DNA of 64,000 nucleotides from Epilithonimonas zeae (lineage in GTDB: Bacteria > Bacteroidota > Bacteroidia > Flavobacteriales > Weeksellaceae): positions 558,001 to 622,000 of the forward strand of contig NZ_CP075338.1 of NCBI RefSeq assembly GCF_023278365.1, read 5' to 3'. The position numbers were made by a program, and so were the translations under genes. Positions 1 to 64,000 of the stretch are shown piece by piece. The notes below the pieces were generated by a model. The model ran no database searches. It had not been told where the DNA came from and saw only the letters and a program-made list of their open reading frames with translations. Numbering within the stretch: the first letter of the stretch is position 1; the number at the start of each line of letters is the position of its first letter.

Positions 1-2199
1 ATTCTGATATTTTGATTTAAATAAATATTCCGTTTTTTTCGAACTTCTTTTAAACTGATAATCCCAATCCGGAAGCTTCAATTCGGCAGAATTCCAGTCT
101 TTCGGGAAACCAGGTTTAATGCTGATTTTATTTTCAAGCAAATTCGGATAAACGCCGAAAAGTCCTTCTGTCAAAGTTCGTGAAGCCACCCCAATCGGGT
201 CGGCAAAATCCCGGTACAATTCGCCACGAAATGCATCATAATGAGACAGTTGCTCAAAATTTCCCGGACTGATGCCGTAATACATCGACTCGACCAGATT
301 TCCTTTCCAAAGTTGGTAGGCATCCTCATTTCTTCCGGCTTGCCAATATGCCAAAGCGGTCTGTAAATTTTCCGCCAAAGCGACGTTGTTAATCGACCAG
401 TCGTAAGGTTGCCAATTGGTTGTTGCTAATGTAAAATAGTCTTTATTGTCCACACCCTTTACCGTAATCGGGATTTTCGGAGTGTGATTGTTGATGTATT
501 GTAAATTCTGATAATCCTCAAATTCATTCAAAATAAACGCATCGGAAACGTGATAAATCGACCAGATTCCCGGTTTGTCGTGAACGATTTGATTGCCCAA
601 AGCATCTTTATATTCAGCAAAATAGCCTTTGTTTTTAATCCAAAGTTCGTTTTTCATCGCCTTTAAAATCGCATCAGCTTCCTGTTCGTAAGGTTGCGGA
701 TTTTCGCCAATAATTTTTGCGAGCTTCGCCATTTCACGGTTGGCTCTGTAATTATATGCTGAAGTATGCGTCACTTTTCCACCCGAATATTGAAGGGCAT
801 CACTCGCCCAAATCGCCGCGTATGCATCATACAAATCGCCACGCTTGAAATTCCGCTTTTCCCAACTCATATGACGAACCATCGTCGGCCACATTTTTTT
901 GAGAAATTCTTTGTCGCCCGTGTAATTGAAATGCGAAAAAAGCTGGTCAAAAAATACCAGATTCATATCGTAATGATGCGGTTTTGTATTGTCATTCGGA
1001 TTTCTCGAAATATATCCGCTTGAAAAAACAGAAGTTCCCATTTTCTCCACACTTCTCGCCAAATGAAGCAAAGTATCCATTTCTACAGGTGCAGAATCCG
1101 GCTTCAAAACCTGTGAATTCGCATAACTTTCAAAATGTTCTTTCGCTCGGTCGTGCCAACTCAACGCATCAGCTGTGTAAGCTCCTCTCCACGCATTCAG
1201 TCGCATTCTCCACGCCACTGCACCGTGAAGAAAGGTAGGACTTTCCCAAATTCCGTCTGCGGCAACGGCTAAATTGGCTCCGAATTGATTTAAATCTGCA
1301 TCCGGAGTTTTTAACTGAATTCTGTTCGTTAAGATTAAACGAGCTTTTTCAGCTTCATTAAATATGTTTTTTAAGTCTTCGTCCGAAAAGTTTTTAGCTG
1401 ATTTTCCTTTCGCAATCTGAATAAAAATCGGTTGCTTTTGTGAAGAATAGGAAGCGTAAACAATCGGTGATTTGTCTGTTTTATTTTGAGTAAACTCAGC
1501 CAATTTTTCTAAAGTCTGAGCATCGGTTTGTTGCAAAGAATTCACATTTGAAAAACTTCCGCTAACGATTTGAGTTTCTTTTTTCTTATTTAAATAATTG
1601 AGTTGGAATTGATTTTTATTCAACTGAAACTGATTATTCAGACAATATTCTGGTAAAAGATAAAATCCGGATTCCGGGTCTGCGCCGATGTCGCCATTTC
1701 TGCTGAAAGTTGTTCCGCTCGCTCCGCCATAAACCGCATAGATTTTTGTTGAAGAATCTATATTGACCATTTCCATTTTTAAAACCAAACCTTCTTCTTT
1801 CGCTTGAGCCAAAACGGTTAGTTTCAAAGTTCCGGTTCCAAGAATCGGGTCTTTGATTTCATACAATATCGTTCCGGGACGATAACGGGTTTCAATTTTA
1901 TCAGCCTGAATTAATTTTTTAATGGAATTTCCTTTCTGAATGACGAATTGAAGATTTCCGCCCATCCCCGGAAGATACAATGCAAATTCCGGCAAGTCTC
2001 CCGCTTCAACTCTCGATGCACGATTATCTCCGTACAAAGCTCGATTGAAACGGTATTTTCCGTTGACCAATAAAAAATCACCTTTGTCTTCTTTATAATG
2101 CAGTTCACGCTCTTTGTTCTGCCAATGCTTGGATTGGGCAAAAGAATGGGAGAGTGCCGATAAAATGATGAGTCCGGCGAAAATGGTTTTCCTGCGCAT
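1..2199 (-). CDS. DUF4450-type secreted glycoside-hydrolase-like protein (C-terminus beyond window)
   Basis: An open frame runs from an ATG at 2199 to the left edge (733 codons with no stop). It begins with a signal peptide (MRRK, hydrophobic stretch, then ...SHSFAQ). The body resembles the large Bacteroidota DUF4450 proteins: an N-terminal beta-rich part, then an alpha-helical part with Trp/Tyr-rich motifs such as WESPTFLHGAVAWRMR and YDAYAAIWASDALQYSGG, typical of (alpha/alpha)6 glycosidase-like folds. It is the last visible gene of a minus-strand cluster with GH105, GH28 and pectin acetylesterases, so a role in rhamnogalacturonan side-chain or backbone breakdown in the periplasm is likely. 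The exact activity is not known. The family call is from recognition only. Confidence 0.65.
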   Translation of the reverse strand, partial: MRRKTIFAGLIILSALSHSFAQSKHWQNKERELHYKEDKGDFLLVNGKYRFNRALYGDNRASRVEAGDLPEFALYLPGMGGNLQFVIQKGNSIKKLIQADKIETRYRPGTILYEIKDPILGTGTLKLTVLAQAKEEGLVLKMEMVNIDSSTKIYAVYGGASGTTFSRNGDIGADPESGFYLLPEYCLNNQFQLNKNQFQLNYLNKKKETQIVSGSFSNVNSLQQTDAQTLEKLAEFTQNKTDKSPIVYASYSSQKQPIFIQIAKGKSAKNFSDEDLKNIFNEAEKARLILTNRIQLKTPDADLNQFGANLAVAADGIWESPTFLHGAVAWRMRLNAWRGAYTADALSWHDRAKEHFESYANSQVLKPDSAPVEMDTLLHLARSVEKMGTSVFSSGYISRNPNDNTKPHHYDMNLVFFDQLFSHFNYTGDKEFLKKMWPTMVRHMSWEKRNFKRGDLYDAYAAIWASDALQYSGGKVTHTSAYNYRANREMAKLAKIIGENPQPYEQEADAILKAMKNELWIKNKGYFAEYKDALGNQIVHDKPGIWSIYHVSDAFILNEFEDYQNLQYINNHTPKIPITVKGVDNKDYFTLATTNWQPYDWSINNVALAENLQTALAYWQAGRNEDAYQLWKGNLVESMYYGISPGNFEQLSHYDAFRGELYRDFADPIGVASRTLTEGLFGVYPNLLENKISIKPGFPKDWNSAELKLPDWDYQFKRSSKKTEYLFKSKYQN

Positions 2200-2297
2200 T
2201 TTAATTGTTAAAATATTTTGTAATCATTTCTGTCACATTGATTTTTTGAACACTAAGCTCACAAAGAGTTTTGATAATCATCTAATAATTTTAGTCT

Positions 2298-2371
2298 CAC
2301 AAAGCCGCTTCGCTTATAAAAGATTCTTTGTGAAAAACTTATAATGCTTTTATAAGCGAAGCGGCTTTGTG
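2298..2371. repeat. Perfect 25-nt inverted repeat inside a larger intergenic palindrome
   Basis: Arms 2298-2322 (CACAAAGCCGCTTCGC...) and 2347-2371 are exact reverse complements, separated by 24 nt. It lies between the GH28 stop (2437) and the DUF4450 start (2199). Outer sequence near 2251 (GAACACTAAGCTCACAAAG) and near 2405-2420 (CTTTGTGTTCAC) is also roughly inverted, so the whole 2250-2420 block may be a small non-autonomous element. The RNA would form a strong hairpin that could separate expression of the two genes. Confidence 0.75.
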
Positions 2372-2436
2372 GACTTTTAAACAATATAATTTTTAAAAAC
2401 ATTGTGTTCTTTGTGTTCACTTATACAAAATCTGAA

Positions 2437-3840
2437 TTACGGTTTTAACTCAGTTAATGGTAGTCCGTTAACGGTTACATTTTTCAGCGTCACGTTTTTC
2501 ATATAATCCACTTTGTAAGGAATCTGAACGCCCACCATTTTAGCATTAATCATTGTGAAATCGGTTACCGGGGAGGATTCGTAAGCATCAGAAAATACGG
2601 CATATTTTCCACCTTTGTCAACGGTTAGATTTTCAACCCAGATATTTCTCATCGTCGGAATGTGATTTCCCGGCTTTTCATAATGCATATTGAAACGAAC
2701 CGCAGCTTCTTTGTAAGCACCCACTTTTGTGTTGTAGAAAAATACGTTTTCGATAATTCCGCCACGGCTTGAGCTGGTTTTGATTCTTAAAGCACGATCA
2801 AGATTTTTACTGTCCATTACATTTCCGATGGCGTAAATGTTTTTTGCCCCGCCTGCAATTTCGCTTCCGATAACGACACCGCCGTGACCGTCTTTCATTT
2901 CGCAGTTTTCGATGATGTGGTTTTCGGCAGGTCTTCCGATGTCTCTTCCGTCCTCGTCTCTTCCAGATTTGATGGCGATACAGTCATCACCTGTGTCGAA
3001 ATAGGAATCTTTAATCCAGACATTTTTACAGGCTTCAGGGTCGAAACCGTCGTTGTTGGGTCCGTGACTGATGACTTTTACTCTTTCAATTAAAACATTT
3101 TCACACAAAACAGGATTCAAATTCCACATTGGAGAATTTTTAACCAAAACATCCGCCATATAAAAGTTTTTAGATTTGTAAGGCTGAACAAAATTCGGTC
3201 TTAAATACCATCCATCCCCGAAAACTCTTTCTCTTGCAGGTTTTCTCTGCGCCATATATTCGTGAAGTTTCGCACGGGCAGGATTTTGTCTTCCCGGACG
3301 AGTTTCGTTGTAACCATATTTTGTAGCACCGCACCAGAACCACCAATTGTCATTGTCAGAATTTCCATCTAAAGTTCCTTTTCCGGTTACGGCGATATTT
3401 TCTTCTTCATAAGCGTAAATCAACGATGAATAATTCATACATTCCATACCTTCCCAACGTGTGAAAACGATAGGGTAGTCGTTGCTGTCCTGACTGAATA
3501 AAATCGTAGAACCGTCGCTCAAATGAAGATTCACGTTTGATTTTAAATAAATTGCTCCTGTTAAGAAAACGCCGTTTGGAACGACAACTCTTCCGCCGCC
3601 TTCTGCATTACATTTTTCAATCGCTTTTTTGAAAGCTTCGGTATTTTTTGTTTTTCCATCTCCAACCGCGCCAAAATCGGTAATCAGGTAATCAACTTTT
3701 CTGAATTCAGGCTTTTTGATTTGCTTTTTTAACGCTTTGATTTCTTTTAAAGGCTGTTTTGCAGAAGTCCAAGGTTTGTATTGTGCCGAAAGGGCCACAG
3801 ACAAAACCAATGCGAACAAGAGTGGAATATATTTTTTCAT
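2437..3840 (-). CDS. Glycoside hydrolase family 28 (polygalacturonase-like)
   Basis: 467 aa, with a signal peptide (residues 1-20, ending LSAQ). The mature part begins with the pectate-lyase-superfamily opening (DFGAVGDGKTKNTEAF, about residues 55-70) and continues as a right-handed beta-helix. All GH28 hallmarks are visible: NNDGFD at about 262-267, the DD pair at 285-286 (DDCIAIKSG), GHGG at about 318-321 and RIKT at about 352. The Asp residues are the general acid and base, and RIK binds the uronate carboxylate. It would hydrolyse galacturonate linkages in pectin or rhamnogalacturonan in the periplasm or at the cell surface. It sits in the pectin cluster 95 nt after the esterase gene. Exo or endo mode cannot be told from sequence. 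Confidence 0.93.
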   Translation of the reverse strand: MKKYIPLLFALVLSVALSAQYKPWTSAKQPLKEIKALKKQIKKPEFRKVDYLITDFGAVGDGKTKNTEAFKKAIEKCNAEGGGRVVVPNGVFLTGAIYLKSNVNLHLSDGSTILFSQDSNDYPIVFTRWEGMECMNYSSLIYAYEEENIAVTGKGTLDGNSDNDNWWFWCGATKYGYNETRPGRQNPARAKLHEYMAQRKPARERVFGDGWYLRPNFVQPYKSKNFYMADVLVKNSPMWNLNPVLCENVLIERVKVISHGPNNDGFDPEACKNVWIKDSYFDTGDDCIAIKSGRDEDGRDIGRPAENHIIENCEMKDGHGGVVIGSEIAGGAKNIYAIGNVMDSKNLDRALRIKTSSSRGGIIENVFFYNTKVGAYKEAAVRFNMHYEKPGNHIPTMRNIWVENLTVDKGGKYAVFSDAYESSPVTDFTMINAKMVGVQIPYKVDYMKNVTLKNVTVNGLPLTELKP

Positions 3841-3934
3841 AAGGATTTAGATTCAAGGTTTTTGAAGAATTTCTTCGTATTGCAAACTAACATTAATACA
3901 AAGAAAAATTATCCTGCACTGTCGGTTAAAAAGA

Positions 3935-4840
3935 TTATTTATTTGGAAATAAGGTTTTCAGCCAATCAGAGCATAATTTTTTCCATTGGTCTGTGAGTTC
4001 AGATTTAATGGTAATTCCGATTTTATGCTCGCCTTCCGGGAAAATAAATAGTGCACCTTTCACTTTATTCTTAGTCATTGCCTGATAATATAGAAGGCTG
4101 TTCATCACCGGAACAGTTTTATCATTTTGTGCGTGAATCAGTAATGTTGGTGGCGTTTTCTCTGTTACCTGGTTTTGCATAGAATATTCGCTGATTTTTT
4201 CCTGAGAAGCATTTTCTCCAAGCAAACTATTACGGCTTCCAACGTGAGCAAATTCTCCCAAATCAATAACCGGAGAAACTAAAATTGCAAAATTCGGAAT
4301 GGTTGGTATTGATGTCCAGTTGTCTTTAAGTTCTGTATAATCTGTGGTAATGTTGCTTACTGTGGCTGCCAAATGTCCACCAGCTGAAGTTCCGATGACT
4401 CCAATTTGTTTAGGTGAAATTCCATATTGAGCAGCATTTTTTCGAAGGTATTTTATCGCTGCCTGAATGTCTTGAAGTGGTGCAATTTCTCTTTGCTTCA
4501 CATCGGGAGAAATCGGTAATCTGTAATTCAAAACAAAAGCTGAAATTCCCAAAGTGTTGAACCATTTTGCAATCTGAAATCCATTCAGGTCATAAGTCAG
4601 TTTGTAATAACCTCCGCCTGGAATAACAATCACTGCCATTGGTTTCCTGTCTTCTTTTGGCGGTAAAAAAGCAAACAGTTCAGGTTCTTTGATTTGTACA
4701 AGCCGACCATCTTTCTCTTCATTTTTTAATTCTAAACCTTTGGAATTCGGCATCTGACCTTTTGTCCAAAGCGTAATTTTTTCCTGAGCAGAAATTGAGT
4801 TTACAATTAAAATCAAAAGGAGCAATCCGAATTTTCTCAT
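3935..4840 (-). CDS. Secreted alpha/beta hydrolase, acetyl-esterase type
   Basis: 301 aa from the ATG at 4840; an in-frame TTG lies two codons upstream, but the signal peptide MRKFGLLLLILIVNSISAQ fits the ATG. Catalytic features are an oxyanion loop PGGGYY at about 74-79, nucleophile elbow GTSAGGH (Ser152), Asp240 in HAQNDKTVP and His272 in GEHK. This matches the BD-FAE/acetylxylan-esterase group of the alpha/beta hydrolase superfamily common in polysaccharide utilisation loci. The gene ends 95 nt before the GH28 start and begins 24 nt after the GDSL esterase stop, so the genes are probably cotranscribed. It likely removes acetyl groups from pectic substrates. Confidence 0.88.
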   Translation of the reverse strand: MRKFGLLLLILIVNSISAQEKITLWTKGQMPNSKGLELKNEEKDGRLVQIKEPELFAFLPPKEDRKPMAVIVIPGGGYYKLTYDLNGFQIAKWFNTLGISAFVLNYRLPISPDVKQREIAPLQDIQAAIKYLRKNAAQYGISPKQIGVIGTSAGGHLAATVSNITTDYTELKDNWTSIPTIPNFAILVSPVIDLGEFAHVGSRNSLLGENASQEKISEYSMQNQVTEKTPPTLLIHAQNDKTVPVMNSLLYYQAMTKNKVKGALFIFPEGEHKIGITIKSELTDQWKKLCSDWLKTLFPNK

Positions 4841-4864
4841 TATCAAACAGTTAAAAACAATGGG

Positions 4865-5599
4865 TTATTTGATATATTTCTCCAATCCAATATTTAAAGT
4901 TTTCAGAGCGTTGACAGCAAGCTTTGCAACAGTTTCTGCGCCTAATCTGGATAGATGTGTATCATCAGCTTTGTCTTTTCTATAATATGGATTTTCACCT
5001 TCTTTAAAATGAAGATGTAAAAGTTTTGATTTTTCCGGACCGGCTGAAATCTCCATTTGCTCGGTCAATAATTGCATATCGACAAAAGGGACTTTCATTG
5101 CATCAGCAACCAATCTTACTACTAGCGGATATTCTTTGTGCGTATCGACTAAAACGCCATTTTCATTAAAATTTCTTCTTGTGATTGAAGTCATCAGAAT
5201 CGGCGTTGCACCTTTGGCTCTTGTTTCGGTCACATACCTTTCCAGATTGGCTCTATATTGTGTATAAGGATTGGTAAATTTTGTAGAATCTTTCAGCTTT
5301 TGGTCATTATGCCCAAACTGAATAATCACAAAATCACCTTTTTTTAGCTGCTTTTCAACTTTGTCCCAACGTCCTTCTGTGCGGAAACTTTTGGAACTTC
5401 TGCCGTTCATAGCGTGATTTTGGATTTCGATTCCTGATGCAAAAAACTGTTGTAGAACCTGTCCCCAGCCGTGTTCGGGATTTTTTTCAGGATTATCCTT
5501 ATTAGACATTGTAGAATCGCCAATTAAAAATAATGTTGGTTTCTGAGCCCATATCATTAATGAAAGAAACAGAAATATGATGGAAAGTTTTTTATTCAT
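4865..5599 (-). CDS. Rhamnogalacturonan acetylesterase (SGNH/GDSL hydrolase)
   Basis: 244 aa with a short signal peptide (MNKKLSIIFLFLSLMIWAQ). SGNH blocks are visible: block I IGDSTMSN with Ser29, the Gly in MNGRSSKSFR, block III GHNDQ, and block V DDTHLSRLGAE with the catalytic Asp-x-x-His. The GDST form and the GWGQ motif are typical of rhamnogalacturonan acetylesterases (RhgT/YesY type). It lies between GH105 and another esterase, matching the usual order in rhamnogalacturonan-I loci. It probably deacetylates galacturonate residues so that lyases and GH105 can act. Confidence 0.92.
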   Translation of the reverse strand: MNKKLSIIFLFLSLMIWAQKPTLFLIGDSTMSNKDNPEKNPEHGWGQVLQQFFASGIEIQNHAMNGRSSKSFRTEGRWDKVEKQLKKGDFVIIQFGHNDQKLKDSTKFTNPYTQYRANLERYVTETRAKGATPILMTSITRRNFNENGVLVDTHKEYPLVVRLVADAMKVPFVDMQLLTEQMEISAGPEKSKLLHLHFKEGENPYYRKDKADDTHLSRLGAETVAKLAVNALKTLNIGLEKYIK

Positions 5600-5628
5600 T
5601 TTTGAATTGTTTTAACATTGAATCATTC

Positions 5629-5709
5629 GCAGCCCGACTTGAGCGTAAATCCTTTTTGTTTTTACTAAAAAATAAAAAGATTGGGAGCGGAAGGCGGATA
5701 CAGCTGCCC
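5629..5709. repeat. Intergenic repeat family A, copy 1
   Basis: Begins GCAGCCCGACTTGAGCG and ends GGGAGCGGAAGGCGGA...CAGCTGCCC, with a variable A/T-rich centre. The GCAGC/GCTGC ends and the inner ATCCTTTTT/AAAAAGATT segments are complementary. Copies 2 (8068-8149, opposite orientation) and 3 (16357-16473) share the same borders. It lies between the GH105 and GDSL esterase genes. Confidence 0.85.
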
Positions 5710-5729
5710 TAATTTAAATAATTATAGTT

Positions 5730-6983
5730 TTATTTCTCGAATTCTAAGCTTGCCAAAATGAAAGGTCCGGTTCCTTTCCCGTCATTGGAACGGATTTTTT
5801 CCTTAACATAATATTCATAAGAACCGTCTCTGTAAGGTTTTCCACCTAAGCCCGCAACAGCACAACATTTATTAAGATTGACAACGCCATTTTCATCAAC
5901 TGTGATTAGATTTTTGATAATTCCGTCATAACCTTTTTTAGCAGCAGCCTTGTAAGATTGTGGTAAATAGCCTTCGTTTACAGATTTGATAATTGTATAA
6001 ACAAACATCGCCGAAGCGCTCGCTTCCTCATAGTTACCATTTTCCAAAGGTTTGTCCAAAACCTGATACCAAAGTCCGGACTTTTTATCCTGAACTTTGA
6101 TTACAGCATCAGCGTAAGATTTGATGTAGGAAATGATTCTCGTTCTTCCGGGATGATCTTTTGGTAAAAAGTCCAAAACATCAACCATTGCCATTCCGTA
6201 CCAACCCATCGCTCTGCCCCAAAAATTGGGGGAAAGTCCCGTTTGTTTATCTGCCCAAGCTTGTTCTTTGCTCTCGTCCCAAGCGTGGTAGAGTAATCCT
6301 GTTTTTTTGTCTAAAAGATTTTTCTGAACCGAATCAAATTGGAAAGCAATATCATCGTATGCTTTAAGAGCATCTGAGCCTTTTGTGAAATCTTTTGTAT
6401 AATGCGTGTAGAAAGGCATTCCCATATAAAGACCGTCCAACCAGACCTGATATGGATAAATTTTTTTGTGCCAGAAAGAGCCTTCGTTAGTTCTTGGTTG
6501 TCCGTCGATTTGTAAACGCAAAGTTTGAAGCGCTTTCAGATATTTTTCTTTTTTCTCTTTTTCGTAAAGATAAAGCAATACGTTTCCGCTATTCAGCATA
6601 TCGATATTATACTTTTCCAGCTCATATGTCTGAATGGTTCCGTCTTCATTAATTAACTTTTCGCCGAAACCACTGATGTAATCATAGTACTCCTTCTTTC
6701 CGGTTTTAGCATAGAGTTTTTCTGCGCCGTCTAATACAATGGCGGAAGGATAAGTCCACTTCGGACTCTTGCTGAAATCTAACATCCAAGCTTCCGGGAA
6801 ACGATGCATCTCGGAAAGCATCATTCTCTCTGACCATTTTAGATTGGTGGGAACAACTATTCCTGATTGTGATTTTGAAATTTCTGCTTTAGTTGCCACT
6901 TTTGATTGTGCAGAAACCAAGGATAGACCTGAACTTAAAACTGTGAAAGTGAGAATTTTTATTTTATGCTTAATTAAATTCAT
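5730..6983 (-). CDS. Glycoside hydrolase family 105, unsaturated rhamnogalacturonyl hydrolase (YteR-like)
   Basis: 417 aa from the ATG at 6983, chosen because a signal peptide (MNLIKHKIKILTF...VSAQ) starts there; an open frame continues upstream but looks non-coding. GH105 features are WLDGLYMGMPFYTHY, which carries the conserved Asp, the HAWDESKEQ and WGRAMGWYGMAMVDVL segments, and the C-terminal GGKPYRDGSYEYYV motif. The family uses an (alpha/alpha)6 barrel to hydrate and release the unsaturated galacturonate left by rhamnogalacturonan lyases. It is the first gene of the minus-strand cluster, so the promoter should lie just upstream of 6983. Confidence 0.94.
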   Translation of the reverse strand: MNLIKHKIKILTFTVLSSGLSLVSAQSKVATKAEISKSQSGIVVPTNLKWSERMMLSEMHRFPEAWMLDFSKSPKWTYPSAIVLDGAEKLYAKTGKKEYYDYISGFGEKLINEDGTIQTYELEKYNIDMLNSGNVLLYLYEKEKKEKYLKALQTLRLQIDGQPRTNEGSFWHKKIYPYQVWLDGLYMGMPFYTHYTKDFTKGSDALKAYDDIAFQFDSVQKNLLDKKTGLLYHAWDESKEQAWADKQTGLSPNFWGRAMGWYGMAMVDVLDFLPKDHPGRTRIISYIKSYADAVIKVQDKKSGLWYQVLDKPLENGNYEEASASAMFVYTIIKSVNEGYLPQSYKAAAKKGYDGIIKNLITVDENGVVNLNKCCAVAGLGGKPYRDGSYEYYVKEKIRSNDGKGTGPFILASLEFEK

Positions 6984-7107
6984 CTTTATTGATTTTGAAT
7001 TATAATCGCAATCTAAAATAATCACAATTAATAATTGTCCTGCACTGTCGGGATACGAAAAAGGTGAATCAAATGACTCACCTTTCGTATAATTATGTAT
7101 ATTCTGA

Positions 7108-7929
7108 TTACCCCTCAATAAACTCCAACAAATCCTTATTAATCGTTTCGTGTTCCGTAGTCGGCATTCCGTGAGGGAAACCTGGGTAAGTAATTAACTT
7201 TCCGTTCTTTAATAATTTAATTGATTTTAATGCAGCATTGGCGATAGGCACAATCTGGTCATCTTCACCGTGCATCACCAAAACCGGAATATCAACAGCT
7301 TTTAAATCTTCAGTAAAATCTGTCTCTGAGAAAGCTTTGATTCCATCATAATGAGCCACGATTCCGCCCATCATTCCCTGTCTCCACCAGTTTCTTTGTA
7401 CACCTTCTTTTACATTAGCGCCTTCTCTGTTGTATCCGTAGAAAGGGAAAGTCAAATCAATATAAAATTGGTTTCTGTTGTTCAAAGTCTGATCTCTGAT
7501 ATTGTCAAAAACTTCCATCGGAACTCCGTCCGGATTACTTTCGCTTTTTACCATTACTGGCGGAACAGCACTAATTAAAACCGCTTTTTTTGCTCTACCA
7601 TTAGCATATTTGTTTACATAACGGATCACTTCACCACCTCCTGTAGAGTGACCAATGTGCACTACGTCTTTCAAATCTAAAAATTCAACCAATTCCGCCG
7701 CATCAGAAGCATATTGCTCAATCGTGTGGTTATAAATATTCTGACTTGATCTTCCGTGACCTCTTCTGTCGTGAGAAATCACTCTGTAACCTCTCTGTAA
7801 AAAGAAAATTACCTGTGCATCCCAATCGTCTGAAGATAAAGGCCATCCGTGGTGAAACATCAATACTGGTCCTTCTCCCTGATCTTTATAAAAAATTTCT
7901 GTTCCGTCTTGTAATTTTAGTGTACTCAT
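7108..7929 (-). CDS. Alpha/beta hydrolase (non-heme chloroperoxidase/esterase type)
   Basis: 273 aa, cytoplasmic, no signal peptide. Visible are the HG oxyanion motif FHHGWPLSSDDWD, GHGRSS, nucleophile elbow GHSTGGGE (Ser95), the acid in VMHGEDDQIVP and the His in GFPHGMP. These match the cofactor-free haloperoxidase/arylesterase group. The gene has its own promoter carrying the same operator type as the quinone-detoxification operon and the pirin gene (see 7993-8036), so it is probably part of an electrophile or aromatic stress response rather than the pectin cluster. The substrate is unknown. Confidence 0.9.
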   Translation of the reverse strand: MSTLKLQDGTEIFYKDQGEGPVLMFHHGWPLSSDDWDAQVIFFLQRGYRVISHDRRGHGRSSQNIYNHTIEQYASDAAELVEFLDLKDVVHIGHSTGGGEVIRYVNKYANGRAKKAVLISAVPPVMVKSESNPDGVPMEVFDNIRDQTLNNRNQFYIDLTFPFYGYNREGANVKEGVQRNWWRQGMMGGIVAHYDGIKAFSETDFTEDLKAVDIPVLVMHGEDDQIVPIANAALKSIKLLKNGKLITYPGFPHGMPTTEHETINKDLLEFIEG

Positions 7930-7992
7930 TTTGTTAAATTTTTAATGTTGTGATTAATTTATTTGATAATATTTGTTGTCTTATTTATTTAG

Positions 7993-8036
7993 CAAATGTA
8001 TGATTGATAAAGTTGATAGAAATTAATCTAGTTTAA
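7993..8036 (-). promoter_or_regulatory. Class II Crp-like site and -7 element of the 7108-7929 hydrolase gene
   Basis: On the minus strand TTAAACTAGATTAA (8036-8023) lies exactly 36 nt (first base to first base) before TACATTTG (8000-7993), a match to the Bacteroidota -7 consensus TAnnTTTG. The same dyad and spacing occur at 17856-17899 and 22325-22368. Confidence 0.65.
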
Positions 8037-8067
8037 TTTCGCACATTTTGTTGAATATTTTTTATTG

Positions 8068-8149
8068 GGGCAGCTGTTTCCGCCTTCCGCTCCCAATCTT
8101 TTCACTCCGCTGCGCTGCGCAAAAAGGATTTCCGCTCAAGTCGGGCTGC
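8068..8149. repeat. Intergenic repeat family A, copy 2 (inverted)
   Basis: Reads GGGCAGCTG...CCGCCTTCCGCTCCC to GGATTTCCGCTCAAGTCGGGCTGC, the reverse complement of the copy at 5629-5709. It lies between the DsbA-like stop and the hydrolase promoter. Confidence 0.85.
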
Positions 8150-8245
8150 GTGAGATTCGCTGTTAAAAGAACTTAAGAGTACTTTTATAAGTTTAGTATG
8201 AACTTACAATAACTTAAGTGTAAAAAACTTTGTGCCTTTTGTAGT

Positions 8246-8764
8246 TTACCCAACCGTATTCTCCCGTATCAGCTGAAGCAAATCCATCGCACTTCCATTG
8301 AATTTATTTCCGTTAACGAAAAAAGAAGGCGTTCCGTTTACTCCGCTTACAATTCCGCTTTCAAAATCCGAATCTACTTTTTCTTCCAGTTCGGTTTTCT
8401 GTATATCTTCTTTAAATTGAGAAATATTTAAGCCTATTTTTTCTGCAAGTTCAAACAAGAATAGTTCATTCAGAGATCCCTGGTTTTCGTAGATCGCATC
8501 GTGCATTTCCCAGAATTTTCCCTGAAGATTGGCGGCTTCAGCTGCGATTGCGGCAGGTCTTGCATATTGATGCATTTCCGACAAAGGAAAATTCCTGAAA
8601 ACAAATTTTACCTGACTTCCGAATTCTTTCATTAATTCTTTCAAAACAGGATAAGCGGCTCCGCAATACGGACACTGATAATCGCCGTATTCTACAATCA
8701 CAAGGTCGGCATTGTCGTTACCTTGGGCGTGGTCAGTTGTGCTGACTGATGGTTTTAGTGACAT
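8246..8764 (-). CDS. Cytoplasmic DsbA-family thioredoxin-fold protein
   Basis: 172 aa without a signal peptide. The active site is C31-P-Y-C34 (DYQCPYCGAAYP), followed by the helical DsbA insert (ARPAAIAAEAANLQGKFWEMHDAIYENQ) and the cis-Pro segment GVNGTPSFFVNG. This is the Bacteroidota DsbA/FrnE-like layout. Lack of a leader suggests disulfide isomerase or reductase work in the cytoplasm. It is the last gene of the bicupin-DUF1275-peroxiredoxin operon, starting 2 nt after the peroxiredoxin stop, and could recycle or partner that enzyme. Confidence 0.9.
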   Translation of the reverse strand: MSLKPSVSTTDHAQGNDNADLVIVEYGDYQCPYCGAAYPVLKELMKEFGSQVKFVFRNFPLSEMHQYARPAAIAAEAANLQGKFWEMHDAIYENQGSLNELFLFELAEKIGLNISQFKEDIQKTELEEKVDSDFESGIVSGVNGTPSFFVNGNKFNGSAMDLLQLIRENTVG

Positions 8765-8766
8765 AA

Positions 8767-9228
8767 TTATTTTGTGTTAAGATTTTCCAAAGCTTCTAAT
8801 ATTCCGTCTGCGCCGGGATTGATGGCGGTAGGAGACAGGTAGCTCCATTCGATGATGCCATCTTTGTTAATGACGAATAATGCGCGTTTGCATTCTCCTT
8901 CCTCATCATCGTAAACGCCGTATTTTTTTGCTGTTTCTCCTTTCGCTTCAAAGTCAGCCAACAATGGGAAATGTAAGTTTCTGGATTGTGAAAAAGCAAG
9001 ATGACACCATTTGCTGTCCACAGAGATTCCAAAGAGTTCTGCGTCATATTTATGGAAGAACTTCAAAGTTTCGTTGTACAAAGCCATCTGGTCGCTGCAA
9101 ACCGGGCTCCAGTCTGCGGGATAAAATGCTAGGATTACATTTTTTCCTTTAAATTCAGATAAAGTTATTTTCTGATCGGGCGTCGCAAACAATGTAAAAT
9201 CGGGAGCAACAGTGCCTTTTTGTAACAT
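8767..9228 (-). CDS. Peroxiredoxin (AhpC/TSA, BCP-like)
   Basis: 153 aa. The peroxidatic cysteine is Cys44 in the variant PADWSPVCSDQM; the family norm is PxxxTxxC, and here Ser replaces Thr. Further Cys residues (KWCHLAF, EGECKRALF) are candidate resolving residues. The thioredoxin-fold motifs APDFTL, GKNVILAFYPADW and the late ADGILEAL helix are present. It reduces hydrogen peroxide and organic peroxides in the cytoplasm. It lies 5 nt from DUF1275 and 2 nt from the DsbA-like gene, so it belongs to one operon controlled from the bicupin promoter. Confidence 0.92.
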   Translation of the reverse strand: MLQKGTVAPDFTLFATPDQKITLSEFKGKNVILAFYPADWSPVCSDQMALYNETLKFFHKYDAELFGISVDSKWCHLAFSQSRNLHFPLLADFEAKGETAKKYGVYDDEEGECKRALFVINKDGIIEWSYLSPTAINPGADGILEALENLNTK

Positions 9229-9233
9229 AATAT

Positions 9234-9926
9234 TTAGTTTTTGGGTGTTATTGAATTGAAAATTAATCCTCTACAAGTTAGCAATAAAACTGCAGGTAAA
9301 AGCAAAATCCAGTTTTTCCATATACTTAATAAGAAGGGAGCTGTCACAGCACCTGACAAAAATCCCATCCACAAAAGCAAGAGATAGATTGCATTTTCCT
9401 TAGCCTCGTTCTTCTCATTTTCATCATTACTCATCGTGAATATTGCCATATTTTTAGCAAGGCTGTTCAATGTACCGGTTACAAAATCTGTATTCACTTT
9501 CAGGTTTCCAACAGTCGTTACAATCGTATTCATCATTCCCATTGCAAAACCGATGATGGCAATCGAAGGAATCACAGGAATTTGACGGTAATGATTAATA
9601 AAAGTATAAAGCATCAAAATTCCCGAAACAATATAAAAAGCAATCGTTTTAATGCTGCATTTCTTCCATAATGAAAAACAGGTTCCTGCATAAATTCCCA
9701 TCAAAAAACTTCCAATTACCGTAACTGATGTGATGATAACTCCATATTTTCCACTGGAAAAAGCCGCTCCCAATTGCGTGGTGTTTCCACTCATAAAGGA
9801 AACATAGGTTTTCCATTTGATCAATCCCGTTGCATCGATATATCCTGCGATGAATGCTAAAAAGATGGCCAATTTCTCCTGTACTTTGATTTCTTTGGAA
9901 GACAGAAGAGATTTTTCCGCAATCAA
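9234..9926 (-). CDS. DUF1275 (YoaK-type) membrane protein
   Basis: 230 aa with about six hydrophobic segments. The N-terminal AFIAGYIDATGLI and FMSGNTTQLG motifs are diagnostic for DUF1275. The first possible start after the upstream stop is a TTG at 9924-9926, 5 nt downstream of the bicupin stop codon; no ATG in this frame precedes the first membrane helix, so a TTG start with translational coupling is likely. The function of the family is not established; it is often near stress or cofactor genes. Confidence 0.88.
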   Translation of the reverse strand: MIAEKSLLSSKEIKVQEKLAIFLAFIAGYIDATGLIKWKTYVSFMSGNTTQLGAAFSSGKYGVIITSVTVIGSFLMGIYAGTCFSLWKKCSIKTIAFYIVSGILMLYTFINHYRQIPVIPSIAIIGFAMGMMNTIVTTVGNLKVNTDFVTGTLNSLAKNMAIFTMSNDENEKNEAKENAIYLLLLWMGFLSGAVTAPFLLSIWKNWILLLPAVLLLTCRGLIFNSITPKN

Positions 9927-9931
9927 AACCG

Positions 9932-10978
9932 TTATTTTTCAGGTTGAATAAATACTTTTTTCGAAGGGAATTTTTCAATTTCACCTTCCTTTAAACCAAA
10001 ATTCGTTATGACAACATCTTTTGGATTTCCGGCCAGCCATTCGCTTAGATCAATGGATTCATAAGTTCCGCTGTTGAATCCAATCAATACTTTGCAGACC
10101 TTATCGCCTGTATTTTTGATGTAATGTCCGGCTCCCATCGGAACATAACCTACATCTCCCGCATTAAACTGTTCGGTAACAATCGCTCCTTCCGCTAAGA
10201 AAACCGACATCTCGGCCTGTCCGGAAATAAAATACTGCCATTCATCCGCATTCGGATGCCAGTGCATTTCTCTTAAAGCGCCCGGTTGAAGTTCCAAAAT
10301 AGAACCAGCCATTGTTTTGCTGATAGGAAATTCTTTACTTGTTACCAATCTCTGCAAACCACCTCCGGGAATGATTCTCGGTTGCTGGGAATGCAGTGGA
10401 TAACGGTGAAGATTGGTCAGTTCTATATCAGATTCTTCAGGTCTTGCTGTGGCCACAAATGACATTTCGTCCGGAACAATTCCTGCTGCGAAATAGGCTT
10501 CTTTCTGTGGTAACGCTGCCACTTCTTCAAGGGTTAATCCTAAGTTCTGAGCGGCAATTTCTGGTGGTACACTGGATACAAAATCTGTAACGCTGAATGT
10601 GTGGTCTTCAGAAAAATTACCGTTATCAAAGATCAGAATGAAATGACATTCTTCCGTTCCTGTCGCCTGGATCGAGTGGCCGTACCCTTTTGGGAAATAC
10701 CATACATCTCCCGGCTCAAAATTATCGGTATAGCTTTTTCCGTCCGGATGAATAATAGTGGTACGAACCGTTCCCGAAATCACATACGCCCATTCTGCGG
10801 CATTGGCGTGCCAGTGCAATTCTCTCATACTTCCTGGCTGCAGTCTCATAGAAACTCCGGCAATACCTATTGATGCAGGAAAATCTTTTACAGAAGCACC
10901 TCTTGTAGTTCCTCCGTCATTAGTACGTGGGTTTTGTTTTTCTAACTCGTATTTGAAGCTTAAAGTTGAAGTATTCAT
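9932..10978 (-). CDS. Bicupin, oxalate-decarboxylase-like
   Basis: 348 aa with two cupin domains. The first metal site is LHWHANAAEWAYV with the matching PKGYGHSIQATG; the second is MHWHPNADEWQYF with PMGAGHYIKNTG. The HxH...E...H pattern in both halves matches Mn-dependent OxdC-type bicupins. It has no signal peptide. A catalytic Glu on the N-terminal lid cannot be confirmed by eye, so it may be a different oxidase or decarboxylase. It is the first gene of a four-gene operon with DUF1275, peroxiredoxin and DsbA-like, under the direct-repeat promoter at 11020-11087. Confidence 0.87.
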   Translation of the reverse strand: MNTSTLSFKYELEKQNPRTNDGGTTRGASVKDFPASIGIAGVSMRLQPGSMRELHWHANAAEWAYVISGTVRTTIIHPDGKSYTDNFEPGDVWYFPKGYGHSIQATGTEECHFILIFDNGNFSEDHTFSVTDFVSSVPPEIAAQNLGLTLEEVAALPQKEAYFAAGIVPDEMSFVATARPEESDIELTNLHRYPLHSQQPRIIPGGGLQRLVTSKEFPISKTMAGSILELQPGALREMHWHPNADEWQYFISGQAEMSVFLAEGAIVTEQFNAGDVGYVPMGAGHYIKNTGDKVCKVLIGFNSGTYESIDLSEWLAGNPKDVVITNFGLKEGEIEKFPSKKVFIQPEK

Positions 10979-11019
10979 CGTATTATTTTTAGTGATTATC
11001 TCTTGTTCTTAATTCTATG

Positions 11020-11087
11020 GTAAAGCTACTTCCGAATCTGGCTTTTTTCAGTTTCTATTCGGTGAATAGGCAAAATCAGTCGTTGAG
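11020..11087 (-). promoter_or_regulatory. Direct-repeat operator and promoter block of the bicupin operon
   Basis: On the minus strand CTCAACGA (11087-11080) and TTCACCGA (11066-11059) are spaced by 13 nt. The block TAGCTTTAC (11028-11020) follows at the same distance as in the promoters at 12017-12084 and 17740-17807. The repeat geometry resembles LytTR response-regulator sites. Confidence 0.6.
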
Positions 11088-11120
11088 TTTTATGATATAA
11101 AAGATGATGATTTTTTTTCA

Positions 11121-11209
11121 GCTCCGTAGGAGCATTCTGTTAATAGAAAGATATATTAATTATGACGAGTTCCGTAGGAACGACCTGATAATTATTGGTT
11201 CACAGGTCG
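11121..11209. repeat. Tandem GTAGGA palindromes in the 443-nt gap 10979-11421
   Basis: GCTCCGTAGGAGC (11121-11133) and GTTCCGTAGGAAC (11169-11181) are perfect short palindromes. The second is followed by CGACCTG (11181-11187) and its inverted partner CAGGTCG (11203-11209). This resembles the CCGTAGGA intergenic repeats scattered in flavobacterial genomes. Apart from the bicupin promoter, I see no gene in the rest of this gap. Confidence 0.7.
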
Positions 11210-11421
11210 CTTTTACAGAGCTTTAATGTATCTTTATATGTTTATCTATTAATAGTTATTTTAATCTGAACAATTTATTTTAGATTAAAGTAAAATACAT
11301 TTTTCAAACAAGTTACAGGAAACAAAACACAAAGTCGTTTGGTTACAAAACAGTTGTTTTTAAACCAAAAAAAATCACTGGCTGAACCCAATGATTTTAA
11401 TTACTATATAAAATGTTGATT

Positions 11422-11979
11422 TTAAAAAGGCTGATTGTATTGGCCTGTCAAAGCTTTGTTCTCGATACTTTTTGCAAAATTAGGTGTTTCTTCGTGGTTG
11501 TGAGCATCAGAGGCAGCTTGTCTTGAAGCTGCGGCATCTGCAAGATTAATATTGTGCTCTTTCAAATATTCGAACATTTCGGGAGTTGCGGTTGCGTGAA
11601 TTTCGTTGGTGTACAAAGTCGTGTTGTCATCAATTTTTGTCGCTTTCAGTTCCCATAAAACCTGAACTTTTGTTCTTCCGTTTTTCGTAATAGAATCAGA
11701 AACAGATAACATTCTGCAATAATCCGGGCGATACACTGTGGCTACATAATGCTGAACCATCAAAGCATCTCCGATTGTTTCAACATTTAACGAAACTGGT
11801 TCGCCGTCAAAAGTAGTAGAAATAGCGGCTCCGATGTGCTGGGTGGAGCATCTTTGATATTCGGCATCGGGTAAGTTTAATAACCAATCTGCGATGTTAA
11901 CTTTTTCGAATGGTGCATTGATAATAGCGGTTACACTTGAGTGAGACAGTGCGTTTTCTGGTGTTTGTAGAATTTCCAT
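11422..11979 (-). CDS. Unknown 185-aa protein, possibly SRPBCC-like
   Basis: I do not recognise this with certainty. It is soluble, with no signal peptide or membrane segment. The opening SSVTAIINAPFEKVNIADWLLNLP followed by alternating strands and a helix around PEMFEYLKEHN is reminiscent of START/SRPBCC ligand-binding proteins. The C-terminus is Ala/Asn-rich and looks disordered (AAASRQAASDAHNHEE). It is a single gene with its own promoter (12017-12084) that shares the LytTR-like repeats of the bicupin operon and dps, so it is likely coexpressed with stress genes. Confidence 0.75.
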   Translation of the reverse strand: MEILQTPENALSHSSVTAIINAPFEKVNIADWLLNLPDAEYQRCSTQHIGAAISTTFDGEPVSLNVETIGDALMVQHYVATVYRPDYCRMLSVSDSITKNGRTKVQVLWELKATKIDDNTTLYTNEIHATATPEMFEYLKEHNINLADAAASRQAASDAHNHEETPNFAKSIENKALTGQYNQPF

Positions 11980-12016
11980 AATGTTTTGGTTTTAATTGTT
12001 TGTATTAATTGATGAT

Positions 12017-12084
12017 GTAAAGCTACAGGCAACTTAATGGAAAATCAATGGGTGTTCGATGAACGGGCGAAATGTATCGTTGAA
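12017..12084 (-). promoter_or_regulatory. Direct-repeat operator and promoter block of the 11422-11979 gene
   Basis: Minus-strand TTCAACGA (12084-12077), 13-nt gap, TTCATCGA (12063-12056), then TAGCTTTAC (12025-12017). The spacing between elements is identical to that at the bicupin and dps promoters. Confidence 0.6.
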
Positions 12085-12199
12085 TCAGTACGATGAAATT
12101 TTGTAACCAATTTGGCTACTAAATAAAAAAAATCACTGCATTTCACAGTGGTTTTTAATTAATGATGTAATCAATATCAAAGTTTGTTTGAAGTTTTAT

Positions 12200-12363
12200 T
12201 TAACCACAAAAGGAACAAAAGATGAGTTAAAACGTTTATTTAAAGTAATAATATAAATGAAAAAGGTCACAACAGCTTTTAAAAATCTTGATTTTTACTC
12301 TTTGAGAACTTTGAATATTCTAATTATTGCTTTATGATGGTCTTTTGTGACTTTTGTGGTTAA
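12200..12363. repeat. MITE-like element with 23-nt terminal inverted repeats
   Basis: Left end TTAACCACAAAAGGAACAAA... (12200-12222) and right end (12341-12363) are inverted with about two mismatches. The 164-bp unit carries no long ORF and sits between the 11979 promoter and the ABM-domain gene stop. No transposase is present, so it is at most non-autonomous. Confidence 0.6.
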
Positions 12364-12385
12364 TTCTGAAATTGGTTTAAACATA

Positions 12386-12934
12386 TTATTTAAAAAGCCA
12401 TTTTCTAATCAGTTTTGTATAATTCGGCATTACGACGAAAACCATTAGAAAAACGATACATCCTGAAATCAGAAGTCCGTCTGAATAATGATTTGCAGGG
12501 ATTTTTAATAACCTTAAAAAGGGGAGAAGTACCAATGGAACCAACAATGACAATGGATAAATGGCTGACCAGGTTACCAGGAACTGTTTCCATCGTACGG
12601 GAACTTTTGTTTCATTTTCAGTTTCAAAAAGAAAATCGAGCCCGGATTTTATTTTGTAATTATCATTTTTTCGGAAAAGTGGATTGGCTTTTTCAATCAG
12701 TTTTTTTCTGTCGTCAGATTCCATCCATTTTTTGAGATTTTCAATAGTGTCAAACCGAATAATTACCGTGTAAATAAACGTAAGATGGGGAATCGGGCGC
12801 ACAATCTGATGGTCAATAAAACCTTCTGAATGCTTTGTGAGCGGAACAATATGCTCCAGCCATTTTTCGTATTCTGCCTCTTTGCCGTCTAAAACGTGAT
12901 GGGTAATTACGACCGATGCGCCTTGAGTTTCCAT
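12386..12934 (-). CDS. Antibiotic-biosynthesis-monooxygenase (ABM) domain protein with C-terminal membrane helices
   Basis: 182 aa from the ATG at 12934; the open frame extends upstream into the preceding gene but the METQGASVVITHHVLDGKE start fits the domain. Residues 1-100 form a dimeric alpha/beta-barrel ABM domain (ITHHVLDGKEAEYEKW, ...GFIDHQIVRP, ...RFDTIENLKKWMES). Two hydrophobic helices follow (WSAIYPLSLLVPLVLLPFL and GCIVFLMVFVVMPNY). This soluble-plus-membrane layout is a known subgroup of unknown function. It starts 26 nt after the OYE stop and is probably cotranscribed with it. Confidence 0.85.
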   Translation of the reverse strand: METQGASVVITHHVLDGKEAEYEKWLEHIVPLTKHSEGFIDHQIVRPIPHLTFIYTVIIRFDTIENLKKWMESDDRKKLIEKANPLFRKNDNYKIKSGLDFLFETENETKVPVRWKQFLVTWSAIYPLSLLVPLVLLPFLRLLKIPANHYSDGLLISGCIVFLMVFVVMPNYTKLIRKWLFK

Positions 12935-12959
12935 ACTCTTAATTTTAAATGAATGATAT

Positions 12960-14018
12960 TTAAAAAGCTCTTTTATACTGCCACGGAATCTCAACCTCCA
13001 ATTCCAATTCTTTCGCGGAATGTAATGCAAAATAAGGGTCACGCAAATGTTCTCTGGCGATGAAAATCAAATCTGCTTCATCATTCACGATAATATCATT
13101 TGCCTGAACAGCTTCGGTAATCATCCCGACCGCACCTGTTGCAATCCCGGTCTGTTGTCTGATAGTTGATGAGAACGGAACCTGATAATTAGGAAAAACA
13201 CGGTCTTTGCTGACGTTGGCAAATCCACCGCCTGAAGCCGTGATAAGATCGACACCGTTTTCCCTAAGAATTTTTGCGAGAATAATGCTGTCATCCAAAG
13301 TCCACGCATCCGGTGTTTGCAGATAATCGACCGCCGAGATTCTCACCAAAAGAGGCATTCCGTCAGGAATTGATCTTCGTACTTCGCCAACAGTTTCTAC
13401 CAGAAAACGGATTCTGTTTTGCAGACTTCCGCCATATTCGTCATTTCTTTTATTAATGACTGCGGAATAGAACTGGTGGAAAAGATAACCGTGACCGGCG
13501 TGCAGTTCTATGGTGTCAAAACCTGCCTCCACAGCTCTGTGTGAAGCTTCTACAAATTTTACTTTCAACTCCTGAATTTCATCAACCGTCAATTCCTCAG
13601 GAATCACACCGTTCATTTCTGTAGGCGAAGAGGATTTTACAGTCCAGCCACCTTCTTCTTTAGGAAGTGGCTTCATTTTTTCGTTGGGATGTTTCAGGCT
13701 TCCTTTTCCACCGGAATGCCAGAGTTGCATTCCTATTTTTGCATCCTGCTCGTGTACAAAATCGACAATGTTTTTCCACGCATCTTTCTGCTCGTCATTC
13801 CAGATTCCGACGTCGCTCAGAGTAGCTAAACCTTCTGGAGATATAGCGGTGCATTCGGTCATTATCAAACCTGCTCCGCCAACGGCTCTTCCACCGAGAT
13901 GGACAAGATGCCAATTTCCCGGGATGCCGTTTTTTGCACTGTATTGTTGCATTGGTGATACCACGATTCTGTTTTTCAGGGTCAGCTGGCGCAGGGTTAA
14001 AGGTGAGAATAAGTTCAT
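12960..14018 (-). CDS. NADH:flavin oxidoreductase, Old Yellow Enzyme family (YqjM/NamA class)
   Basis: 352 aa TIM barrel. Landmarks are the N-terminal LFSPLTLRQLTLKNRIVVSPMQQYSA, the active-site HAGHGYLFHQF (substrate-binding His pair), NDEYGGSLQNRIRF, and the FMN-phosphate loop GAVGMI and IAREHLRDPYF near the end. In the class III OYE consensus the position after SPM is usually Cys; here it is Gln (SPMQQYS), which may shift the redox properties. It would reduce enones or quinones with NAD(P)H. It lies next to the two-component genes, with the same strand and a short gap. Confidence 0.92.
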   Translation of the reverse strand: MNLFSPLTLRQLTLKNRIVVSPMQQYSAKNGIPGNWHLVHLGGRAVGGAGLIMTECTAISPEGLATLSDVGIWNDEQKDAWKNIVDFVHEQDAKIGMQLWHSGGKGSLKHPNEKMKPLPKEEGGWTVKSSSPTEMNGVIPEELTVDEIQELKVKFVEASHRAVEAGFDTIELHAGHGYLFHQFYSAVINKRNDEYGGSLQNRIRFLVETVGEVRRSIPDGMPLLVRISAVDYLQTPDAWTLDDSIILAKILRENGVDLITASGGGFANVSKDRVFPNYQVPFSSTIRQQTGIATGAVGMITEAVQANDIIVNDEADLIFIAREHLRDPYFALHSAKELELEVEIPWQYKRAF

Positions 14019-14030
14019 TATATTTTATAT

Positions 14031-16238
14031 TTATAGTGATTGTAAAAATAATTTGCTTTCATCAAGTGATTTCAGCAAAATATCTCGTGTTTCTTCCAAA
14101 GCCTGTTTCGATATTGGATTTTCGTTGTTGGTTAATTCCAAAATATTCAGTTTTTCTTCTAATAATGGTAGTAATCCCATTATTGCCACACTTGATTTCA
14201 AATCGTGAGCTCTTAATTTTACGATCGTAAAATCGGCTTTTTCATAACCCGATTTCATTTCCTGAAGATGTACCGGAATTTTGTCTAAAAACTGCTGTGT
14301 GACCGTTCTTTCAAAATCTTTATCTCCATTGCTGATGGATTTCATATAAGTAAGATCAATATATTGATAAACAGTACTGTTTTCCTTAGCTTTTGCTTGA
14401 TTATTTTTACCTTCTTTCAATCCGAAACCTGAAATCAATTTAAATAATTCATCTTCATTGACGGGTTTGGAAATATATTCGTTCATTCCGCGGCTCATAC
14501 ATCTTTCCCGTTCTCCCGCCAGTGCGTGCGCCGTCATTGCGATAATCGGGATATCAAGTTTTAATTCTTCACGGATTTTTTGTGTTGCAGCATAACCGTC
14601 CATTTGTGGCATCTGAATATCCATTAAAACCAAATCGCAATCGTTATTTCTGAGATATTCCACCGCTTCCAGACCGTTGTTTGCAATATCATAATCAATG
14701 TTCCATTGCGAGAGAAGATGTTTCATCAGGCTTTGATTGATCGCGTTATCATCTACAATTAAAACTTTTAAAGGTACATTGGATTTATCTTTGAAATAAT
14801 TGATATTAACAGAAGGCACCACATTAATCTGTTCTTTCGCAATGGCATAAGGAATGTAAAAATGAAAAGTCGTGCCTTTTCCCTGTTCACTCATTACCTC
14901 AATATCGCCATTTTGCAATTGAATTAAACTTTTCACAATGGATAAGCCAAGCCCGGTTCCGCCATAATTTCTTGTTGTAGAATCTTCACCCTGATTGAAT
15001 CTTTCAAAAACCTCGCTAAGCTTTTCTTTATCGATTCCAATTCCTGTATCTGAAACTTTAAAACCGACAATCACTTCGTTTTCAGTTTGATGTTTATTGT
15101 AAATTTCGATACTGATATTTCCGTGATGGGTAAATTTGATAGCATTTCCGATGAGGTTGACTAAAATTTGAGTGAGTCTTGTTGCATCACCGTTCAAAGT
15201 ATCAGGAATCGAGGAATCTATTTTGCTGGAAATCGCTAATCCTTTTTCTTTGGCACGTTCCACAAAAAACGTTTCGACAGAATTCACCAATCCGTTGATA
15301 CTGAATATTCCTTTGGTAATACGCATCATTCCTGCTTCGATTTTGGATAAATCCAGGATGTCATTGATAATGGCCATCAGATTTTCTCCTGAGCGTTGAA
15401 TGGATGATACAAATTCTTTTGAAGTTTCATCCAATGGTCTTTTTTGTAAAAGGTTGGTAAAGCCCAAAATTCCGCTCAGAGGTGTTCTGATTTCGTGGCT
15501 CATATTGGCTAAAAAATTTTCTTTGGTCTGTGCGGCAACCGAAGCTTTTTTCTCCGCAACATCCAATTCCTGGATCAGCAATCTCTGACGTTTAAACTGG
15601 CGAAGAATATGATAGCCAACGATAGATCCGCTTAAGATCAAAAGAATCAGCAAGGAAATATCATACAATCTGGCTTTCTGTCCCATTTCCTCGTTTTTTT
15701 TGCTGAGATCTACCATATGAATTTTTCGACTTTCATAGATCTTTGCGGTGATAGAAGTGATTTCGTTCGATATTTTTCTGGCTCTTGGATTAGCAATGGA
15801 AGTCTGATCGTCCATATTTCCGAGGGTATGATAACGCAGCAATAATTTATCCTTCGTTGTTTTCTTGTCCATCGCGAGAACACTCAACCGGTGAATTAAT
15901 CTTTCTTCCTCTGTATCGGCATTGTCTTTGGAAAGGGAATCCAAAAAGTTTTCTATCTGATTGATCTTTTGGTCGATTCCTTCAAGGTGAGTGGTATCAT
16001 TGGTTGCAATGGAAGCTCGGATCCTGCTTTCAACGCCTAAAATATCACGGTCAATTTCACGCAAATGGTTGCTTGAACGTAATTCTTCGAGAAGTTTGTT
16101 ATTGTTACGAATAAGTTCCTTTGTATTTTGGGCTGAATTGATCTGAACTGCAATCAATAGGAGAGACCCCACAATAAATGTGAGAATAATGAAGTAACTG
16201 AATCTCCTGTTGTTCATTACTGAGGATATCTTTTTCAT
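14031..16238 (-). CDS. Hybrid sensor histidine kinase with receiver and HPt domains
   Basis: 735 aa. TM1 about 14-34, an extracytoplasmic helical region about 35-192 (CHASE3/four-helix-like), TM2 about 194-212. HisKA carries His248 in ANMSHEIRTPLSG, followed by an HATPase with the N-box NLIGNAIKFT (about 361-370), G1 DTGIGI and G2 GGTGLGLSIV. A receiver domain at about 490-605 has the phospho-acceptor Asp540 (DLVLMDIQMPQMDG) and Lys591. A C-terminal HPt has His678 (AHDLKSS). Phosphate would flow His-Asp-His and then to a separate regulator; the LytTR protein encoded upstream is the obvious partner. It begins 240 nt downstream of that gene. Confidence 0.93.
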   Translation of the reverse strand: MKKISSVMNNRRFSYFIILTFIVGSLLLIAVQINSAQNTKELIRNNNKLLEELRSSNHLREIDRDILGVESRIRASIATNDTTHLEGIDQKINQIENFLDSLSKDNADTEEERLIHRLSVLAMDKKTTKDKLLLRYHTLGNMDDQTSIANPRARKISNEITSITAKIYESRKIHMVDLSKKNEEMGQKARLYDISLLILLILSGSIVGYHILRQFKRQRLLIQELDVAEKKASVAAQTKENFLANMSHEIRTPLSGILGFTNLLQKRPLDETSKEFVSSIQRSGENLMAIINDILDLSKIEAGMMRITKGIFSINGLVNSVETFFVERAKEKGLAISSKIDSSIPDTLNGDATRLTQILVNLIGNAIKFTHHGNISIEIYNKHQTENEVIVGFKVSDTGIGIDKEKLSEVFERFNQGEDSTTRNYGGTGLGLSIVKSLIQLQNGDIEVMSEQGKGTTFHFYIPYAIAKEQINVVPSVNINYFKDKSNVPLKVLIVDDNAINQSLMKHLLSQWNIDYDIANNGLEAVEYLRNNDCDLVLMDIQMPQMDGYAATQKIREELKLDIPIIAMTAHALAGERERCMSRGMNEYISKPVNEDELFKLISGFGLKEGKNNQAKAKENSTVYQYIDLTYMKSISNGDKDFERTVTQQFLDKIPVHLQEMKSGYEKADFTIVKLRAHDLKSSVAIMGLLPLLEEKLNILELTNNENPISKQALEETRDILLKSLDESKLFLQSL

Positions 16239-16270
16239 AAGTCTATTATGTTGACTTTAAAATTATTGTT

Positions 16271-16473
16271 AACCACCCCGTCAAAAATTCTTCGAATTTT
16301 CGCCACCCCTCCAAAAGAGGGGAATTTTTGCATTGCAATTGGAACGGCGAATTGTTGCAGCCCGACTTGAGCGGAGCTCTTTTTGTCATTGCGATTGCTG
16401 AATAGTTCAACAGATTGCTTCACTTCGTTCGCAATGACAAAAAAGCGGGAGCGGAAGGCGGATTAAGCTGCCC
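16271..16473. repeat. Composite intergenic repeat block, including family A copy 3 with a nested inverted repeat
   Basis: 16271-16322 is a CACCCCGTC...CCTCCAAAAGAGGGG type repeat. 16357-16473 is family A copy 3, with the same borders as 5629-5709. Its centre is replaced by TTTTTGTCATTGCGA...CGCAATGACAAAAA, a near-perfect inverted repeat of the CATTGCGA type. It fills most of the gap between the histidine kinase and LytTR genes. Confidence 0.7.
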
Positions 16474-16478
16474 AAATC

Positions 16479-17174
16479 CTAAAAAACATTCATTCTCGTA
16501 TTGAGTGCTTTTCGGTAAGCGTCCGCAACGGGAATGAATTTTCCGTTAATCATAATTCCGCCGTCCTGAAGTGTATCAATTTTACCGACAGAAACGATGT
16601 AAGACCGATGAACTCTGATGAAATGATCTTTCGGTAGACGTTCTTCCGCCGTTTTCATCTTGCCGTGGATGGCAAACATTTTTTCTCTTGTATAGAACTT
16701 AACGTAATCGCCCATTGCTTCTGCATACAAAATATCATCCAGTTTCAGGCGTCTTGTAATATTGGAATCCCGTACGAAAAGAAACTCGTCTTTTGTGATT
16801 TCTACATTTTCCTTTCGGCTTTCAAGAATAGCCTGTGCTTTGCTTACTGCCTGTAAAAATCTTGCCGGCATCACAGGTTTTAACAGATAATCTGCGATAT
16901 TCAATTCGAAAGCTTCGAGTGCATATTCTTTATTAGATGTAGTGAAAATGATGATTGTTTCTTTTCCTGAGAGATTTTTGGTGAGTTCTATCCCTGTCAT
17001 TTCAGGCATTTCGATGTCTAAGAAAATGAGATCAACAGGATGGGTCTGCAGATAATTGTAAGCTTCAATCGCGTTGGAAAATTCATTGACAATTGTAAGA
17101 CTCGGAATTTGTTTTGCCAAATGTGATAATGTTGTTCTTGCAATGTCGTTGTCATCGACGATTAAAGCTTTCAT
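16479..17174 (-). CDS. LytTR-family response regulator
   Basis: 231 aa. The receiver domain (1-115) has acidic pocket VDDND (7-11), phospho-acceptor Asp53 (LDIEMPEMTG), the TTS switch region and Lys in LLKPV. The LytTR DNA-binding domain (about 125-231) starts KDEFLFVRDSNITRRLKLDDILYAEAMGDYVKF and includes FIRVHRSYIV. LytTR regulators bind 9-bp direct repeats separated by about 12-13 bp. Such repeats occur before the bicupin operon, the 11422 gene and dps in the same neighbourhood, so these are its most likely targets. No self-site was seen upstream. Confidence 0.94.
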   Translation of the reverse strand: MKALIVDDNDIARTTLSHLAKQIPSLTIVNEFSNAIEAYNYLQTHPVDLIFLDIEMPEMTGIELTKNLSGKETIIIFTTSNKEYALEAFELNIADYLLKPVMPARFLQAVSKAQAILESRKENVEITKDEFLFVRDSNITRRLKLDDILYAEAMGDYVKFYTREKMFAIHGKMKTAEERLPKDHFIRVHRSYIVSVGKIDTLQDGGIMINGKFIPVADAYRKALNTRMNVF

Positions 17175-17231
17175 AGGGATAGTTATTTATGATTTTACAC
17201 AAATATAATTATTCCTTTTTTCTTTTCCCAA

Positions 17232-17705
17232 TTATCTGAAATATGAACGGATCATCCAGGCCATTTCTTCGTGGGTTTCCATCAATCCCGTAATGAAATC
17301 GCTGGTTCCGTAATCTTTGAATTCTTCGGCAAAAGGGGTGATGTTTCCTCGTAGGAATTCAATGATGCTTTCGTGGTCGCTCAAGAGGTCTTTCATATAG
17401 CCTAAACCGTCGTTGGTTCTATCGCTGTATTCTGTAAGATGGGTTAATTCAAGGTAGATTTTCATTGTTGCTGGTGCATAATGTCCGATTTTACGCATAC
17501 GTTCTGCAACGCTGTCAATCAGTTCATCCAATTGTTTGTATTGCTCCTCGAAAAAAAGGTGATTGGCGTGGAAATTATCTCCGGTGACGTTCCAGTGTGC
17601 GTTTCTTGTTTTGATATAAAGAAGCGTTTCATCAGCTAAAAGTTTTGCCAATTGATCTGCAACAGCTTGTGTGTTTTTTTCTGTAATTCCGATTTTTGTT
17701 TTCAT
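17232..17705 (-). CDS. dps: Dps, DNA-binding ferritin-like mini-ferritin
   Basis: 157 aa, the usual length. The ferroxidase-centre residues are spread over the dimer interface in HWNVTGDNFHANHLFFEEQY and ELIDSVAERMRKIG, as in all Dps. The C-terminus ends MAWMIRSYFR. It forms dodecamers that oxidise Fe(II) with peroxide and shield DNA in stress. It is divergent from the VOC operon; the 221-nt shared gap holds both the LytTR-like repeats for dps and the Crp-like site for the other operon. Confidence 0.96.
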   Translation of the reverse strand: MKTKIGITEKNTQAVADQLAKLLADETLLYIKTRNAHWNVTGDNFHANHLFFEEQYKQLDELIDSVAERMRKIGHYAPATMKIYLELTHLTEYSDRTNDGLGYMKDLLSDHESIIEFLRGNITPFAEEFKDYGTSDFITGLMETHEEMAWMIRSYFR

Positions 17706-17739
17706 AATAGTGAGATTTAAGTTGTTCTTTTTTGATGAT

Positions 17740-17807
17740 GTAAAGTTCGGATGGAATGTTGCGGAATTGAGAGATTTTTCGGTGAATGGGCAAAATGAGT
17801 CGTTGAA
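17740..17807 (-). promoter_or_regulatory. Direct-repeat operator and promoter block of dps
   Basis: Minus-strand TTCAACGA (17807-17800), 13-nt gap, TTCACCGA (17786-17779), then GAACTTTAC (17748-17740) at the same offset as TAGCTTTAC in the two sister promoters. Confidence 0.6.
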
Positions 17808-17855
17808 TTTGGTATTGAAAATATTTTATCTGAATTTGATTGAAAAACTCATTTA

Positions 17856-17899
17856 TTAAACTAGTTAAATGTGCAGCATTTCTAACCATCATAAATTTG
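17856..17899 (+). promoter_or_regulatory. Class II Crp-like site and -7 element of the quinone-detoxification operon
   Basis: TTAAACTAGTTAAA (17856-17869; arms TTAAAC/GTTAAA, 6-2-6) begins 36 nt before TAAATTTG (17892-17899). A centre at about -41.5 is expected for class II activation. A near-identical copy lies before the pirin gene. Confidence 0.7.
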
Positions 17900-17926
17900 T
17901 CATATCAAAATTAAACAATCAACAAA

Positions 17927-18859
17927 ATGGAAAATAGAATATTAGGGCTGCACCATATCACAGCGATTGCAGACAACGCAAAAAGAAACTTAGATTTTTA
18001 TACTCAGGTTTTAGGAGTAAGACTGGTAAAGAAAACCGTAAACTTTGACGATCCGGGAACCTATCATTTTTATTTCGGAAACGAAGAAGGAACTCCGGGA
18101 ACGATCTTAACGTTCTTTCCTTGGGAAGGAATTGGTAAAGGAACCAACGGTTCAGGTTTGGCAACGCACATCGGATATTCTGTTCCAAAAGGAAGCTTAG
18201 AATTTTGGAAAAACAGATTGCAGCAGTTTAATGTAAACGTTGAAGAAGGAGAAATTTTCGGTGAAAAACTGATTTCATTCCAAGACCCGGACGGTTTACA
18301 ATTACAATTTATCGAATCTTCTACACCAGATGACAGAAAAGTCTGGACAACCGATGATATTAAAGACGAAAATGCTTTGAAAGGTTTCCATAACATCACT
18401 TTAACCTTGAAAAAAGCTGATCCAACGATTAAAGTTTTAACGGATATTTTCGGATACGATTTACAAAAACAGGAAGGTGAAAGATACAGATTTGCAACCG
18501 ATGCCATTGAAACTGCAAATCTTGTCGATATTATTGAAAACGATAAAATTCAGGCTGGAAGAAATGCGGGAGGAACCAATCACCACGTAGCTTTCAGAGT
18601 AAAAGATGACAATATTTTAATGGAATTCCGTGAAAAAGTAATGTCTGCAGGATTGAATATTACCCCAAAAATTGACAGAGATTATTTCTACTCATTGTAT
18701 TTCCGTGAACCGGGCGGTGTTTTATTCGAAATCGCAACCGATAATCCTGGATTCACTGTAGATGAACCGTTAAATGAATTGGGAAACAACTTAAAACTTC
18801 CAAAACAGCACGAACCTTTACGTTCAAAAATAGAAGAAGTGTTGCCGAAGTTATCATAG
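17927..18859 (+). CDS. Ring-cleaving dioxygenase, tandem VOC domains (MhqA/MhqO-like)
   Basis: 310 aa with two glyoxalase/VOC modules. The N-terminal module opens LGLHHITAIADNAKRNLDFYTQVLG; the C-terminal module has HHVAFRVKDD and the metal Glu in FREPGGVLFEIATDNPGF. The His residues of each half and that Glu form the Fe(II) site in the family. Bacillus homologues (MhqA/MhqE/MhqO) degrade hydroquinone or catechol-type adducts. It is the first gene of the operon, followed by GNAT, a second VOC protein and an esterase. The exact substrate is unknown. Confidence 0.9.
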   Translation: MENRILGLHHITAIADNAKRNLDFYTQVLGVRLVKKTVNFDDPGTYHFYFGNEEGTPGTILTFFPWEGIGKGTNGSGLATHIGYSVPKGSLEFWKNRLQQFNVNVEEGEIFGEKLISFQDPDGLQLQFIESSTPDDRKVWTTDDIKDENALKGFHNITLTLKKADPTIKVLTDIFGYDLQKQEGERYRFATDAIETANLVDIIENDKIQAGRNAGGTNHHVAFRVKDDNILMEFREKVMSAGLNITPKIDRDYFYSLYFREPGGVLFEIATDNPGFTVDEPLNELGNNLKLPKQHEPLRSKIEEVLPKLS

Positions 18860-18892
18860 GTCATTCATTATCATTAATTAACAGAGTAATTT

Positions 18893-18941
18893 AGCAATAA
18901 GCAATAAGCAATAAGCAATAAGCAATAAGCAATAAGCAATA
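18893..18941 (+). repeat. Seven tandem copies of AGCAATA directly before a start codon
   Basis: Seven perfect 7-nt units fill 18893-18941, ending 5 nt before the ATG at 18947. It is in the 88-nt untranslated gap between the VOC and GNAT genes. No partial or diverged units were seen. Confidence 0.97.
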
Positions 18942-18946
18942 ATATT

Positions 18947-19243
18947 ATGGAAACAACAAAAGTAGTTTTAGAAAACGCAAGAGGAGAAGTTCAGCTTTTC
19001 TCAGACGATAAAAAGGCAGGTAAAATGGATATTTCGGTGATTAAAGATAAATTAACTGTTTATCACACCGAGGTTGATGACGAATATGCAGGAAATGGTT
19101 TTGCGAAATTATTATTAAATCAATTGGTTTCTTATGCCAGAGAAAATGATTTGAAAATCGTTCCGCTTTGTCCGTACGTTCACGCGCAATTCAAACGTCA
19201 TCCGGAAGAATACAACGATGTCTGGTTTAAAGAAGAAGCATAA
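18947..19243 (+). CDS. Small GNAT-type acetyltransferase (YjdJ-like, DUF4442/GCN5 C-terminal type)
   Basis: 98 aa. The core is VDDEYAGNGFAKLLLNQLVSYARENDLKIVPLCPYVHAQFKRHPEEY. The G-N-G-x-A acetyl-CoA loop and the conserved CPY...F..HPEY ending are typical of the minimal N-acetyltransferase family (Pfam Acetyltransf_CG-like). It lies inside the quinone-detoxification operon. The role is unknown. Its start is preceded by seven AGCAATA repeats, which may influence translation or mRNA structure. Confidence 0.9.
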   Translation: METTKVVLENARGEVQLFSDDKKAGKMDISVIKDKLTVYHTEVDDEYAGNGFAKLLLNQLVSYARENDLKIVPLCPYVHAQFKRHPEEYNDVWFKEEA

Positions 19244-19299
19244 AATCTGAAGATCAAACACTGAAAGCCATTAACAATCAACAAATACCATCAACTAAA

Positions 19300-20253
19300 A
19301 TGTCACTCATCACAGGACTTCATCACGTTACCGCTATCACAGGCGATACACAGGAAAATATAGATTTTTACACCGGAGTTTTAGGCCTTCGATTGGTAAA
19401 AACAACCGTTAATTTTGATTATTCTGAGGTTTATCATTTGTATTTCGGGGACGAGTTCGGAACGCCGGGAACTATTATGACAACTTTCCCTTATGGAAAA
19501 GGCTTAATCAACGGAAGACACGGCAAGGGAATGCTGAATACGACTGCTTTCTCGGTTTCGATGGATGCTTTGGATTATTGGACGAACCGTTTGGAACAGT
19601 TTAATATTCCTTTTAAACAGCCTCAGCAAAGATTTTCGGGCGAAGTTTTTATTTATCTGGAAGATTTTGACGGATTGGGTTTGGAGCTGGTTTTTAATGA
19701 GAAGGATGATAGAAAAGGTTATAACAATGGATTTATTCCGAAAGATTTTGCCCTCAAAGGAATTCACCACGTAGAAATCTGGCTGGATGCTTACGAAAGA
19801 ACTGCAGCTTTGCTGACTACTCAAATGGATCATCAATTAATTGCAGAAAGTTCAGACCGATTCAGATTTGGAACTGAAGATAAACCGGGGAAATATATCG
19901 ATTTGCTATGCACACCGACTGCTCTGAAAGGTTTGGCAGGAAGAGGAACCGTTCATCACGTCGCTTTTGCCACTCCAAATGCGGAAACTCAGCTTGAAAT
20001 GATTGAAAAATTAAACCAATTCGGGTTGGAACATACCGAAGTGAAAGACAGAAAATATTTCACCTCTGTATATTTCAAGGAGCCGGGCGGAGTTTTATTT
20101 GAAATCGCCACTTCAGGACCAGGTTTCGATGTGGATGAAGAATTGGCATCTTTGGGCGAACATTTAAGTCTGCCGTCACAGTTTGAAAAGCAAAGAGAAC
20201 ATTTGGTTGAGGTTTTACCCCAATTTAATTATCCAACAGAAAAATACAGATAA
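19300..20253 (+). CDS. Second ring-cleaving VOC dioxygenase (MhqA/MhqO-like)
   Basis: 317 aa, the paralogue of the 17927 gene. N-terminal GLHHVTAITGDTQENIDFYTGVLGLRLVK, middle IHHVEIWLDAYERT, C-terminal HHVAFATPNAE, and metal Glu in FKEPGGVLFEIATSGPGF. It ends 2 nt before the downstream esterase start, giving the dioxygenase-esterase pairing seen in Bacillus mhq operons. It probably opens quinone- or catechol-like rings in the cytoplasm. Confidence 0.92.
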   Translation: MSLITGLHHVTAITGDTQENIDFYTGVLGLRLVKTTVNFDYSEVYHLYFGDEFGTPGTIMTTFPYGKGLINGRHGKGMLNTTAFSVSMDALDYWTNRLEQFNIPFKQPQQRFSGEVFIYLEDFDGLGLELVFNEKDDRKGYNNGFIPKDFALKGIHHVEIWLDAYERTAALLTTQMDHQLIAESSDRFRFGTEDKPGKYIDLLCTPTALKGLAGRGTVHHVAFATPNAETQLEMIEKLNQFGLEHTEVKDRKYFTSVYFKEPGGVLFEIATSGPGFDVDEELASLGEHLSLPSQFEKQREHLVEVLPQFNYPTEKYR

Positions 20254-20255
20254 AA

Positions 20256-20876
20256 ATGAGTCATATTTTAGATATAAAAACAGGAGGAAAATCATTGAAT
20301 GAAGCTGAAAAAGTTTTAATAATGATTCACGGAAGAGGCGGAAGTGCACAGGATATTTTGAGCCTGTCACAACATTTGAATGTAGGAGGTTATGCATTAT
20401 TGGCACCACAGGCTACGAACGGAACCTGGTATCCTTTTTCATTCATTGTGCCAACAGAACAAAATGAACCTTGGTTGTCCTCAGCAATAGAGACTATAGG
20501 AAAAACGGTTCAAACTGCTTTGGATGCAGGAATTAAGGCTGAAAATATTTACTTTTTCGGATTTTCACAGGGTGCGTGTTTGACATTGGAATTTTTAGCA
20601 AGAAATGCTCAGAAATTTGGTGGGGCGGTTGCTATCATCGGCGGAGTTATTGGTGAAAAAATCAATCGTGAAAATTACAAGGGCGATTTTGCACAGACTC
20701 CGATTTTCCTGGGAACGAGTAATCCTGATTTCCACGTTCCGGTAGAAAGAGTGTATGCAACTGCAAATATTTTGAAGGAAATGAATGCTGATGTTACCGA
20801 GAAAGTCTATGCCAACTTCGGACATTCCATCAATCAGGAGGAAATTGAATTGGCAAATTCTATTGTTTTTAAATGA
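20256..20876 (+). CDS. Phospholipase/carboxylesterase-family hydrolase (MhqD-like)
   Basis: 206 aa alpha/beta hydrolase. Oxyanion motif IHGRGGSAQDI, nucleophile elbow GFSQGACLTLEF, then SNPDFHVPVERV (acid) and FGHSINQEE (His). Size and motifs fit the Abhydrolase_2 group that includes MhqD. Starting 2 nt after the second dioxygenase strongly suggests cleavage of the ring-opening product. A large perfect hairpin follows at 20887-20943. Confidence 0.9.
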   Translation: MSHILDIKTGGKSLNEAEKVLIMIHGRGGSAQDILSLSQHLNVGGYALLAPQATNGTWYPFSFIVPTEQNEPWLSSAIETIGKTVQTALDAGIKAENIYFFGFSQGACLTLEFLARNAQKFGGAVAIIGGVIGEKINRENYKGDFAQTPIFLGTSNPDFHVPVERVYATANILKEMNADVTEKVYANFGHSINQEEIELANSIVFK

Positions 20877-20886
20877 TTTATTCTCT

Positions 20887-20943
20887 CGCAGATTTTTCTG
20901 ATTTAGCAGATTTCACTGATCTGCTAAATCAGAAAAATCTGCG
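20887..20943. repeat. Perfect 25-nt inverted repeat with 7-nt loop
   Basis: The left arm (20887-20911, CGCAGATTTTTCTGATTTAG...) and the right arm (20919-20943) are exactly complementary; the loop is TTCACTG. It lies 10 nt after the esterase stop and 45 nt before the cupin start. There is no T-tract after it, so an mRNA stabiliser or processing site is as likely as a terminator. Confidence 0.9.
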
Positions 20944-20987
20944 ATAATTTAAAATACTTTTAAACTCCAATAAAAATTAATTACATA

Positions 20988-21335
20988 ATGAAAATCACAA
21001 GAATATTCAGCGACGAAAACGGCGATTCTCACTTCGAAGACGTAGAAATTCCATTAATCAATCAAGGCGAAATTGGATTTTTGTCAGATGATATCAATGT
21101 CAAAAAATTGCAGTTCCGAAAAGTTTCTGCCGAGTATGATTACGATTTTCATCACGCTCCACAAAAGCAATATATTGTATTATTGGATGGCGGCGTAGAA
21201 ATTGAAACTTCGCTTGGAGAAATCAGACAGTTTCAAACGGGAGAAATTCTTTTGGTAGAAGATATTTCCGGTAAAGGCCACAAAACCAAAAACCTCGAAA
21301 AGAAGGAAAGAACTTCACTTTTTATTCATTTATAA
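20988..21335 (+). CDS. Small cupin-like protein
   Basis: 115 aa. A single small beta-barrel is suggested by FRKVSAEYDYDFHHAPQKQYIVLLDGGVEIETSLGEIRQFQTGEILLVEDISGKGHKTK. The HH...Y pair and the late GH resemble cupin metal positions, but the classical HxH is not intact. It is in the same operon orientation, 9 nt before the 103-aa gene. The function is unknown. Confidence 0.8.
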   Translation: MKITRIFSDENGDSHFEDVEIPLINQGEIGFLSDDINVKKLQFRKVSAEYDYDFHHAPQKQYIVLLDGGVEIETSLGEIRQFQTGEILLVEDISGKGHKTKNLEKKERTSLFIHL

Positions 21336-21344
21336 ATTGTAAAA

Positions 21345-21656
21345 ATGAAAACATTAAATTTTTTAGTGATTGGAAAAAATCAGGAAATTCTTGAAACTTT
21401 AAAAAGAATCATCGAAAATAACGACGGCTGGAAAGCGGAAATCCGAAGTGATGAAACTGTTTGTGGGGATTATATTAAAGAAAATCAGGTTGATATCGTT
21501 TTATTAAGTTCCGGTTTGGATGAGAAATTTGAAAATGACATCAAAGTTTTTTGTTCAGCTTTGGATAAAGATGTGAAAGTAATCGACCATTACGGTGGAG
21601 GAAGCGGGCTTCTGAAGAATGAAGTTTACACACTTTTTCCTAATTTGCAGCCGTAA
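21345..21656 (+). CDS. Receiver-like 103-aa protein of unknown function
   Basis: The beginning KTLNFLVIGKNQEILETLKRIIENN and the segment KENQVDIVLLSSGLDEKFENDIKVF look like a Rossmann/receiver fold. There is Ser-Ser where a phospho-acceptor Asp would be, and no DD acidic pair, so phosphorylation is unlikely. It sits between the cupin and Crp/Fnr genes with gaps of 9 nt each. I do not recognise a named family. Confidence 0.72.
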   Translation: MKTLNFLVIGKNQEILETLKRIIENNDGWKAEIRSDETVCGDYIKENQVDIVLLSSGLDEKFENDIKVFCSALDKDVKVIDHYGGGSGLLKNEVYTLFPNLQP

Positions 21657-21665
21657 AATAGATTT

Positions 21666-22250
21666 ATGTTTCAAAATATCATCAAAAACATCTCGCGGTT
21701 TGTAACTTTAACTCCGGAAGAGGAAAAGATTTATGAAGATTTGCTCACGCTTCAGAAGTTTCCGAAGAAAACGCATCTTCTGCGTGAAGGAGAGATTTGC
21801 CAGTTCGAAGGTTTTATAAAAGAAGGTTGTGTGCGGACATATTATCTTGATGAAAATGGGTTTGAAGTGACGCTTCTGTTCGCTGTTGAAGACTGGTGGA
21901 TTACCGATATTGATTCTTTTAATAACAAAACACCTTCGAAGATTTTCATCGAAACGCTGGAAGATACAGAAATCTATATGCTGACTCCGGAAACGAAAGA
22001 AGAATTGTTGCAGAAAGTTCCGAAGTTCGAAAGAGCTTTCCGAATGATGATGCAGCGTTATGTGGTGACGCTTCAAAACCGCTTGGTTAATACGATTTCG
22101 CAACCTGCAACAGACCGTTATCTGGAGTTTATAAGAGTGTATCCTACAATTCCGCAGCGTGTAGCGCAGTATTATATTGCCTCTTATCTTGGGGTTTCTA
22201 AGGAATTTGTGAGTACGATTAGAAAGCGTTTAGCGAATAAGCAGAAATAA
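21666..22250 (+). CDS. Crp/Fnr-family transcription regulator
   Basis: 194 aa. The N-terminal cyclic-nucleotide-like beta-roll includes LLREGEICQFEGFIKEGCVRTYYLDENGFEVTLLF. The C-terminal HTH is short (IPQRVAQYYIASYLGVSKEFVSTIRKRL). It is in the last position of the detoxification operon, with a terminator at 22276-22308. It is the closest regulator to the TTAAACTAGTTAAA sites before this operon, the pirin gene and the 7108-7929 hydrolase, hence the likely activator. The effector ligand is unknown; the conserved cAMP-binding Arg pattern is not apparent. Confidence 0.92.
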   Translation: MFQNIIKNISRFVTLTPEEEKIYEDLLTLQKFPKKTHLLREGEICQFEGFIKEGCVRTYYLDENGFEVTLLFAVEDWWITDIDSFNNKTPSKIFIETLEDTEIYMLTPETKEELLQKVPKFERAFRMMMQRYVVTLQNRLVNTISQPATDRYLEFIRVYPTIPQRVAQYYIASYLGVSKEFVSTIRKRLANKQK

Positions 22251-22275
22251 AACAATATGTTTAAAATTATACAAA

Positions 22276-22308
22276 TGTCAAATATGAAAATATCTGGCAT
22301 TTTTTTTT
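22276..22308 (+). terminator. Intrinsic terminator after the Crp/Fnr gene
   Basis: Stem TGTCAAATAT / ATATCTGGCA (G-U pairs, one mismatch) with GAAA loop, followed by eight or more T. It is positioned 25 nt after the stop codon. Confidence 0.65.
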
Positions 22309-22324
22309 GCTCAAAGTCTATTTA

Positions 22325-22368
22325 TTAAACTAGTTAAATGTGCAGGAGTTTTCATCAGTTTAAATTTG
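22325..22368 (+). promoter_or_regulatory. Class II Crp-like site and -7 element of the pirin gene
   Basis: TTAAACTAGTTAAA (22325-22338) lies 36 nt before TAAATTTG (22361-22368). The stretch TTTATTAAACTAGTTAAATG is identical to that before the VOC operon. Confidence 0.7.
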
Positions 22369-22398
22369 CTGTATCAAAACGAATAAATAACAACAGAT

Positions 22399-23274
22399 AT
22401 GGACAGAAAAGATTTTTTAAAGAAAGGATTATTGGGAACAGGAATGTTTGTTGCATCCGCTTCATTAGGCAATACAATGAAAAATGAGATTGACGAAATC
22501 GAACCGTTAGAACCAATCGGATATAATCATTTACCAAATACGGATTCAAAAATCAAAGACAATTCGGTCTTTCACAAAGCAGATTCCAGAGGGAAAGCCG
22601 ACCACGGTTGGTTAGTCAGTAATCATACCTTCAGTTTTGCCAATTATCATAATCCGGAGAGAATGCATTTCGGAGTTTTAAGAGTTCTGAATGATGATAA
22701 AGTTGAGGCTGGAAGAGGTTTCGGAACACATCCACACGACAATATGGAAATCATCAGTATTCCATTGGAAGGTGATTTGGAGCATAAAGACAGTATGGGA
22801 AATTCTGCGATTATCAAGAGTGGAGACATTCAGGTAATGAGTGCAGGAACAGGAATTATGCACAGCGAGTTCAATAAAAATAATGACAGTCTGGTAAAGT
22901 TTCTTCAAATCTGGGTTTATCCAAACAAAAGAAATGTAACACCAAGATATGACCAGATTACTTTAGACAAAACGAAAAGTCAGAATCAATTCCAGCAAAT
23001 TCTTTCTCCAAATCCAGATGATGAAGGTGTTTGGATCCATCAGGACGCTTGGTTTCACTTAGGGAATTTTGAAAATAATATCGAAACCAATTATCAGATT
23101 AAGAAAAAAGGAAATGGTGTTTATGCATTTATTCTAAAAGGAAGCGCAGAAATTGAAGGTCAAAAACTGGAAAAAAGAGACGGTTTCGGAATCTGGGATA
23201 TTTCCGCTTTGAACATTAAATCGACTTCAGAAGATACAGAGATTTTGTTGATGGAAGTTCCGATGACGATGTGA
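22399..23274 (+). CDS. Pirin-family protein with Tat-like leader
   Basis: 291 aa, a bicupin of the pirin/YhaK type. Metal ligands appear in FGTHPHDNMEII (HxH) and MHSEFNKN, with the upstream signature HGWLVSNHTFSFANYHNPERMHFG. YhaK-like pirins can have quercetin 2,3-dioxygenase activity or act as redox sensors. Unusually, the N-terminus MDRKDFLKKGLLGTGMFVASASLG resembles a twin-arginine leader with RK instead of RR, so it may be exported or anchored. It shares its operator with the quinone-detoxification operon. Confidence 0.9.
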   Translation: MDRKDFLKKGLLGTGMFVASASLGNTMKNEIDEIEPLEPIGYNHLPNTDSKIKDNSVFHKADSRGKADHGWLVSNHTFSFANYHNPERMHFGVLRVLNDDKVEAGRGFGTHPHDNMEIISIPLEGDLEHKDSMGNSAIIKSGDIQVMSAGTGIMHSEFNKNNDSLVKFLQIWVYPNKRNVTPRYDQITLDKTKSQNQFQQILSPNPDDEGVWIHQDAWFHLGNFENNIETNYQIKKKGNGVYAFILKGSAEIEGQKLEKRDGFGIWDISALNIKSTSEDTEILLMEVPMTM

Positions 23275-23363
23275 TAGAAAAAATTAAACAGTCACTTTTT
23301 TAGGAGTGAAATATTTACAATTTTAAGGCTTGGATTTTATTATCTAAGCTTTTTTACTTTAAT

Positions 23364-23430
23364 GAGCTTTTCTACAAACCATAATTGAGCTTTTTTACAA
23401 AGTAATTTGATTTTATTGATTCTACCTTTG
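23364..23430 (+). promoter_or_regulatory. AraC-type direct repeats and -7 element of the aldehyde dehydrogenase gene
   Basis: GAGCTTTTCTACAAA (23364-23378) and GAGCTTTTTTACAAA (23387-23401) are direct repeats 23 nt apart; a weaker third copy starts at 23346. TACCTTTG (23423-23430) is the -7 element, 20 nt before the ATG at 23451. Confidence 0.6.
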
Positions 23431-23450
23431 TCTCATTAAAATTTAACAAA

Positions 23451-24866
23451 ATGAAAAAAGTAAATAAAATTTACATCAATGGCGAATTCGTAACACCTCA
23501 CGGAACCGAAACTTTCGATTTAATTAATCCTGCAAGCAATATCAAGATTGGTGAAGTAATTCTTGCAGATGAAATTGATACTCGCAAAGCTATTTCTGCA
23601 GCAAAGGAAGCTTTCAAAACATTTTCTCAGACAACGGTTTCAGAGCGTATTTATTATCTTGAAAAACTTAAAATTGCAGTTGAAAAAAGAGAGCAAGACT
23701 TGATTAATATAATGATTGAGGAATATGGTGGAACACGTCAGTTTGCAACGATGAGCAATCAAAATACGGGAAGCTGGTTTGACAGTATGATGGAAGTTCT
23801 CCAGAATTTTAAATTTAAAAGAAATATTAATTCTTCAACAGTTCAATTGCAACCAGTAGGCGTTGTTGGAATCATCACACCTTGGAATGCGAGCAACAGC
23901 TCAGTAACAAGTAAAGTCGTCACAGCAATTGCGGCAGGATGTACAGTTGTAATAAAGCCAAGCGAAATGAGCAGTTTACAGACGCAAATTCTTATGGAAG
24001 CCTTTCACGATGCGGGTTTGCCGAAAGGTGTGATCAACTTCGTAATTGGTTTGGGAAATGTTGTTGGAACGGAATTGACTAATAATTCTGATGTTGCCAA
24101 AATTTCGTTCACAGGTTCTACAGTAGTGGGGAAACTTATTGCAAAAAATGCCGTAGACACAATGAAAAGAGTAACCTTGGAACTTGGTGGGAAATCTCCT
24201 AATATTATTCTGAATGATGTAGACTTAAACCAAGTTATTCCAATGGCAATTTATGGCGCTTATATGAATAGCGGACAAGCTTGTATTGCGCCAACAAGAC
24301 TTTTGGTTCCTCAAGATAAATTGGATGAGGTCAATACCATCGCAAAATCTGTAGCCGAAAAAATTGTAGTTGGACTACCGGAGAACGAAGAAACAAATGT
24401 TGGACCGATGGTAAGTATAAAACAATTCGAAAGAGTTCAGGATTATATCAAAATTGGAATCGAAGAAGGTGCAACTTTGTTAGCCGGCGGAATAGGAAAA
24501 CCGGAAGATTTGGAAGCTGGTAACTTTGTAAAACCGACCATTTTTACCAATGTGAAAAACGAAATGAGAATTGCGCAGGAAGAAATTTTTGGACCTGTTT
24601 TATCCATTATTCCCTACAAAGATGAAGAGGATGCGATTAGAATTGCCAATGATACACCTTATGGTTTGGCGGCTTACATCAGTTCTTCAGATAATGAAAG
24701 AGCAGAAAAAGTAGCTTCCAGAATAGATGCCGGAAGAGTTTGTATTAATGGTTTCCGTCACGACCCGATGGTTCCGTTTGGTGGCTTTAAGCAGTCGGGA
24801 ATTGGTAGAGAATATGGCGAATTTGGACTTCAGCCTTACCTTGAAACTAAAGCTATTCTGAAATAA
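23451..24866 (+). CDS. NAD(P)-dependent aldehyde dehydrogenase
   Basis: 471 aa. Cofactor and catalytic motifs are ITPWNASNSSVTSK (oxyanion Asn), KPSEMSS, FTGSTVVGK, general base Glu in LELGGKSPN and nucleophile Cys in NSGQACIAPTR. EEIFGPVLSI, GRVCINGF and FGGFKQSGIGREYG close the protein. It oxidises an aldehyde to the acid; the substrate is not decidable. It is followed 64 nt later by an AraC regulator in the same direction, and direct repeats precede its promoter. Confidence 0.96.
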   Translation: MKKVNKIYINGEFVTPHGTETFDLINPASNIKIGEVILADEIDTRKAISAAKEAFKTFSQTTVSERIYYLEKLKIAVEKREQDLINIMIEEYGGTRQFATMSNQNTGSWFDSMMEVLQNFKFKRNINSSTVQLQPVGVVGIITPWNASNSSVTSKVVTAIAAGCTVVIKPSEMSSLQTQILMEAFHDAGLPKGVINFVIGLGNVVGTELTNNSDVAKISFTGSTVVGKLIAKNAVDTMKRVTLELGGKSPNIILNDVDLNQVIPMAIYGAYMNSGQACIAPTRLLVPQDKLDEVNTIAKSVAEKIVVGLPENEETNVGPMVSIKQFERVQDYIKIGIEEGATLLAGGIGKPEDLEAGNFVKPTIFTNVKNEMRIAQEEIFGPVLSIIPYKDEEDAIRIANDTPYGLAAYISSSDNERAEKVASRIDAGRVCINGFRHDPMVPFGGFKQSGIGREYGEFGLQPYLETKAILK

Positions 24867-24929
24867 TAATTTGTAAATTTGATAAAGCGTTATTGCAGAG
24901 ATGGCGCTTTGTCATTTATCATTAACATT

Positions 24930-25730
24930 ATGAGCGAGAAATCAGAGATTGTTTATTCCTGTTATCACGAGGTTAGCCGCAAAGGAGAAAATTTTGTTCC
25001 TCAACATACGCTTTCGTTTCAGTTGTCGGGAAGTTTTGCATTGGCCGATGGTAAAGAAACATATCTTGCAAAAGAAGGAGATTTTAATCTTATTCGAAAA
25101 AACCAACTGGTGAAATTTGTGAAATATCCGCCAGAAAATGGTGTTTTTGAAAGTATGAATATCTATTTGAGCGAGGAAAATCTCCGAAATGCCGGAAAAG
25201 AATACAACTTTACTTCGGAGCATTTTGTAGAAACCAAACCGCTTGTTCCCATAATAGTAAATGAGCTTATTAAAAATTTTTTCATCTCTTTGCAAACAAT
25301 GATTGATAGCAATAGCCTTGAAAATAAGTTACTTGTCAATCTGAAAATAAAAGAACTTATTTTAATTTTATTACAGTCTCAGCCTGAGCTCAAAAATATT
25401 CTTTTCGATTTTTCCGAGCCTCATAAAATAGATTTAGTAGCTTTTATGATTCAGAATTACCGTTATAATGTCAATCTTGACCGATTTGCTTATCTCACAG
25501 GTCGCAGTTTGGCGACTTTTAAACGTGATTTTGAAAAGGTTTTTCACACTTCGCCACACAAATGGATTTTACAGAAACGCTTAGATGAAGCTCATTTTTT
25601 AATCAAGGAAAAAGAAAAATCGCCATCTGATATTTATTTAGACCTTGGTTTCGAAGATTTGTCTCATTTTTCCTATACATTCAAAAAACATTTTGGCTAC
25701 AGTCCTACGAGGATAAACGCATTTATATAG
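24930..25730 (+). CDS. AraC-family regulator (partner of the aldehyde dehydrogenase)
   Basis: 266 aa from the ATG at 24930; a TTG at 24879 is in frame, but the sequence before MSEKSEIVYSC looks non-coding. N-terminal cupin-like sensor (VPQHTLSFQLSGSFALADGKETYLAKEGDFNLIRKNQ). C-terminal double HTH: LDRFAYLTGRSLATFKRDFEKVF and PSDIYLDLGFEDLSHFSYTFKKHFGYSPT. It probably binds the GAGCTTTTYTACAAA repeats before the upstream gene. Confidence 0.92.
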   Translation: MSEKSEIVYSCYHEVSRKGENFVPQHTLSFQLSGSFALADGKETYLAKEGDFNLIRKNQLVKFVKYPPENGVFESMNIYLSEENLRNAGKEYNFTSEHFVETKPLVPIIVNELIKNFFISLQTMIDSNSLENKLLVNLKIKELILILLQSQPELKNILFDFSEPHKIDLVAFMIQNYRYNVNLDRFAYLTGRSLATFKRDFEKVFHTSPHKWILQKRLDEAHFLIKEKEKSPSDIYLDLGFEDLSHFSYTFKKHFGYSPTRINAFI

Positions 25731-25820
25731 TTGTCTTTCTAGTTTATTCAATTCTTGCAAAAAACAAATATAAAAAATCAACTTAATTTATAATTCAAGA
25801 CAATTTCGCAACTTTGTTCT

Positions 25821-26717
25821 ATGAAAACCTTCAGCGATCTTACAAATTACAACAAATACCTGAATCTCAAATCTCCTCTGCATCCATTGATGGACAGTAG
25901 GGTCTGCAAACAGGCCATTCCCAATTTTCCGCAGGCGAGTGGTGAAATTCAGGTTAATCTGTTCAAGATTTCGCTGAAGAAAAACTTTACCGGAGATATC
26001 AATTACGGAAACAATAAATATTATACCGAGAACGGATTGATGCTTTTTAGCGAGCCGGGACAGGTCGTTTCCTGGGATAGTCTGACTTTCTGGGACGGTT
26101 ACGCATTTGTTTTCCATCCTGATCTCATCAAGCAAAATCCGGTTGCTGCCAAAATCCATCAGTATAAATATTTCAGTTACGAGATCAATGATGCGTTGTT
26201 TATGACTGCGGAAGAAGAAGAGACTATTACCTGGCTTTTTACAAAAATTCATATGGAGTTGGTGGAAAATAAAGTCAATGCCAATATCAATATTATTCTG
26301 TCCCTGTTAAATGTCGTGCTTTCTTACGCCGATGTCTTTTATGAAAGACAATTCAAAGACAAAGCAATAAAGGCCGTATCAGTATCTTCAAAATTAAAAA
26401 GCTTCCTGCAAAACCATTATAACGATCTATCAAAACCCGTTTCAAATTTTCCTACCGTCTCGTCTGTTGCCGAAGAGCTTAATATGTCTTCTAACTACCT
26501 TACAGACCTTATTCGTGCAGAAACCGGGAAAAGTACCATCAATTATATTCAGGAATTTGTGATTGAGCAGGCCGAAATCTTATTGCTTCAGACCAATATG
26601 AATATCAGCGATGTGGCTTACCAATTAGGTTTTACGAACGTTCCTTATTTCTCCAGATTTTTTAAAAAGATTAAAGGCATTTCTCCTACAGAAGTCAAAA
26701 ATCAGAGAAAAGGATAA
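25821..26717 (+). CDS. AraC-family regulator
   Basis: 298 aa. The N-terminal half has the cupin pattern of the flavobacterial AraC group (FKISLKKNFTGDINYGNNKYYTENGLMLFSEPGQVVSW). C-terminal HTH pair: SVAEELNMSSNYLTDLIRAETGKST and ISDVAYQLGFTNVPYFSRFFKKIKGISPTEVK. It lies directly upstream of the enoyl-CoA hydratase/quinone reductase pair, whose promoter carries 20-nt-spaced direct repeats. Confidence 0.93.
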   Translation: MKTFSDLTNYNKYLNLKSPLHPLMDSRVCKQAIPNFPQASGEIQVNLFKISLKKNFTGDINYGNNKYYTENGLMLFSEPGQVVSWDSLTFWDGYAFVFHPDLIKQNPVAAKIHQYKYFSYEINDALFMTAEEEETITWLFTKIHMELVENKVNANINIILSLLNVVLSYADVFYERQFKDKAIKAVSVSSKLKSFLQNHYNDLSKPVSNFPTVSSVAEELNMSSNYLTDLIRAETGKSTINYIQEFVIEQAEILLLQTNMNISDVAYQLGFTNVPYFSRFFKKIKGISPTEVKNQRKG

Positions 26718-26728
26718 GATATTCCCCG

Positions 26729-26767
26729 ATTTGTGTTAAAAATCCAGCATTTGTGCAATTAATTTTG
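26729..26767 (+). promoter_or_regulatory. AraC-type direct repeats and -7 element of the hydratase operon
   Basis: ATTTGTGTTA (from 26729) and ATTTGTGCAA (from 26749) are direct repeats 20 nt apart, directly followed by TAATTTTG (26760-26767). Confidence 0.55.
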
Positions 26768-26818
26768 AACAGACAAAAAAGTTATGTCTTAAGATTTACA
26801 TCAATTAAAAGTATTATT

Positions 26819-27622
26819 ATGATTTTTACAACACAAAAAATAACCGAAAGCTATTGGAAAGTAGCTATTAATCATCCTCCGGTAAACGTATTCGACCCTG
26901 AATTTTCGGTTCAGTTAAGGACGTTAATGGATGAATTGGAAGCCAACGAAACTTTGAAAGTAGTGGTTTTTGAAAGTTCTAATCCAGAATTTTATGTCGC
27001 TCACGCAGAATTGGTTAATATTTTTGATTTTCCGAAAGGTGAGGGAAAAACAGGGCTTTCAAAATCTTGGCCCGATGTTGCTAAACGCCTTGAACAGGCT
27101 CCGTTTGTAAGCATTGCGTCGATCAGAGGAAGAGCGAGAGGGTTGGGAAGCGAGTTTATTCAGGCTTTCGATATGCGTTTTGCAAGCAAGGAAAAAGCCG
27201 TTTTTGCACAACCCGAAATCGGAATCGGTTCTTTTCCAGGTGGCGGCGGACTGGAACGTCTCCATTTATTGACAGGAAAGGCAAGGGCTCTGGAAATTAT
27301 TTTGAGCGGTGACGATTACGACGCCCAAACTGCTACTGATTATGGTTGGATTAACCGTGCATTTCCGGATAATGAGCTGGATGCATTCGTAGAAAATTTA
27401 GCCAAAAGAATCGACTCATTTGATTTGAAAATCATCAGGAAAATAAAGGCAACGATGAACGAAAGGGTAATTATTCCAAAAAATGAACACATTATGGAAA
27501 CGCAGATAGCCTTCTTCGCATCATTAACAGAACCCGAAGCAAGAACCAGAATTAAAAAACTGTTAGACCAGGGATTACAGACCTATGGCGATGTTGAACT
27601 TAATCTTGGAAAATATTTATAG
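26819..27622 (+). CDS. Enoyl-CoA hydratase/isomerase (crotonase) family protein
   Basis: 267 aa from the ATG at 26819; a GTG at 26753 lies upstream of the inferred promoter. Crotonase landmarks are INHPPVNVFDPEF, the first oxyanion segment NPEFYVAHAEL (the family norm is FSAGADL, so this is atypical), the second segment RGRARGLGSEF and PEIGIGSFPGGGGLERL. The catalytic Glu positions are partly unusual, so the reaction may not be ordinary hydration. It starts 102 nt after an AraC gene and ends 5 nt before a quinone-reductase-type gene. Confidence 0.88.
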   Translation: MIFTTQKITESYWKVAINHPPVNVFDPEFSVQLRTLMDELEANETLKVVVFESSNPEFYVAHAELVNIFDFPKGEGKTGLSKSWPDVAKRLEQAPFVSIASIRGRARGLGSEFIQAFDMRFASKEKAVFAQPEIGIGSFPGGGGLERLHLLTGKARALEIILSGDDYDAQTATDYGWINRAFPDNELDAFVENLAKRIDSFDLKIIRKIKATMNERVIIPKNEHIMETQIAFFASLTEPEARTRIKKLLDQGLQTYGDVELNLGKYL

Positions 27623-27627
27623 TCAAA

Positions 27628-28566
27628 ATGAAAGCAATCATTTTAAAATCTCCCGGAGATGTTGACCAATTGGAATATACAGAACTTCCGATTCCCGAGA
27701 TTAGTACAGATGAAGTTTTGATAAAAGTAAAAGCCATCAGTATCAATCCTGTAGATGCAAAGACCAGAAAAGGAGAAGGGATGTATGGTCTGATGAAAAA
27801 AGATAACCCTTTTATTTTGGGATGGGATATTTCGGGTATTGTGGAGAAAAGCAACAGCTCAGATTTTAAGGTCGGAGATGAGGTTTTTGGGATGGTCAAT
27901 TTTCCCGGAAATGGCAATGCTTATTCAGAATATGTTGCTGCTTCGACTTCTCAACTGGCTATCAAACCTCAAAATATTTCCTTCGAAGAAGCTGCTGTGT
28001 CAACTTTAGCAGCTTTAACGTCTTGGCAGGCATTGGTCGTTAATGGGAAAGTTCAGAAAGGGCAAAATATACTCATTCACGCTGCTTCCGGTGGAGTTGG
28101 TCATTTTGCAGTACAGTTGGCAAAATATTTGGGAGCGACAGTTACCGGAACTTCGTCTGAAAAAAATAGGGATTTTGTATTGAGTTTAGGAGTAGATCAT
28201 TACATCGATTATCATACTTATAACTGGTCTGAACAGAAACCCGGATATGATTTTGTTTTGGATACTGTTGGCGGAAATAATATCGATAATTCTATTGAGG
28301 TTACGAAATCCGGCGGAACTATCATCAGTATTCCCTCTGGTTTGAATGAAGAAATTACAGAAAAGGCTAAATCAAAGGGTATAAATGGCTATTTCATTTT
28401 GGTAAAATCCAACGGTGAACATATGAAGGAATTGGCATTTCTTTTAGAAACGGGAGCTATTAAACCACATATTTCTAAAATATTTTCTTTTAACGAAATG
28501 AGAGAAGCACACCTTCAACTGGAGTCGGGCAGGACAGTTGGTAAAGTGGTTGTGGTTATTCCTTAA
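27628..28566 (+). CDS. NADP-dependent quinone oxidoreductase (medium-chain dehydrogenase family)
   Basis: 312 aa. The GroES-like N-terminal half has NPVDAKTRKGEG and GWDISGIVE. The Rossmann half has the HAASGGVGHFAVQLAKYLGA dinucleotide motif and ends with AHLQLESGRTVGKVVV. The zinc ligands of alcohol dehydrogenases are absent, as in zeta-crystallin/quinone reductases. It would reduce quinones or alkenals. It is in an operon with the crotonase and is ended by the hairpin at 28600-28629. Confidence 0.94.
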   Translation: MKAIILKSPGDVDQLEYTELPIPEISTDEVLIKVKAISINPVDAKTRKGEGMYGLMKKDNPFILGWDISGIVEKSNSSDFKVGDEVFGMVNFPGNGNAYSEYVAASTSQLAIKPQNISFEEAAVSTLAALTSWQALVVNGKVQKGQNILIHAASGGVGHFAVQLAKYLGATVTGTSSEKNRDFVLSLGVDHYIDYHTYNWSEQKPGYDFVLDTVGGNNIDNSIEVTKSGGTIISIPSGLNEEITEKAKSKGINGYFILVKSNGEHMKELAFLLETGAIKPHISKIFSFNEMREAHLQLESGRTVGKVVVVIP

Positions 28567-28599
28567 ATAAATTATGTGTTTATCAAAGGACAACTAAAA

Positions 28600-28629
28600 A
28601 TGGCGCCAATTAACATCAGTTGGCGCCAT
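28600..28629. terminator. Bidirectional terminator between convergent genes
   Basis: ATGGCGCCAA (28600-28609) and TTGGCGCCAT (28620-28629) form a perfect 10-bp stem with a 10-nt loop. A-rich sequence precedes it and T-rich sequence follows, so it can serve both the quinone reductase and the MFS gene. Confidence 0.85.
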
Positions 28630-28698
28630 CTTTAGTTTTAATTCAATTAAAGAAGTATCCAAAAAGTTTTATAATTTTATTTGAATGAACAGCGAGAA

Positions 28699-29869
28699 TT
28701 ATATTTCTTTAAGAGAATTTCTATCTAAATAAGCACGCCAGACGATCACCAAAACTGCCAGCACACCAAATATAACTCCCACCCAAGGTGTTATGGATAT
28801 TCCATTTTGTGAAATGAAAAAACCACCAACAGATGTTCCTAATGAAACGCCCAAGTTTCCAAATGACGTTTGTATACTATTGGCAAATTCTTTGGCGTCT
28901 GGTGCTGCTGAGATCATATATCCAACACCTATAAGGAAACAAGGCCCATACATAATTCCCCAGAAAGCAGTAACCAAGGCCACATTTAGAAATGAATGAT
29001 CTGTGTATTGAAATGCAAAAGGCACGACAAATACACCTGCAATAAAAACCAGCGTCGTCCAGAACATATTCTTTCCTAGTAATTTACCCGCTACATAATT
29101 TGAAAGTACACCCATTGCACCGAATAACAGCAGTAAAAGGCTTATTTCTCGTTCGCTCATTCGTTTTTCTTTCCCCAAATAATCTGCAAAATAACTGTAG
29201 GAGCAAAACCAGGCAGTTATTAATAATAGATTCAGAAGTGTTCCTGAGATAAATCTTGGTCGAGTCAATATGGATAGTTGACTTCTAAACGAAGCTGGTC
29301 GTTCGTTGGGCATAGAAGGAAGATTTTTGAATATAATTAATATCGTAAGTAGTAGTATAAGTCCATGAATCACATAAGTAATCTGCCAGGAGTATAAGCT
29401 TGCTAAATAGGTGCTCACAGGGATAAGTGTAACCTGAGCAATCGCAATTCCTCCAATAATGATAGAAGTTAGGTGCATCTGATCTTTTTGAGAAGTTCCC
29501 TTTACAGCTGCAGCGATAGCCATAGAAAAAAAATGCGGGATGAAGTAGAGTAGGAAGTATTCTAAGGATCATCAAAATCCAGAACGGATGACTGAAGATG
29601 GAAAAGAAATTCGATATGAAAAATAATCCCATTGCCCACAGCATTATTTTTTTCTTATCAAATTTAGAAGCAAACAATACCGTGAAAGGTCCTGTAATGG
29701 CAATGAATAAAGCAAAAGCACTCAGAAGATATCCGGCGGTCGCAATATTGATATGGTAGTATTCTGCTATCTGTGGCAAGATAACAATGATCCCGAATTC
29801 TGTGCTGATAATCCCAACAACGCCTAAGCATCCTATGTAGGCTATCTTTTTATTTAAGTTTGTTTTCAT
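28699..29869 (-). pseudogene. MFS transporter interrupted by a frameshift
   Basis: Two overlapping minus-strand reading frames together form one 12-TM drug:H+ antiporter-type permease of about 390 aa. The N-terminal part is 29869 to about 29530 (MKTNLNKKIAYIGCLGVVG... to LRILPTLLHPAFF). The C-terminal part continues from about 29525 to 28699 (SMAIAAAVKGTSQKDQ...). The break is at eight T on the coding strand (forward A-run 29526-29533); seven would restore the frame. The promoter carries a TetR-type operator shared with the neighbouring TetR gene. It is either a true loss, a phase-variable tract or a sequencing indel. Confidence 0.85.
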
Positions 29870-29872
29870 AAT

Positions 29873-29886
29873 AAACTGAACGGTTT
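29873..29886. promoter_or_regulatory. TetR-type operator before the MFS gene
   Basis: AAACTGAACGGTTT, partial palindrome 4 nt from the MFS start codon. It differs in two central bases from AAACTGTTCGGTTT before the TetR gene. Confidence 0.7.
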
Positions 29887-29967
29887 AAAATAGGGTAAAA
29901 AAAATATATGGTTATCAATTAAAGTATTGCAAGTTGTAATACTTCTTAGATATTGAAGTATGTGTAC

Positions 29968-30549
29968 TTACTGACTGATAAACTGAATCATTAGATTGAT
30001 CATTGCTTCTACTTGCGCCTTATCTTTATATAAAACATAATTCTTAAGCAGGGTTGTAGATGAGCTTGCAAAAAAAGCGGCAGTAGTTTCTGCATTCAAT
30101 TCTTTTCTTAATAATTTCTGCTGTATACCACGCTGTAAAATAGCGAGATAAACCTGTTCAATTTTTTTCTCGTTTGCGACAAGCATCTGATTTATCTCTT
30201 TATCTACAAAGGCAATTTCAAAGATCATTCTTACGGCCAGACAAATTTTATTATCCTGAATACTTTGCTCCACCGAGAGTTTCAGGACTTTTATCAAATC
30301 TTCTAACGCATTGTTACCATTATCCTGAAGAAAAGCCTGATAATCTATGAGTCTTGACTTCTGATATTTGTCGAGGCATTTGAGCAACAGTTCTTTTTTA
30401 TCGCCATAGGTAGGATAAATACTGCTTCTGTTGATCTTCATATGGTTTTCAAGATCACTGAGTGATGTTACGTGATAGCCCTGTTCCCAGAACAGATTTA
30501 CTGCTACATCAAGTTTTTCTTCGTATTCAAATTCTTTTTTTCTTGCCAT
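29968..30549 (-). CDS. TetR/AcrR-family repressor
   Basis: 193 aa from the ATG at 30549 ([13 protein letters not shown]); the upstream in-frame ATG at 30567 leaves no room for the operator. [40 protein letters not shown]. The C-terminal ligand domain is AefR-like (EQGYHVT and IRGIQQ patterns). It is next to the MFS gene with matching operators before both, so it probably represses itself and the exporter. Confidence 0.92.
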
Positions 30550-30571
30550 AATGGTGCAAATATACAATTTT

Positions 30572-30585
30572 AAACTGTTCGGTTT
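30572..30585. promoter_or_regulatory. TetR-type operator before the TetR gene
   Basis: AAACTGTTCGGTTT, flanked by T and A (TAAAC...GTTTA), 23 nt upstream of the TetR ATG. Confidence 0.7.
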
Positions 30586-30899
30586 ATAATTTTTATTTAA
30601 ATAATATTGACTGTGCTATATTTATTTCCATAATTAATTACTGTTACTCTTTAGCCACTCAACTTTTTGTGATGATTGATGTTCTTTAATTAGAATGTTG
30701 TACTACAGCAACTTTCCAAAAAACAGATAGTTTGATGTATGGAGGTAATATTTTTGTGGGTTGTACCCTTTTGATATGGGAGATTGGGGATTAAATATTT
30801 AAAGATTACTTGAAAAAAATAAAGTATCTATTCGGGTACAATCGAATTGGAGTCCTTAGAAGAACAGCTATTTTTTATGTAATTTTGTTAAAATTGTAA
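30586..30899. other. AT-rich intergenic region with a possible -7 element
   Basis: No gene seen. TAATTTTG at 30880-30887 is a probable -7 element for the Crp/Fnr gene starting at 30900, which would then have a very short leader. Short inverted repeats (GTTG...CAAC near 30699, GGGTTGTACCC near 30758) are present. Confidence 0.5.
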
Positions 30900-31466
30900 A
30901 TGATCCAGAGCTTTTTCCAAAATTTTAATATATTCTCAGAACAGGAAATCAAACATTTATTAGATTGTTTTGAAATCAGGAATATGTCTAAAAATGATAT
31001 TTTCGTTCGAGAAGGTGAAAGTTGTAAGGAAATAGCTTTTATACAATCGGGAATATTTCGTTCTTACTACAATTCAGATGATGGTAAAGAAAGTACTTTC
31101 TGTTTCAGGTTTCCTAACGAGCTTTTAGCTTCGTATTCTTCATTTATATCAGGTCAACCCAGTGTAGAGACGATGCAGGCTATTTCAAATGCTGAACTTT
31201 TAATTTTAAAGAAATCTAAAATAGAAGAACTCGCTCAAAGCAATCAAAACTGGATAAAGTTTCTGAAAGTTATCGCAGAACAGGAATATCTTGAACTTGA
31301 AAAACGTTTTTTCCAGTTCCAGAGGGAAAATGCTGCGCAGCGTTATAAAAAATTAATAGAAAATCAGCCGGATTATGTGCAGAATATTCCTTTGCAATAT
31401 TTAGCCTCATATTTAGGTATTACTCAAAGGCATCTCAGCCGGATAAGAAAGGAAATCTCTTTTTAG
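30900..31466 (+). CDS. Crp/Fnr-family regulator
   Basis: 188 aa. The sensor beta-roll includes VREGESCKEIAFIQSGIFRSYYNSDDGKESTFCF. The compact C-terminal HTH is NIPLQYLASYLGITQRHLSRIRKEI. It ends just before the inferred promoter of the saccharopine-dehydrogenase-like gene; a dyad GACATTTGTC overlaps its stop codon at the class II position, so that gene is its likely target. Confidence 0.93.
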   Translation: MIQSFFQNFNIFSEQEIKHLLDCFEIRNMSKNDIFVREGESCKEIAFIQSGIFRSYYNSDDGKESTFCFRFPNELLASYSSFISGQPSVETMQAISNAELLILKKSKIEELAQSNQNWIKFLKVIAEQEYLELEKRFFQFQRENAAQRYKKLIENQPDYVQNIPLQYLASYLGITQRHLSRIRKEISF

Positions 31467-31507
31467 ACATTTGTCCTGTTGTAGCAATTGGCGACTCTAT
31501 AGTTTTG
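31464..31507 (+). promoter_or_regulatory. Class II Crp-like site and -7 element of the reductase operon
   Basis: TAGACATTTGTCCT (31464-31477; core dyad GACA-TT-TGTC) begins 36 nt before TAGTTTTG (31500-31507). The central CATTTG is shared with the sites at 33187 and 33814. Confidence 0.6.
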
Positions 31508-31518
31508 TAAAAAAAATT

Positions 31519-32545
31519 ATGGAATCAAACATCTTAATAGTCGGAGGAAACGGAATGGTCGGTAGAACTATTGCCCGTATTTTAAAAACAAGAAATCCTC
31601 ATTACAACATCTTTATCGGTGGCAGGAAAAAGGGTAAAACAGAAAATGATTTAATTATTGATGTTACAAAACCTCAGACATTTCAGGCTATTCTGGATAA
31701 AAAAATAAATGTAATCATTCTATCTGTTAACGACAAAGAAGACAATGTTCTAAGTTTTGCCATAAAAAATCAGATTGATTATATTGATATAACAAAACCT
31801 ACACCTGATTTGACAAAAGCCTATGGTTTGGCTAAAAAACAAAGCATTAACAGTAGAATAGTTTTCAGTTCCGGCTGGATGGGCGGCATTGTCGGAGGTT
31901 TAATTTCCTCATTTTCTATAAAAATGAAAGATATTCAGTCGGTTGAGCTTTTCGTATATTATTCTGTGAAAGACCTTGCCGGAGAAAGTTCTGCCCATTT
32001 TATGGCGGAAAATGTAGCGAAACCTTTTGTAAATTATAAAAACAACCAGCCTGTTTCCATTAAACATTTTTTGAATTCTGAAACGTTTGATTTTTCTTTC
32101 GGGATCGGGAAGAGGCAGGCTTACAATTTTGATGTTCCTGATTTATACATTTTAAATAAAATTGAAAATATTCCTGATGTAAGTGTTAAAATGACCTATA
32201 ATTCAAAGTTTATCACCTGGCTTTTAGGAGCTTTTCAGAAAATCAGATTGTATAATATTTTATCTTTAAAGGAAAGGAAAATGGTTTTTTGGATCCAGTG
32301 GAAATGGTGATCAATCGGTATTTGAAATCATTATAAAATCTAATAATCAATATAAAAAAATTAGCTTGCAGAGTCTGAAAGGACAGGCAGAATTAACTGC
32401 TTTGTCAGCTGTTTTGCATACCGAGCAACTTTTTAATAATGAGTATGAAAACAAGATTTATTTTAGTCATCAACTCTATCAAGGTTCAACTCTCTTAGAA
32501 TTGCTTAAATCCTATGAATCTATAAATATAAAAGTAGCTGAATGA
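31519..32545 (+). pseudogene. Saccharopine-dehydrogenase-like NAD(P)-binding protein, frameshifted
   Basis: The start at the ATG 31519 gives MESNILIVGGNGMVGRTIARIL, a Rossmann GxGxxG motif, and the body matches saccharopine-dehydrogenase NADP-binding-domain reductases. The frame runs into a stop at 32310, but the +2 frame continues without a break as FGSSGNGDQSVFEIII... to a TGA at 32543-32545 that overlaps the next ATG. The break is at six T (32285-32290); five would give a 341-aa protein. The neat ATGA overlap shows that the full-length frame is ancestral. Loss of function or a sequencing indel are both possible. Confidence 0.85.
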
Positions 32546-33120
32546 AAAAAATATTGATCGTCAATGGTCATCCAAATAAAGATTCATTCAATTTTGGAAT
32601 TACTGAATCTTACAAAGAAGGAGCTCTTAAATCCGGAGCTGAGGTAAGAGAAATTGTTATCGCAGACTTAAATTTCAATCCTAATCTTCAGTTTGGATAT
32701 CAGAAAAGAATGGAACTGGAACCTGATCTTGTTGAATCTTGGGAAAAAATTCTTTGGGCTGATCATCTGGTGTGGATTCATCCTGTTTGGTGGGGCGGTT
32801 TACCGGCGATTACAAAAGGATTTATTGATAGATTATTTTTACCAGGATTTGCCTTTAAGTACAGAGAAAATTCTGTTTGGTGGGATAAACTTTTAAAAGG
32901 TAAAACGGCACACATTATTACAACATTGGATCAGCCGGGATGGTATTACAGACTGTTTTATGGAAGACCGAGTGTGAATCAGCTCAGGAAATCGATCTTA
33001 CAATTTTGCGGGATAAAACCGGTGAAAGTTAGCTATATCGGAATTATAAAAACCTCTGATGAGAATCAACGGAAAATTTGGCTTGATAAGGTTAGATTAC
33101 TTGGAATTAAACAAAAATAA
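32542..33120 (+). CDS. NAD(P)H-dependent quinone reductase, flavodoxin-fold (KefF/MdaB type)
   Basis: 192 aa. FMN-binding loop VNGHPNKDSFNFGITESYK, then WADHLVWIHPVWWGGLPAITKGFIDR, the NAD(P)H quinone-reductase signature, and TTLDQPGWYYRLFYGRPS. It catalyses two-electron reduction of quinones in the cytoplasm. Its ATG overlaps the stop of the frameshifted reductase by 4 nt, implying translational coupling with the upstream gene, so the frameshift may lower its expression. Confidence 0.93.
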   Translation: MKKILIVNGHPNKDSFNFGITESYKEGALKSGAEVREIVIADLNFNPNLQFGYQKRMELEPDLVESWEKILWADHLVWIHPVWWGGLPAITKGFIDRLFLPGFAFKYRENSVWWDKLLKGKTAHIITTLDQPGWYYRLFYGRPSVNQLRKSILQFCGIKPVKVSYIGIIKTSDENQRKIWLDKVRLLGIKQK

Positions 33121-33186
33121 TTTAAATGTCAGTTCATAAGTCATAGAAAAGAATGAACTCATTTAAGGATTGTTAATCTACATTTT

Positions 33187-33230
33187 TTACCATTTGGTAA
33201 TTGATGTCTTTAAGCCGTTCAGTATCTTTA
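33187..33230 (+). promoter_or_regulatory. Class II Crp-like palindrome and -7 element of the 33235 Crp gene
   Basis: TTACCATTTGGTAA (33187-33200) has perfect 6-2-6 arms and begins 36 nt before TATCTTTA (33223-33230). This leaves only 4 nt to the ATG, so the mRNA may be leaderless or almost so. Confidence 0.7.
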
Positions 33231-33234
33231 TAGA

Positions 33235-33804
33235 ATGGAAGCGCTAATAAATCTTATTCTGCAATTTGGTGACCTGAATAAGCAACAAATCGAGTTTGTG
33301 GTAAGTAAGGTGGAAATGCTCGAATTGAAAAAAAACGATTACCTGTCCGAAGCTGGAAAGGTCCCGCGTTACGTGGCTTTCGTGTTGGAAGGTGTGTTCC
33401 GCTTTTGCTATTATAACAACAGGAGTGAAGAGATAACCAATTATTTTGTGGACGAAGGCAATTTTGTAGTCGACAACGGAAAGTTCGAATCGCAGATTGC
33501 CGCCTCAGAATATGTTCAGGCTGTTACAGATTGCAAAGTGCTGGTGTTCAATAAAAAAGATTGGGATGAAATTTCAGACACTATTGTAGGCTGGGAAATG
33601 ATGAAAGCAAAGATGGTGAAAAAATGCCTTACCCTCGCGATGGAGCGTCGCAGCCCGTTGGTTTCAGAAGATGCCACGACACGTTATCTCTCATTCATTG
33701 ATGCGTTTCCTAATCTTATCAACCGCATTCCGCTTTCCTATGTTGCCTCGTATCTTGGTGTTACCCAGCAATCGCTAAGTCGTATACGTCGTAATATCCG
33801 TTAA
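33235..33804 (+). CDS. Crp/Fnr-family regulator
   Basis: 189 aa. Sensor part: YLSEAGKVPRYVAFVLEGVFRFCYYNNRSEEITNYF. HTH: RIPLSYVASYLGVTQQSLSRIRRNI. The GC content of this gene and the next looks a little higher than that of its neighbours. The TTACCA-N2-TGGTAA palindrome occurs before this gene and, with one mismatch, before the adjacent SDR gene, so positive autoregulation together with SDR activation is the simplest reading. Confidence 0.93.
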   Translation: MEALINLILQFGDLNKQQIEFVVSKVEMLELKKNDYLSEAGKVPRYVAFVLEGVFRFCYYNNRSEEITNYFVDEGNFVVDNGKFESQIAASEYVQAVTDCKVLVFNKKDWDEISDTIVGWEMMKAKMVKKCLTLAMERRSPLVSEDATTRYLSFIDAFPNLINRIPLSYVASYLGVTQQSLSRIRRNIR

Positions 33805-33813
33805 CAATGCTTT

Positions 33814-33857
33814 TTACCATTTGCTAAATGTCTTTTTGTAAGAGAAGCCGAAATTTG
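33814..33857 (+). promoter_or_regulatory. Class II Crp-like site and -7 element of the SDR gene
   Basis: TTACCATTTGCTAA (33814-33827), 5 of 6 arm pairs intact, 36 nt before GAAATTTG (33850-33857). The spacing is the same as at 33187-33230. Confidence 0.65.
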
Positions 33858-33883
33858 TATTATTAATTTTAAATGACAAGAAA

Positions 33884-34744
33884 ATGGACAAAAAAATAGT
33901 ATTAATTACAGGTACAAATAGTGGATTTGGATGGCTTACTGCCAATAGCATTGCAACCCTAGGTCATAAAGTGTATGCTACGATGCGTGATACTAAAGGT
34001 CGTAATGCGGATAAAGCAGTTGCTCTTTCTGCCACAGAGAACGTCACTGTTCTGGATGTTAATCTAACAGACGATCATAGCGTAAAGCAGGCAATTGAGA
34101 CTGTTTTAGAAAAAGAGGGTACTATTGATATACTGATAAACAATGCAGGTTACGCTATGGGCGGTGTTGCGGAGAGCTTTACCGTAAACGATGTGCACAC
34201 TACTTTTGATATTAATGTTTATGCACCTTGGCGACTGATAAAACAGGTGTTGCCTTCTATGCGTAAACAGGGCGATGGACTGATCATTAACATAACGAGT
34301 GGCTTTGGAAGGGTATCATTCCCGTTCGCTACAATGTATGCAGCCTCTAAGTTTGCCCTGGAAGGAATCAGTGAGGGGCTACATTATGAAGTCAAGCGTT
34401 TGGGTATTGATGTAGCTGTTGTAGAACCTGGTGCATTCCCTACAGAAATGCAGCAAAAGAACAACCCTGCCTCTGATCAGGAAGTATTTGAAGGATACAG
34501 CGTCGTTGCAGATATTCCTAACAAAATGGTAGCCGCATTAGGCAGAGAGATGCAGTCTAAAAATCCTAACCCGCAGGATGTTGCCGATGCCATTGTAAAA
34601 CTTATTGAGACTCCAAAAGGCAGCCGGCCGTTGCGCACCGTAGTTGACCCCATAACCGGTCAATACATTGAAGCGGCTAATCAGGCTGTAGCCGAGCAAT
34701 TTGCCAAAGGACTGACGGTTTTCGGAATGGGTGAGTTATTATAA
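33884..34744 (+). CDS. Short-chain dehydrogenase/reductase
   Basis: 286 aa classical SDR. Cofactor motif TGTNSGFGWL (TGxxxGxG), NNAGYAMGG, catalytic Ser in NITSGFGRVSF, YAASK (Tyr-x-x-x-Lys), then VEPGAFPTEM. An NADP preference is possible from the Arg in MRDTKGRNAD. The substrate is unknown; such enzymes reduce ketones or aldehydes. It is ended by a strong terminator at 34762-34797 and preceded by a Crp-like site, so it is a single-gene target of the neighbouring regulator. Confidence 0.93.
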   Translation: MDKKIVLITGTNSGFGWLTANSIATLGHKVYATMRDTKGRNADKAVALSATENVTVLDVNLTDDHSVKQAIETVLEKEGTIDILINNAGYAMGGVAESFTVNDVHTTFDINVYAPWRLIKQVLPSMRKQGDGLIINITSGFGRVSFPFATMYAASKFALEGISEGLHYEVKRLGIDVAVVEPGAFPTEMQQKNNPASDQEVFEGYSVVADIPNKMVAALGREMQSKNPNPQDVADAIVKLIETPKGSRPLRTVVDPITGQYIEAANQAVAEQFAKGLTVFGMGELL

Positions 34745-34761
34745 ACGGAAAGATTTTAATG

Positions 34762-34797
34762 AAAAAACGGCAGGAGCATAAGCTTCTGCCGTTTTTT
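34762..34797 (+). terminator. Intrinsic terminator after the SDR gene
   Basis: AAAAAACGGCAG (34762-34773) pairs with CTGCCGTTTTTT (34786-34797), with partly paired GAGC/GCTT inside. Confidence 0.9.
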
Positions 34798-34905
34798 GTT
34801 TGTAGTTGTTTGCAAATTTTTGAGATAAGTTGATAGTAAAAGAAAATCTGAAACTCTTGAAATAAAAGTCTTCAGTATATGCTGTCTGATTTTAATCAGG
34901 CTCAC

Positions 34906-36078
34906 TTAATTTTTGATGATGAGCATAGATTTTTTCTCAATAATTCCTTTAAGGATAGCGATCCAGATTGTAGATAATAATAGGGAAAGGCAGGTAATTC
35001 CAAGCCCGGTTTTGTATAAGCTATATTCAATGATTCCTGTTTTGTACGCAATTGATAATGCCAATATGCCAAATTCTCCTGTTTGAGATAATAAGGCTCC
35101 ACCATACCAACTGTCCTTCCAGTTAAATTTTAGCAATCGGAAAATAATTGCAGACATTACACTATTGCTTGCCAGTACAAAAAAAGTGCCCAGCAAAACC
35201 ATTTTAAAATTAGAAAGCAGGTAAGGAAGATCCAGGCGAAGTCCTATGGAAACAAAAAAAAGGGTAGTGAAAAATATTTTAAAGGGCATTAATGAATGTT
35301 CGAGCCAGTTAAATGATTTTACCCTTCCCACGACAACTCCGGCTATAAAACTTCCAAGCGCTCCGCTTAAGCCCACTGTCTCGGCAAATAATCCAAATCC
35401 AAGACAGATAATCAAACCTAAAAATACCTGAAGGTCGTGATCTTTTTCAATCGCATTAAAAAATACGGGGAACTTAATTTCCTGTATATTTCTTATCCGT
35501 TTCAAAAGTAGGAAAACAGCAATACAGACCAATACAGGTATGATGATGTTAATGAAATCAAAACTTTCCTGACCTTGGACTTTCAATAAAGTTAGAACCG
35601 GAGCAAGAAGCAGATCCTGAAATATCAGCATATTGAGGATCATTATACCGAATGTTGTTTTTAAAGTATCGTGTTTCTTCAAAAACTCACTCACCACAGC
35701 AGTACTGTTGAAAATGAAAAGTATGGTGATAAGAATAATATCCTTCAGGGAAAAATCTGTTATATAACCTATGGCGAGAGCGCAGATAAAACTTAAAAGT
35801 ATTTTCATACTCTGTGCAATAATCGGTTTTATAAGCAAACTGCTGTTGTTAGGAACGTTGATTTCCATCCCCAAAAAGAACATTAGAAGCAGAATTCCGA
35901 GCTCACCGATAACTTCTATTTCATCCGGTTTTTTAAAGACCCCAAAAACGTGTGGCCCCAACACAATACCTGCAATGATGTAAGCGATAAGATAAGGCTG
36001 GTTCAGTTTTTTCAAAAGAAGCATAATACCTAAAGTGATAAGGCACAATAAGCATACGGCCCAAAGTAACCCATCCAT
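34906..36078 (-). CDS. Cation:proton antiporter, CPA2 (Kef/Nha-type) family
   Basis: 390 aa with about 11-12 membrane helices. The first half has LNQPYLIAYIIAGIVLGPHVFG and ELGILLLMFFLGMEI, the second has GLSGALGSFIAGVVVGR and LSQTGEFGILALSIAYKTG, all typical of Na+/H+ or K+/H+ exchangers. There is no RCK/TrkA-N domain after the membrane part, so it is a short form. It works at the inner membrane in pH or ion homeostasis. It faces the SDR terminator and lies downstream of hsp20 on the same strand. Confidence 0.93.
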   Translation of the reverse strand: MDGLLWAVCLLCLITLGIMLLLKKLNQPYLIAYIIAGIVLGPHVFGVFKKPDEIEVIGELGILLLMFFLGMEINVPNNSSLLIKPIIAQSMKILLSFICALAIGYITDFSLKDIILITILFIFNSTAVVSEFLKKHDTLKTTFGIMILNMLIFQDLLLAPVLTLLKVQGQESFDFINIIIPVLVCIAVFLLLKRIRNIQEIKFPVFFNAIEKDHDLQVFLGLIICLGFGLFAETVGLSGALGSFIAGVVVGRVKSFNWLEHSLMPFKIFFTTLFFVSIGLRLDLPYLLSNFKMVLLGTFFVLASNSVMSAIIFRLLKFNWKDSWYGGALLSQTGEFGILALSIAYKTGIIEYSLYKTGLGITCLSLLLSTIWIAILKGIIEKKSMLIIKN

Positions 36079-36178
36079 AACTTTTAGTCATTAAAATTGA
36101 TAATGAATTAATTTTCCCGCTGGTATATAAAATTGGTTTTCCAATAAGGAAAACCAATTATAAAATTTGTCTCTTGTA

Positions 36179-36634
36179 TTATTGAATCTCGATCATCTTA
36201 GGAGGACGTTTTTTAGCTTCCTCCTTTTTAGGGATTGTGAGCTTCAACACTCCGTTTTCGTATTTAGCTTCAATGTGCTCTTCATCGACTACGTCTCTTG
36301 CGAGCTCAAAACTACGCTGAAAAGCCTGATAGCTAAATTCTCTGCGGGTGTAATTGTCATTTTTGTCTTCCGTTTCATTTTTCTTCGAAGACGAGATGGT
36401 GAGAAGATTACCTTCCAGGCTTATTTGGAAATCTTGTTTTTCCATACCCGGCGCGGCGACTTCCACTACGAAATTTTCAGGATTCTCCCTGATGTTTACG
36501 GATGGGAGAGTGGTAAGAGTGGAAGAATAATTATTGTTGCCCCAATTAAAAAGTTCTCGACTGAAAAAGTCATCGAACAGTGTACGTGGATTTGCAGGGA
36601 GCAAACTGCCATTGCTTCTTTTTTCGATTGACAT
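36179..36634 (-). CDS. Small heat-shock protein Hsp20/alpha-crystallin
   Basis: 151 aa. The N-terminal arm contains PRTLFDDFFSRELFNW; the alpha-crystallin domain spans about 40-140 (PSVNIRENPENFVVEVAAPGMEKQDFQI) and ends with the A-x-x-x-N-G-V-L motif (AKYENGVLKLTIPK) and a short tail. It is an ATP-independent holdase in the cytoplasm. The 261-nt gap upstream contains its promoter region, in which I cannot define an element securely. Confidence 0.96.
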   Translation of the reverse strand: MSIEKRSNGSLLPANPRTLFDDFFSRELFNWGNNNYSSTLTTLPSVNIRENPENFVVEVAAPGMEKQDFQISLEGNLLTISSSKKNETEDKNDNYTRREFSYQAFQRSFELARDVVDEEHIEAKYENGVLKLTIPKKEEAKKRPPKMIEIQ

Positions 36635-36895
36635 AACAAACGTTTTTTAATGTTAAACAATAAATTAAATGATCACAGCTGAAAATTTACAAACAATATA
36701 CCAAAACAAGTGTTGGAAAAAATGTCAGATTTGAGTGAAAAACTGTCAGAATCTTCTACAGATTCTTATGTCTAAGAATTTATTTTTTAAGTAGATATTT
36801 AAAAAAAGCTTCACCTTGACTGTCATACACTTTGGCAGAGTTTGAAAAGCTGAAGTATATATTTCAGCTATATTATAATTTCCTCTATTAAATTA

Positions 36896-37213
36896 CTAAT
36901 CGGTTATTTTCAACGACTGAATTAGTCCATTGGACAATTGAAAATAATATTTCAAAATAATGGGGCTGCCCGGGAATGATCCTGAAGTTTTAGCCGATAG
37001 AATGTTTTCTTTTTCATCATAATCTACCGGCTCCATTGTGGCTTTATAATCTTTGTTGGATTTGTCGATCCACTGTTCGATTTCTTTTCTCCCTGTATGG
37101 GTTTTGCCTTCATCAAAAACTACGGCTGTTTCTGCAAAACATTGTGCATAAGCAGCACTATCAAAATTATTCTGTGTTTTTACTAACTCGCTGATTACAT
37201 TTGGTAAGTTCAT
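36896..37213 (-). CDS. SnoaL/NTF2-like protein
   Basis: 105 aa. The fold is suggested by YAQCFAETAVVFDEGKTHTGRKEIEQWIDKSNKDYKATMEPV, a typical nuclear-transport-factor-2-like opening, and by the final strands YYFQLSNGLIQSLKI. The function cannot be set by sequence; such domains bind small ligands or act as isomerases. It ends the HxlR-controlled SDR operon, 22 nt after the SDR stop. Confidence 0.9.
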   Translation of the reverse strand: MNLPNVISELVKTQNNFDSAAYAQCFAETAVVFDEGKTHTGRKEIEQWIDKSNKDYKATMEPVDYDEKENILSAKTSGSFPGSPIILKYYFQLSNGLIQSLKITD

Positions 37214-37235
37214 ATTTTCTATTTTTTAATGATTA

Positions 37236-38027
37236 TTAAATGGTTGGTACGGTTCCGCCATCGATTACATATTCTGTTCCTGTTAAATAGCTGGCTCTTG
37301 GTGAAACCAGAAAGCCTACAAATTCGGCAACTTCGGCCGGTTCAGCAGGTCTTCCGAAAGGGATTCCTCCCAATGCATCCATTACACCCTGTTGCGCTTC
37401 TTCTACCGTACTGTTCGAATTTCTTGCAATTTCGCCCAGCCAGGCTTCCGATGCTGTGGTATTAATCCATCCTGGAGAAACCGCCAGTACACGAACACCT
37501 TTAGGAGTAACTTCGTTTGATAAGCTTTTGCTATAGTTTCTCAATGCTGCTTTTGCAGCTGCGTAAGGTAAAGTAGAATCATAGAGAGGCAGTTTACCTT
37601 GGATAGAAGCGATGTGAATGATAACACCACTTTTTCGCTCGATCATTTGCGGTAAAAATCCTCTGTCCAGCCGGACCGAAGCCAAAAGATTAGCCTGTAG
37701 TGTTGATTCCCAATCTTCGTCATTAAGCGCGGCAAACCCGCCTGCCGGAGTAGATGATCCACCAAGGTTGTTAACCAGGATATCCAGTCTTCTGTAGCCC
37801 GAAAGCACTTCGCTGATTATTTTTTGGGTACCTTCTGCTGTACTCAGATCGGATGCAATGAAATGAAGATTACTGTTTTCTTGTTCAGGGGCATTTCTTG
37901 CAGTAATAATAACCGTTGCGCCAGCTTGTAGCAGTCTGTCTGCAATGGCTTTACCAGCTCCTTTTGTACCTCCTGTTACCAATGCAATTTTGCCTGATAA
38001 CTCATTGTTGTAATTAAATTGTTCCAT
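37236..38027 (-). CDS. Short-chain dehydrogenase, HxlR-linked (copy 1)
   Basis: 263 aa. TGGTKGAGKAIADRL cofactor motif, NNLGGSSTPAGGF, Ser in IHIASIQGKLP, Tyr/Lys in YAAAKAALRNYSKSL, GTEYVIDGGTVPTI at the end. It is clearly a paralogue of the SDR at 47141-47914 (shared KIALVTGGTKG, GGF..L.DEDW, AKAAL..YSK). It is divergent from an HxlR gene, the standard layout for a repressor and its target in aldehyde or quinone defence. Confidence 0.94.
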   Translation of the reverse strand: MEQFNYNNELSGKIALVTGGTKGAGKAIADRLLQAGATVIITARNAPEQENSNLHFIASDLSTAEGTQKIISEVLSGYRRLDILVNNLGGSSTPAGGFAALNDEDWESTLQANLLASVRLDRGFLPQMIERKSGVIIHIASIQGKLPLYDSTLPYAAAKAALRNYSKSLSNEVTPKGVRVLAVSPGWINTTASEAWLGEIARNSNSTVEEAQQGVMDALGGIPFGRPAEPAEVAEFVGFLVSPRASYLTGTEYVIDGGTVPTI

Positions 38028-38099
38028 TTTTTAGATTTGTTTTATAGGACAAAATTGGGGTATAAAAACAGTTCATACAAGTACGGAATTACGATTCAT

Positions 38100-38122
38100 A
38101 TAGGGATAAATTATTCCCCTAT
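38100..38122. promoter_or_regulatory. Inverted repeat in the SDR-HxlR divergent promoter
   Basis: ATAGGGATAAATTATTC then CCCTAT: arms ATAGGG (38100-38105) and CCCTAT (38117-38122). It is a candidate HxlR operator in the 129-nt gap. Confidence 0.4.
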
Positions 38123-38156
38123 TGCACAAATCCAAACATACGCTTACTTTTACATT

Positions 38157-38534
38157 ATGTATGAGAGAAAAATAATTCCGAATCTGAATTGTGGTCTTGA
38201 CCTGATCGGTGAAGTGCTGTACGGCAAATGGAAAATCCGTCTTCTTTGGTTTATCAATCAGGGACATAAAAGACCGAGCGAATTGCAGCGTAAAATTCCG
38301 GATGCATCTCGAAGAGTTTTAAATATCCAGCTAAAAGAGCTGGAAGACCACGAGTTGGTCACGAAGAAAATCTACCCTGTCGTACCCCCAAAAGTAGAAT
38401 ATAGCTTAACTGAGTTTGGTGAAAGTGTGATTCCAGTTGTAGGTGCTTTGGGACAGTGGGGAGATCAGCACGAAGAGAGATTAAGAGATTTAATTATTAA
38501 AAGATACCAGGCTGGCAATAATGCGGAAAAATAA
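38157..38534 (+). CDS. HxlR-family regulator with conserved N-terminal Cys (copy 1)
   Basis: 125 aa from the ATG at 38157; the upstream open frame overlaps the promoter. Winged helix with GKWKIRLLWFINQG, RPSELQRKIPDASRRVLNIQLKELE and VPPKVEYSLTEFG, the family signature. Cys11 (NLNCGLDLIG) sits 12 residues before the Lys of GKW, the same position as the redox-active Cys of Bacillus YodB/HypR. That suggests disulfide or electrophile sensing and control of the divergent SDR. Confidence 0.92.
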   Translation: MYERKIIPNLNCGLDLIGEVLYGKWKIRLLWFINQGHKRPSELQRKIPDASRRVLNIQLKELEDHELVTKKIYPVVPPKVEYSLTEFGESVIPVVGALGQWGDQHEERLRDLIIKRYQAGNNAEK

Positions 38535-38772
38535 AATTATGTCTTACATTCAAAGAATAAATTGACGTAGATAAATCTATTTTACAGTTATAACTTATTA
38601 AGATTATTGACTAAATAACTGATCATCTGTGCAACGCTTTCGGCAGGAGAACAAAATCATTTTCAACATAATTTAAATGCACCAACTATCTGATATTGTG
38701 ATTATGAAAAAATGTTGGAACTTAGATAAAACTGTTTTTTGTAAGCAATAATTTACATATTTTTGTGTGACA

Positions 38773-39324
38773 ATGACTTCAAAATTAGCAGATTACAGAC
38801 GTAAGAAAGGGCTAAGCCAGCAACAGCTTGCAGATGTTTCAGGCGTGAGCGCAAGAACTATACAACGCATCGAGAGCGGAAAGGTTGAAGCACATCCCGC
38901 AACATTGAAGATGCTCGCAGATGTACTTGAAATAGACACTGAAGAGCTAACAGTAGATCAACAGTTACCGCAAACCTCGGAACTAAAAAGTCTGGATAAA
39001 ATAAAACCAGTTTTTCACATGTTGGCGCTTATCGGACTTTTTCTTCCTGTTTTCAATATTATTCTTCCTGGAATTTTTTGGTTCATTAAAAAAGATGAAT
39101 CCCAGGCTTACGACCAGGAAGGTAAGTTGGTACTTAATTTTCAAATCTCAATGTCTCTTCTTTTTATACCGGCAGTTGTACTAATGATTTTTGTGTTTTT
39201 TATTGGATTTCCATTGGTGTTGATCATCTATTTTTATGCTTTCGTCATGTGCATCATTAATATTTTTAGAAGTATCAACAAGAAAGATAGCTTCTATCCT
39301 TTAAGCTATCGATTTTTAAGATAA
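38773..39324 (+). CDS. XRE-type HTH protein with DUF4870-like membrane domain
   Basis: 183 aa from the ATG at 38773 (a GTG lies two codons upstream). N-terminal HTH: LADYRRKKGLSQQQLADVSGVSARTIQRIESG. After a linker, residues 75-180 hold about three hydrophobic helices (HMLALIGLFLPVFNIILPGIFWF, LLFIPAVVLMIFVFFI, VLIIYFYAFVMCIINIF) as in DUF4870. A -7 element TATTTTTG at 38758-38765 leaves nearly no leader. It is a membrane-tethered regulator of unknown target. Confidence 0.88.
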   Translation: MTSKLADYRRKKGLSQQQLADVSGVSARTIQRIESGKVEAHPATLKMLADVLEIDTEELTVDQQLPQTSELKSLDKIKPVFHMLALIGLFLPVFNIILPGIFWFIKKDESQAYDQEGKLVLNFQISMSLLFIPAVVLMIFVFFIGFPLVLIIYFYAFVMCIINIFRSINKKDSFYPLSYRFLR

Positions 39325-39429
39325 TTCGTTTTAAAGCCCTTTCCAGAGCTAAGTGACGCTAACTTGTCGTGAAGGAGTCGTGGTAAGTTATCTAGGTTTG
39401 CTACTAAATTTGTCACAAATATTTTCCAC

Positions 39430-40593
39430 ATGAAAAAACTCTTCACACTTTCATTATTGATCTGCATTTTACCTTTAAGTGCTCAAAAAAATGTAAAAAT
39501 TAGAAAGCTTGATGGAAAAACAATCGATTCCCAAATTCTCCAACAAAGATTGTCACATTTAGTGGATAGCGCAAAGATTTACGGCCTGCAGGTTGCTATT
39601 GTCAATCACAATAAGGTGATTTATTCATCAAGTTTCGGTTACAAAGATGTTGAAAACAAAAAGAAGCTGAATGACAGTACAATTATGTACGCAGCCTCAC
39701 TCACAAAACCAGTGAGTGCATATATTTTTATGCGATTGGTAGACAAAGGGATATTCAGCCTAGATCAACCAGTTTATAAGTATCTTAAAAAACCGATAGG
39801 AGAGTACGTGAAATGGAAAGACCTGGCAGACGATCCTGAATCTTTCAATGAGATTACCCCCAGAATGCTTTTAAGTCATAGTTCCGGACTACCGGTTCTT
39901 CGGTATTTGTATGGTAATAAAGTCAATCTCATTGCCAAGCCGGGCGAAAAGTTCTATTACTCTAATGAAGGGATTAATCTGTTGGGATTTGTAATAGAGG
40001 AATATACAGGAAAGAAACTTGAAGATATTGCAAGGGAAGAAGTTTTTGAACCACTCAAGATGAGATATACAAGCATGATCTGGGAAGATAGATTTGAAAC
40101 CAATTTCTCCAATGCCTACTTCAAAGATGGCAAAAAATATGGTTCTGAAAGGCGAGAAAACAGCAGAGCGGCCGGATCAATGTCTACCACTGCCAATGAT
40201 TATACCAATTTTATGATCAACCTGATGAAAAAGAAGGGCATAACCAGTAAAAGTTATCTAGAGATGCTTAAACCACAAATTAAAGTCAAGAGTAAGAGGG
40301 GGTTTGGACCATTGAAAGATAGTATCACTACAGATAATGATGCTATTAATCTTTCGTGGGGATTAGGCATAGGAATTTTTGATTCACCTTTTGGTAAAGC
40401 CATTTTCCATACAGGTCATGGTGAGGCCAATCAGAATTATGCAGTGGCATTTCCGGAAAGTGGAACGGCTGTTATAATCCTCAGTAATAGTGAAAATTTT
40501 GAAAAGAATAATGCCCAAATTATAAAACTCTGTATAGGGGAAACTTATTCACCATTAAAATGGCTGGGTCATCTGGATCCGAATTCACATTAG
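39430..40593 (+). CDS. Secreted serine hydrolase, beta-lactamase/class C-like
   Basis: 387 aa with a signal peptide (MKKLFTLSLLICILPLSAQ). The SxxK motif is SLTK (AASLTKPVSAY), the YxN motif is YSN (FYYSNEGINLLG), and the third motif is probably HTGHGE in place of KTG. This is the beta-lactamase/D-aminopeptidase/esterase superfamily (beta-lactamase_2); a role in antibiotic resistance cannot be assumed. It is a single gene in the periplasm. Confidence 0.9.
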   Translation: MKKLFTLSLLICILPLSAQKNVKIRKLDGKTIDSQILQQRLSHLVDSAKIYGLQVAIVNHNKVIYSSSFGYKDVENKKKLNDSTIMYAASLTKPVSAYIFMRLVDKGIFSLDQPVYKYLKKPIGEYVKWKDLADDPESFNEITPRMLLSHSSGLPVLRYLYGNKVNLIAKPGEKFYYSNEGINLLGFVIEEYTGKKLEDIAREEVFEPLKMRYTSMIWEDRFETNFSNAYFKDGKKYGSERRENSRAAGSMSTTANDYTNFMINLMKKKGITSKSYLEMLKPQIKVKSKRGFGPLKDSITTDNDAINLSWGLGIGIFDSPFGKAIFHTGHGEANQNYAVAFPESGTAVIILSNSENFEKNNAQIIKLCIGETYSPLKWLGHLDPNSH

Positions 40594-40603
40594 AAGTGAT
40601 TCA

Positions 40604-40874
40604 CTATAGATCTTTATCATTATTTATCCATTCTTTGGTGGGCATTACCCACTCGTCTAAGGCCCTGAATAGAAAGCCGTGCTCCAGGCCTGTGTTGAGG
40701 GTAATTTCTTTAAAAGATTTTAAATAAGAATTTTTAAACCTAAGTTGCCTTGATAATAATTCAGCGCCGACGTCGGTTTTTTCATTAATCGATAAAATCT
40801 TACCGTAGAGTCTGAACTTTCGATCTTTATTCATCGAATCATTTTTAAAGCTTGCACCAATGAAAACAAATTTA
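40604..40874 (-). pseudogene. C-terminal part of a secreted alpha/beta hydrolase split by an IS3-family element
   Basis: The frame KFVFIGASFKND...GKILSINEKTDVGAELLS...FKEITLNTGLEHGFLFRALDEWVMPTKEW is the second half of a Bacteroidota alpha/beta hydrolase: strand FVFIG, acid in the EKTD segment, and catalytic His in GLEHGF. The first half is at 42137-42515. Joining the two flanks restores ...NPDLKFVFIGAS.... With the additional frameshift in the first half, the gene is dead. Confidence 0.85.
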
Positions 40875-40904
40875 TGGATATGCAAACAAAATTTCCAGTA
40901 TAAG

Positions 40905-41732
40905 TTAAGCTACATTTTGATAAATTTTGTTTTGATTGTTAAACTCTTCAATAGTTTGATAATTCAAGGCACTGTGGCGTCTTTTTTTGTTGTACCATAT
41001 TTCAATATATTCAAATATTTCCAGCTCCATTTTTTCTTTTGTAATAAGCTTGTTTCCATAAATCAGTTCTGTTTTCAAAGATTTGAAAAAGCTCTCTGCC
41101 ACAGCGTTATCCCAACAATTTCCTCTCCGGCTCATGCTTCTTGTAACTCCATAAAATTCCAGAGTATTTGCAAATTTTCTGCTTGCATATTGAACGCCTC
41201 TGTCGCTATGAAAAATTAGACTTTCCCCTATTTTTCTGTTTTTGACAGCCATTTTCCAGGCAGAAAGACTTGTCTCTTCGGTGCTCATTCCGTTGCTTAA
41301 ACTCCATCCAATGATTTTCCGATCATACAAATCAATCACTGTTGTCAAGTACAAAAATCCTTCTTTGGTTTGAATGTAGGTAATATCAGAAACCCAAACT
41401 TGCGCAGGTTTTTCGGCTATAAAATTCCTGTCCAGCACATTTTCTACCACCAAATAATTGTGTTTAGAGTTTGTAGTCACTTTAAATTTCTTGCTCAGTT
41501 TACTTCGCAGTCCAAGCTCTTTCATATATTTAGCCACTGTGACTCGGGATATTTTGTAACCCAAGGAATTTAGCTCAGACGTAATCCTAGGGCTGCCATA
41601 GCGCTGTTTTGATGAAAAATATATTGAAGTGATTTGCTGTTTTATTTTTTCCTTCAAAAGCAATTTCTTGCTGCAAGGCCTGTTTTTCCATTTGTAATAA
41701 CCACTGGAACATAGTTTTAAAACATTGCACAT
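40905..41732 (-). CDS. IS3-family transposase orfB (DDE domain)
   Basis: 275 aa from the internal ATG, but the frame is open upstream to orfA (SNRHLLQERSLKYKF...), so the functional product is a -1 frameshift OrfAB fusion at the A7-G slippery run (41819-41813 on the minus strand). HTH_21-like segment, then rve integrase core: first Asp in WVSDITYI, second in FHSDRGVQYAS, Glu in NAVAESFFKSLKTE. It ends with RRHSALNY. Confidence 0.95.
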   Translation of the reverse strand: MCNVLKLCSSGYYKWKNRPCSKKLLLKEKIKQQITSIYFSSKQRYGSPRITSELNSLGYKISRVTVAKYMKELGLRSKLSKKFKVTTNSKHNYLVVENVLDRNFIAEKPAQVWVSDITYIQTKEGFLYLTTVIDLYDRKIIGWSLSNGMSTEETSLSAWKMAVKNRKIGESLIFHSDRGVQYASRKFANTLEFYGVTRSMSRRGNCWDNAVAESFFKSLKTELIYGNKLITKEKMELEIFEYIEIWYNKKRRHSALNYQTIEEFNNQNKIYQNVA

Positions 41733-41779
41733 CTTTTCAATCGGGAAAATAGATTCATTATTTTTTATGAATTTATATT

Positions 41780-42079
41780 TCAGCGACCGCTCTTGGAGAA
41801 GATGCCGATTGCTTTTTTTAATATATCTCGTTCTAATTCTGCATCCTTCAACTTTTTTTCCAGCTCATGAATCTTTTCCTGTTCGGGTGTCAGTTTCAGT
41901 TTTCCATTCCCTGGAAAACTTCTTTCTCCAAATTCTTCGTACTCCTTACGCCATTTGTAAAGCAGCGTGACTGCGATTCCCAGCTCCCTTGCGAGTTCTG
42001 ACACATTAGTTCGTTCTTTGCTTAGCTCAACAGCTTTGGTTTTAAAAGCAGGATCGTAGATTTTTCGCTCTCCTTTCAT
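41780..42079 (-). CDS. IS3-family transposase orfA (HTH_Tnp_1)
   Basis: 99 aa. KTKAVELSKERTNVSELARELGIAVTLLYKWRKEYEEFG is the DNA-binding HTH; a leucine-zipper-like helix follows (EQEKIHELEKKLKDAELERDILKKA). It ends 48 nt before the first ATG of orfB, overlapping orfB's true frame. Confidence 0.95.
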   Translation of the reverse strand: MKGERKIYDPAFKTKAVELSKERTNVSELARELGIAVTLLYKWRKEYEEFGERSFPGNGKLKLTPEQEKIHELEKKLKDAELERDILKKAIGIFSKSGR

Positions 42080-42136
42080 AGGTTAAAATTAAGGTTTTAT
42101 GCTTAACTTTAACTGGAAGCTAAATTAGTACATCCA

Positions 42137-42515
42137 TTCAAATCTGGATTTTTGGCATAATAGGAGATATATTGAGCTATATAACCTCCTTGAGATATTC
42201 CGACAATTGAAATATGGTCATAAGGAACTCCATAGTTATGTAAGTGTCAATTGTAAGGATCACCTTTTTTGCATACATCTTAGGATCAGTGTCAGGCTTT
42301 CTTTTTTCAGATAGTATAACAGAATTTGTGGATTGAAGTTTTTCTAAAATAGCTGTATAAGCCGCTGGTCCGTATTTAGGATGGGATTCATTTAACGAAT
42401 GTCCTTCCAAAAATTTATTATGCAAAAAAAAGACATACTTTTTTTGAGTACTATTTTGAGCATTAGTAGCAAACGGAAGAAATGACAGATAAAGAAATAT
42501 TAACCTAAGAAACAT
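42137..42515 (-). pseudogene. N-terminal part of the IS-interrupted secreted alpha/beta hydrolase, also frameshifted
   Basis: Begins with a signal peptide (MFLRLIFLYLSFLPFATNAQ) followed by KKYVFFLHNKFLEGHSLNESHPKYG. After TIDTY the annotated frame runs out of register; another frame gives YGVPYDHISIVGISQGGYIAQY, including the nucleophile elbow GISQGG. The break is near 42240-42250 and fits a 4-nt TTAC deletion. The two parts plus 4 nt and minus the target duplication make 651 nt, an exact codon multiple. The right IS end follows at 42136. Confidence 0.85.
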
Positions 42516-42562
42516 ATAATTTGAATAAACAGACCATTTTAATTTAGAGACAGCATCAGATT

Positions 42563-43384
42563 TTATTGTTCCTTATCCACAAGATGTCTTTTTAAGGCTG
42601 TCAATGCATACACCATAGGGATTTTGTCTCCCAGATGAGCAATTCTGAACTTACCGGGTCCAAATTCAATTGAATTATTGAAATTATTGTATGGTGAATA
42701 ATCAAATTCTTCAATGGAATTTATTTCTAAACCATTTTGCATCAAACTACCTATCACTTCAGCTAGGCCATGGTTCCAGCCAATTGATTTGACTTCAAAT
42801 TCCGCATCCTTATCTGCATAAGTTCCTTTTTCGGTTTCTATAATGGCTCCGGAATTAAAATATCTGTATTCAATCTTTTTAAACGCCGAATCAAACATCC
42901 AGACAACCGGATGAAATTCTACAAAAACAAAAGTACCGCCGGGTTTCAGGAATTTCGAAATGATCTTTGCCCACCGATTCAGATCCGGAAGCCAGCCGAT
43001 GGTCCCATAACTTGTAAAGACAATATCAAACTCGCGATCCAGATGATTGGGCAGATCATAAACATCGCTGCAGATAAAAGTTGTTGAAACATTACTCTGT
43101 TTTGCCAGTTCCCGTGCACGATCTATTGCTACATCCGAAAGGTCAACGCCGATCACATCCGCTCCCAGGCGACTTAAAGAGATACTGTCCTGTCCAAAAT
43201 GGCACTGTAAATGCAATACGGATTTTCCTGTCAAATCTCCAAGTAAATTAAGTTCTATATCTTTTAATGAATTTTTCCCCTTCAAAAAGGCATCCAGATT
43301 ATAAAAGTCAGAATTGATATGTGCTTCTGTTCTGGTATTCCAAGATTCCCTGTTTATTTCCAAATAATTGTCTTCTGCATTCAT
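42563..43384 (-). CDS. Class I SAM-dependent methyltransferase
   Basis: 273 aa. Motif I is SVLHLQCHFGQDSISLSRLGADVIGVDLSD (the usual glycines are partly replaced, Q-C-H-F-G), then TFICSDVYDLP and FDIVFTSYGTIGWLPDLNRWAKI, with motif III-like LKPGGTFVFVEFHP. The target is unknown. It is the last gene of the lpdA-GNAT-VOC-methyltransferase run, 10 nt after the VOC stop. Confidence 0.9.
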   Translation of the reverse strand: MNAEDNYLEINRESWNTRTEAHINSDFYNLDAFLKGKNSLKDIELNLLGDLTGKSVLHLQCHFGQDSISLSRLGADVIGVDLSDVAIDRARELAKQSNVSTTFICSDVYDLPNHLDREFDIVFTSYGTIGWLPDLNRWAKIISKFLKPGGTFVFVEFHPVVWMFDSAFKKIEYRYFNSGAIIETEKGTYADKDAEFEVKSIGWNHGLAEVIGSLMQNGLEINSIEEFDYSPYNNFNNSIEFGPGKFRIAHLGDKIPMVYALTALKRHLVDKEQ

Positions 43385-43394
43385 ATGTATTTAT

Positions 43395-43850
43395 CTAATG
43401 AGGTGAATTGATTTTTTGCCATTCCTCGTAGCTGAGTACGCCAAGCTCTGGCTGACTTTTACCGTTCAGAATATGGATAAATTCCAGCTGATTTCCGTCC
43501 GGATCGTCAAAATAAAGAGCAAGTGCAGGCATCCAGGCAAAAACCATTGGTTCATTGCTGCCATTTTTGAGAAAATTATACGCCCTTAATCCGTTTTTAT
43601 CTAAAAAAGTATTTGCGTTATTTAAAATAAAATCTTTGGAACAGCTGAATGCAAAATGTCTTTTATGGAGATTACCTTCTTGTTCCCAAAGTCCGAGCAT
43701 TGCCTTTTTATTTTCTCCGATCCAAAGAAACGCAATTGGTCTGGTGTCATCATAGTGTGCAAGCTGCAGACCCAATATTTGAGTATAAAACTGAACTGCA
43801 TTTTCCAAGTTGCTTACTTGAATGTGTGTCTCATATAATCCTTCAATCAT
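43395..43850 (-). CDS. VOC/glyoxalase-bleomycin-resistance family protein
   Basis: 151 aa single VOC unit: YETHIQVSNLENAVQFYTQILGLQLAHYDD with the first His, then RHFAFSCSKDFI and LALYFDDPDGNQLEFIHIL with the metal Glu. It may be a dioxygenase, isomerase or binding protein. It is probably cotranscribed with the flanking genes. Confidence 0.92.
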   Translation of the reverse strand: MIEGLYETHIQVSNLENAVQFYTQILGLQLAHYDDTRPIAFLWIGENKKAMLGLWEQEGNLHKRHFAFSCSKDFILNNANTFLDKNGLRAYNFLKNGSNEPMVFAWMPALALYFDDPDGNQLEFIHILNGKSQPELGVLSYEEWQKINSPH

Positions 43851-43901
43851 TTTTACATATTTTATTATTAATAATTATAGTATTGTGATAATTACAGTCA
43901 T

Positions 43902-44339
43902 TTATCTTCTTAGCATATGAATAATCGGATAATCTTTACCAGAGCCATCTTTTTCTGATCTTCCTACTTTTCTGAATCCTAATTTTTCGTAAAATCCGAC
44001 GGCCTGATAATTTTGCTCATTAACATCAACCTTTGTAATGCCTTTCGCCTCATCCATAAATTGAAATAGGCTCTTTCCATAACCTTTGCCACGGTAGTCA
44101 TTGTGAATAAAAAGCATTTCGAGGTTTCCTTCTGATACCGATGAAAATCCGACAGGTTCTCCATTTTCAATAAGAAGAAATACTTCGAGGTTGGGCAGAT
44201 AATCTTTTGGGATGACTTCTTTAAAATAAATAAAATCTTCTTCGGCAAGAAAGTCGTGAGTAGCTTTGACCGCAGATTCCCAAATTTCCATAATTCTTGG
44301 ATAATCTTCTAGGGTTGCGAGCCTGATTTGTGTTGACAT
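43902..44339 (-). CDS. GNAT-family N-acetyltransferase
   Basis: 145 aa. The acetyl-CoA loop is DYRGKGYGKSLFQF (R/Q-x-x-G-x-G/A), and VNEQNYQAVGFYEKLGFRKVGRSEKD is the conserved C-terminal part. The substrate is not inferable; it is RimI/YjaB-like. It starts 29 nt after the lpdA stop and lies in the TetR-linked run. Confidence 0.92.
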   Translation of the reverse strand: MSTQIRLATLEDYPRIMEIWESAVKATHDFLAEEDFIYFKEVIPKDYLPNLEVFLLIENGEPVGFSSVSEGNLEMLFIHNDYRGKGYGKSLFQFMDEAKGITKVDVNEQNYQAVGFYEKLGFRKVGRSEKDGSGKDYPIIHMLRR

Positions 44340-44368
44340 AATTTTAAAAATTAATAAATATAAATAAA

Positions 44369-45772
44369 TTAAATATTCAATGATGGTTTTCCTGATGCTA
44401 TTGTATAAGCCTCTTTCATTACCTCGGAATAGGTTGGGTGGACATAACTCATTGTAGCCATATCATTTGCGGTTACTTCATATTCCAGTCCTACAACGGC
44501 CTGTGCAATCAAATCCGCCGCGCGTGCGCCGATGATATGCACTCCTAAAAGTTCGCCATATTTCGGGTCGGAAAGCACCTTTACAAAACCTTCCGTTTCC
44601 ATTCCCGCTCTGGCTCTGGCATTCACAGCAAACGGAAATTTACCGATATTATATTCCACTCCCTGTTTCTTTAATTGCTCCTCGGTGGCGCCTACAGAAG
44701 CTACTTCCGGCCAGGTGTAGACGACTGAAGGGATACGGTCATAATTGATATGAGGTTTCTGCCCATTGATTCTTTCCACTACAAATACTGCTTCTTCTTC
44801 TGCTTTGTGAGCCAGCATTGCGCCACCAACGACATCTCCAATCGCATAAATGTTTGGAGCTTTTGTCTGAAGCAATTCATTGACTTTCACCGTACCATTG
44901 CTATTCAATTCCACGTTGGTATTTTCTAGATCCAGACCGATTACATAAGGTTTTCTGCCGACAGCCACCAGAATATAATCAGCGGTTAGATCTTGTTCTT
45001 CTCCTTTTTTATTTTTGAAATAGACCTTAGCGGTGTTGCCAAGATTTTCAGCTTTGTAAACGGCTTGTTGAAGTTTGATTTCCACACCCTCTTTGGTTAA
45101 TATCTTCGTTAAAGCTTTTCCTAATTCACTATCCATTGTAGCAATAAGATTATCAGCATATTCTAAGATAGTCACTTTGGTTCCGATCCTGTTGAATATG
45201 GAAGCCATTTCCACACCGATTACGCCGCCGCCAATAATTACGATGCTCTCGGGCTTTTCCTTCAATTCCAAAGCTTCGGTAGAAGTGATGATCCTCTGTT
45301 TGTCGATAGTAATGCCCGGAATTGTGGACGGTTTTGATCCTGTAGCAATAATAAACTTATCTGAATTAATAACAGTTTCAGTCTGATCATCGTGTACAAT
45401 TTTCAAGATTTCATTATTAACAAAAGAACCTGAGCCGTGGAAAACCGTGATCTTATTTTTTCTCATTAGGAAATCAAGACCTTGTGTATTTTTGGTCACG
45501 ACCTCGCTTTTTCGCTTAAAAAGCTGTTCAACATTCAACCTGAGATCCGAATATTCAATGCCGTGTGTCGCGAAACTGCTAAGTGCATCTGCGTAATGAT
45601 GGGTGCTGTCCAGCAACGCTTTGGTAGGAATGCAACCTACATTGGTACAAGTGCCTCCTAAAGTATTATACTTTTCAATGATGGCCGTTTTATAGCCTAA
45701 TTGAGCGCTTCTGATAGCAGCTACATATCCGCTGGGACCTGACCCTATTACGGTAATATCAAATGTTTCCAT
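44369..45772 (-). CDS. lpdA: Dihydrolipoyl dehydrogenase
   Basis: 467 aa flavoprotein. FAD motif VIGSGPSGYVAAI, redox disulfide GGTCTNVGCIPTK (Cys-x4-Cys), NAD motif IIGGGVIGVEMASIF, second FAD motif YAIGDVVGGAMLAHKAEEEA, and catalytic His-Glu pair in YVHPTYSEVMKEA. No E1/E2 dehydrogenase subunits are adjacent; instead a TetR gene lies upstream with matching operators, so this copy may serve a stress or detoxification role rather than a central 2-oxoacid complex. Confidence 0.95.
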   Translation of the reverse strand: METFDITVIGSGPSGYVAAIRSAQLGYKTAIIEKYNTLGGTCTNVGCIPTKALLDSTHHYADALSSFATHGIEYSDLRLNVEQLFKRKSEVVTKNTQGLDFLMRKNKITVFHGSGSFVNNEILKIVHDDQTETVINSDKFIIATGSKPSTIPGITIDKQRIITSTEALELKEKPESIVIIGGGVIGVEMASIFNRIGTKVTILEYADNLIATMDSELGKALTKILTKEGVEIKLQQAVYKAENLGNTAKVYFKNKKGEEQDLTADYILVAVGRKPYVIGLDLENTNVELNSNGTVKVNELLQTKAPNIYAIGDVVGGAMLAHKAEEEAVFVVERINGQKPHINYDRIPSVVYTWPEVASVGATEEQLKKQGVEYNIGKFPFAVNARARAGMETEGFVKVLSDPKYGELLGVHIIGARAADLIAQAVVGLEYEVTANDMATMSYVHPTYSEVMKEAYTIASGKPSLNI

Positions 45773-45807
45773 TGTATTGTTTAAATATTTTAATTGTCAA
45801 AAAAAAT

Positions 45808-45825
45808 AAACCGATCGGTCTTTTT
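45808..45825. promoter_or_regulatory. TetR-type operator before lpdA
   Basis: AAACCGATCGGTCTTTTT; ACCGATCGGT (45810-45819) is a perfect palindrome. ATCGGTCTTTTT recurs before the TetR gene at 46482. Confidence 0.65.
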
Positions 45826-45838
45826 GTAAGCAAAAAAA

Positions 45839-46435
45839 TTAGGCTTTCAAATTTCTGATCATTTTCTCTAAAAAAGACATCGCTATATTCAGCTCTGTCA
45901 TATGGTTGTTGACCTTTGCCTGCATAAACGCACCTTCGATCATCGAGATCATTACTACTGCAATTTCTACAGGATTGGTATCTGCTTTTATTTCGTTTCT
46001 TTCTATTCCGCGTTTGATTTGATTTTCGAGGGATGTTTTCCAAAAATCCAGGGCTTTTTGTACACGTTTCTGAAGTGACGGATGCGTATCATCAGCCTCC
46101 GTAGCAGTATTTAAAATCGGGCAGCCTGCCTGTAAATACGGATATCTGAAATAGTTTTTGTACGTGTGGGGATAAACCAGCAATCTTTCGATAGAATCTT
46201 CAGTGGCTAAAATTCGTTCTTTCATATGCTGCGTTACCTTACCAAAATTGTAGTCGAATACGCTTAATGCAATCTCATCCTTATTCTCAAAATTACCATA
46301 GATGCAACCTTTCGAAAGACCGGTGGCGCTCATTACATCATTTATCGATGTACCTGCGTAACCTTTCACGTTAAAAACAGTCGAAGTTTTTTCGATGATC
46401 AGCTGCTTGGTATTTTCGGATTTTTGAGTTTTCAT
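45839..46435 (-). CDS. TetR-family repressor
   Basis: 198 aa from the ATG at 46435 (a TTG two codons upstream is less likely). HTH: YAGTSINDVMSATGLSKGCIYGNFENKDEIALSVFDYNFGK, the standard TetR_N. The C-terminus resembles the YcdC/LmrA-like helical ligand domain (TAEADDTHPSLQKRVQKALDFW). Operators AATCGGTC before its own gene and ACCGATCGGTC before lpdA support control of both. Confidence 0.93.
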   Translation of the reverse strand: MKTQKSENTKQLIIEKTSTVFNVKGYAGTSINDVMSATGLSKGCIYGNFENKDEIALSVFDYNFGKVTQHMKERILATEDSIERLLVYPHTYKNYFRYPYLQAGCPILNTATEADDTHPSLQKRVQKALDFWKTSLENQIKRGIERNEIKADTNPVEIAVVMISMIEGAFMQAKVNNHMTELNIAMSFLEKMIRNLKA

Positions 46436-46476
46436 CAGCAATAATTCTTATCCGTGACAAAGTTAAATAAAAAATA

Positions 46477-46495
46477 GAACAATCGGTCTTTTTTT
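46477..46495. promoter_or_regulatory. TetR-type operator before the TetR gene
   Basis: GAACAATCGGTCTTTTTTT; shares ATCGGTCTTTTT with the site before lpdA. Confidence 0.6.
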
Positions 46496-46685
46496 AAGCA
46501 AATAAAAAACTATCTGGATAATTGGTGTATTTTACGGTAAATTTAAAATTATATTTTTTTAAATCAATTGTTTACCAGGTAGCTATTGATTCAGCGATGA
46601 AAAATGTTTGAAGAAGATGATGTATGCCTATTATTTGACAGAAAAGCATTCTGTTTTTTGCTTGTATTCATATCTAAATATCTCT

Positions 46686-47021
46686 TCAATTTTCAGTGAT
46701 TCCGTATTCTATTCCCCATTTATAAAGTTCATTAATGATGGGTTCTAATTTCCGGCCTTTGGGTGTTAAAGAATATTCAACAGTTGGTGGAACCGTTGCA
46801 AAGGCTTCACGAATGACAATATCATTTTCCTCCATATTCTTCAATTCTTTCACAAGCATTCGTGTGCTTATACCCGGTATCAATCTTTCCAGTTCTTTGA
46901 AACGCCTCTTTCCGAAAATCAAAGCATAAATAATTGACATCGACCATTTTCCTCCAATAATGTCTAAAATCTTTTGCAGCTCACATTTATTTTCAGATTT
47001 CTCAATTTTTTCTTTGTTCAT
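46686..47021 (-). CDS. HxlR-family regulator with conserved N-terminal Cys (copy 2)
   Basis: 111 aa from the ATG at 47021 (MNKEKIEKSENKCELQ); a longer frame upstream overlaps the operator. Winged-helix motifs: IIGGKWSMSIIYALIFGKRRFKELERLIPGISTRMLVKELK, VPPTVEYSLTPKG. Cys13 lies 12 residues before the Lys of GKW, as in copy 1 and YodB/HypR. It is divergent from an SDR gene with an inverted repeat between them. Confidence 0.93.
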   Translation of the reverse strand: MNKEKIEKSENKCELQKILDIIGGKWSMSIIYALIFGKRRFKELERLIPGISTRMLVKELKNMEENDIVIREAFATVPPTVEYSLTPKGRKLEPIINELYKWGIEYGITEN

Positions 47022-47043
47022 AAAGCTATGATTTACAGTAAAA

Positions 47044-47078
47044 GTTACATTCAGGTTATTAGTATACATTGGTGTAAC
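47044..47078. promoter_or_regulatory. Inverted repeat in the HxlR-SDR divergent promoter (copy 2)
   Basis: GTTACA (47044-47049) and TGTAAC (47073-47078) are inverted with a 23-nt spacing, including GTATAC near the centre. It is a plausible HxlR operator. Confidence 0.45.
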
Positions 47079-47140
47079 TACTTGCAAAAGTAAAGTAATG
47101 AAAATAGATTTGCAACTTAATTTTAAAAATATTATCCATT

Positions 47141-47914
47141 ATGTATGATTCTTTGAAAGGAAAAATCGCCTTAGTAACAGGCGGTACAAAAGGAATAGGT
47201 AAGGCGATAGCCGATAAACTAAGTGCAAGCGGCGCATTGGTCGTAATTACGGCTCGTAATGACGTAAAAGAGAACTCCGGCAACCATCATTTTATTGCGG
47301 CCGATCTTACCCAGGCAGACAGCGCAGAAAAGATCGCTAACGAGATACTAGGAAAGTATGGCAGAATAGACATCATCGTAAATAATGCCGGCGCCAATTC
47401 AAGTCCGGGTGGAGGTTTCAGCACGTTGCAAGATGAGGATTGGTTCAGAGACTGGGAGTTAAATTTTATGTCTGTTGTTCGTATGAATAAAGCTTTGCTC
47501 CCTGCGATGCTTGAACGGCAAGAAGGTGTGATCATCAATATCTCTACCGGAGCCGCAAAACTGCCTATCTGGGAAATGACGATGTCCTATTCATCGGCAA
47601 AAGCAGCTCTGAATGTGTATAGCAAAGCACTGGCAAATGAAGTTGGTTCCAAAGGCATCAGAGTGAATACAGTCTCTCCCGGTGTTGTGAAGACTCCACT
47701 GATGAACGAATTCATTGAGAATATCGCTAAGCAGTCAGGAGCAAGTTTTGAAGATTCTTTTCAAAATATTATTGATACGGTTGGCGTACCGCTTGGAAGG
47801 ATGGCAGAGCCTGAAGAAGTAGCCAACATTGTCGCATTTCTGGCATCTTCTGAAGCTCAATATATTACAGGAACCAATGTTTCTGTGGATGGCGGATCGT
47901 TACCGGTTGTGTGA
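47141..47914 (+). CDS. Short-chain dehydrogenase, HxlR-linked (copy 2)
   Basis: 257 aa. TGGTKGIGKAIADKL, NNAGANSSPGGGF, Ser in INISTGAAKLP, Tyr/Lys in YSSAKAALNVYSKAL, GTNVSVDGGSLPVV at the end. It is a paralogue of the SDR at 37236-38027 and is likely repressed by the adjacent HxlR until the sensor Cys is modified. Confidence 0.95.
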   Translation: MYDSLKGKIALVTGGTKGIGKAIADKLSASGALVVITARNDVKENSGNHHFIAADLTQADSAEKIANEILGKYGRIDIIVNNAGANSSPGGGFSTLQDEDWFRDWELNFMSVVRMNKALLPAMLERQEGVIINISTGAAKLPIWEMTMSYSSAKAALNVYSKALANEVGSKGIRVNTVSPGVVKTPLMNEFIENIAKQSGASFEDSFQNIIDTVGVPLGRMAEPEEVANIVAFLASSEAQYITGTNVSVDGGSLPVV

Positions 47915-48154
47915 TCTAACAATACAGTATCTGATAAATAAAATTTTTTTGTAATTGAGTTTTGTAAAGCATTGATTTTGGTATTTAATCCGGATTAGTG
48001 CTTTATTCGCTTCTGTAGGGAGCTATAACTTGTTCATAATTTTAGATTCATATTGCTCTAAAAATTACAAATAAATAGCTGACGGAAAATTGACTCTGGA
48101 TAAGTTCTTACTTGTCAAATGCATTTTTTCTTTATTCGACGTTCTATAAATAAT

Positions 48155-48162
48155 TATATTTG
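48155..48162 (+). promoter_or_regulatory. -7 element before the GLPGLI gene
   Basis: TATATTTG, a perfect TAnnTTTG match 20 nt before the ATG. The 267-nt gap upstream otherwise shows no gene. Confidence 0.45.
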
Positions 48163-48181
48163 ATTTGAAATATCCAGTAGT

Positions 48182-49012
48182 ATGAAAACAATAATATTAT
48201 TTTGCTTATTGATCGGGAGTCTTTTTCAAGCTCAAACACACAGGTATATTTATGAATTACAATTAAAAATGGATTCTACTGAAAATGAGCATCAGAAATT
48301 TTATATGATACTGGATATCAATAAAAACGAAACCAAATTCTATGGGAGAAATCTTTTAATAGCAGATTCCTTAAATAAAAAATTTGGGAACATGGATAAT
48401 AAGCATGTTGATATGTCCGGACAGATTCTCAAGAGAAAAAACGATTCTTCTGAAAACGAAAATTTCATTAATATCAAATTTGGTTATTATACTTATAAAA
48501 CGACTGATGTCATCAATTGGAAAATTGAAAATGAAACCAAAAAATATAATGATTATAATCTTCAGAAGGCGACAGCTGATTTTGGAGGAAGACATTGGAT
48601 TGCTTGGTTCAATAAGGATATTCCGTTTAATGAAGGTCCTTATAAATTTCGTGGGTTACCGGGTTTAATTTTTGAAATTCAGGATGATAAGAACAATTTT
48701 ATTTATAAGCTTGTTAAAAATCAGAACTTTCCAGAAAATTTTGCAACAGATGATTTTCTGGAATCGAATTTTGGAAATAAAGCTGTCATTATTAATGAAA
48801 AACAAAAGAAAAAATTATTGATGGATTTTTACAACGATCCTTTTTCTTTTGAAAGAACCAATTTGAAAAACAGCTCTAATCTGAATATTAATATCGGAGG
48901 TAAGCAGATCAGCAATATCGAAGAACTGAATGCCCAGGTAAAGAACTTACAGGCCATTATAAGAAAATATAATAATCCTGTTGAAGTTGATAAAGCCATA
49001 AGATATAAGTAA
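48182..49012 (+). CDS. GLPGLI-family secreted protein
   Basis: 276 aa with a signal peptide (MKTIILFCLLIGSLFQAQ). The family signature FRGLPGLIFEIQDDKNNFIYK lies at about residues 155-175. These Bacteroidota proteins are of unknown function and often occur with TonB-dependent receptors, none of which is present here. It looks monocistronic. Confidence 0.92.
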   Translation: MKTIILFCLLIGSLFQAQTHRYIYELQLKMDSTENEHQKFYMILDINKNETKFYGRNLLIADSLNKKFGNMDNKHVDMSGQILKRKNDSSENENFINIKFGYYTYKTTDVINWKIENETKKYNDYNLQKATADFGGRHWIAWFNKDIPFNEGPYKFRGLPGLIFEIQDDKNNFIYKLVKNQNFPENFATDDFLESNFGNKAVIINEKQKKKLLMDFYNDPFSFERTNLKNSSNLNINIGGKQISNIEELNAQVKNLQAIIRKYNNPVEVDKAIRYK

Positions 49013-49136
49013 TTGTTTGATAATCAGTTGTTAGAATTTTATTAATGATACTGTAATGCTGATGAAATTCTGATTTTATTAATAAATATATTGATGCATA
49101 ATTGTTTGAAATGTTTAACTAAATAAACTTTTATTA

Positions 49137-49718
49137 ATGTCCACACCACAAGATATTCAAAAGGTTTTTTCTCCATTCTATAACGCTGAAACTAATATCT
49201 GGGAGCGCTTTTCGGAAAAAATAACGGTCAGAGAATTTCAAAAAAATGAGGTCATAAAAGATTATCAGGGTATAGAAAAATATTTGAATATTGTAGCCAA
49301 AGGTTCTGTGGGTTTATTCGTTTGGAACGGAAAGAAAGACATTTGTATCAATTTGCTGTATGAAAACAGTTTTATGAGCGATTATTTTTCTTTCCTCAAA
49401 CAGCAAACTTCAGGTATTAAAACACAGGCATTGGAAGACTGTATATTATGGTCGATCAGCTATCCAGATCTCAATGAACTCTATTCTCGTAATGAAACGG
49501 GCTTAAGGATCGGTAAAGCGATCCCGGAAATATTATTCTTACGAAAACAACAGGATCAGATCAATCTTCTGACCCTTAGTCCGGAGGAACGTTATCTCAA
49601 CCTCATCAGTCAGCGTCCCGAAATTTTCCAGCGTACACCTCTCAAAATAATCGCTTCTTATCTGGGATTAACTGCGGAAAGTCTTAGCCGCCTCAGAAAA
49701 AGAGTTACCGGGAAGTAA
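49137..49718 (+). CDS. Crp/Fnr-family regulator
   Basis: 193 aa. Sensor part: EVIKDYQGIEKYLNIVAKGSVGLFVWNGKKDICINLLYE. HTH: RTPLKIIASYLGLTAESLSRLRKRV. It is the fourth Crp/Fnr paralogue in the window. It lies just upstream of the CPBP-S41 pair; a weak dyad at the class II position before that pair (49722-49735) makes it a possible target. Confidence 0.92.
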   Translation: MSTPQDIQKVFSPFYNAETNIWERFSEKITVREFQKNEVIKDYQGIEKYLNIVAKGSVGLFVWNGKKDICINLLYENSFMSDYFSFLKQQTSGIKTQALEDCILWSISYPDLNELYSRNETGLRIGKAIPEILFLRKQQDQINLLTLSPEERYLNLISQRPEIFQRTPLKIIASYLGLTAESLSRLRKRVTGK

Positions 49719-49721
49719 AAC

Positions 49722-49765
49722 TTACCCATCGTCAAGTGGATTTGGCTTTCTTATAATTAATTTTG
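49722..49765 (+). promoter_or_regulatory. -7 element and weak Crp-like dyad before the CPBP gene
   Basis: TAATTTTG (49758-49765) matches the -7 consensus. TTACCCATCGTCAA (49722-49735), 36 nt upstream, has only three of six arm pairs (TT..AA and C..G), so the operator is tentative. Confidence 0.35.
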
Positions 49766-49786
49766 GATGATCTAATTCAAAAAACT

Positions 49787-50485
49787 ATGAAAGAAAGAAA
49801 ATGACTTGGGAGTATTATCATTTTTTATGCTATTGCCATTCTGTTTCGCTTTTTGGCCGTGAAAACCAATCTGTTTGATTTTACCGACAACGAATTTATA
49901 AAAATTTTGCTCCGGGGAATTGGCCCCGCTATCGGTGCTTTGGTTTCGGTTAAATTGTTTAATATTCCTTTAAAGCTTTCCCTGAAAGGAAATTATCAAA
50001 GCTTATTTTTGCCTTTGCTTGTTTTCTGGATTTTTCCGGTCGTTCTCATTGGAACAGTCAGCTATATTCAACAGGGACAATTTCCTTTTGTGCTTCTTTT
50101 CACGGTTTTGATCTATGGTTTATTGGAAGAGATCGGTTGGCGCGGGTTTTTACAGGAACAATTAAAAGATCTGCCGAAACTTCAAAGCATCATCATTATC
50201 GCCGTTTTATGGTTTATCTGGCATCTGAATTTTGAATTCACCACTTCGAATATGATTTTTCTTGGTATTTTGTTTTTGGGTACTTGGGGAATTGGCAAAG
50301 TCTACAGCAAAACCTATTCATTACTGGCTGTAGCCGGATTTCATTCGCTGAATAATTTTTTCAGAAATGGCCTTCATCAGACAGAATTGATACTAATTGC
50401 TGTTTTGCTTATCATCTGGATAGTCTTTATTATTATTTACGGAAGAAAAAGTAAAAAAATAAATCCTAACCAAATAGATTTATGA
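49787..50485 (+). pseudogene. CPBP-family intramembrane protease with in-frame TGA at codon 6
   Basis: From the ATG at 49787 the frame reads MKERK, TGA (49802-49804), then LGSIIIFYAIAILFRFLAVKTNLFDF, a clear first membrane helix. Motifs are EEIGWRG (paired Glu), WFIWHLNF and GFHSLNNFF (metal His), as in CAAX prenyl-protease-2/bacteriocin-processing enzymes. The first initiation codon after the stop that was considered, TTG at 49853, would lose that helix. So the gene is probably defective, or a base is misread (CGA or TGG in the ancestor). The TGA stop overlaps the next ATG. Confidence 0.75.
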
Positions 50486-51924
50486 AAAAATTGTTCATTT
50501 TACCACTATTGGTTATTTTCGCCCAAAGCTTCTTCGGACAGGCAAAAGAACTTAAACCTGAGCAAAAATATCCGGCAGATAGCTTACGTCAATGGACATC
50601 AGGATTAATGGATGAGATAAGCAAAAAACATCCGGGATTTTACAGATATACGGATAAGGAAAAATTTGGATTTTTGATTGATTCCACTCTACAGAGTATT
50701 CAGGATTCTTTAACCCAACTGCAGTATTACAGAAAATTGAAACCTTTGTTTGCTAAGATCGGGTGCCTTCATACCGGAATTGAGCTGCCGGAAGAATCTA
50801 AAACTTATCTTAATGTTTCTAATACTTTGTTGCCGTTAGAAGTTTTTGTGGATACCCAAAATCAGAAGGTATTAATCTCAAAGAATTACTCGGAAAATAA
50901 AGGTATTAAACAGGGTGCAGAGTTGGTTTCAATTAATGGATCTCCGATTTCAGAAGTATTAAAAAAGTTGCTTGATGCGATTCCATCAGACGGATATAAC
51001 CAAACGGAAAAAATTCTTTTGTTAAATTACAGATTTCCCTTTTGGTATCAGGAAATAATAGATGCGCCTAAATTTTTTAAAGTGGTTGTGAGATCAGAAG
51101 GTATTGATCACACCTTTGAGTTGAACGGTGCTTCCAAAGATGTATTTCCATCTTTGGAACAGCTTGAAAAGAACTATAATTTGCCCCTTGAGTTTGAGGT
51201 AAAAAATGGGATTGCTATTTTAAAAATTCATTCCTTTGCCGATACTGCAATAAAACAGGGTGGGCAAAATTTTAAGAAATTTGTCAAAGAAGTATTTCAG
51301 ACTCTGCAACAACAGAATATTAAGAATCTTATCATTGACGTGCGCAACAATACTGGAGGGACAGATGATAATGCAGCTTTGCTGGCCTCTTTCTTCTTCA
51401 ACAAGACATTCAGATACTGGGATAAGATCGAAGTTACAGAAGCTGTAGCTAACGAGATCAAGGGCGTCAACAAGATGTTCTACAAAAAACCTGAGGAAAA
51501 TAACGGATTGTATCTCTGGAAAAAATCCTGGATCACAAAAGAATTCGATTACTACGAACCGCAGGAACCTGCCAAGACGAATTTTAAAGGGAATAGCTAC
51601 CTGTTGACCAATGGTCTTTGCCTTTCATCCTGTGCTGATTTTACGGCTGTGATGTCATATAACAAAAAAGCGGTAGTGATTGGGCAGGAAACGGGTGGCG
51701 GTTATCAGGGCAATACAAGTGGGATGTTGAGCCAGGCTAAAATTCCGACCGGGTTGGTTATTACTATACCTTTACAGAAATACACCAATGCGGTTGATCT
51801 GGATAAAAATTTCGGCCGCGGTACAATACCGGATCACGAAACAGTAACTACATTCGAAAATTGGATAGGTAATAAGGACTTGGAACTGGATTATACCATT
51901 CAATTGATAAATATAAATAACTGA
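50482..51924 (+). CDS. S41-family C-terminal-processing-type peptidase
   Basis: 480 aa with a signal peptide (MKKLFILPLLVIFAQSFFGQ). A PDZ-like part is visible (NKGIKQGAELVSINGSPISEVLKK), then the S41 core: IKNLIIDVRNNTGGTDDNAALLASFF, catalytic Ser region TNGLCLSSCADFTAVMSY and ETGGGYQGNTSG. The Lys of the Ser-Lys dyad is not certain. It would degrade peptides or misfolded proteins in the periplasm. It overlaps the CPBP stop by 4 nt. Confidence 0.92.
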   Translation: MKKLFILPLLVIFAQSFFGQAKELKPEQKYPADSLRQWTSGLMDEISKKHPGFYRYTDKEKFGFLIDSTLQSIQDSLTQLQYYRKLKPLFAKIGCLHTGIELPEESKTYLNVSNTLLPLEVFVDTQNQKVLISKNYSENKGIKQGAELVSINGSPISEVLKKLLDAIPSDGYNQTEKILLLNYRFPFWYQEIIDAPKFFKVVVRSEGIDHTFELNGASKDVFPSLEQLEKNYNLPLEFEVKNGIAILKIHSFADTAIKQGGQNFKKFVKEVFQTLQQQNIKNLIIDVRNNTGGTDDNAALLASFFFNKTFRYWDKIEVTEAVANEIKGVNKMFYKKPEENNGLYLWKKSWITKEFDYYEPQEPAKTNFKGNSYLLTNGLCLSSCADFTAVMSYNKKAVVIGQETGGGYQGNTSGMLSQAKIPTGLVITIPLQKYTNAVDLDKNFGRGTIPDHETVTTFENWIGNKDLELDYTIQLININN

Positions 51925-52074
51925 GTTTGAATTAAGCAAAAAACATAAACGATCAAACCGGGTATGATAGGAATTATGAATGTAATAGTTCTGAAATGAT
52001 AATTGTCTTAGTTATAGAATTCATTCCATATGTTTATAAAGAACAGTATTAATTATAATTGTTTAAATAGCCTT

Positions 52075-53820
52075 ATGAAAGTATATACAGTTATTCTCAT
52101 TTTTTTGAATTTTTTACTAATACCATCAGTACAGGCTCAACAAACATTATGGGGCAGCCAACAGGAAAAGGAAAGTATGTACAGCATTCAGGATAGTGTA
52201 ATGATCCGTACAGGAGATGGCGCGGAGATTTCTGCAATAGTCGTACGCAAAAAGAATGATAATGTTCCCCGACCTGTCGTATTACAGTTCACGATCTATG
52301 TGCGGGATCAGGGACGCGATATGCAGTCGCTTAAAGAAGCTACAGATAAGGGATATGTAGGTGTTATGGCTTATACGAGAGGAAAACGCTTTAGCAAATC
52401 TGAGATTTATCCTTACGAAACCGATGGAAAAGATGCTTTTGATATCATTGACTGGATCAGCAAACAATCTTGGTGTAATGGCAAAATAGGAATGTACGGA
52501 GGAAGCTACAATGGCTTTACGCAATGGGCGGCAGCTAAAAATCTTCATCCTGCACTGAAAACGATTGTCCCTTATGTTGCCAATCGTCCCGGAATGGGAC
52601 TTCCTATGGAAAATAATATTTTTATCAATCCCAATTACGAATGGTCTTTTTACGTAGGAAACAATAAATATCTGGATAATAAAACGGGCGATGACCGCCA
52701 AAGGTTCCGAAATATGATGTTCAAATGGTGGGAAACCGGAGCTGCCTATCAAAAAATGGATAGTATTGATGGAACACCTAACCGCCTTTTTCAGCGTTGG
52801 ATAAGCCATCCTGCATTTGACACGTATTGGCAAGATATGGCTCCGTATAAGGAAGATTTTACCAAAATTAATATTCCTGTATTGGCATTTGACGGTTATT
52901 ATAATGATTCACAAAATTCAGGAATTTATTATCTGCGTGAGCTCAATAAATACAGCCCTAAGACGCCAGCTTATCTGGTGATTGGTCCTTATGGTCATTT
53001 TGGAACACAGATGGGAGGACAGGAAGTGATCAACGGATATACGATTAGTAAAAATGCTTTGTTTCCGATCAAAGATTACACCTATCAATGGCTGGATTAT
53101 ATTTTAAAAGGTGCTGAAAAACCGGCTTTTCTGAAAGATAAGATCAATTATCAGGTTATGGGGACAGATGAATGGCGAAGCGCAACTTCACTGGAGACTA
53201 TGCATAATAACTATTTGAAATTTTATTTAAGTTCTGTTAAAGTCAGAGATAACGAATATTTGCTGAGCCAAAATAAGCCTGAATCCAATAAATATTTGGT
53301 TCAGAAAATAGATTTTGCAGACCGTACAACCAACAATAATGATTATTATCCCGATCCCATTATTCGGGAAAGTGTAGCCGGTAACGGTTATGTTTTTACA
53401 AGTGAACCTTTGGATGCTATGATTGTGAACGGATCATTTCTCGGAAATATAAAACTGAGCATCAACAAAAAAGATGTGGATTTGGGGCTAACTCTTTACG
53501 AACTCACGCCCGAAGGAAAATATTTTCATCTTTCCTACTATATCGGTCGTGCAAGCTATGCCAAAGACAATTCTAAAAGACAATTGCTGACCCCGGGTAA
53601 AAAAGAAACCGTTACATTTGAAAATACACATCTGATCAGCAAACAGATGCAGAAAGGAAGCCGGCTGGTTATTGTTCTTAACATTAACAAAAACCCTTTC
53701 TCAGAACTGAATTACGGAACAGGAAAAACAGTAACCTCCGAAACCATTGCCGATGCAAAAGGGCCTTTGATTATCCATTGGTTTAATGACAGTTTTGTGG
53801 AGATTCCTGTTTTGAAATGA
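52075..53820 (+). CDS. CocE/NonD-family secreted hydrolase (X-Pro dipeptidyl-peptidase S15-like)
   Basis: 581 aa from the ATG at 52075, where the signal peptide MKVYTVILIFLNFLLIPSVQAQ begins. N-terminal S15 alpha/beta hydrolase with nucleophile elbow GMYGGSYNGFTQW and the acid in FDGYYNDSQ; His in GPYGHFG. The C-terminal PepX_C jelly-roll contains LGLTLYELTPEGKYFHLSY. It acts as a periplasmic glutaryl-7-ACA acylase/cocaine-esterase-like acylase or peptidase. Confidence 0.93.
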   Translation: MKVYTVILIFLNFLLIPSVQAQQTLWGSQQEKESMYSIQDSVMIRTGDGAEISAIVVRKKNDNVPRPVVLQFTIYVRDQGRDMQSLKEATDKGYVGVMAYTRGKRFSKSEIYPYETDGKDAFDIIDWISKQSWCNGKIGMYGGSYNGFTQWAAAKNLHPALKTIVPYVANRPGMGLPMENNIFINPNYEWSFYVGNNKYLDNKTGDDRQRFRNMMFKWWETGAAYQKMDSIDGTPNRLFQRWISHPAFDTYWQDMAPYKEDFTKINIPVLAFDGYYNDSQNSGIYYLRELNKYSPKTPAYLVIGPYGHFGTQMGGQEVINGYTISKNALFPIKDYTYQWLDYILKGAEKPAFLKDKINYQVMGTDEWRSATSLETMHNNYLKFYLSSVKVRDNEYLLSQNKPESNKYLVQKIDFADRTTNNNDYYPDPIIRESVAGNGYVFTSEPLDAMIVNGSFLGNIKLSINKKDVDLGLTLYELTPEGKYFHLSYYIGRASYAKDNSKRQLLTPGKKETVTFENTHLISKQMQKGSRLVIVLNINKNPFSELNYGTGKTVTSETIADAKGPLIIHWFNDSFVEIPVLK

Positions 53821-53876
53821 AAAACATAGCAACTATAGAAAAATTAATTATTGTGCGTCTACTATTGTACTGTAAG

Positions 53877-54061
53877 CTTTTAATACAACAACAGCATTCT
53901 TATCGTGTGGATGAAGTAAAAAAATGTTGAAAGATCCTTTGTACGCTCATTATTCCATCTTGGGTGTTGCTTATGAAGCGGGATTTAATTCAAAATCAAC
54001 ATTCAACAAGATTTTTAGAGAAGAAACGGGAATGACTCCAAGTGAGTTTCGTAAGTCCTGA
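53877..54061 (+). pseudogene. Remnant of an AraC-family gene (C-terminal HTH only)
   Basis: The second AraC HTH is readable: SILGVAYEAGFNSKSTFNKIFREETGMTPSEFRKS, with a stop at 54061. Upstream, another frame reads QQQHSYRVDEVKK and joins in register if the 7-A run at 53918-53924 had eight. No further N-terminal part could be found, so most of the gene is gone. A 45-aa ORF from 53924 is unlikely to be functional. Confidence 0.8.
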
Positions 54062-54135
54062 TCGGCAATCCGGACGTCCGAATTTATAGAAACGGTCGTC
54101 TGTACTGATTCTGTTGAGGATTTTTGCAGAAAAAA

Positions 54136-54810
54136 ATGGAATCAGTCTTACATTCTACAAACATTATTACGCACATCGTTGCAGGAACATTTGCATTGAT
54201 AATCGGATTTATAATCCTGATAAAGAAGAAAGGAACCCTTACTCATAAAAGAATTGGCAGATGGTTTTTGATCTCTATGATTTTGGTTGTTTTAACTGGA
54301 GCTGTTGGTGTTATTATTTTTAATAGAAATTTATTTTTATTAGTTCTCACGACTTTAGTAGGATATAATACCTATTCGGGGATCAGAATTATTCGGACTA
54401 AAACTAATGAACCCAAGATGGTTGATTTCTCAGCAATGATTTTTGCAGTTGTCACCACTTTATATTTTCTCTATTACCTGAAAACGATTGGCTTTTATTG
54501 GAATCCTGTTATCATATATTCTACCGTGGGATATTTATTTATGGTTATTGCTTATGATCTTCTTCGATATTTAATACCGATATCCAATTACGGAAACCTA
54601 TGGCTTTATGAACATACATGTAAAATGATCAGTGCACTTGGAGGCTTATTGTCTGCATTTGTAGGAACTATTTTACCAGATTATAAACCTTACAGCCAAT
54701 TTTTGCCGTCGGCAATAATGACAATCGTGATGATCATCTTCGTAATTATGACAAGGCAAAAACTTAAAAAGAATTCCAAGTTTATGGTAAGAGGAGGAAG
54801 AAATCAATAA
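54136..54810 (+). CDS. DUF2306-like integral membrane protein
   Basis: 224 aa from the ATG at 54136 (an in-frame TTG is at 54124). About seven hydrophobic segments; THIVAGTFALIIGFIILIKKKGTLTHKRIGRWF resembles the opening of DUF2306 proteins. Conserved His (HIVAG, HKRIGR, YEHTCKM) could bind metal or heme. The function is unknown. Confidence 0.8.
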   Translation: MESVLHSTNIITHIVAGTFALIIGFIILIKKKGTLTHKRIGRWFLISMILVVLTGAVGVIIFNRNLFLLVLTTLVGYNTYSGIRIIRTKTNEPKMVDFSAMIFAVVTTLYFLYYLKTIGFYWNPVIIYSTVGYLFMVIAYDLLRYLIPISNYGNLWLYEHTCKMISALGGLLSAFVGTILPDYKPYSQFLPSAIMTIVMIIFVIMTRQKLKKNSKFMVRGGRNQ

Positions 54811-54910
54811 AACAATCAATACGCGAAAATACTTTCCTTTATTTGACGATAAGACATACAGATAAGCTTTTTTCAAATTCCAAATGAAATCAGTTATCAA
54901 AAAAATAAAA

Positions 54911-54934
54911 AAACAACTCAAATAGGAGTTGTTT
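54911..54934. terminator. Bidirectional terminator between convergent genes
   Basis: AAACAACTC (54911-54919) and GAGTTGTTT (54926-54934), perfect 9-bp stem, with A-tract before and T-tract after. Confidence 0.85.
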
Positions 54935-55016
54935 TTTTATTAATAAGCTTCTATTAAAATTCAAATTCTACATAGATAGTCCTATTGAAAATATGATTTA
55001 TATTTTTAATATATTT

Positions 55017-55877
55017 TTACAATTTTACAATCTTCTGAACAGACGTAGTATTATCCGTAAAAATTATTTTAATGAGATAAGTTCCTTTAACATATTTGCT
55101 TAGATCGATACTTTTTGAAATTGTCGATTGGATTTTTTTGCCTGTAGAATCATAAATCTCAAAAGCCTGTGTTACTTTGTCTGTTTTTATGTAAACTCTA
55201 TCAGTTGTAGGATTGGGATAGACTTGTAAAATAGATTTATTACTATCAGAAACAGCCATTGATTGTTTTGCCTGAACTTTGAAATTATCGACGTAAATAC
55301 GATAGTTCGCATCTGCTACAAACGTAGTACCGTCAGAAGCATAGAAAGCAAACTTTACATTGCTGCTTTTATACGCAGAAACATCAATTGTTATTTTATT
55401 CCTTTCATTAGAAATAGTCATATTGGGATTGTCCCAGTTTTTTAGTTCTTGCCAGGTTGTTCCGTTATCAGTAGTTATTAGAACTTTGAATTTGTCTGTT
55501 GATACAACCTGTGGAGCAGGTCCGTTTGGATTGGTCATAAATGGACCATTGGTAGTACCATAATCAAAGGATATTTCATACTCGCCACCAGATAAATCAA
55601 AAGCATTGCTAATAGCCCAAGCAGAAACATTAGCTGTAAAAAAATTCATACATAATGACTGGTCGTTTGCAGAAGTGTTACCGAGAAAAGGTTTTTGTTG
55701 CCAATAATTGGATGATGTACCTGTAGGCCCATTTCCAACATTGGCATTGAAGGCGTAACCGATATACCAATTGGTCAATGGAAAAGTAGTAAATTCCTGA
55801 GTGTAAGGCGGAACTGTTGTTTGTGCGAAAAATGATGAAGCAATCATTGCCATTGCCAATAGATAAAATTTTTTCAT
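55017..55877 (-). CDS. T9SS-secreted protein with cleaved-adhesin-like domain
   Basis: 286 aa. Signal peptide MKKFYLLAMAMIASSFFAQ. The central beta-sandwich (about 25-200; FSYDYG-like SGGEYEISFDYGTTNGPF, FYASDGTTF) fits choice-of-anchor/MAM-like domains of outer proteins. The C-terminal 75 residues are a type A sorting domain (ILQVYPNPTTDRVYIKTD ... KGTYLIKI...QKIVKL). It is exported through the type IX system and probably cell-surface attached. Confidence 0.92.
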   Translation of the reverse strand: MKKFYLLAMAMIASSFFAQTTVPPYTQEFTTFPLTNWYIGYAFNANVGNGPTGTSSNYWQQKPFLGNTSANDQSLCMNFFTANVSAWAISNAFDLSGGEYEISFDYGTTNGPFMTNPNGPAPQVVSTDKFKVLITTDNGTTWQELKNWDNPNMTISNERNKITIDVSAYKSSNVKFAFYASDGTTFVADANYRIYVDNFKVQAKQSMAVSDSNKSILQVYPNPTTDRVYIKTDKVTQAFEIYDSTGKKIQSTISKSIDLSKYVKGTYLIKIIFTDNTTSVQKIVKL

Positions 55878-55904
55878 AGTTGTATAAAATGTTAGTTAAG
55901 ATAA

Positions 55905-55928
55905 AGCCCCATCTAGACAGACAGGGCT
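55905..55928 (-). terminator. Hairpin after the larger T9SS gene
   Basis: Minus-strand AGCCC...GGGCT stem followed by TTTATC; loop of 14 nt. It lies between the 55960 stop and the 55877 start, so the two T9SS genes may be separate units. Confidence 0.5.
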
Positions 55929-55959
55929 ATCATCATTATAAAATAATTAATTATGAAGA

Positions 55960-57780
55960 CTATTTTTTGATTAATTTCTGAGTATCCTGACTTCCATTAT
56001 CAAAAGTCATTCTGATGATATATTGACCAGTTGTAAGCTTTGATACATCAATTGTTTTAGCTGCAGATTCCATAATTTTTCTTCCGTTTATATCGAAAAT
56101 TTCAGCCGTTTTCAGATTTGACTCATTCTTGATATTTACAAAATCTTTTGTAGGATTTGGGAATATAATTGTATTGATTTTTTTATCAGTTTCAGATACT
56201 GCAAGACTTTCCTTAAGGACATTTATGGTATAATCCTCTGCCTGTCCCTGGTCATAAACTCCACAAGAATAGGTCGAATAATTAATAGCTTCTGAGATAA
56301 TCCTCATTCTTGTATTACCTAAGTTAGCAGATAATGGAACAGGAAGCTGGTAAGTAATTGTATTTCCGTTGGACGTTCTTACTCTTCCAAGTTGATAAAT
56401 CTCTCCGTCGTCACCCAGAAATCCATTTTGATTCCAGTCTATAAATGCTGTAATAGCCTGGTTTGATGAACTGTCATAAGTTTGCGCATTGATTTGGATT
56501 GGATAGGTTTTTCCTCTCTCAAGATCTGTTTTGATTCCTGAAAAATCTTCAAAAGGAACATTATCAGTGGATGCATTGTTGATAGTTCCAATTTTCACGT
56601 TATCTATTGGCATGAGGAAATTGAATTTTGGAAGGCAATAACTGTCAGTAGGATTGGTTTCAACACAGCTTCCAATCAATGTAAATACGCCGTCTGCACC
56701 ATTGGTTACTGGTTTCCAGTTGGTTTGTCCGTCTCCGCTGTAATACATTTCCTTTCCACTATTTCTGATAGAGGTTGACTCCCAAAAGGAAGCAGTGGTT
56801 TCATCATTGTTAATCACTTTTACAACAATCCAATATCTGGATCCCGTAGCACCACCTGAAAGTACCACAGGCTCGGGAAGATTGAAGGTGTTTTTTCTAA
56901 ACGTGAATCCATCTCTTACATTCAAATCGGAAACCGAGTTTGGTGTTACTCCTTCATAAGCTTTGATAGTTCCGCTTGGCAAACCATAACCATCTCTAGC
57001 CATAATGTAAATAGCAAAAGATTGGATTCCGCCTTTGTCAATAGTATTAAGAATAATATCTGTAATAGTTAGGTTGGTATGTGCTCCAACATTGAAATCA
57101 TTGGCAAGATAAAGAAGTTTTAAATCACCAGCTCCTGTTTCAAAATTATTACTAGGCGTAGATGGTGCACAAGCAGATGGATAATTTTCAACACTGTCAC
57201 TATTGCCAACAACAATGTCATCCAGAACGTTGGCTCTTCCAGTCTTCATTACCGCTTCAAAACAAATCTGAAGCTCAGAAGATTTTTCTGGTAGATTCAA
57301 AATAGCTTGTTTCCATTCTGGAACATTGAACATAAAATTTTTCAATACTTTCCACTCAGAAGTAGGAGAGACACGGTAATAAACATTTAGGATATTCTGA
57401 TAGATTCCCCAAGATTCCTGACCCATGAAAAATGAAACTGTCGGCGTTTGTAATCCTGTAATATCCATTATCGGACTTATAAGTCTAACCTTTGCATCGG
57501 GGGAATTGGCTGCAATTTGAGAACATGCATTAAGTTGCCCGGAGTGTGCATTTACGATGTTGTAATCCACACCGCCTGCTGATCCTTTTTTATAGATCCA
57601 GCCATCATAACTTGGGTAATGCCCACCGATTACCTGTTGTGTCCAACAAGAACGGCTTGGGCTGTCAGCTTCAAAAGTTTCCTTAAAAGGAAAAGAGCTT
57701 ACAGTATTACAAGTCTGGGCATTTAGATCAGCATTTGCAATAGCAAAAAATGCAATAATCCAATAATAAAGTTTCTTCAT
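55960..57780 (-). CDS. T9SS-secreted GEVED-domain protein
   Basis: 606 aa. Signal peptide to NADLNAQ. Domains: N-terminal MAM/adhesion-like region with SRSCWTQQVIGGHYPSYDGW (about 35-190), a central beta-sandwich with FETGAGDLKLLYLANDFNV, a GEVED domain (AFIDWNQNGFLGDDGEIYQLG...MRIISEAINYSTYSCGVYDQGQAEDYTINV) and a type A sorting domain (IIFPNPTKDFVNIKNE...TQKLIKK). It may bind cell-surface or matrix partners. Confidence 0.93.
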   Translation of the reverse strand: MKKLYYWIIAFFAIANADLNAQTCNTVSSFPFKETFEADSPSRSCWTQQVIGGHYPSYDGWIYKKGSAGGVDYNIVNAHSGQLNACSQIAANSPDAKVRLISPIMDITGLQTPTVSFFMGQESWGIYQNILNVYYRVSPTSEWKVLKNFMFNVPEWKQAILNLPEKSSELQICFEAVMKTGRANVLDDIVVGNSDSVENYPSACAPSTPSNNFETGAGDLKLLYLANDFNVGAHTNLTITDIILNTIDKGGIQSFAIYIMARDGYGLPSGTIKAYEGVTPNSVSDLNVRDGFTFRKNTFNLPEPVVLSGGATGSRYWIVVKVINNDETTASFWESTSIRNSGKEMYYSGDGQTNWKPVTNGADGVFTLIGSCVETNPTDSYCLPKFNFLMPIDNVKIGTINNASTDNVPFEDFSGIKTDLERGKTYPIQINAQTYDSSSNQAITAFIDWNQNGFLGDDGEIYQLGRVRTSNGNTITYQLPVPLSANLGNTRMRIISEAINYSTYSCGVYDQGQAEDYTINVLKESLAVSETDKKINTIIFPNPTKDFVNIKNESNLKTAEIFDINGRKIMESAAKTIDVSKLTTGQYIIRMTFDNGSQDTQKLIKK

Positions 57781-57911
57781 TTCTATTCAAATTTTAAACA
57801 GGACGAAAATATATCCGATTTTGATAGAAAGCAAAGATTTGAATAGCTTTATTAGAGAAAATTTATGATTTTGATAGTGGTGTTTTGTGTGTAAATATTT
57901 GAATATCAATA

Positions 57912-59048
57912 TTATATATTTTTAGCAACCTCTTTTCTTAAAACCCTTCGTATTTGCTCTTTTCTGACTGTTTTAATGAGCATAAGTACGATTATGATTG
58001 TAAAAAAAGTTGCAATAAATATAATTAATGATACATAGGTTTTATTAATTGACTGTTTTTCTAAAGCACTGTTTGCTGCCTCCTGAAGAATTAATTGATT
58101 AACTAATTTTGCCGAAGCTAGATTGCTTTCTGCAACACGTTTTTTATAAATAGATTCGTAATAGTGATGATTTTTAATGTCCTTTTGCTGTAGAAAATTT
58201 TTGGACAGTAGTGCATAAATGTCATTTTCTATATCGTCTCTGGCTGCCTGATTTTTTCTTTGCTTCAGAATTTCAAAAAGAATCACGTTTGATAAATCAG
58301 GTTTATTTTCCAAAGCCAGAATTTTGGCCTTTCCAAGTTCGATAAATGACTGTTGTAACTCTACAAATTGTGGAGGATAACGGCTAGAAGACTCCATCAT
58401 ATTGATACTCGCCAGATTGAGATTTTCCAGTGCCAACTTGGTCTGCTTTTGTTGAATCAAGGAAAATCCTTTGTTCAGATAAGCCATTTTGATGTTGATC
58501 TCTGCTAAAGGATTTTTGGATTGGAGATACTGATTGATTGCTTTGTTGAAATAAGATATAGCGATTCCACTGTCAAGACTATAGAAATAGTTCATTGCCT
58601 TGAGATAGAAAATATTTCCTTTCACCATACTAAGCGTATCCGAAATTGTGGGTGAAGATAGTAGAGCCTCAGCCTGATCCAGGTAAACTCGGGTTTTTTC
58701 ATTAAGTTGCAAAGACTGATATGTATTTCCAAGGATACCTAATATTTTGACTTTGGTAATCGCGTCACCGTTGTTATCAGCAATATCCAAAGCTTTATTG
58801 CCATATTTTATGACATCTAGCGGCTTTTGCAACATATTGGACGTGTTTGTCAATATAAATAATGACTGGAGTTTTTGCTCGTGACTTAGATTTTTTTTAT
58901 CAAACGCTGTTTTTGCAAGACGAAAAGCTTCCATAGGGTTTTGCAGCATCAGCTTTTGTGCTTTAGTCAGAATTACATCCACAGCTGGCTCATTGGCAAT
59001 TCCGAAGAATCCAAAAAACAACATCGTAATTAGAATAAATTTTTTCAT
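57912..59048 (-). CDS. TPR-repeat protein with C-terminal membrane helix
   Basis: 378 aa. Signal-like N-terminus (MKKFILITMLFFGFFGIANE). Several TPR-like helical pairs (AKTAFDKKNLSHEQKLQSLFIL, ILGNTYQSLQLNEKTRVYLDQAEALL, AYLNKGFSLIQQKQTKLALENL). A membrane helix near residues 338-360 (VSLIIFIATFFTIIIVLMLI) and a short basic cytoplasmic tail (KTVRKEQIRRVLRKEV). The layout matches the sensor half of TPR-AraC regulators but without the HTH. The ATG overlaps the upstream regulator stop by 4 nt, so they are cotranslated. Confidence 0.85.
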   Translation of the reverse strand: MKKFILITMLFFGFFGIANEPAVDVILTKAQKLMLQNPMEAFRLAKTAFDKKNLSHEQKLQSLFILTNTSNMLQKPLDVIKYGNKALDIADNNGDAITKVKILGILGNTYQSLQLNEKTRVYLDQAEALLSSPTISDTLSMVKGNIFYLKAMNYFYSLDSGIAISYFNKAINQYLQSKNPLAEINIKMAYLNKGFSLIQQKQTKLALENLNLASINMMESSSRYPPQFVELQQSFIELGKAKILALENKPDLSNVILFEILKQRKNQAARDDIENDIYALLSKNFLQQKDIKNHHYYESIYKKRVAESNLASAKLVNQLILQEAANSALEKQSINKTYVSLIIFIATFFTIIIVLMLIKTVRKEQIRRVLRKEVAKNI

Positions 59049-60472
59049 TCTTCTTTCTCTTTTAACAATTGGATGTAGCTCGCTGGTGACATTCCTGTAA
59101 CCGATTTGAAAACTGCAGCAAACGCACTGTGCGTGGAAAAACCACTTTCCTCTGCCAGATATTTGATTTTATAGCTTCTATAGATTGGTTTTTCTTTTAG
59201 TTTATTGATGATGTAATTGATTCTCAATTCATTAATATAAGCATTGAAATTTTTTTGCTTGTGTGTATTAATTGTTTCTGACAGGTATTTAGTATTGGTT
59301 TCCAGTTTTTTAGCAAGATTTTGCAATGACATGTTGGGATCGATACAATCCTCAGATTTTTCAAAATTTTGAAGTTTTTCCAATAAAATGTTTTCCGTTT
59401 TTTCCGGGATCGATTGTGGTTGTGGTACCTTTCTTTCCTTTAAAGCATTGATTTTGTTTATGAAGCTTCGATACTCTTTTATCTGAGTCGATACTTGAAA
59501 AAATCTTATTAATAATAGTGTAATGATAATTAATCCAGCAACAGTAATATAAATCAATATTCTTTTTCTGCTCTCCAACAAAGATTTTTCTTCATCCTTA
59601 TAATTGTTCTCAATAATATTGAACCACTTGTTCTTTGCAGAAAATTTTGCCTGATCTATAAGTTTTAAAATGGATTCGCTTTTATCGCTGTTCTCTTTGT
59701 AACCAATATTGGAAGGTGTTTTGGAGTAATAGGAGGCTAACAGATCGTAATATTCATATTTAAGATTGATATTGGTAGATTGTTCCAACGAATCTTCTGG
59801 TAGCGAATCTATAAGAATCTTTGCTTCTTCCTGACGGTTATTATCAATGAGAAATTTACCATAGATAATCTGAAATTCTATATCGTAATTGTAGAGTTTT
59901 TGAATTTCCTTTAAAAAATTTTCCGATGACTTGAAATCTTTTGAGCCTGCTATTGTAAATAAGCTGAGAAGATTTTCTCTTGCAATAAGCAAATTACAAG
60001 TTGTCGCTTTTTTTAATATATCAGAGAGTGAGACCGATAGATTTCTAATTTTATTTTGCTCGATTTTGTCAATTAGCTCATTTGTTTGCTGTGAAGAATT
60101 AATATCACTGTTGTTTTCATTTTTTTTAGCAAAAGGAGTTTTTATACTCAGATAGTTTAAAATATTTCTTTTGAGAATGAGAATGCCAGGCGAAAGATTT
60201 TCATCATCACTCGCGATTTTTTTCAAAGCTTCATTCAGATTATTTTGAAAAAAAAGTGATTTGATTCTGAGATAATCAGTTTTTTCTTTCTCGTCCGTAT
60301 CCAGAGCGAAGTTTTTTTCCAGATAATCTAGTGTTTCCAAAGTCTTATCCGGTTTTAGTGTCAAATCATAAGTTGCCTTTTGAAACAGTTGTTTTTTTTC
60401 AGGATCAATGGGCTTACCAAAGATAAAAATGAAAAAAAACATACAAAGAAGGAAAACGGACTTTGACACCAA
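59045..60472 (-). CDS. TPR-AraC-type membrane regulator
   Basis: 475 aa. Signal/anchor N-terminus, helical TPR-like region (about 20-280), membrane helix near 303-322 (ILIYITVAGLIIITLLLIRF), then an AraC HTH at about 375-475 (SLQNLAKKLETNTKYLSETINTHKQKNF and RSYKIKYLAEESGFSTHSAFAAVFKSVTGMSPASYIQLL). It would bind DNA from the membrane, sensing periplasmic signals via TPRs. It shares an overlapping start-stop with the TPR protein and probably controls the T9SS genes near it. Confidence 0.9.
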   Translation of the reverse strand: MVSKSVFLLCMFFFIFIFGKPIDPEKKQLFQKATYDLTLKPDKTLETLDYLEKNFALDTDEKEKTDYLRIKSLFFQNNLNEALKKIASDDENLSPGILILKRNILNYLSIKTPFAKKNENNSDINSSQQTNELIDKIEQNKIRNLSVSLSDILKKATTCNLLIARENLLSLFTIAGSKDFKSSENFLKEIQKLYNYDIEFQIIYGKFLIDNNRQEEAKILIDSLPEDSLEQSTNINLKYEYYDLLASYYSKTPSNIGYKENSDKSESILKLIDQAKFSAKNKWFNIIENNYKDEEKSLLESRKRILIYITVAGLIIITLLLIRFFQVSTQIKEYRSFINKINALKERKVPQPQSIPEKTENILLEKLQNFEKSEDCIDPNMSLQNLAKKLETNTKYLSETINTHKQKNFNAYINELRINYIINKLKEKPIYRSYKIKYLAEESGFSTHSAFAAVFKSVTGMSPASYIQLLKEKEE

Positions 60473-60901
60473 AATATAAATTAGTGGTTAAAATTATGCT
60501 TTTATTTTCATTTTCGGTAGTTTTTTTAAGTATGGATATTGTAAAATCAAAGAACGGTAATTATTTTATGATAAACGAAGATCTATTATTCAACTCATAA
60601 GAAAATAGATCAATTTGTAATATAAACATATAAAAACTGGAATATTAATATGAAATTGAACTTAAAGTTTATAAGAATAATCAAGAAGTGAATGTTTTTT
60701 TTAAATGATTGATTATTAATGTTTTGTTTTGATTTTTTTTTGTATCGAAATTGAGGAAGTTTTTATAATTACGACAGTGTAATATTTCTGTTTTAGTGCT
60801 GCTCTTTATACTTTAGTTGGACAAAATAAGGTTCGAATTTTTGAATAAGTGACAGCTTTATAACTGAGAATAATTATAAAATTTAACTAACAATTTCTAA
60901 T
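60473..60901. other. AT-rich divergent promoter region, 429 nt
   Basis: No gene recognised. It lies between the divergent TPR-AraC gene and the ELWxxDGT T9SS gene and should hold both promoters. I cannot assign the elements with confidence; TATACTTTAG near 60809 is one candidate. No marked repeats. Confidence 0.6.
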
Positions 60902-62356
60902 ATGAGAAAAATTAACTTTTTTGCTTTTTTATTATGCGGATTGATGTCTGCGCAAACCACATTTACTTTGGTAAAGGACATTCTTCCTGGTGTACAGAAT
61001 TCAACACCTTCCAACTTTGCTATTTATAATGGCAAACTTTATTTTTCTGCGAGTTCTACTGTAGATGGCGCGTCCATCGGTGCTGAACTATGGGAAAGTG
61101 ATGGAACCGAAGCGGGCACAAAATTGGTTTCGGATATCGTTCCTGGCAGTTCTTCTTCTTCACCAAATGCATTGTATTCATTTAATAATAAATTATATTT
61201 CAGCGGAAGTATGGTTATCAATGGAACCACTGCTTCCGGAGTATTGATGTCGTATGATGAGACCAATGGTGTGCAGCTCGTTTCCTCTACAGCAAAATTT
61301 AGTTCAAATCTTACAAATTTAGGTAATACATTATATTTCAAAGCTACCAATGCAAGCGTAACGCCCACCACACAAAGACTTTTTTATCTGAACAATTCAG
61401 GTCAGGCAGTGATTGCGGATGATAACCTTAATGTTCTTAATATTGGTCTTGGTCCTAACAAAATTTTGGCTAATGCCCAAGTGACAAGTGCAGCAAATCC
61501 TCTTTTGACTCAACTTTATGGATTTGACGGTACATCAACAGCTCTAGTTAAAAATGTAAACCCCAATACATCTTCTTACCCACAGTATCTGATGTATAGT
61601 CCAGCTTTGGGTAAAACCCTCTTTAATGCCAACGGAGGAAATGGAGGAGAGCCTTGGATTACAGATGGAACAGAGGCAGGAACAGTCATTTTGAAGGATA
61701 TCAATATTTCTAATGGCACAGCAGGATCTAACCCCAACAACTTTACAGAGTACAAGGGTAAAGTTTATTTTTCTGCTTCTGATGGTTTAACAAGTGGAAT
61801 AGAACCTTGGGTTACAGATGGAACAGAGCAAGGTACCATAATGCTAAAGGATATCATTCCTGGAACATCAGGTTCTTTTCCTGAAAAATTTGTGGTAGTT
61901 AAAGACAAGCTTTACTTTTTTGCCACAAGTGCAAGTAATGTAAAACAGATTTGGGAAACAGATGGAACAGATAGCGGAACTAAAATGTTGGCGTCCATAG
62001 CATTGGGTTCCAGCTTAGTTGCATATAATGACAAACTTTATGTTGTTGTTAGAATCTCAAGTACAGATACTATTGGCACAGAACTTTATAAAGTAAATCT
62101 TCCAGAGGAAACCCTTTCTGTATCTGAAAAAAATGAAATCGCAAAAATATATCCAAATCCATCTAAAGGAGAAATATTTGTAACAAAAATAAAGTTCGGC
62201 TCTTTTGAAGTATCCGATATGACTGGTAGAATTGTTAAAAAGGATAAATTTTCAAATAATAAAATTGTAACCAATGTTACAGCTGGAACTTATTTCTTAA
62301 AAGTTTTATCCGATGATTCTAAATCCGAATTCGTAACAAAGATTGTTATTAAGTAA
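60902..62356 (+). CDS. T9SS-secreted ELWxxDGT-repeat protein
   Basis: 484 aa. Signal peptide MRKINFFAFLLCGLMSAQ. Repeats ELWESDGTEAGTKLV, EPWITDGTEAGTVIL, EPWVTDGTEQGTIML and QIWETDGTDSGTKML form a beta-propeller-like array (family TIGR04534). It is followed by a type A sorting domain (IAKIYPNPSKGEIFVTKI...EFVTKIVIK). It is a surface protein of unknown ligand. It is divergent from the TPR-AraC gene and ended by a clear terminator. Confidence 0.94.
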   Translation: MRKINFFAFLLCGLMSAQTTFTLVKDILPGVQNSTPSNFAIYNGKLYFSASSTVDGASIGAELWESDGTEAGTKLVSDIVPGSSSSSPNALYSFNNKLYFSGSMVINGTTASGVLMSYDETNGVQLVSSTAKFSSNLTNLGNTLYFKATNASVTPTTQRLFYLNNSGQAVIADDNLNVLNIGLGPNKILANAQVTSAANPLLTQLYGFDGTSTALVKNVNPNTSSYPQYLMYSPALGKTLFNANGGNGGEPWITDGTEAGTVILKDINISNGTAGSNPNNFTEYKGKVYFSASDGLTSGIEPWVTDGTEQGTIMLKDIIPGTSGSFPEKFVVVKDKLYFFATSASNVKQIWETDGTDSGTKMLASIALGSSLVAYNDKLYVVVRISSTDTIGTELYKVNLPEETLSVSEKNEIAKIYPNPSKGEIFVTKIKFGSFEVSDMTGRIVKKDKFSNNKIVTNVTAGTYFLKVLSDDSKSEFVTKIVIK

Positions 62357-62414
62357 CAAGTAAGTATATTATTTCACTATCATAATCTAAATTTTATTGA
62401 ATTTTTTAAGAAGA

Positions 62415-62438
62415 AAACACCTTATAATCAAGGTGTTT
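62415..62438 (+). terminator. Intrinsic terminator after the ELWxxDGT gene
   Basis: AAACACCTT (62415-62423) / AAGGTGTTT (62430-62438), perfect 9-bp stem, loop ATAATC, followed by CTTTTTGT. Confidence 0.9.
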
Positions 62439-62466
62439 CTTTTTGTAATTCTATAAGATTTTGGTA

Positions 62467-62691
62467 TTAACTATATTTGACCCTTATATCTGCTGGGTTT
62501 CTCATTATTATTGTGATTTTGTCCAAATCGTCTATTACTTCGTAATCTGCTTCTTCATAGCTGTCATTGTCTGTCTTTTTGTGAATGTCAATTTCAGCAA
62601 ATCCAACTTCATCCCTTGGAATATCCAGCAAAAACTTATTGGTATTATCAGGTCTTCTGAAGGCGTCTTTTGTAAAATCTATAAATTGCAT
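62467..62691 (-). CDS. Small hypothetical protein, 74 aa
   Basis: I do not recognise the family. It is acidic, with no signal or membrane segment; codon use and the charged composition (FLLDIPRDEVGFAEIDIHKKTDNDSYEEADYEVIDDL) look like a real gene rather than a shadow. A competing 83-aa frame on the plus strand is hydrophobic and Cys-rich and is likely spurious. It lies 143 nt after the CDF transporter stop. Confidence 0.6.
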   Translation of the reverse strand: MQFIDFTKDAFRRPDNTNKFLLDIPRDEVGFAEIDIHKKTDNDSYEEADYEVIDDLDKITIIMRNPADIRVKYS

Positions 62692-62834
62692 AATATTTTA
62701 TTTTTGGTATAAATTCCTTTTTATCAAATTGTGTGCAAATCTATTTTAGGAAGGCTTTTAAATGTGTTTATACAAAAATAAAATTGGCATTGGTGATGTT
62801 TTAAAAAACATAATAATAGTCGTATTAAGGAAGT

Positions 62835-63728
62835 TTATTCTGGCTGAATAATCACAAAGCGTACTAATCGAAATTCCTTTTTTATAGTTGAACGGATGCG
62901 CTGTATGGCATCTGTAATTTCTTCTGTGTCAAGATGATCTTCAAAGTCTACAATCAGCATTAAAATTACTTCTTCAGGAGATTGATAGGTTGACAAGATT
63001 GTTTTTGTTCTAACTACAGCAGGATCACTTTCCGCCAATTTAGCAATTCTATCTTTCGTTTCAGGTGCAATGCCTTCTCCCATTAGTAAGCTTCTGCTTT
63101 CCCGTGCCAAGATAAGAGAGACAAAAACCAATATCAGTCCTACAATGACCGAGGCTAATCCATCCAATTCGGGAACCTGAAGGCAATGGCTCATTCCCAT
63201 AAGCAACATCACCACCAGCAAGCCTGCCACAGCCGCACCATCTTCAAAAACAACAAGGAAACTGCTAGGATCTTTGCTTTTAATAATGGCATCCCACCAT
63301 CTCAGACCTTGGCGTGTCTTGTTAAATTCTCGCACAGCTATAAACAAAGAAGAACCTTCGAAGATCAATGAAAGTATTAAAACAATGTAATTCCAGAAAG
63401 GATTCTTCACTATTTCAGGTTCTATAATATGTTTAATTCCCTGATATATAGATAAGGCGCCGCCCAACGCAAAAATCAGAATTGAAACAACAAAAGACCA
63501 AAAGTAAAGCTCTTTCCCATAGCCAAAAGGATGAGCTTCATCTGGAGCTTTGTTGCTCCTCTTTAAACCGTACAAAAGCAGCAACTGGTTAGTGGTATCT
63601 ACTGTTGAATGGATCCCCTCAGATATCATCGAAGCACTGTTGGTGAATCCTCCTGCAATAAATTTGGTTAATGCAATTAAAAGATTGGCAGCCAGTGCAC
63701 TGTAAATTGATTTGCGGTTGTTGGCCAT
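62835..63728 (-). CDS. Cation diffusion facilitator family transporter
   Basis: 297 aa with about six helices. ASMISEGIHSTVDTTNQLLLLYG contains the HS-x-x-D metal-site motif of CDF helix II, then HPFGYGKELYFWSF; the second half has GLASVIVGLILVFVSLILARESRSLLMGEG and a cytoplasmic ferredoxin-like domain (VIQPE end). It is a short CDF type; it exports Zn, Mn or Fe, and the metal is not decidable. Confidence 0.93.
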   Translation of the reverse strand: MANNRKSIYSALAANLLIALTKFIAGGFTNSASMISEGIHSTVDTTNQLLLLYGLKRSNKAPDEAHPFGYGKELYFWSFVVSILIFALGGALSIYQGIKHIIEPEIVKNPFWNYIVLILSLIFEGSSLFIAVREFNKTRQGLRWWDAIIKSKDPSSFLVVFEDGAAVAGLLVVMLLMGMSHCLQVPELDGLASVIVGLILVFVSLILARESRSLLMGEGIAPETKDRIAKLAESDPAVVRTKTILSTYQSPEEVILMLIVDFEDHLDTEEITDAIQRIRSTIKKEFRLVRFVIIQPE

Positions 63729-63818
63729 TGATTATTATGATTATTGTAGTGTAAAATTGAAAAGTCTCGAGACCTTCCCAGAAACCAATTACCAAATACT
63801 TTGCCTTTCAGAAATAGT

Positions 63819-64000
63819 TTAATCAAATTTTTTTCCAAGAGGTAAATAGAAGCTAAACATAGTGCCACTTCCTGGTTTACTTTGGACTTCTATACTGCCA
63901 TTGTGAAGTTCAACAATTTCTTTACAAAGATAAAGTCCAATACCAAAACCTGCTATTGAACCACTGTTGCTGTCCTTGACTCTGTAATATCGCTCAAAGA
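63819..64000 (-). CDS. Sensor histidine kinase, C-terminal end (start beyond window)
   Basis: The frame from the right edge reads FERYYRVKDSNSG...FGIGLYLCKEIVELHNGSIEV...GSGTMFSFYLPLG, with a stop at 63819-63821. This is the HATPase_c G2 box (GIGLYLCKEIV) and the final beta strands of a kinase. Only about 60 residues are in view, so the class cannot be told. Confidence 0.9.
   Translation of the reverse strand, partial: FERYYRVKDSNSGSIAGFGIGLYLCKEIVELHNGSIEVQSKPGSGTMFSFYLPLGKKFD

Follow-up and report, generated by a model that had tools for sequence, protein, structure and literature searches.

The closest described systems are the class II promoters of E. coli CRP and FNR, at which a dimeric regulator of the cNMP-binding fold occupies a 14-bp dyad centred at -41.5. 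The recognition helix RET..R of CRP is paired with GTGA and the (P/Q/L)ET..R helix of FNR with TTGAY; CRP binds the phosphate of cAMP through an Arg-Ser pair, and FNR proper carries N-terminal iron-sulphur cysteines. A second known system is the mhq (methylhydroquinone) resistance cluster, whose gene content, including ring-cleaving dioxygenase-like VOC genes and an esterase, is controlled in Firmicutes by the MarR repressor MhqR. Correlations between operator letters and regulator residues have been studied in the same way in other families, namely MerR (PMC5045206), GntR (PMC4494728) and IclR (PMC8222616); the parts of the MerR study considered here mention a CRP/FNR precedent and leave the Crp/Fnr regulators of Bacteroidota untreated.

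The window, that is the whole stretch of 64,000 nucleotides of Epilithonimonas zeae DNA analyzed here, contains three Crp/Fnr paralogues and six candidate promoters composed of a dyad and a -7 box. They share with the E. coli systems the cNMP-fold regulator, the 14-bp dyad and, relative to a predicted transcription start, its centre at -41.5. They differ by a Bacteroidota-type sigma-A promoter (NAnnTTTG), by many new helix-operator pairs and by an operator that adjoins or incorporates the stop codon of its own regulator gene.

Six candidate promoters and three regulators in the window

Features of the window are given with their strand; gene assignments are from Pfam.

7108..7929, minus: alpha/beta hydrolase (Abhydrolase_1), proposed target of paralogue 1
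8023..8036, minus: dyad TTAAACTAGATTAA, -7 box TACATTTG at 8000-7993
17856..17869, plus: candidate operator of paralogue 1, TTAAACTAGTTAAA, -7 box TAAATTTG at 17892-17899
17927..21656, plus: operon before paralogue 1
17927-18859, plus: VOC dioxygenase-like gene, first of the operon
18947-19243, plus: GNAT-like gene of the operon
19300-20253, plus: VOC gene of the operon
20256-20876, plus: esterase gene of the operon
20988-21335 and 21345-21656, plus: two further genes of the operon
21666..22250, plus: Crp/Fnr paralogue 1, helix SKEFVSTIRK (PF00027; profile match to 3dn7 and CRP 1hw5)
22325..22338, plus: candidate operator of paralogue 1, TTAAACTAGTTAAA, -7 box TAAATTTG at 22361-22368
22399..23274, plus: pirin family gene (Pirin), proposed target of paralogue 1
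30900..31466, plus: Crp/Fnr paralogue 2, helix TQRHLSRIRK (PF00027)
31464..31477, plus: candidate operator of paralogue 2, TAGACATTTGTCCT, -7 box TAGTTTTG at 31500-31507
31519..32310, plus: NAD(P)-binding oxidoreductase-like gene (Sacchrp_dh_NADP, just below cut-off), proposed target of paralogue 2
32542..33120, plus: flavodoxin-fold NAD(P)H oxidoreductase (Flavodoxin_2), possibly in one unit with 31519..32310
33187..33200, plus: candidate operator of the paralogue 3 self promoter, TTACCATTTGGTAA, box TATCTTTA at 33223-33230
33235..33804, plus: Crp/Fnr paralogue 3, helix TQQSLSRIRR (PF00027; match to 3dn7)
33814..33827, plus: candidate operator of paralogue 3, TTACCATTTGCTAA, box GAAATTTG at 33850-33857
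33884..34744, plus: short-chain dehydrogenase (adh_short), proposed target of paralogue 3

A sequence-only reading of the window had placed each dyad 36 nt before its box, and this offset is exact, at the coordinates claimed, in all six cases. Its description of the elements had to be adjusted. Four of the six boxes fully match TAnnTTTG, those at 33187 and 33814 carrying one mismatch each. All six 14-mers lie where it put them, but three of the dyads are imperfect: the 31464 dyad as written is paired at 4 of 6 positions around a GACA-TT-TGTC core, and TTAAACTAGTTAAA and the 33814 dyad at 5 of 6 each. The TTAAAC type, attributed to three promoters, is found as TTAAACTAGTTAAA at 17856 and 22325, and the 8036 site is the variant TTAAACTAGATTAA. 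In the part of a study of F. psychrophilum promoters used here, TAnnTTTG spans -12 to -5 (PMC9723704), which together with the 36-nt offset would place the dyad centre at -41.5, the class II position. Among 81 aligned promoters the first T of the box was weakly conserved (28% T), and no -33 TTTG element was seen.

The PF00027 domain (cNMP-binding, double-stranded beta-helix) scored above cut-off in all three paralogues, and Pfam HTH models gave no match to them at 1e-3. A C-terminal HTH with a CRP-like recognition helix was recovered by alignment through the helix of the paralogue 1 profile to CRP 1hw5, and of paralogue 3 to 3dn7. The latter structure, a cyclic nucleotide binding regulatory protein with the helix PEYLSE, is homologous over the full length to both paralogue 1 (E 2.2e-50) and paralogue 3 (E 1.8e-15); its entry name indicates neither an operator nor a function. 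In the paralogue 1 profile, the only one concerned, KPSKLY aligns with QERSAW of CRP, so that the cAMP-binding Arg-Ser is absent; unlike FNR proper, paralogue 1 has no cysteine within residues 1-44.

The operon preceding paralogue 1 shares VOC genes and an esterase with the mhq clusters, from which it differs by a proposed Crp/Fnr activator in place of a MarR repressor; the esterase matches MhqD weakly (1.6e-8, 34.5 bits, below the family cut-off of 325). No MarR-family regulator was found next to this cluster, the adjacent regulator being of the PF00027 type and the gene divergent from 17927 being ferritin-like, and a MarR operator was thus ruled out there. Of 80 loci selected by the regulator (the best 80 of 547), 65 have paralogue-1-type sites and 15 lack them, including all 12 Sphingobacterium loci. 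Of 130 such sites in relatives, 46 precede the first VOC gene and 54 the pirin gene.

At paralogue 2, letters 1-3 of the dyad are the TAG stop codon of the regulator, and the 31519 gene starts 53 nt after GACA. Of 19 genes encoding a helix of this type, 17 keep the combination of TAG and (G)AC..TGTC. The self-promoter dyad of paralogue 3 lies at -48/-49 from the ATG in 18 of 22 orthologue-like genes, and the mRNA made from the 33187 promoter is predicted to be leaderless.

Spacing and rarity of the dyads

The offset was scanned in Crp/Fnr genes of the source genome and of relatives of the same order; beyond this order the rule was examined in the 80 paralogue 1 loci. In a first scan 112 of 117 loci were kept after removal of overlapping ones, and a strong peak at 36 nt was seen. 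The full set of 287 genes was obtained by collapsing 315 Crp-like ORFs by identity over the last 120 residues, leaving out ORFs outside 140-280 aa or lacking a stop inside the locus. Set A had been partly selected for similarity to the three paralogues of the window. The held-out set B consisted of the 30 best cNMP matches, or of all where there were fewer, in four genomes, minus genes already included, and the held-out set C was drawn from 100 places hand-picked among the matches listed.

A dyad 36 nt before NAnnTTTG, just 3' of the regulator stop codon, was found in 72 of the 287 genes, and one at 37 nt in 18, against a mean of 2.29 and a maximum of 10 at the other offsets. Counted by single-linkage clusters at 45% identity, the figures were 21 of 69 at 36 nt, 11 of 69 at 37 nt and a mean of 1.71 (maximum 4) elsewhere. 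The 36-nt peak was recovered in set B (18 of 93 genes, mean of 0.59 at other offsets) and in set C (20 of 92, mean of 0.83). No excess was observed in 400 kb of control regions chosen distant from the listed Crp genes of the genome, with 21 matches at 36 nt and a mean of 21.02 elsewhere. The class II geometry predicted from the window is supported by this independent test and its flat control. At the thresholds used, at least 197 of the 287 genes had no match; in the source genome 11 of 25 had one, and in 33 matches the operator overlaps the stop codon of the regulator.

The sites had been described as lying beside the regulators; the usual order can now be specified as the regulator followed, on the same strand, by the promoter of the next gene. 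This was the one placement enriched. Self-upstream, divergent and convergent placements remained near background, and a conserved self promoter was seen in the paralogue 3 clade only.

The genome-wide scan with the three dyads and the fixed spacing to the box, which the sequence-only reading had put forward as a check, indicated that the operators are rare, with 2-4 good sites for each in the whole genome. TTAAACTAGTTAAATGTGCA occurs twice in the window and never in 100 shuffles. TTAAACTAGTTAAATG occurs without mismatch exactly twice in the 3.94-Mb genome; with up to two mismatches it gave 4 matches and the reversed pattern 13, so only exact matches are informative. Likewise, GACAnnTGTCCT at the fixed spacing from NAnnTTTG has two perfect matches, each directly 3' of a Crp/Fnr gene, and is at chance level with up to two mismatches (15 vs 15 reversed). 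The TTACCA pattern had 4 matches with one mismatch, 2 of them inside the window, and 10 with up to two mismatches, against 1 for the reversed pattern.

Recognition helix and operator letters

The relation between protein and operator was studied on 102 gene-operator pairs, some of which are necessarily chance matches; the partial correlation, the comparison of column windows, the matched-identity pairs and the distant prediction all draw on this one set and are not mutually independent. Partial correlation between protein columns and operator letters, controlled for identity, singled out the helix. When operator letters were predicted from distant relatives only, the best four of 189 protein columns were 180, 181, 178 and 184, all within the recognition helix, and in the comparison of column windows 12 of the top 20 columns fell in the 22 HTH columns (p 1.7e-8). 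Among pairs at 50-60% identity, 0.14 of four helix residues differed where the operator was the same (78 pairs) and 1.12 where it was different (43 pairs), overall identity being equal. At 30-40% identity, helix differences failed to separate the two kinds of pairs (2.62 vs 2.54). With raw mutual information the helix did not stand out, columns 172-187 ranking from 27 to 188 of 189; this measure favoured variable columns. By operator position, helix columns came top only at positions 3 and 5. RET..R helices were paired with GTGA, and PET/QET..R helices with TTGAY.

These associations in sequence argue for diverged specificity at constant geometry, as had been proposed, and together with the rarity of the operators they uphold the assignment of one operator type to each paralogue. 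A few amino acids of the regulator thus appear to predict, in part, the letters of the adjacent operator.

Proposed mechanism, alternatives and reach

We put at about 0.83 the probability that the dyads are class II operators of adjacent Crp/Fnr paralogues of diverged specificity. Each dyad would be bound by the neighbouring regulator, whose dimer, centred at -41.5, would assist the polymerase at a sigma-A promoter that is weak and has NAnnTTTG as its -7 box; activation, signals and transcription starts are likewise predicted. During expansion of the family, paralogues would have retained the promoter geometry and altered the operator through a few residues of the recognition helix, so that most of them would control one adjoining small detoxification or oxidoreductase unit.

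The same regulators could bind the dyads as repressors or anti-activators, since repressor operators can also sit at -41. We consider this unlikely: repressor sites usually vary in position, and a single fixed offset over many operator sequences, together with a weak first box base and the lack of a -33 element, is what contact between an activator and polymerase would be expected to give. The mhq-like content of the paralogue 1 cluster could instead suggest another regulator, such as a nearby MarR or HxlR repressor, with the Crp/Fnr genes as bystanders. The ferritin-like divergent gene leaves no MarR there, the operator letters go with the Crp/Fnr helix residues and the sites recur in loci picked by paralogue 1 itself, which makes this reading very improbable. 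Least probable of all are RNA features, such as the stem of a terminator or of an attenuator, and palindromes arising by chance, which would suit an AT-rich genome (36% G+C) and dyads lying directly 3' of stop codons; the letters depend on the helix, and chance palindromes are ruled out by the offset peak in the held-out sets and the absence of excess in the 400-kb control.

Within the class II reading, the assignment of the 8036 site to paralogue 1 is the least certain of the six. It is quite conceivable, at somewhat below even odds, that a different paralogue owns this promoter. One candidate is the PEY..E regulator encoded at G000:C1:3720165, with an operator, TTAAACCAGTTTAA, that shares the TTAAAC half-site; two genomes (G003, G019) moreover contain an 8036-type site and lack a close paralogue 1 gene. 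Against this, the hydrolase and the exact site divergently adjoin a paralogue 1 gene in five Chryseobacterium loci (L342-L345, L347) and lie beside the p115-p103-CRP1 operon of paralogue 1 in one more, and a hydrolase of 89-94% identity is found within 8 kb of the paralogue 1 gene in 11 of the 80 loci (best 80 of 547). The 14-mer is identical in three other orthologues of the same genus, a fourth differing by one letter, and among 14 close orthologous upstream regions TTAAACTAGATTAA or TTAAACTAGATGAA is present in 5, those of G003 and G019 among them, and TTAACYTAGGTTAA in 4.

Each genome of this group carries tens of Crp/Fnr paralogues: counts of cNMP-domain matches in five genomes scanned singly were 28 (source genome), 38, 31, 26 and 30. 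We think it rather probable that Bacteroidota hold a large family of movable, self-contained cassettes, each with a regulator gene and, immediately after it, a class II promoter and a target; in these the operator would incorporate the 3' end or stop codon (T-TAA, T-TGA, TAG) of the gene for its own regulator, and specificity could be read from 2-4 helix residues, chiefly 180 and 181. The overlap of operator and stop codon would also explain, in a simple way, how the three elements (regulator, operator, target) could be transferred as one. Class II CRP/FNR regulation is a known kind of system; the helix-operator pairs and the stop-codon placement may be new, on the weak evidence of a literature search, blind to slash spelling and with thin subscription coverage, which found no publication linking Crp/Fnr operators to promoters of the TAnnTTTG type and no Crp/Fnr operator code for Bacteroidota. 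If the cassette reading is true, the fixed geometry and the readable relation between helix and operator would allow hundreds of orphan regulators to be assigned to operators and targets by sequence, and the stop codon of a regulator gene would be dictated by the DNA preference of its own protein. The paralogues would constitute a natural mutant series for tests of protein-DNA recognition, and a phylum with promoters unlike those of model bacteria would gain many candidates for orthogonal activators.

Spacing of dyads and boxes near Crp/Fnr genes

The genome of Epilithonimonas zeae is a single 3.94-Mb contig, of which the window covers positions 558001-622000. The sequence-only reading had described six 14-bp dyads (6-2-6, putative operators) lying 36 nt before TAnnTTTG-like boxes, counted from start to start, and all six were recovered at the coordinates and spacing claimed. 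Pfam assigned their surroundings as follows.

7108..7929 (-): alpha/beta hydrolase gene, neighbour of window dyads
17927..21656: VOC-GNAT-VOC-esterase operon, with Crp/Fnr paralogue 1 (21666..22250, +) as last gene
Paralogue-1 cluster: neighbouring pirin gene
30900..31466 (+): paralogue 2, next to genes for an NAD(P)-binding protein and for a flavodoxin-fold oxidoreductase
33235..33804 (+): paralogue 3, with a short-chain dehydrogenase

A fourth Crp/Fnr gene (49137-49718, +; helix TAESLSRLRK), absent from that reading, is also present. No dyad of at least five pairs was found at offset 36 or 37 past its stop; by eye, a weak TTACCCATCGTCAA stands 36 nt ahead of TAATTTTG after the gene.

Because the offset had been set on the window alone, other loci provided a fair test. 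Dyads with at least 5/6 pairs were scanned for their spacing to TAnnTTTG at offsets 14 to 74. Across 112 Crp-centred loci, 31 dyads were found at offset 36 and 12 at 37, against 1 to 10 at every other offset. Loci fetched later, scanned with previously fetched sequence masked, gave 19 and 13 (other offsets: mean 4.24, sd 2.05, maximum 8). Just past the regulator stop, with NAnnTTTG as the box, 72 of 287 genes had a hit at 36 and 18 at 37 (others: mean 2.29, maximum 10), and by sequence clusters the same scan gave 21/69 and 11/69 (others: mean 1.71, maximum 4). The hits at 36 were spread over the three gene sets (A, 34/102; B, 18/93; C, 20/92), set A being partly picked by likeness to the window paralogues. 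When 400 kb of the E. zeae genome was scanned in this way, no excess was seen (21 at offset 36, mean of 21.02 at others). Dyads placed upstream of the regulator, divergently or convergently gave 4, 2 and 1 genes with a hit at 36, close to the respective background values of 2.00, 1.29 and 0.95. Some helix types had 37 nt instead of 36 (e.g. L104, L116, L119), as did all four RET..R pairs.

In 33 hits the dyad overlapped the regulator stop codon, which formed operator letters 2-4 in 27 (19 TAA, 8 TGA); five had TAG and one another arrangement. In the paralogue-2 helix type, TAG was directly followed by (G)AC..TGTC at the gene end in 17/19 genes, including L076 with a changed core; the operator is shifted in L061 and none lies at that place in L153.

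Genome-wide, exact TTAAACTAGTTAAATG occurred twice, both times within the paralogue-1 cluster, and at two mismatches its 4 matches were below the 13 of the reversed control. The paralogue-2 pattern had two perfect matches, after paralogue 2 and after a Crp/Fnr gene with helix TQRSLTR, and was otherwise at chance level. With one mismatch, the paralogue-3 pattern matched four places, two in the window; the third precedes a 491-aa open frame, whereas no open frame that is clear and reaches 60 aa lies within 300 nt of the fourth.

Operator letters and the recognition helix

Both this arrangement and a relation between operator and helix sequence were shown statistically. Among 102 gene-operator pairs, operator similarity was 0.465 where the proteins shared less than 25% identity and rose to 0.971 where they shared more than 80%, a rise that ancestry alone would give. 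When identity was controlled, 12 of the 20 top columns fell within the HTH (22/189 columns, p 1.7e-8), whose mean of 0.079 exceeded those of all 145 non-overlapping windows (maximum 0.007). Pairs below 35% identity sharing at least 4/5 chosen helix residues had an operator similarity of 0.746 (59 genes, effective number 29.7), compared with 0.592 when nearest neighbours were chosen on the remainder of the protein and 0.552 over all distant pairs. On the other side, the relation was not seen in raw mutual information, single-position tests ranked helix columns first at operator positions 3 and 5 only, and helix differences failed to separate pairs at 30-40% identity.

Prediction from distant relatives only was best for columns 180 (0.737 bits), 181 (0.438), 178 (0.082) and 184 (0.039), all remaining columns being at or below 0. 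These align with recognition-helix E, T, S and R of the CRP chain, which as CRP is commonly numbered are E181, T182, S179 and R185. Operator position 3 tracked residue 180 (arm-averaged counts): with R at 184, S went with G in 12/12 genes, Q with A in 15/16 and E with G in 21.5/25, while with E at 184, E went with A in 18/18.

The paralogue-1 unit and the 8036 site

Among the best 80 of 547 paralogue-1 loci, 65 had at least one broad-pattern site. The 130 sites lay before pirin (54), the first VOC gene (46), the hydrolase (7) and the small ORF p103 (1), or in other or unassigned sequence (22). The 15 loci in which no such site was found were L338, L375, L402 and 12 from Sphingobacterium (L403-L408, L410-L414, L416). 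Some Chryseobacterium contigs carry two paralogue-1 copies (L338/L366, L340/L369, L344/L362), of about 95% and 74% identity and about 50-190 kb apart. In gene content the unit is similar to the mhq genes for quinone detoxification; since the MhqD match is far below the family cut-off, an electrophile or quinone signal is only a guess.

The minus-strand dyad at 8036-8023, before the hydrolase gene, was compared by eye in 14 close orthologues from 13 same-genus genomes (L418-L430, L432), with TTAAACTAGATTAA in four, TTAAACTAGATGAA in one, TTAACYTAGGTTAA in four and other sequences in five. Genomes G003 and G019 hold an 8036-type site without a close paralogue-1 gene. Exactly the 8036 dyad precedes a hydrolase gene divergent from the adjoining paralogue-1 gene in L342-L345 and L347, and a hydrolase with this dyad is divergent from p115-p103-paralogue 1 in L401 and from the VOC operon in L348. 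We lean slightly towards paralogue 1 as the owner of the site.

Promoter anatomy and targets

In the alignment of 81 offset-36 promoters, the dyad gives way to T-rich DNA that lacks a -33 TTTG, then to NAnnTTTGY, in which the first T of the box is poorly kept (28%). Presence of the box was the criterion of choice, and its core letters are therefore no independent evidence. In F. psychrophilum, according to PMC9723704, whose main text contains neither the word Crp nor Fnr, TAnnTTTG spans -12 to -5. The dyad would therefore occupy -48 to -35, centred at -41.5, and offset 37 with the same box placement would give -42.5. For the paralogue 3 self promoter (33187-33235), the predicted start is the A of its ATG, and 18/22 genes of this type have the dyad at -48 or -49 relative to the ATG; a leaderless mRNA is therefore predicted, a class reported there as 5.5% in F. 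psychrophilum (PMC9723704). The self-promoter boxes upstream of the L042, L044 and L045 regulators (TAACTTGC, TAAATTGC, TACCTTGC) resemble the SM5 box TAnnTTGY described for that species in the same source.

Pfam analysis of 47 downstream proteins, picked from 89, gave five short-chain dehydrogenases, three small multidrug-resistance-type transporters and three DoxX proteins, with many further families seen once or twice; targets are thus varied, with oxidoreductases commonest. Binding and activation by the Crp/Fnr paralogues are predictions from sequence. Class II activation, an established mechanism, is here proposed for a large paralogue family, whose members would use private, helix-dependent putative operators, in a phylum where promoters are themselves unusual.
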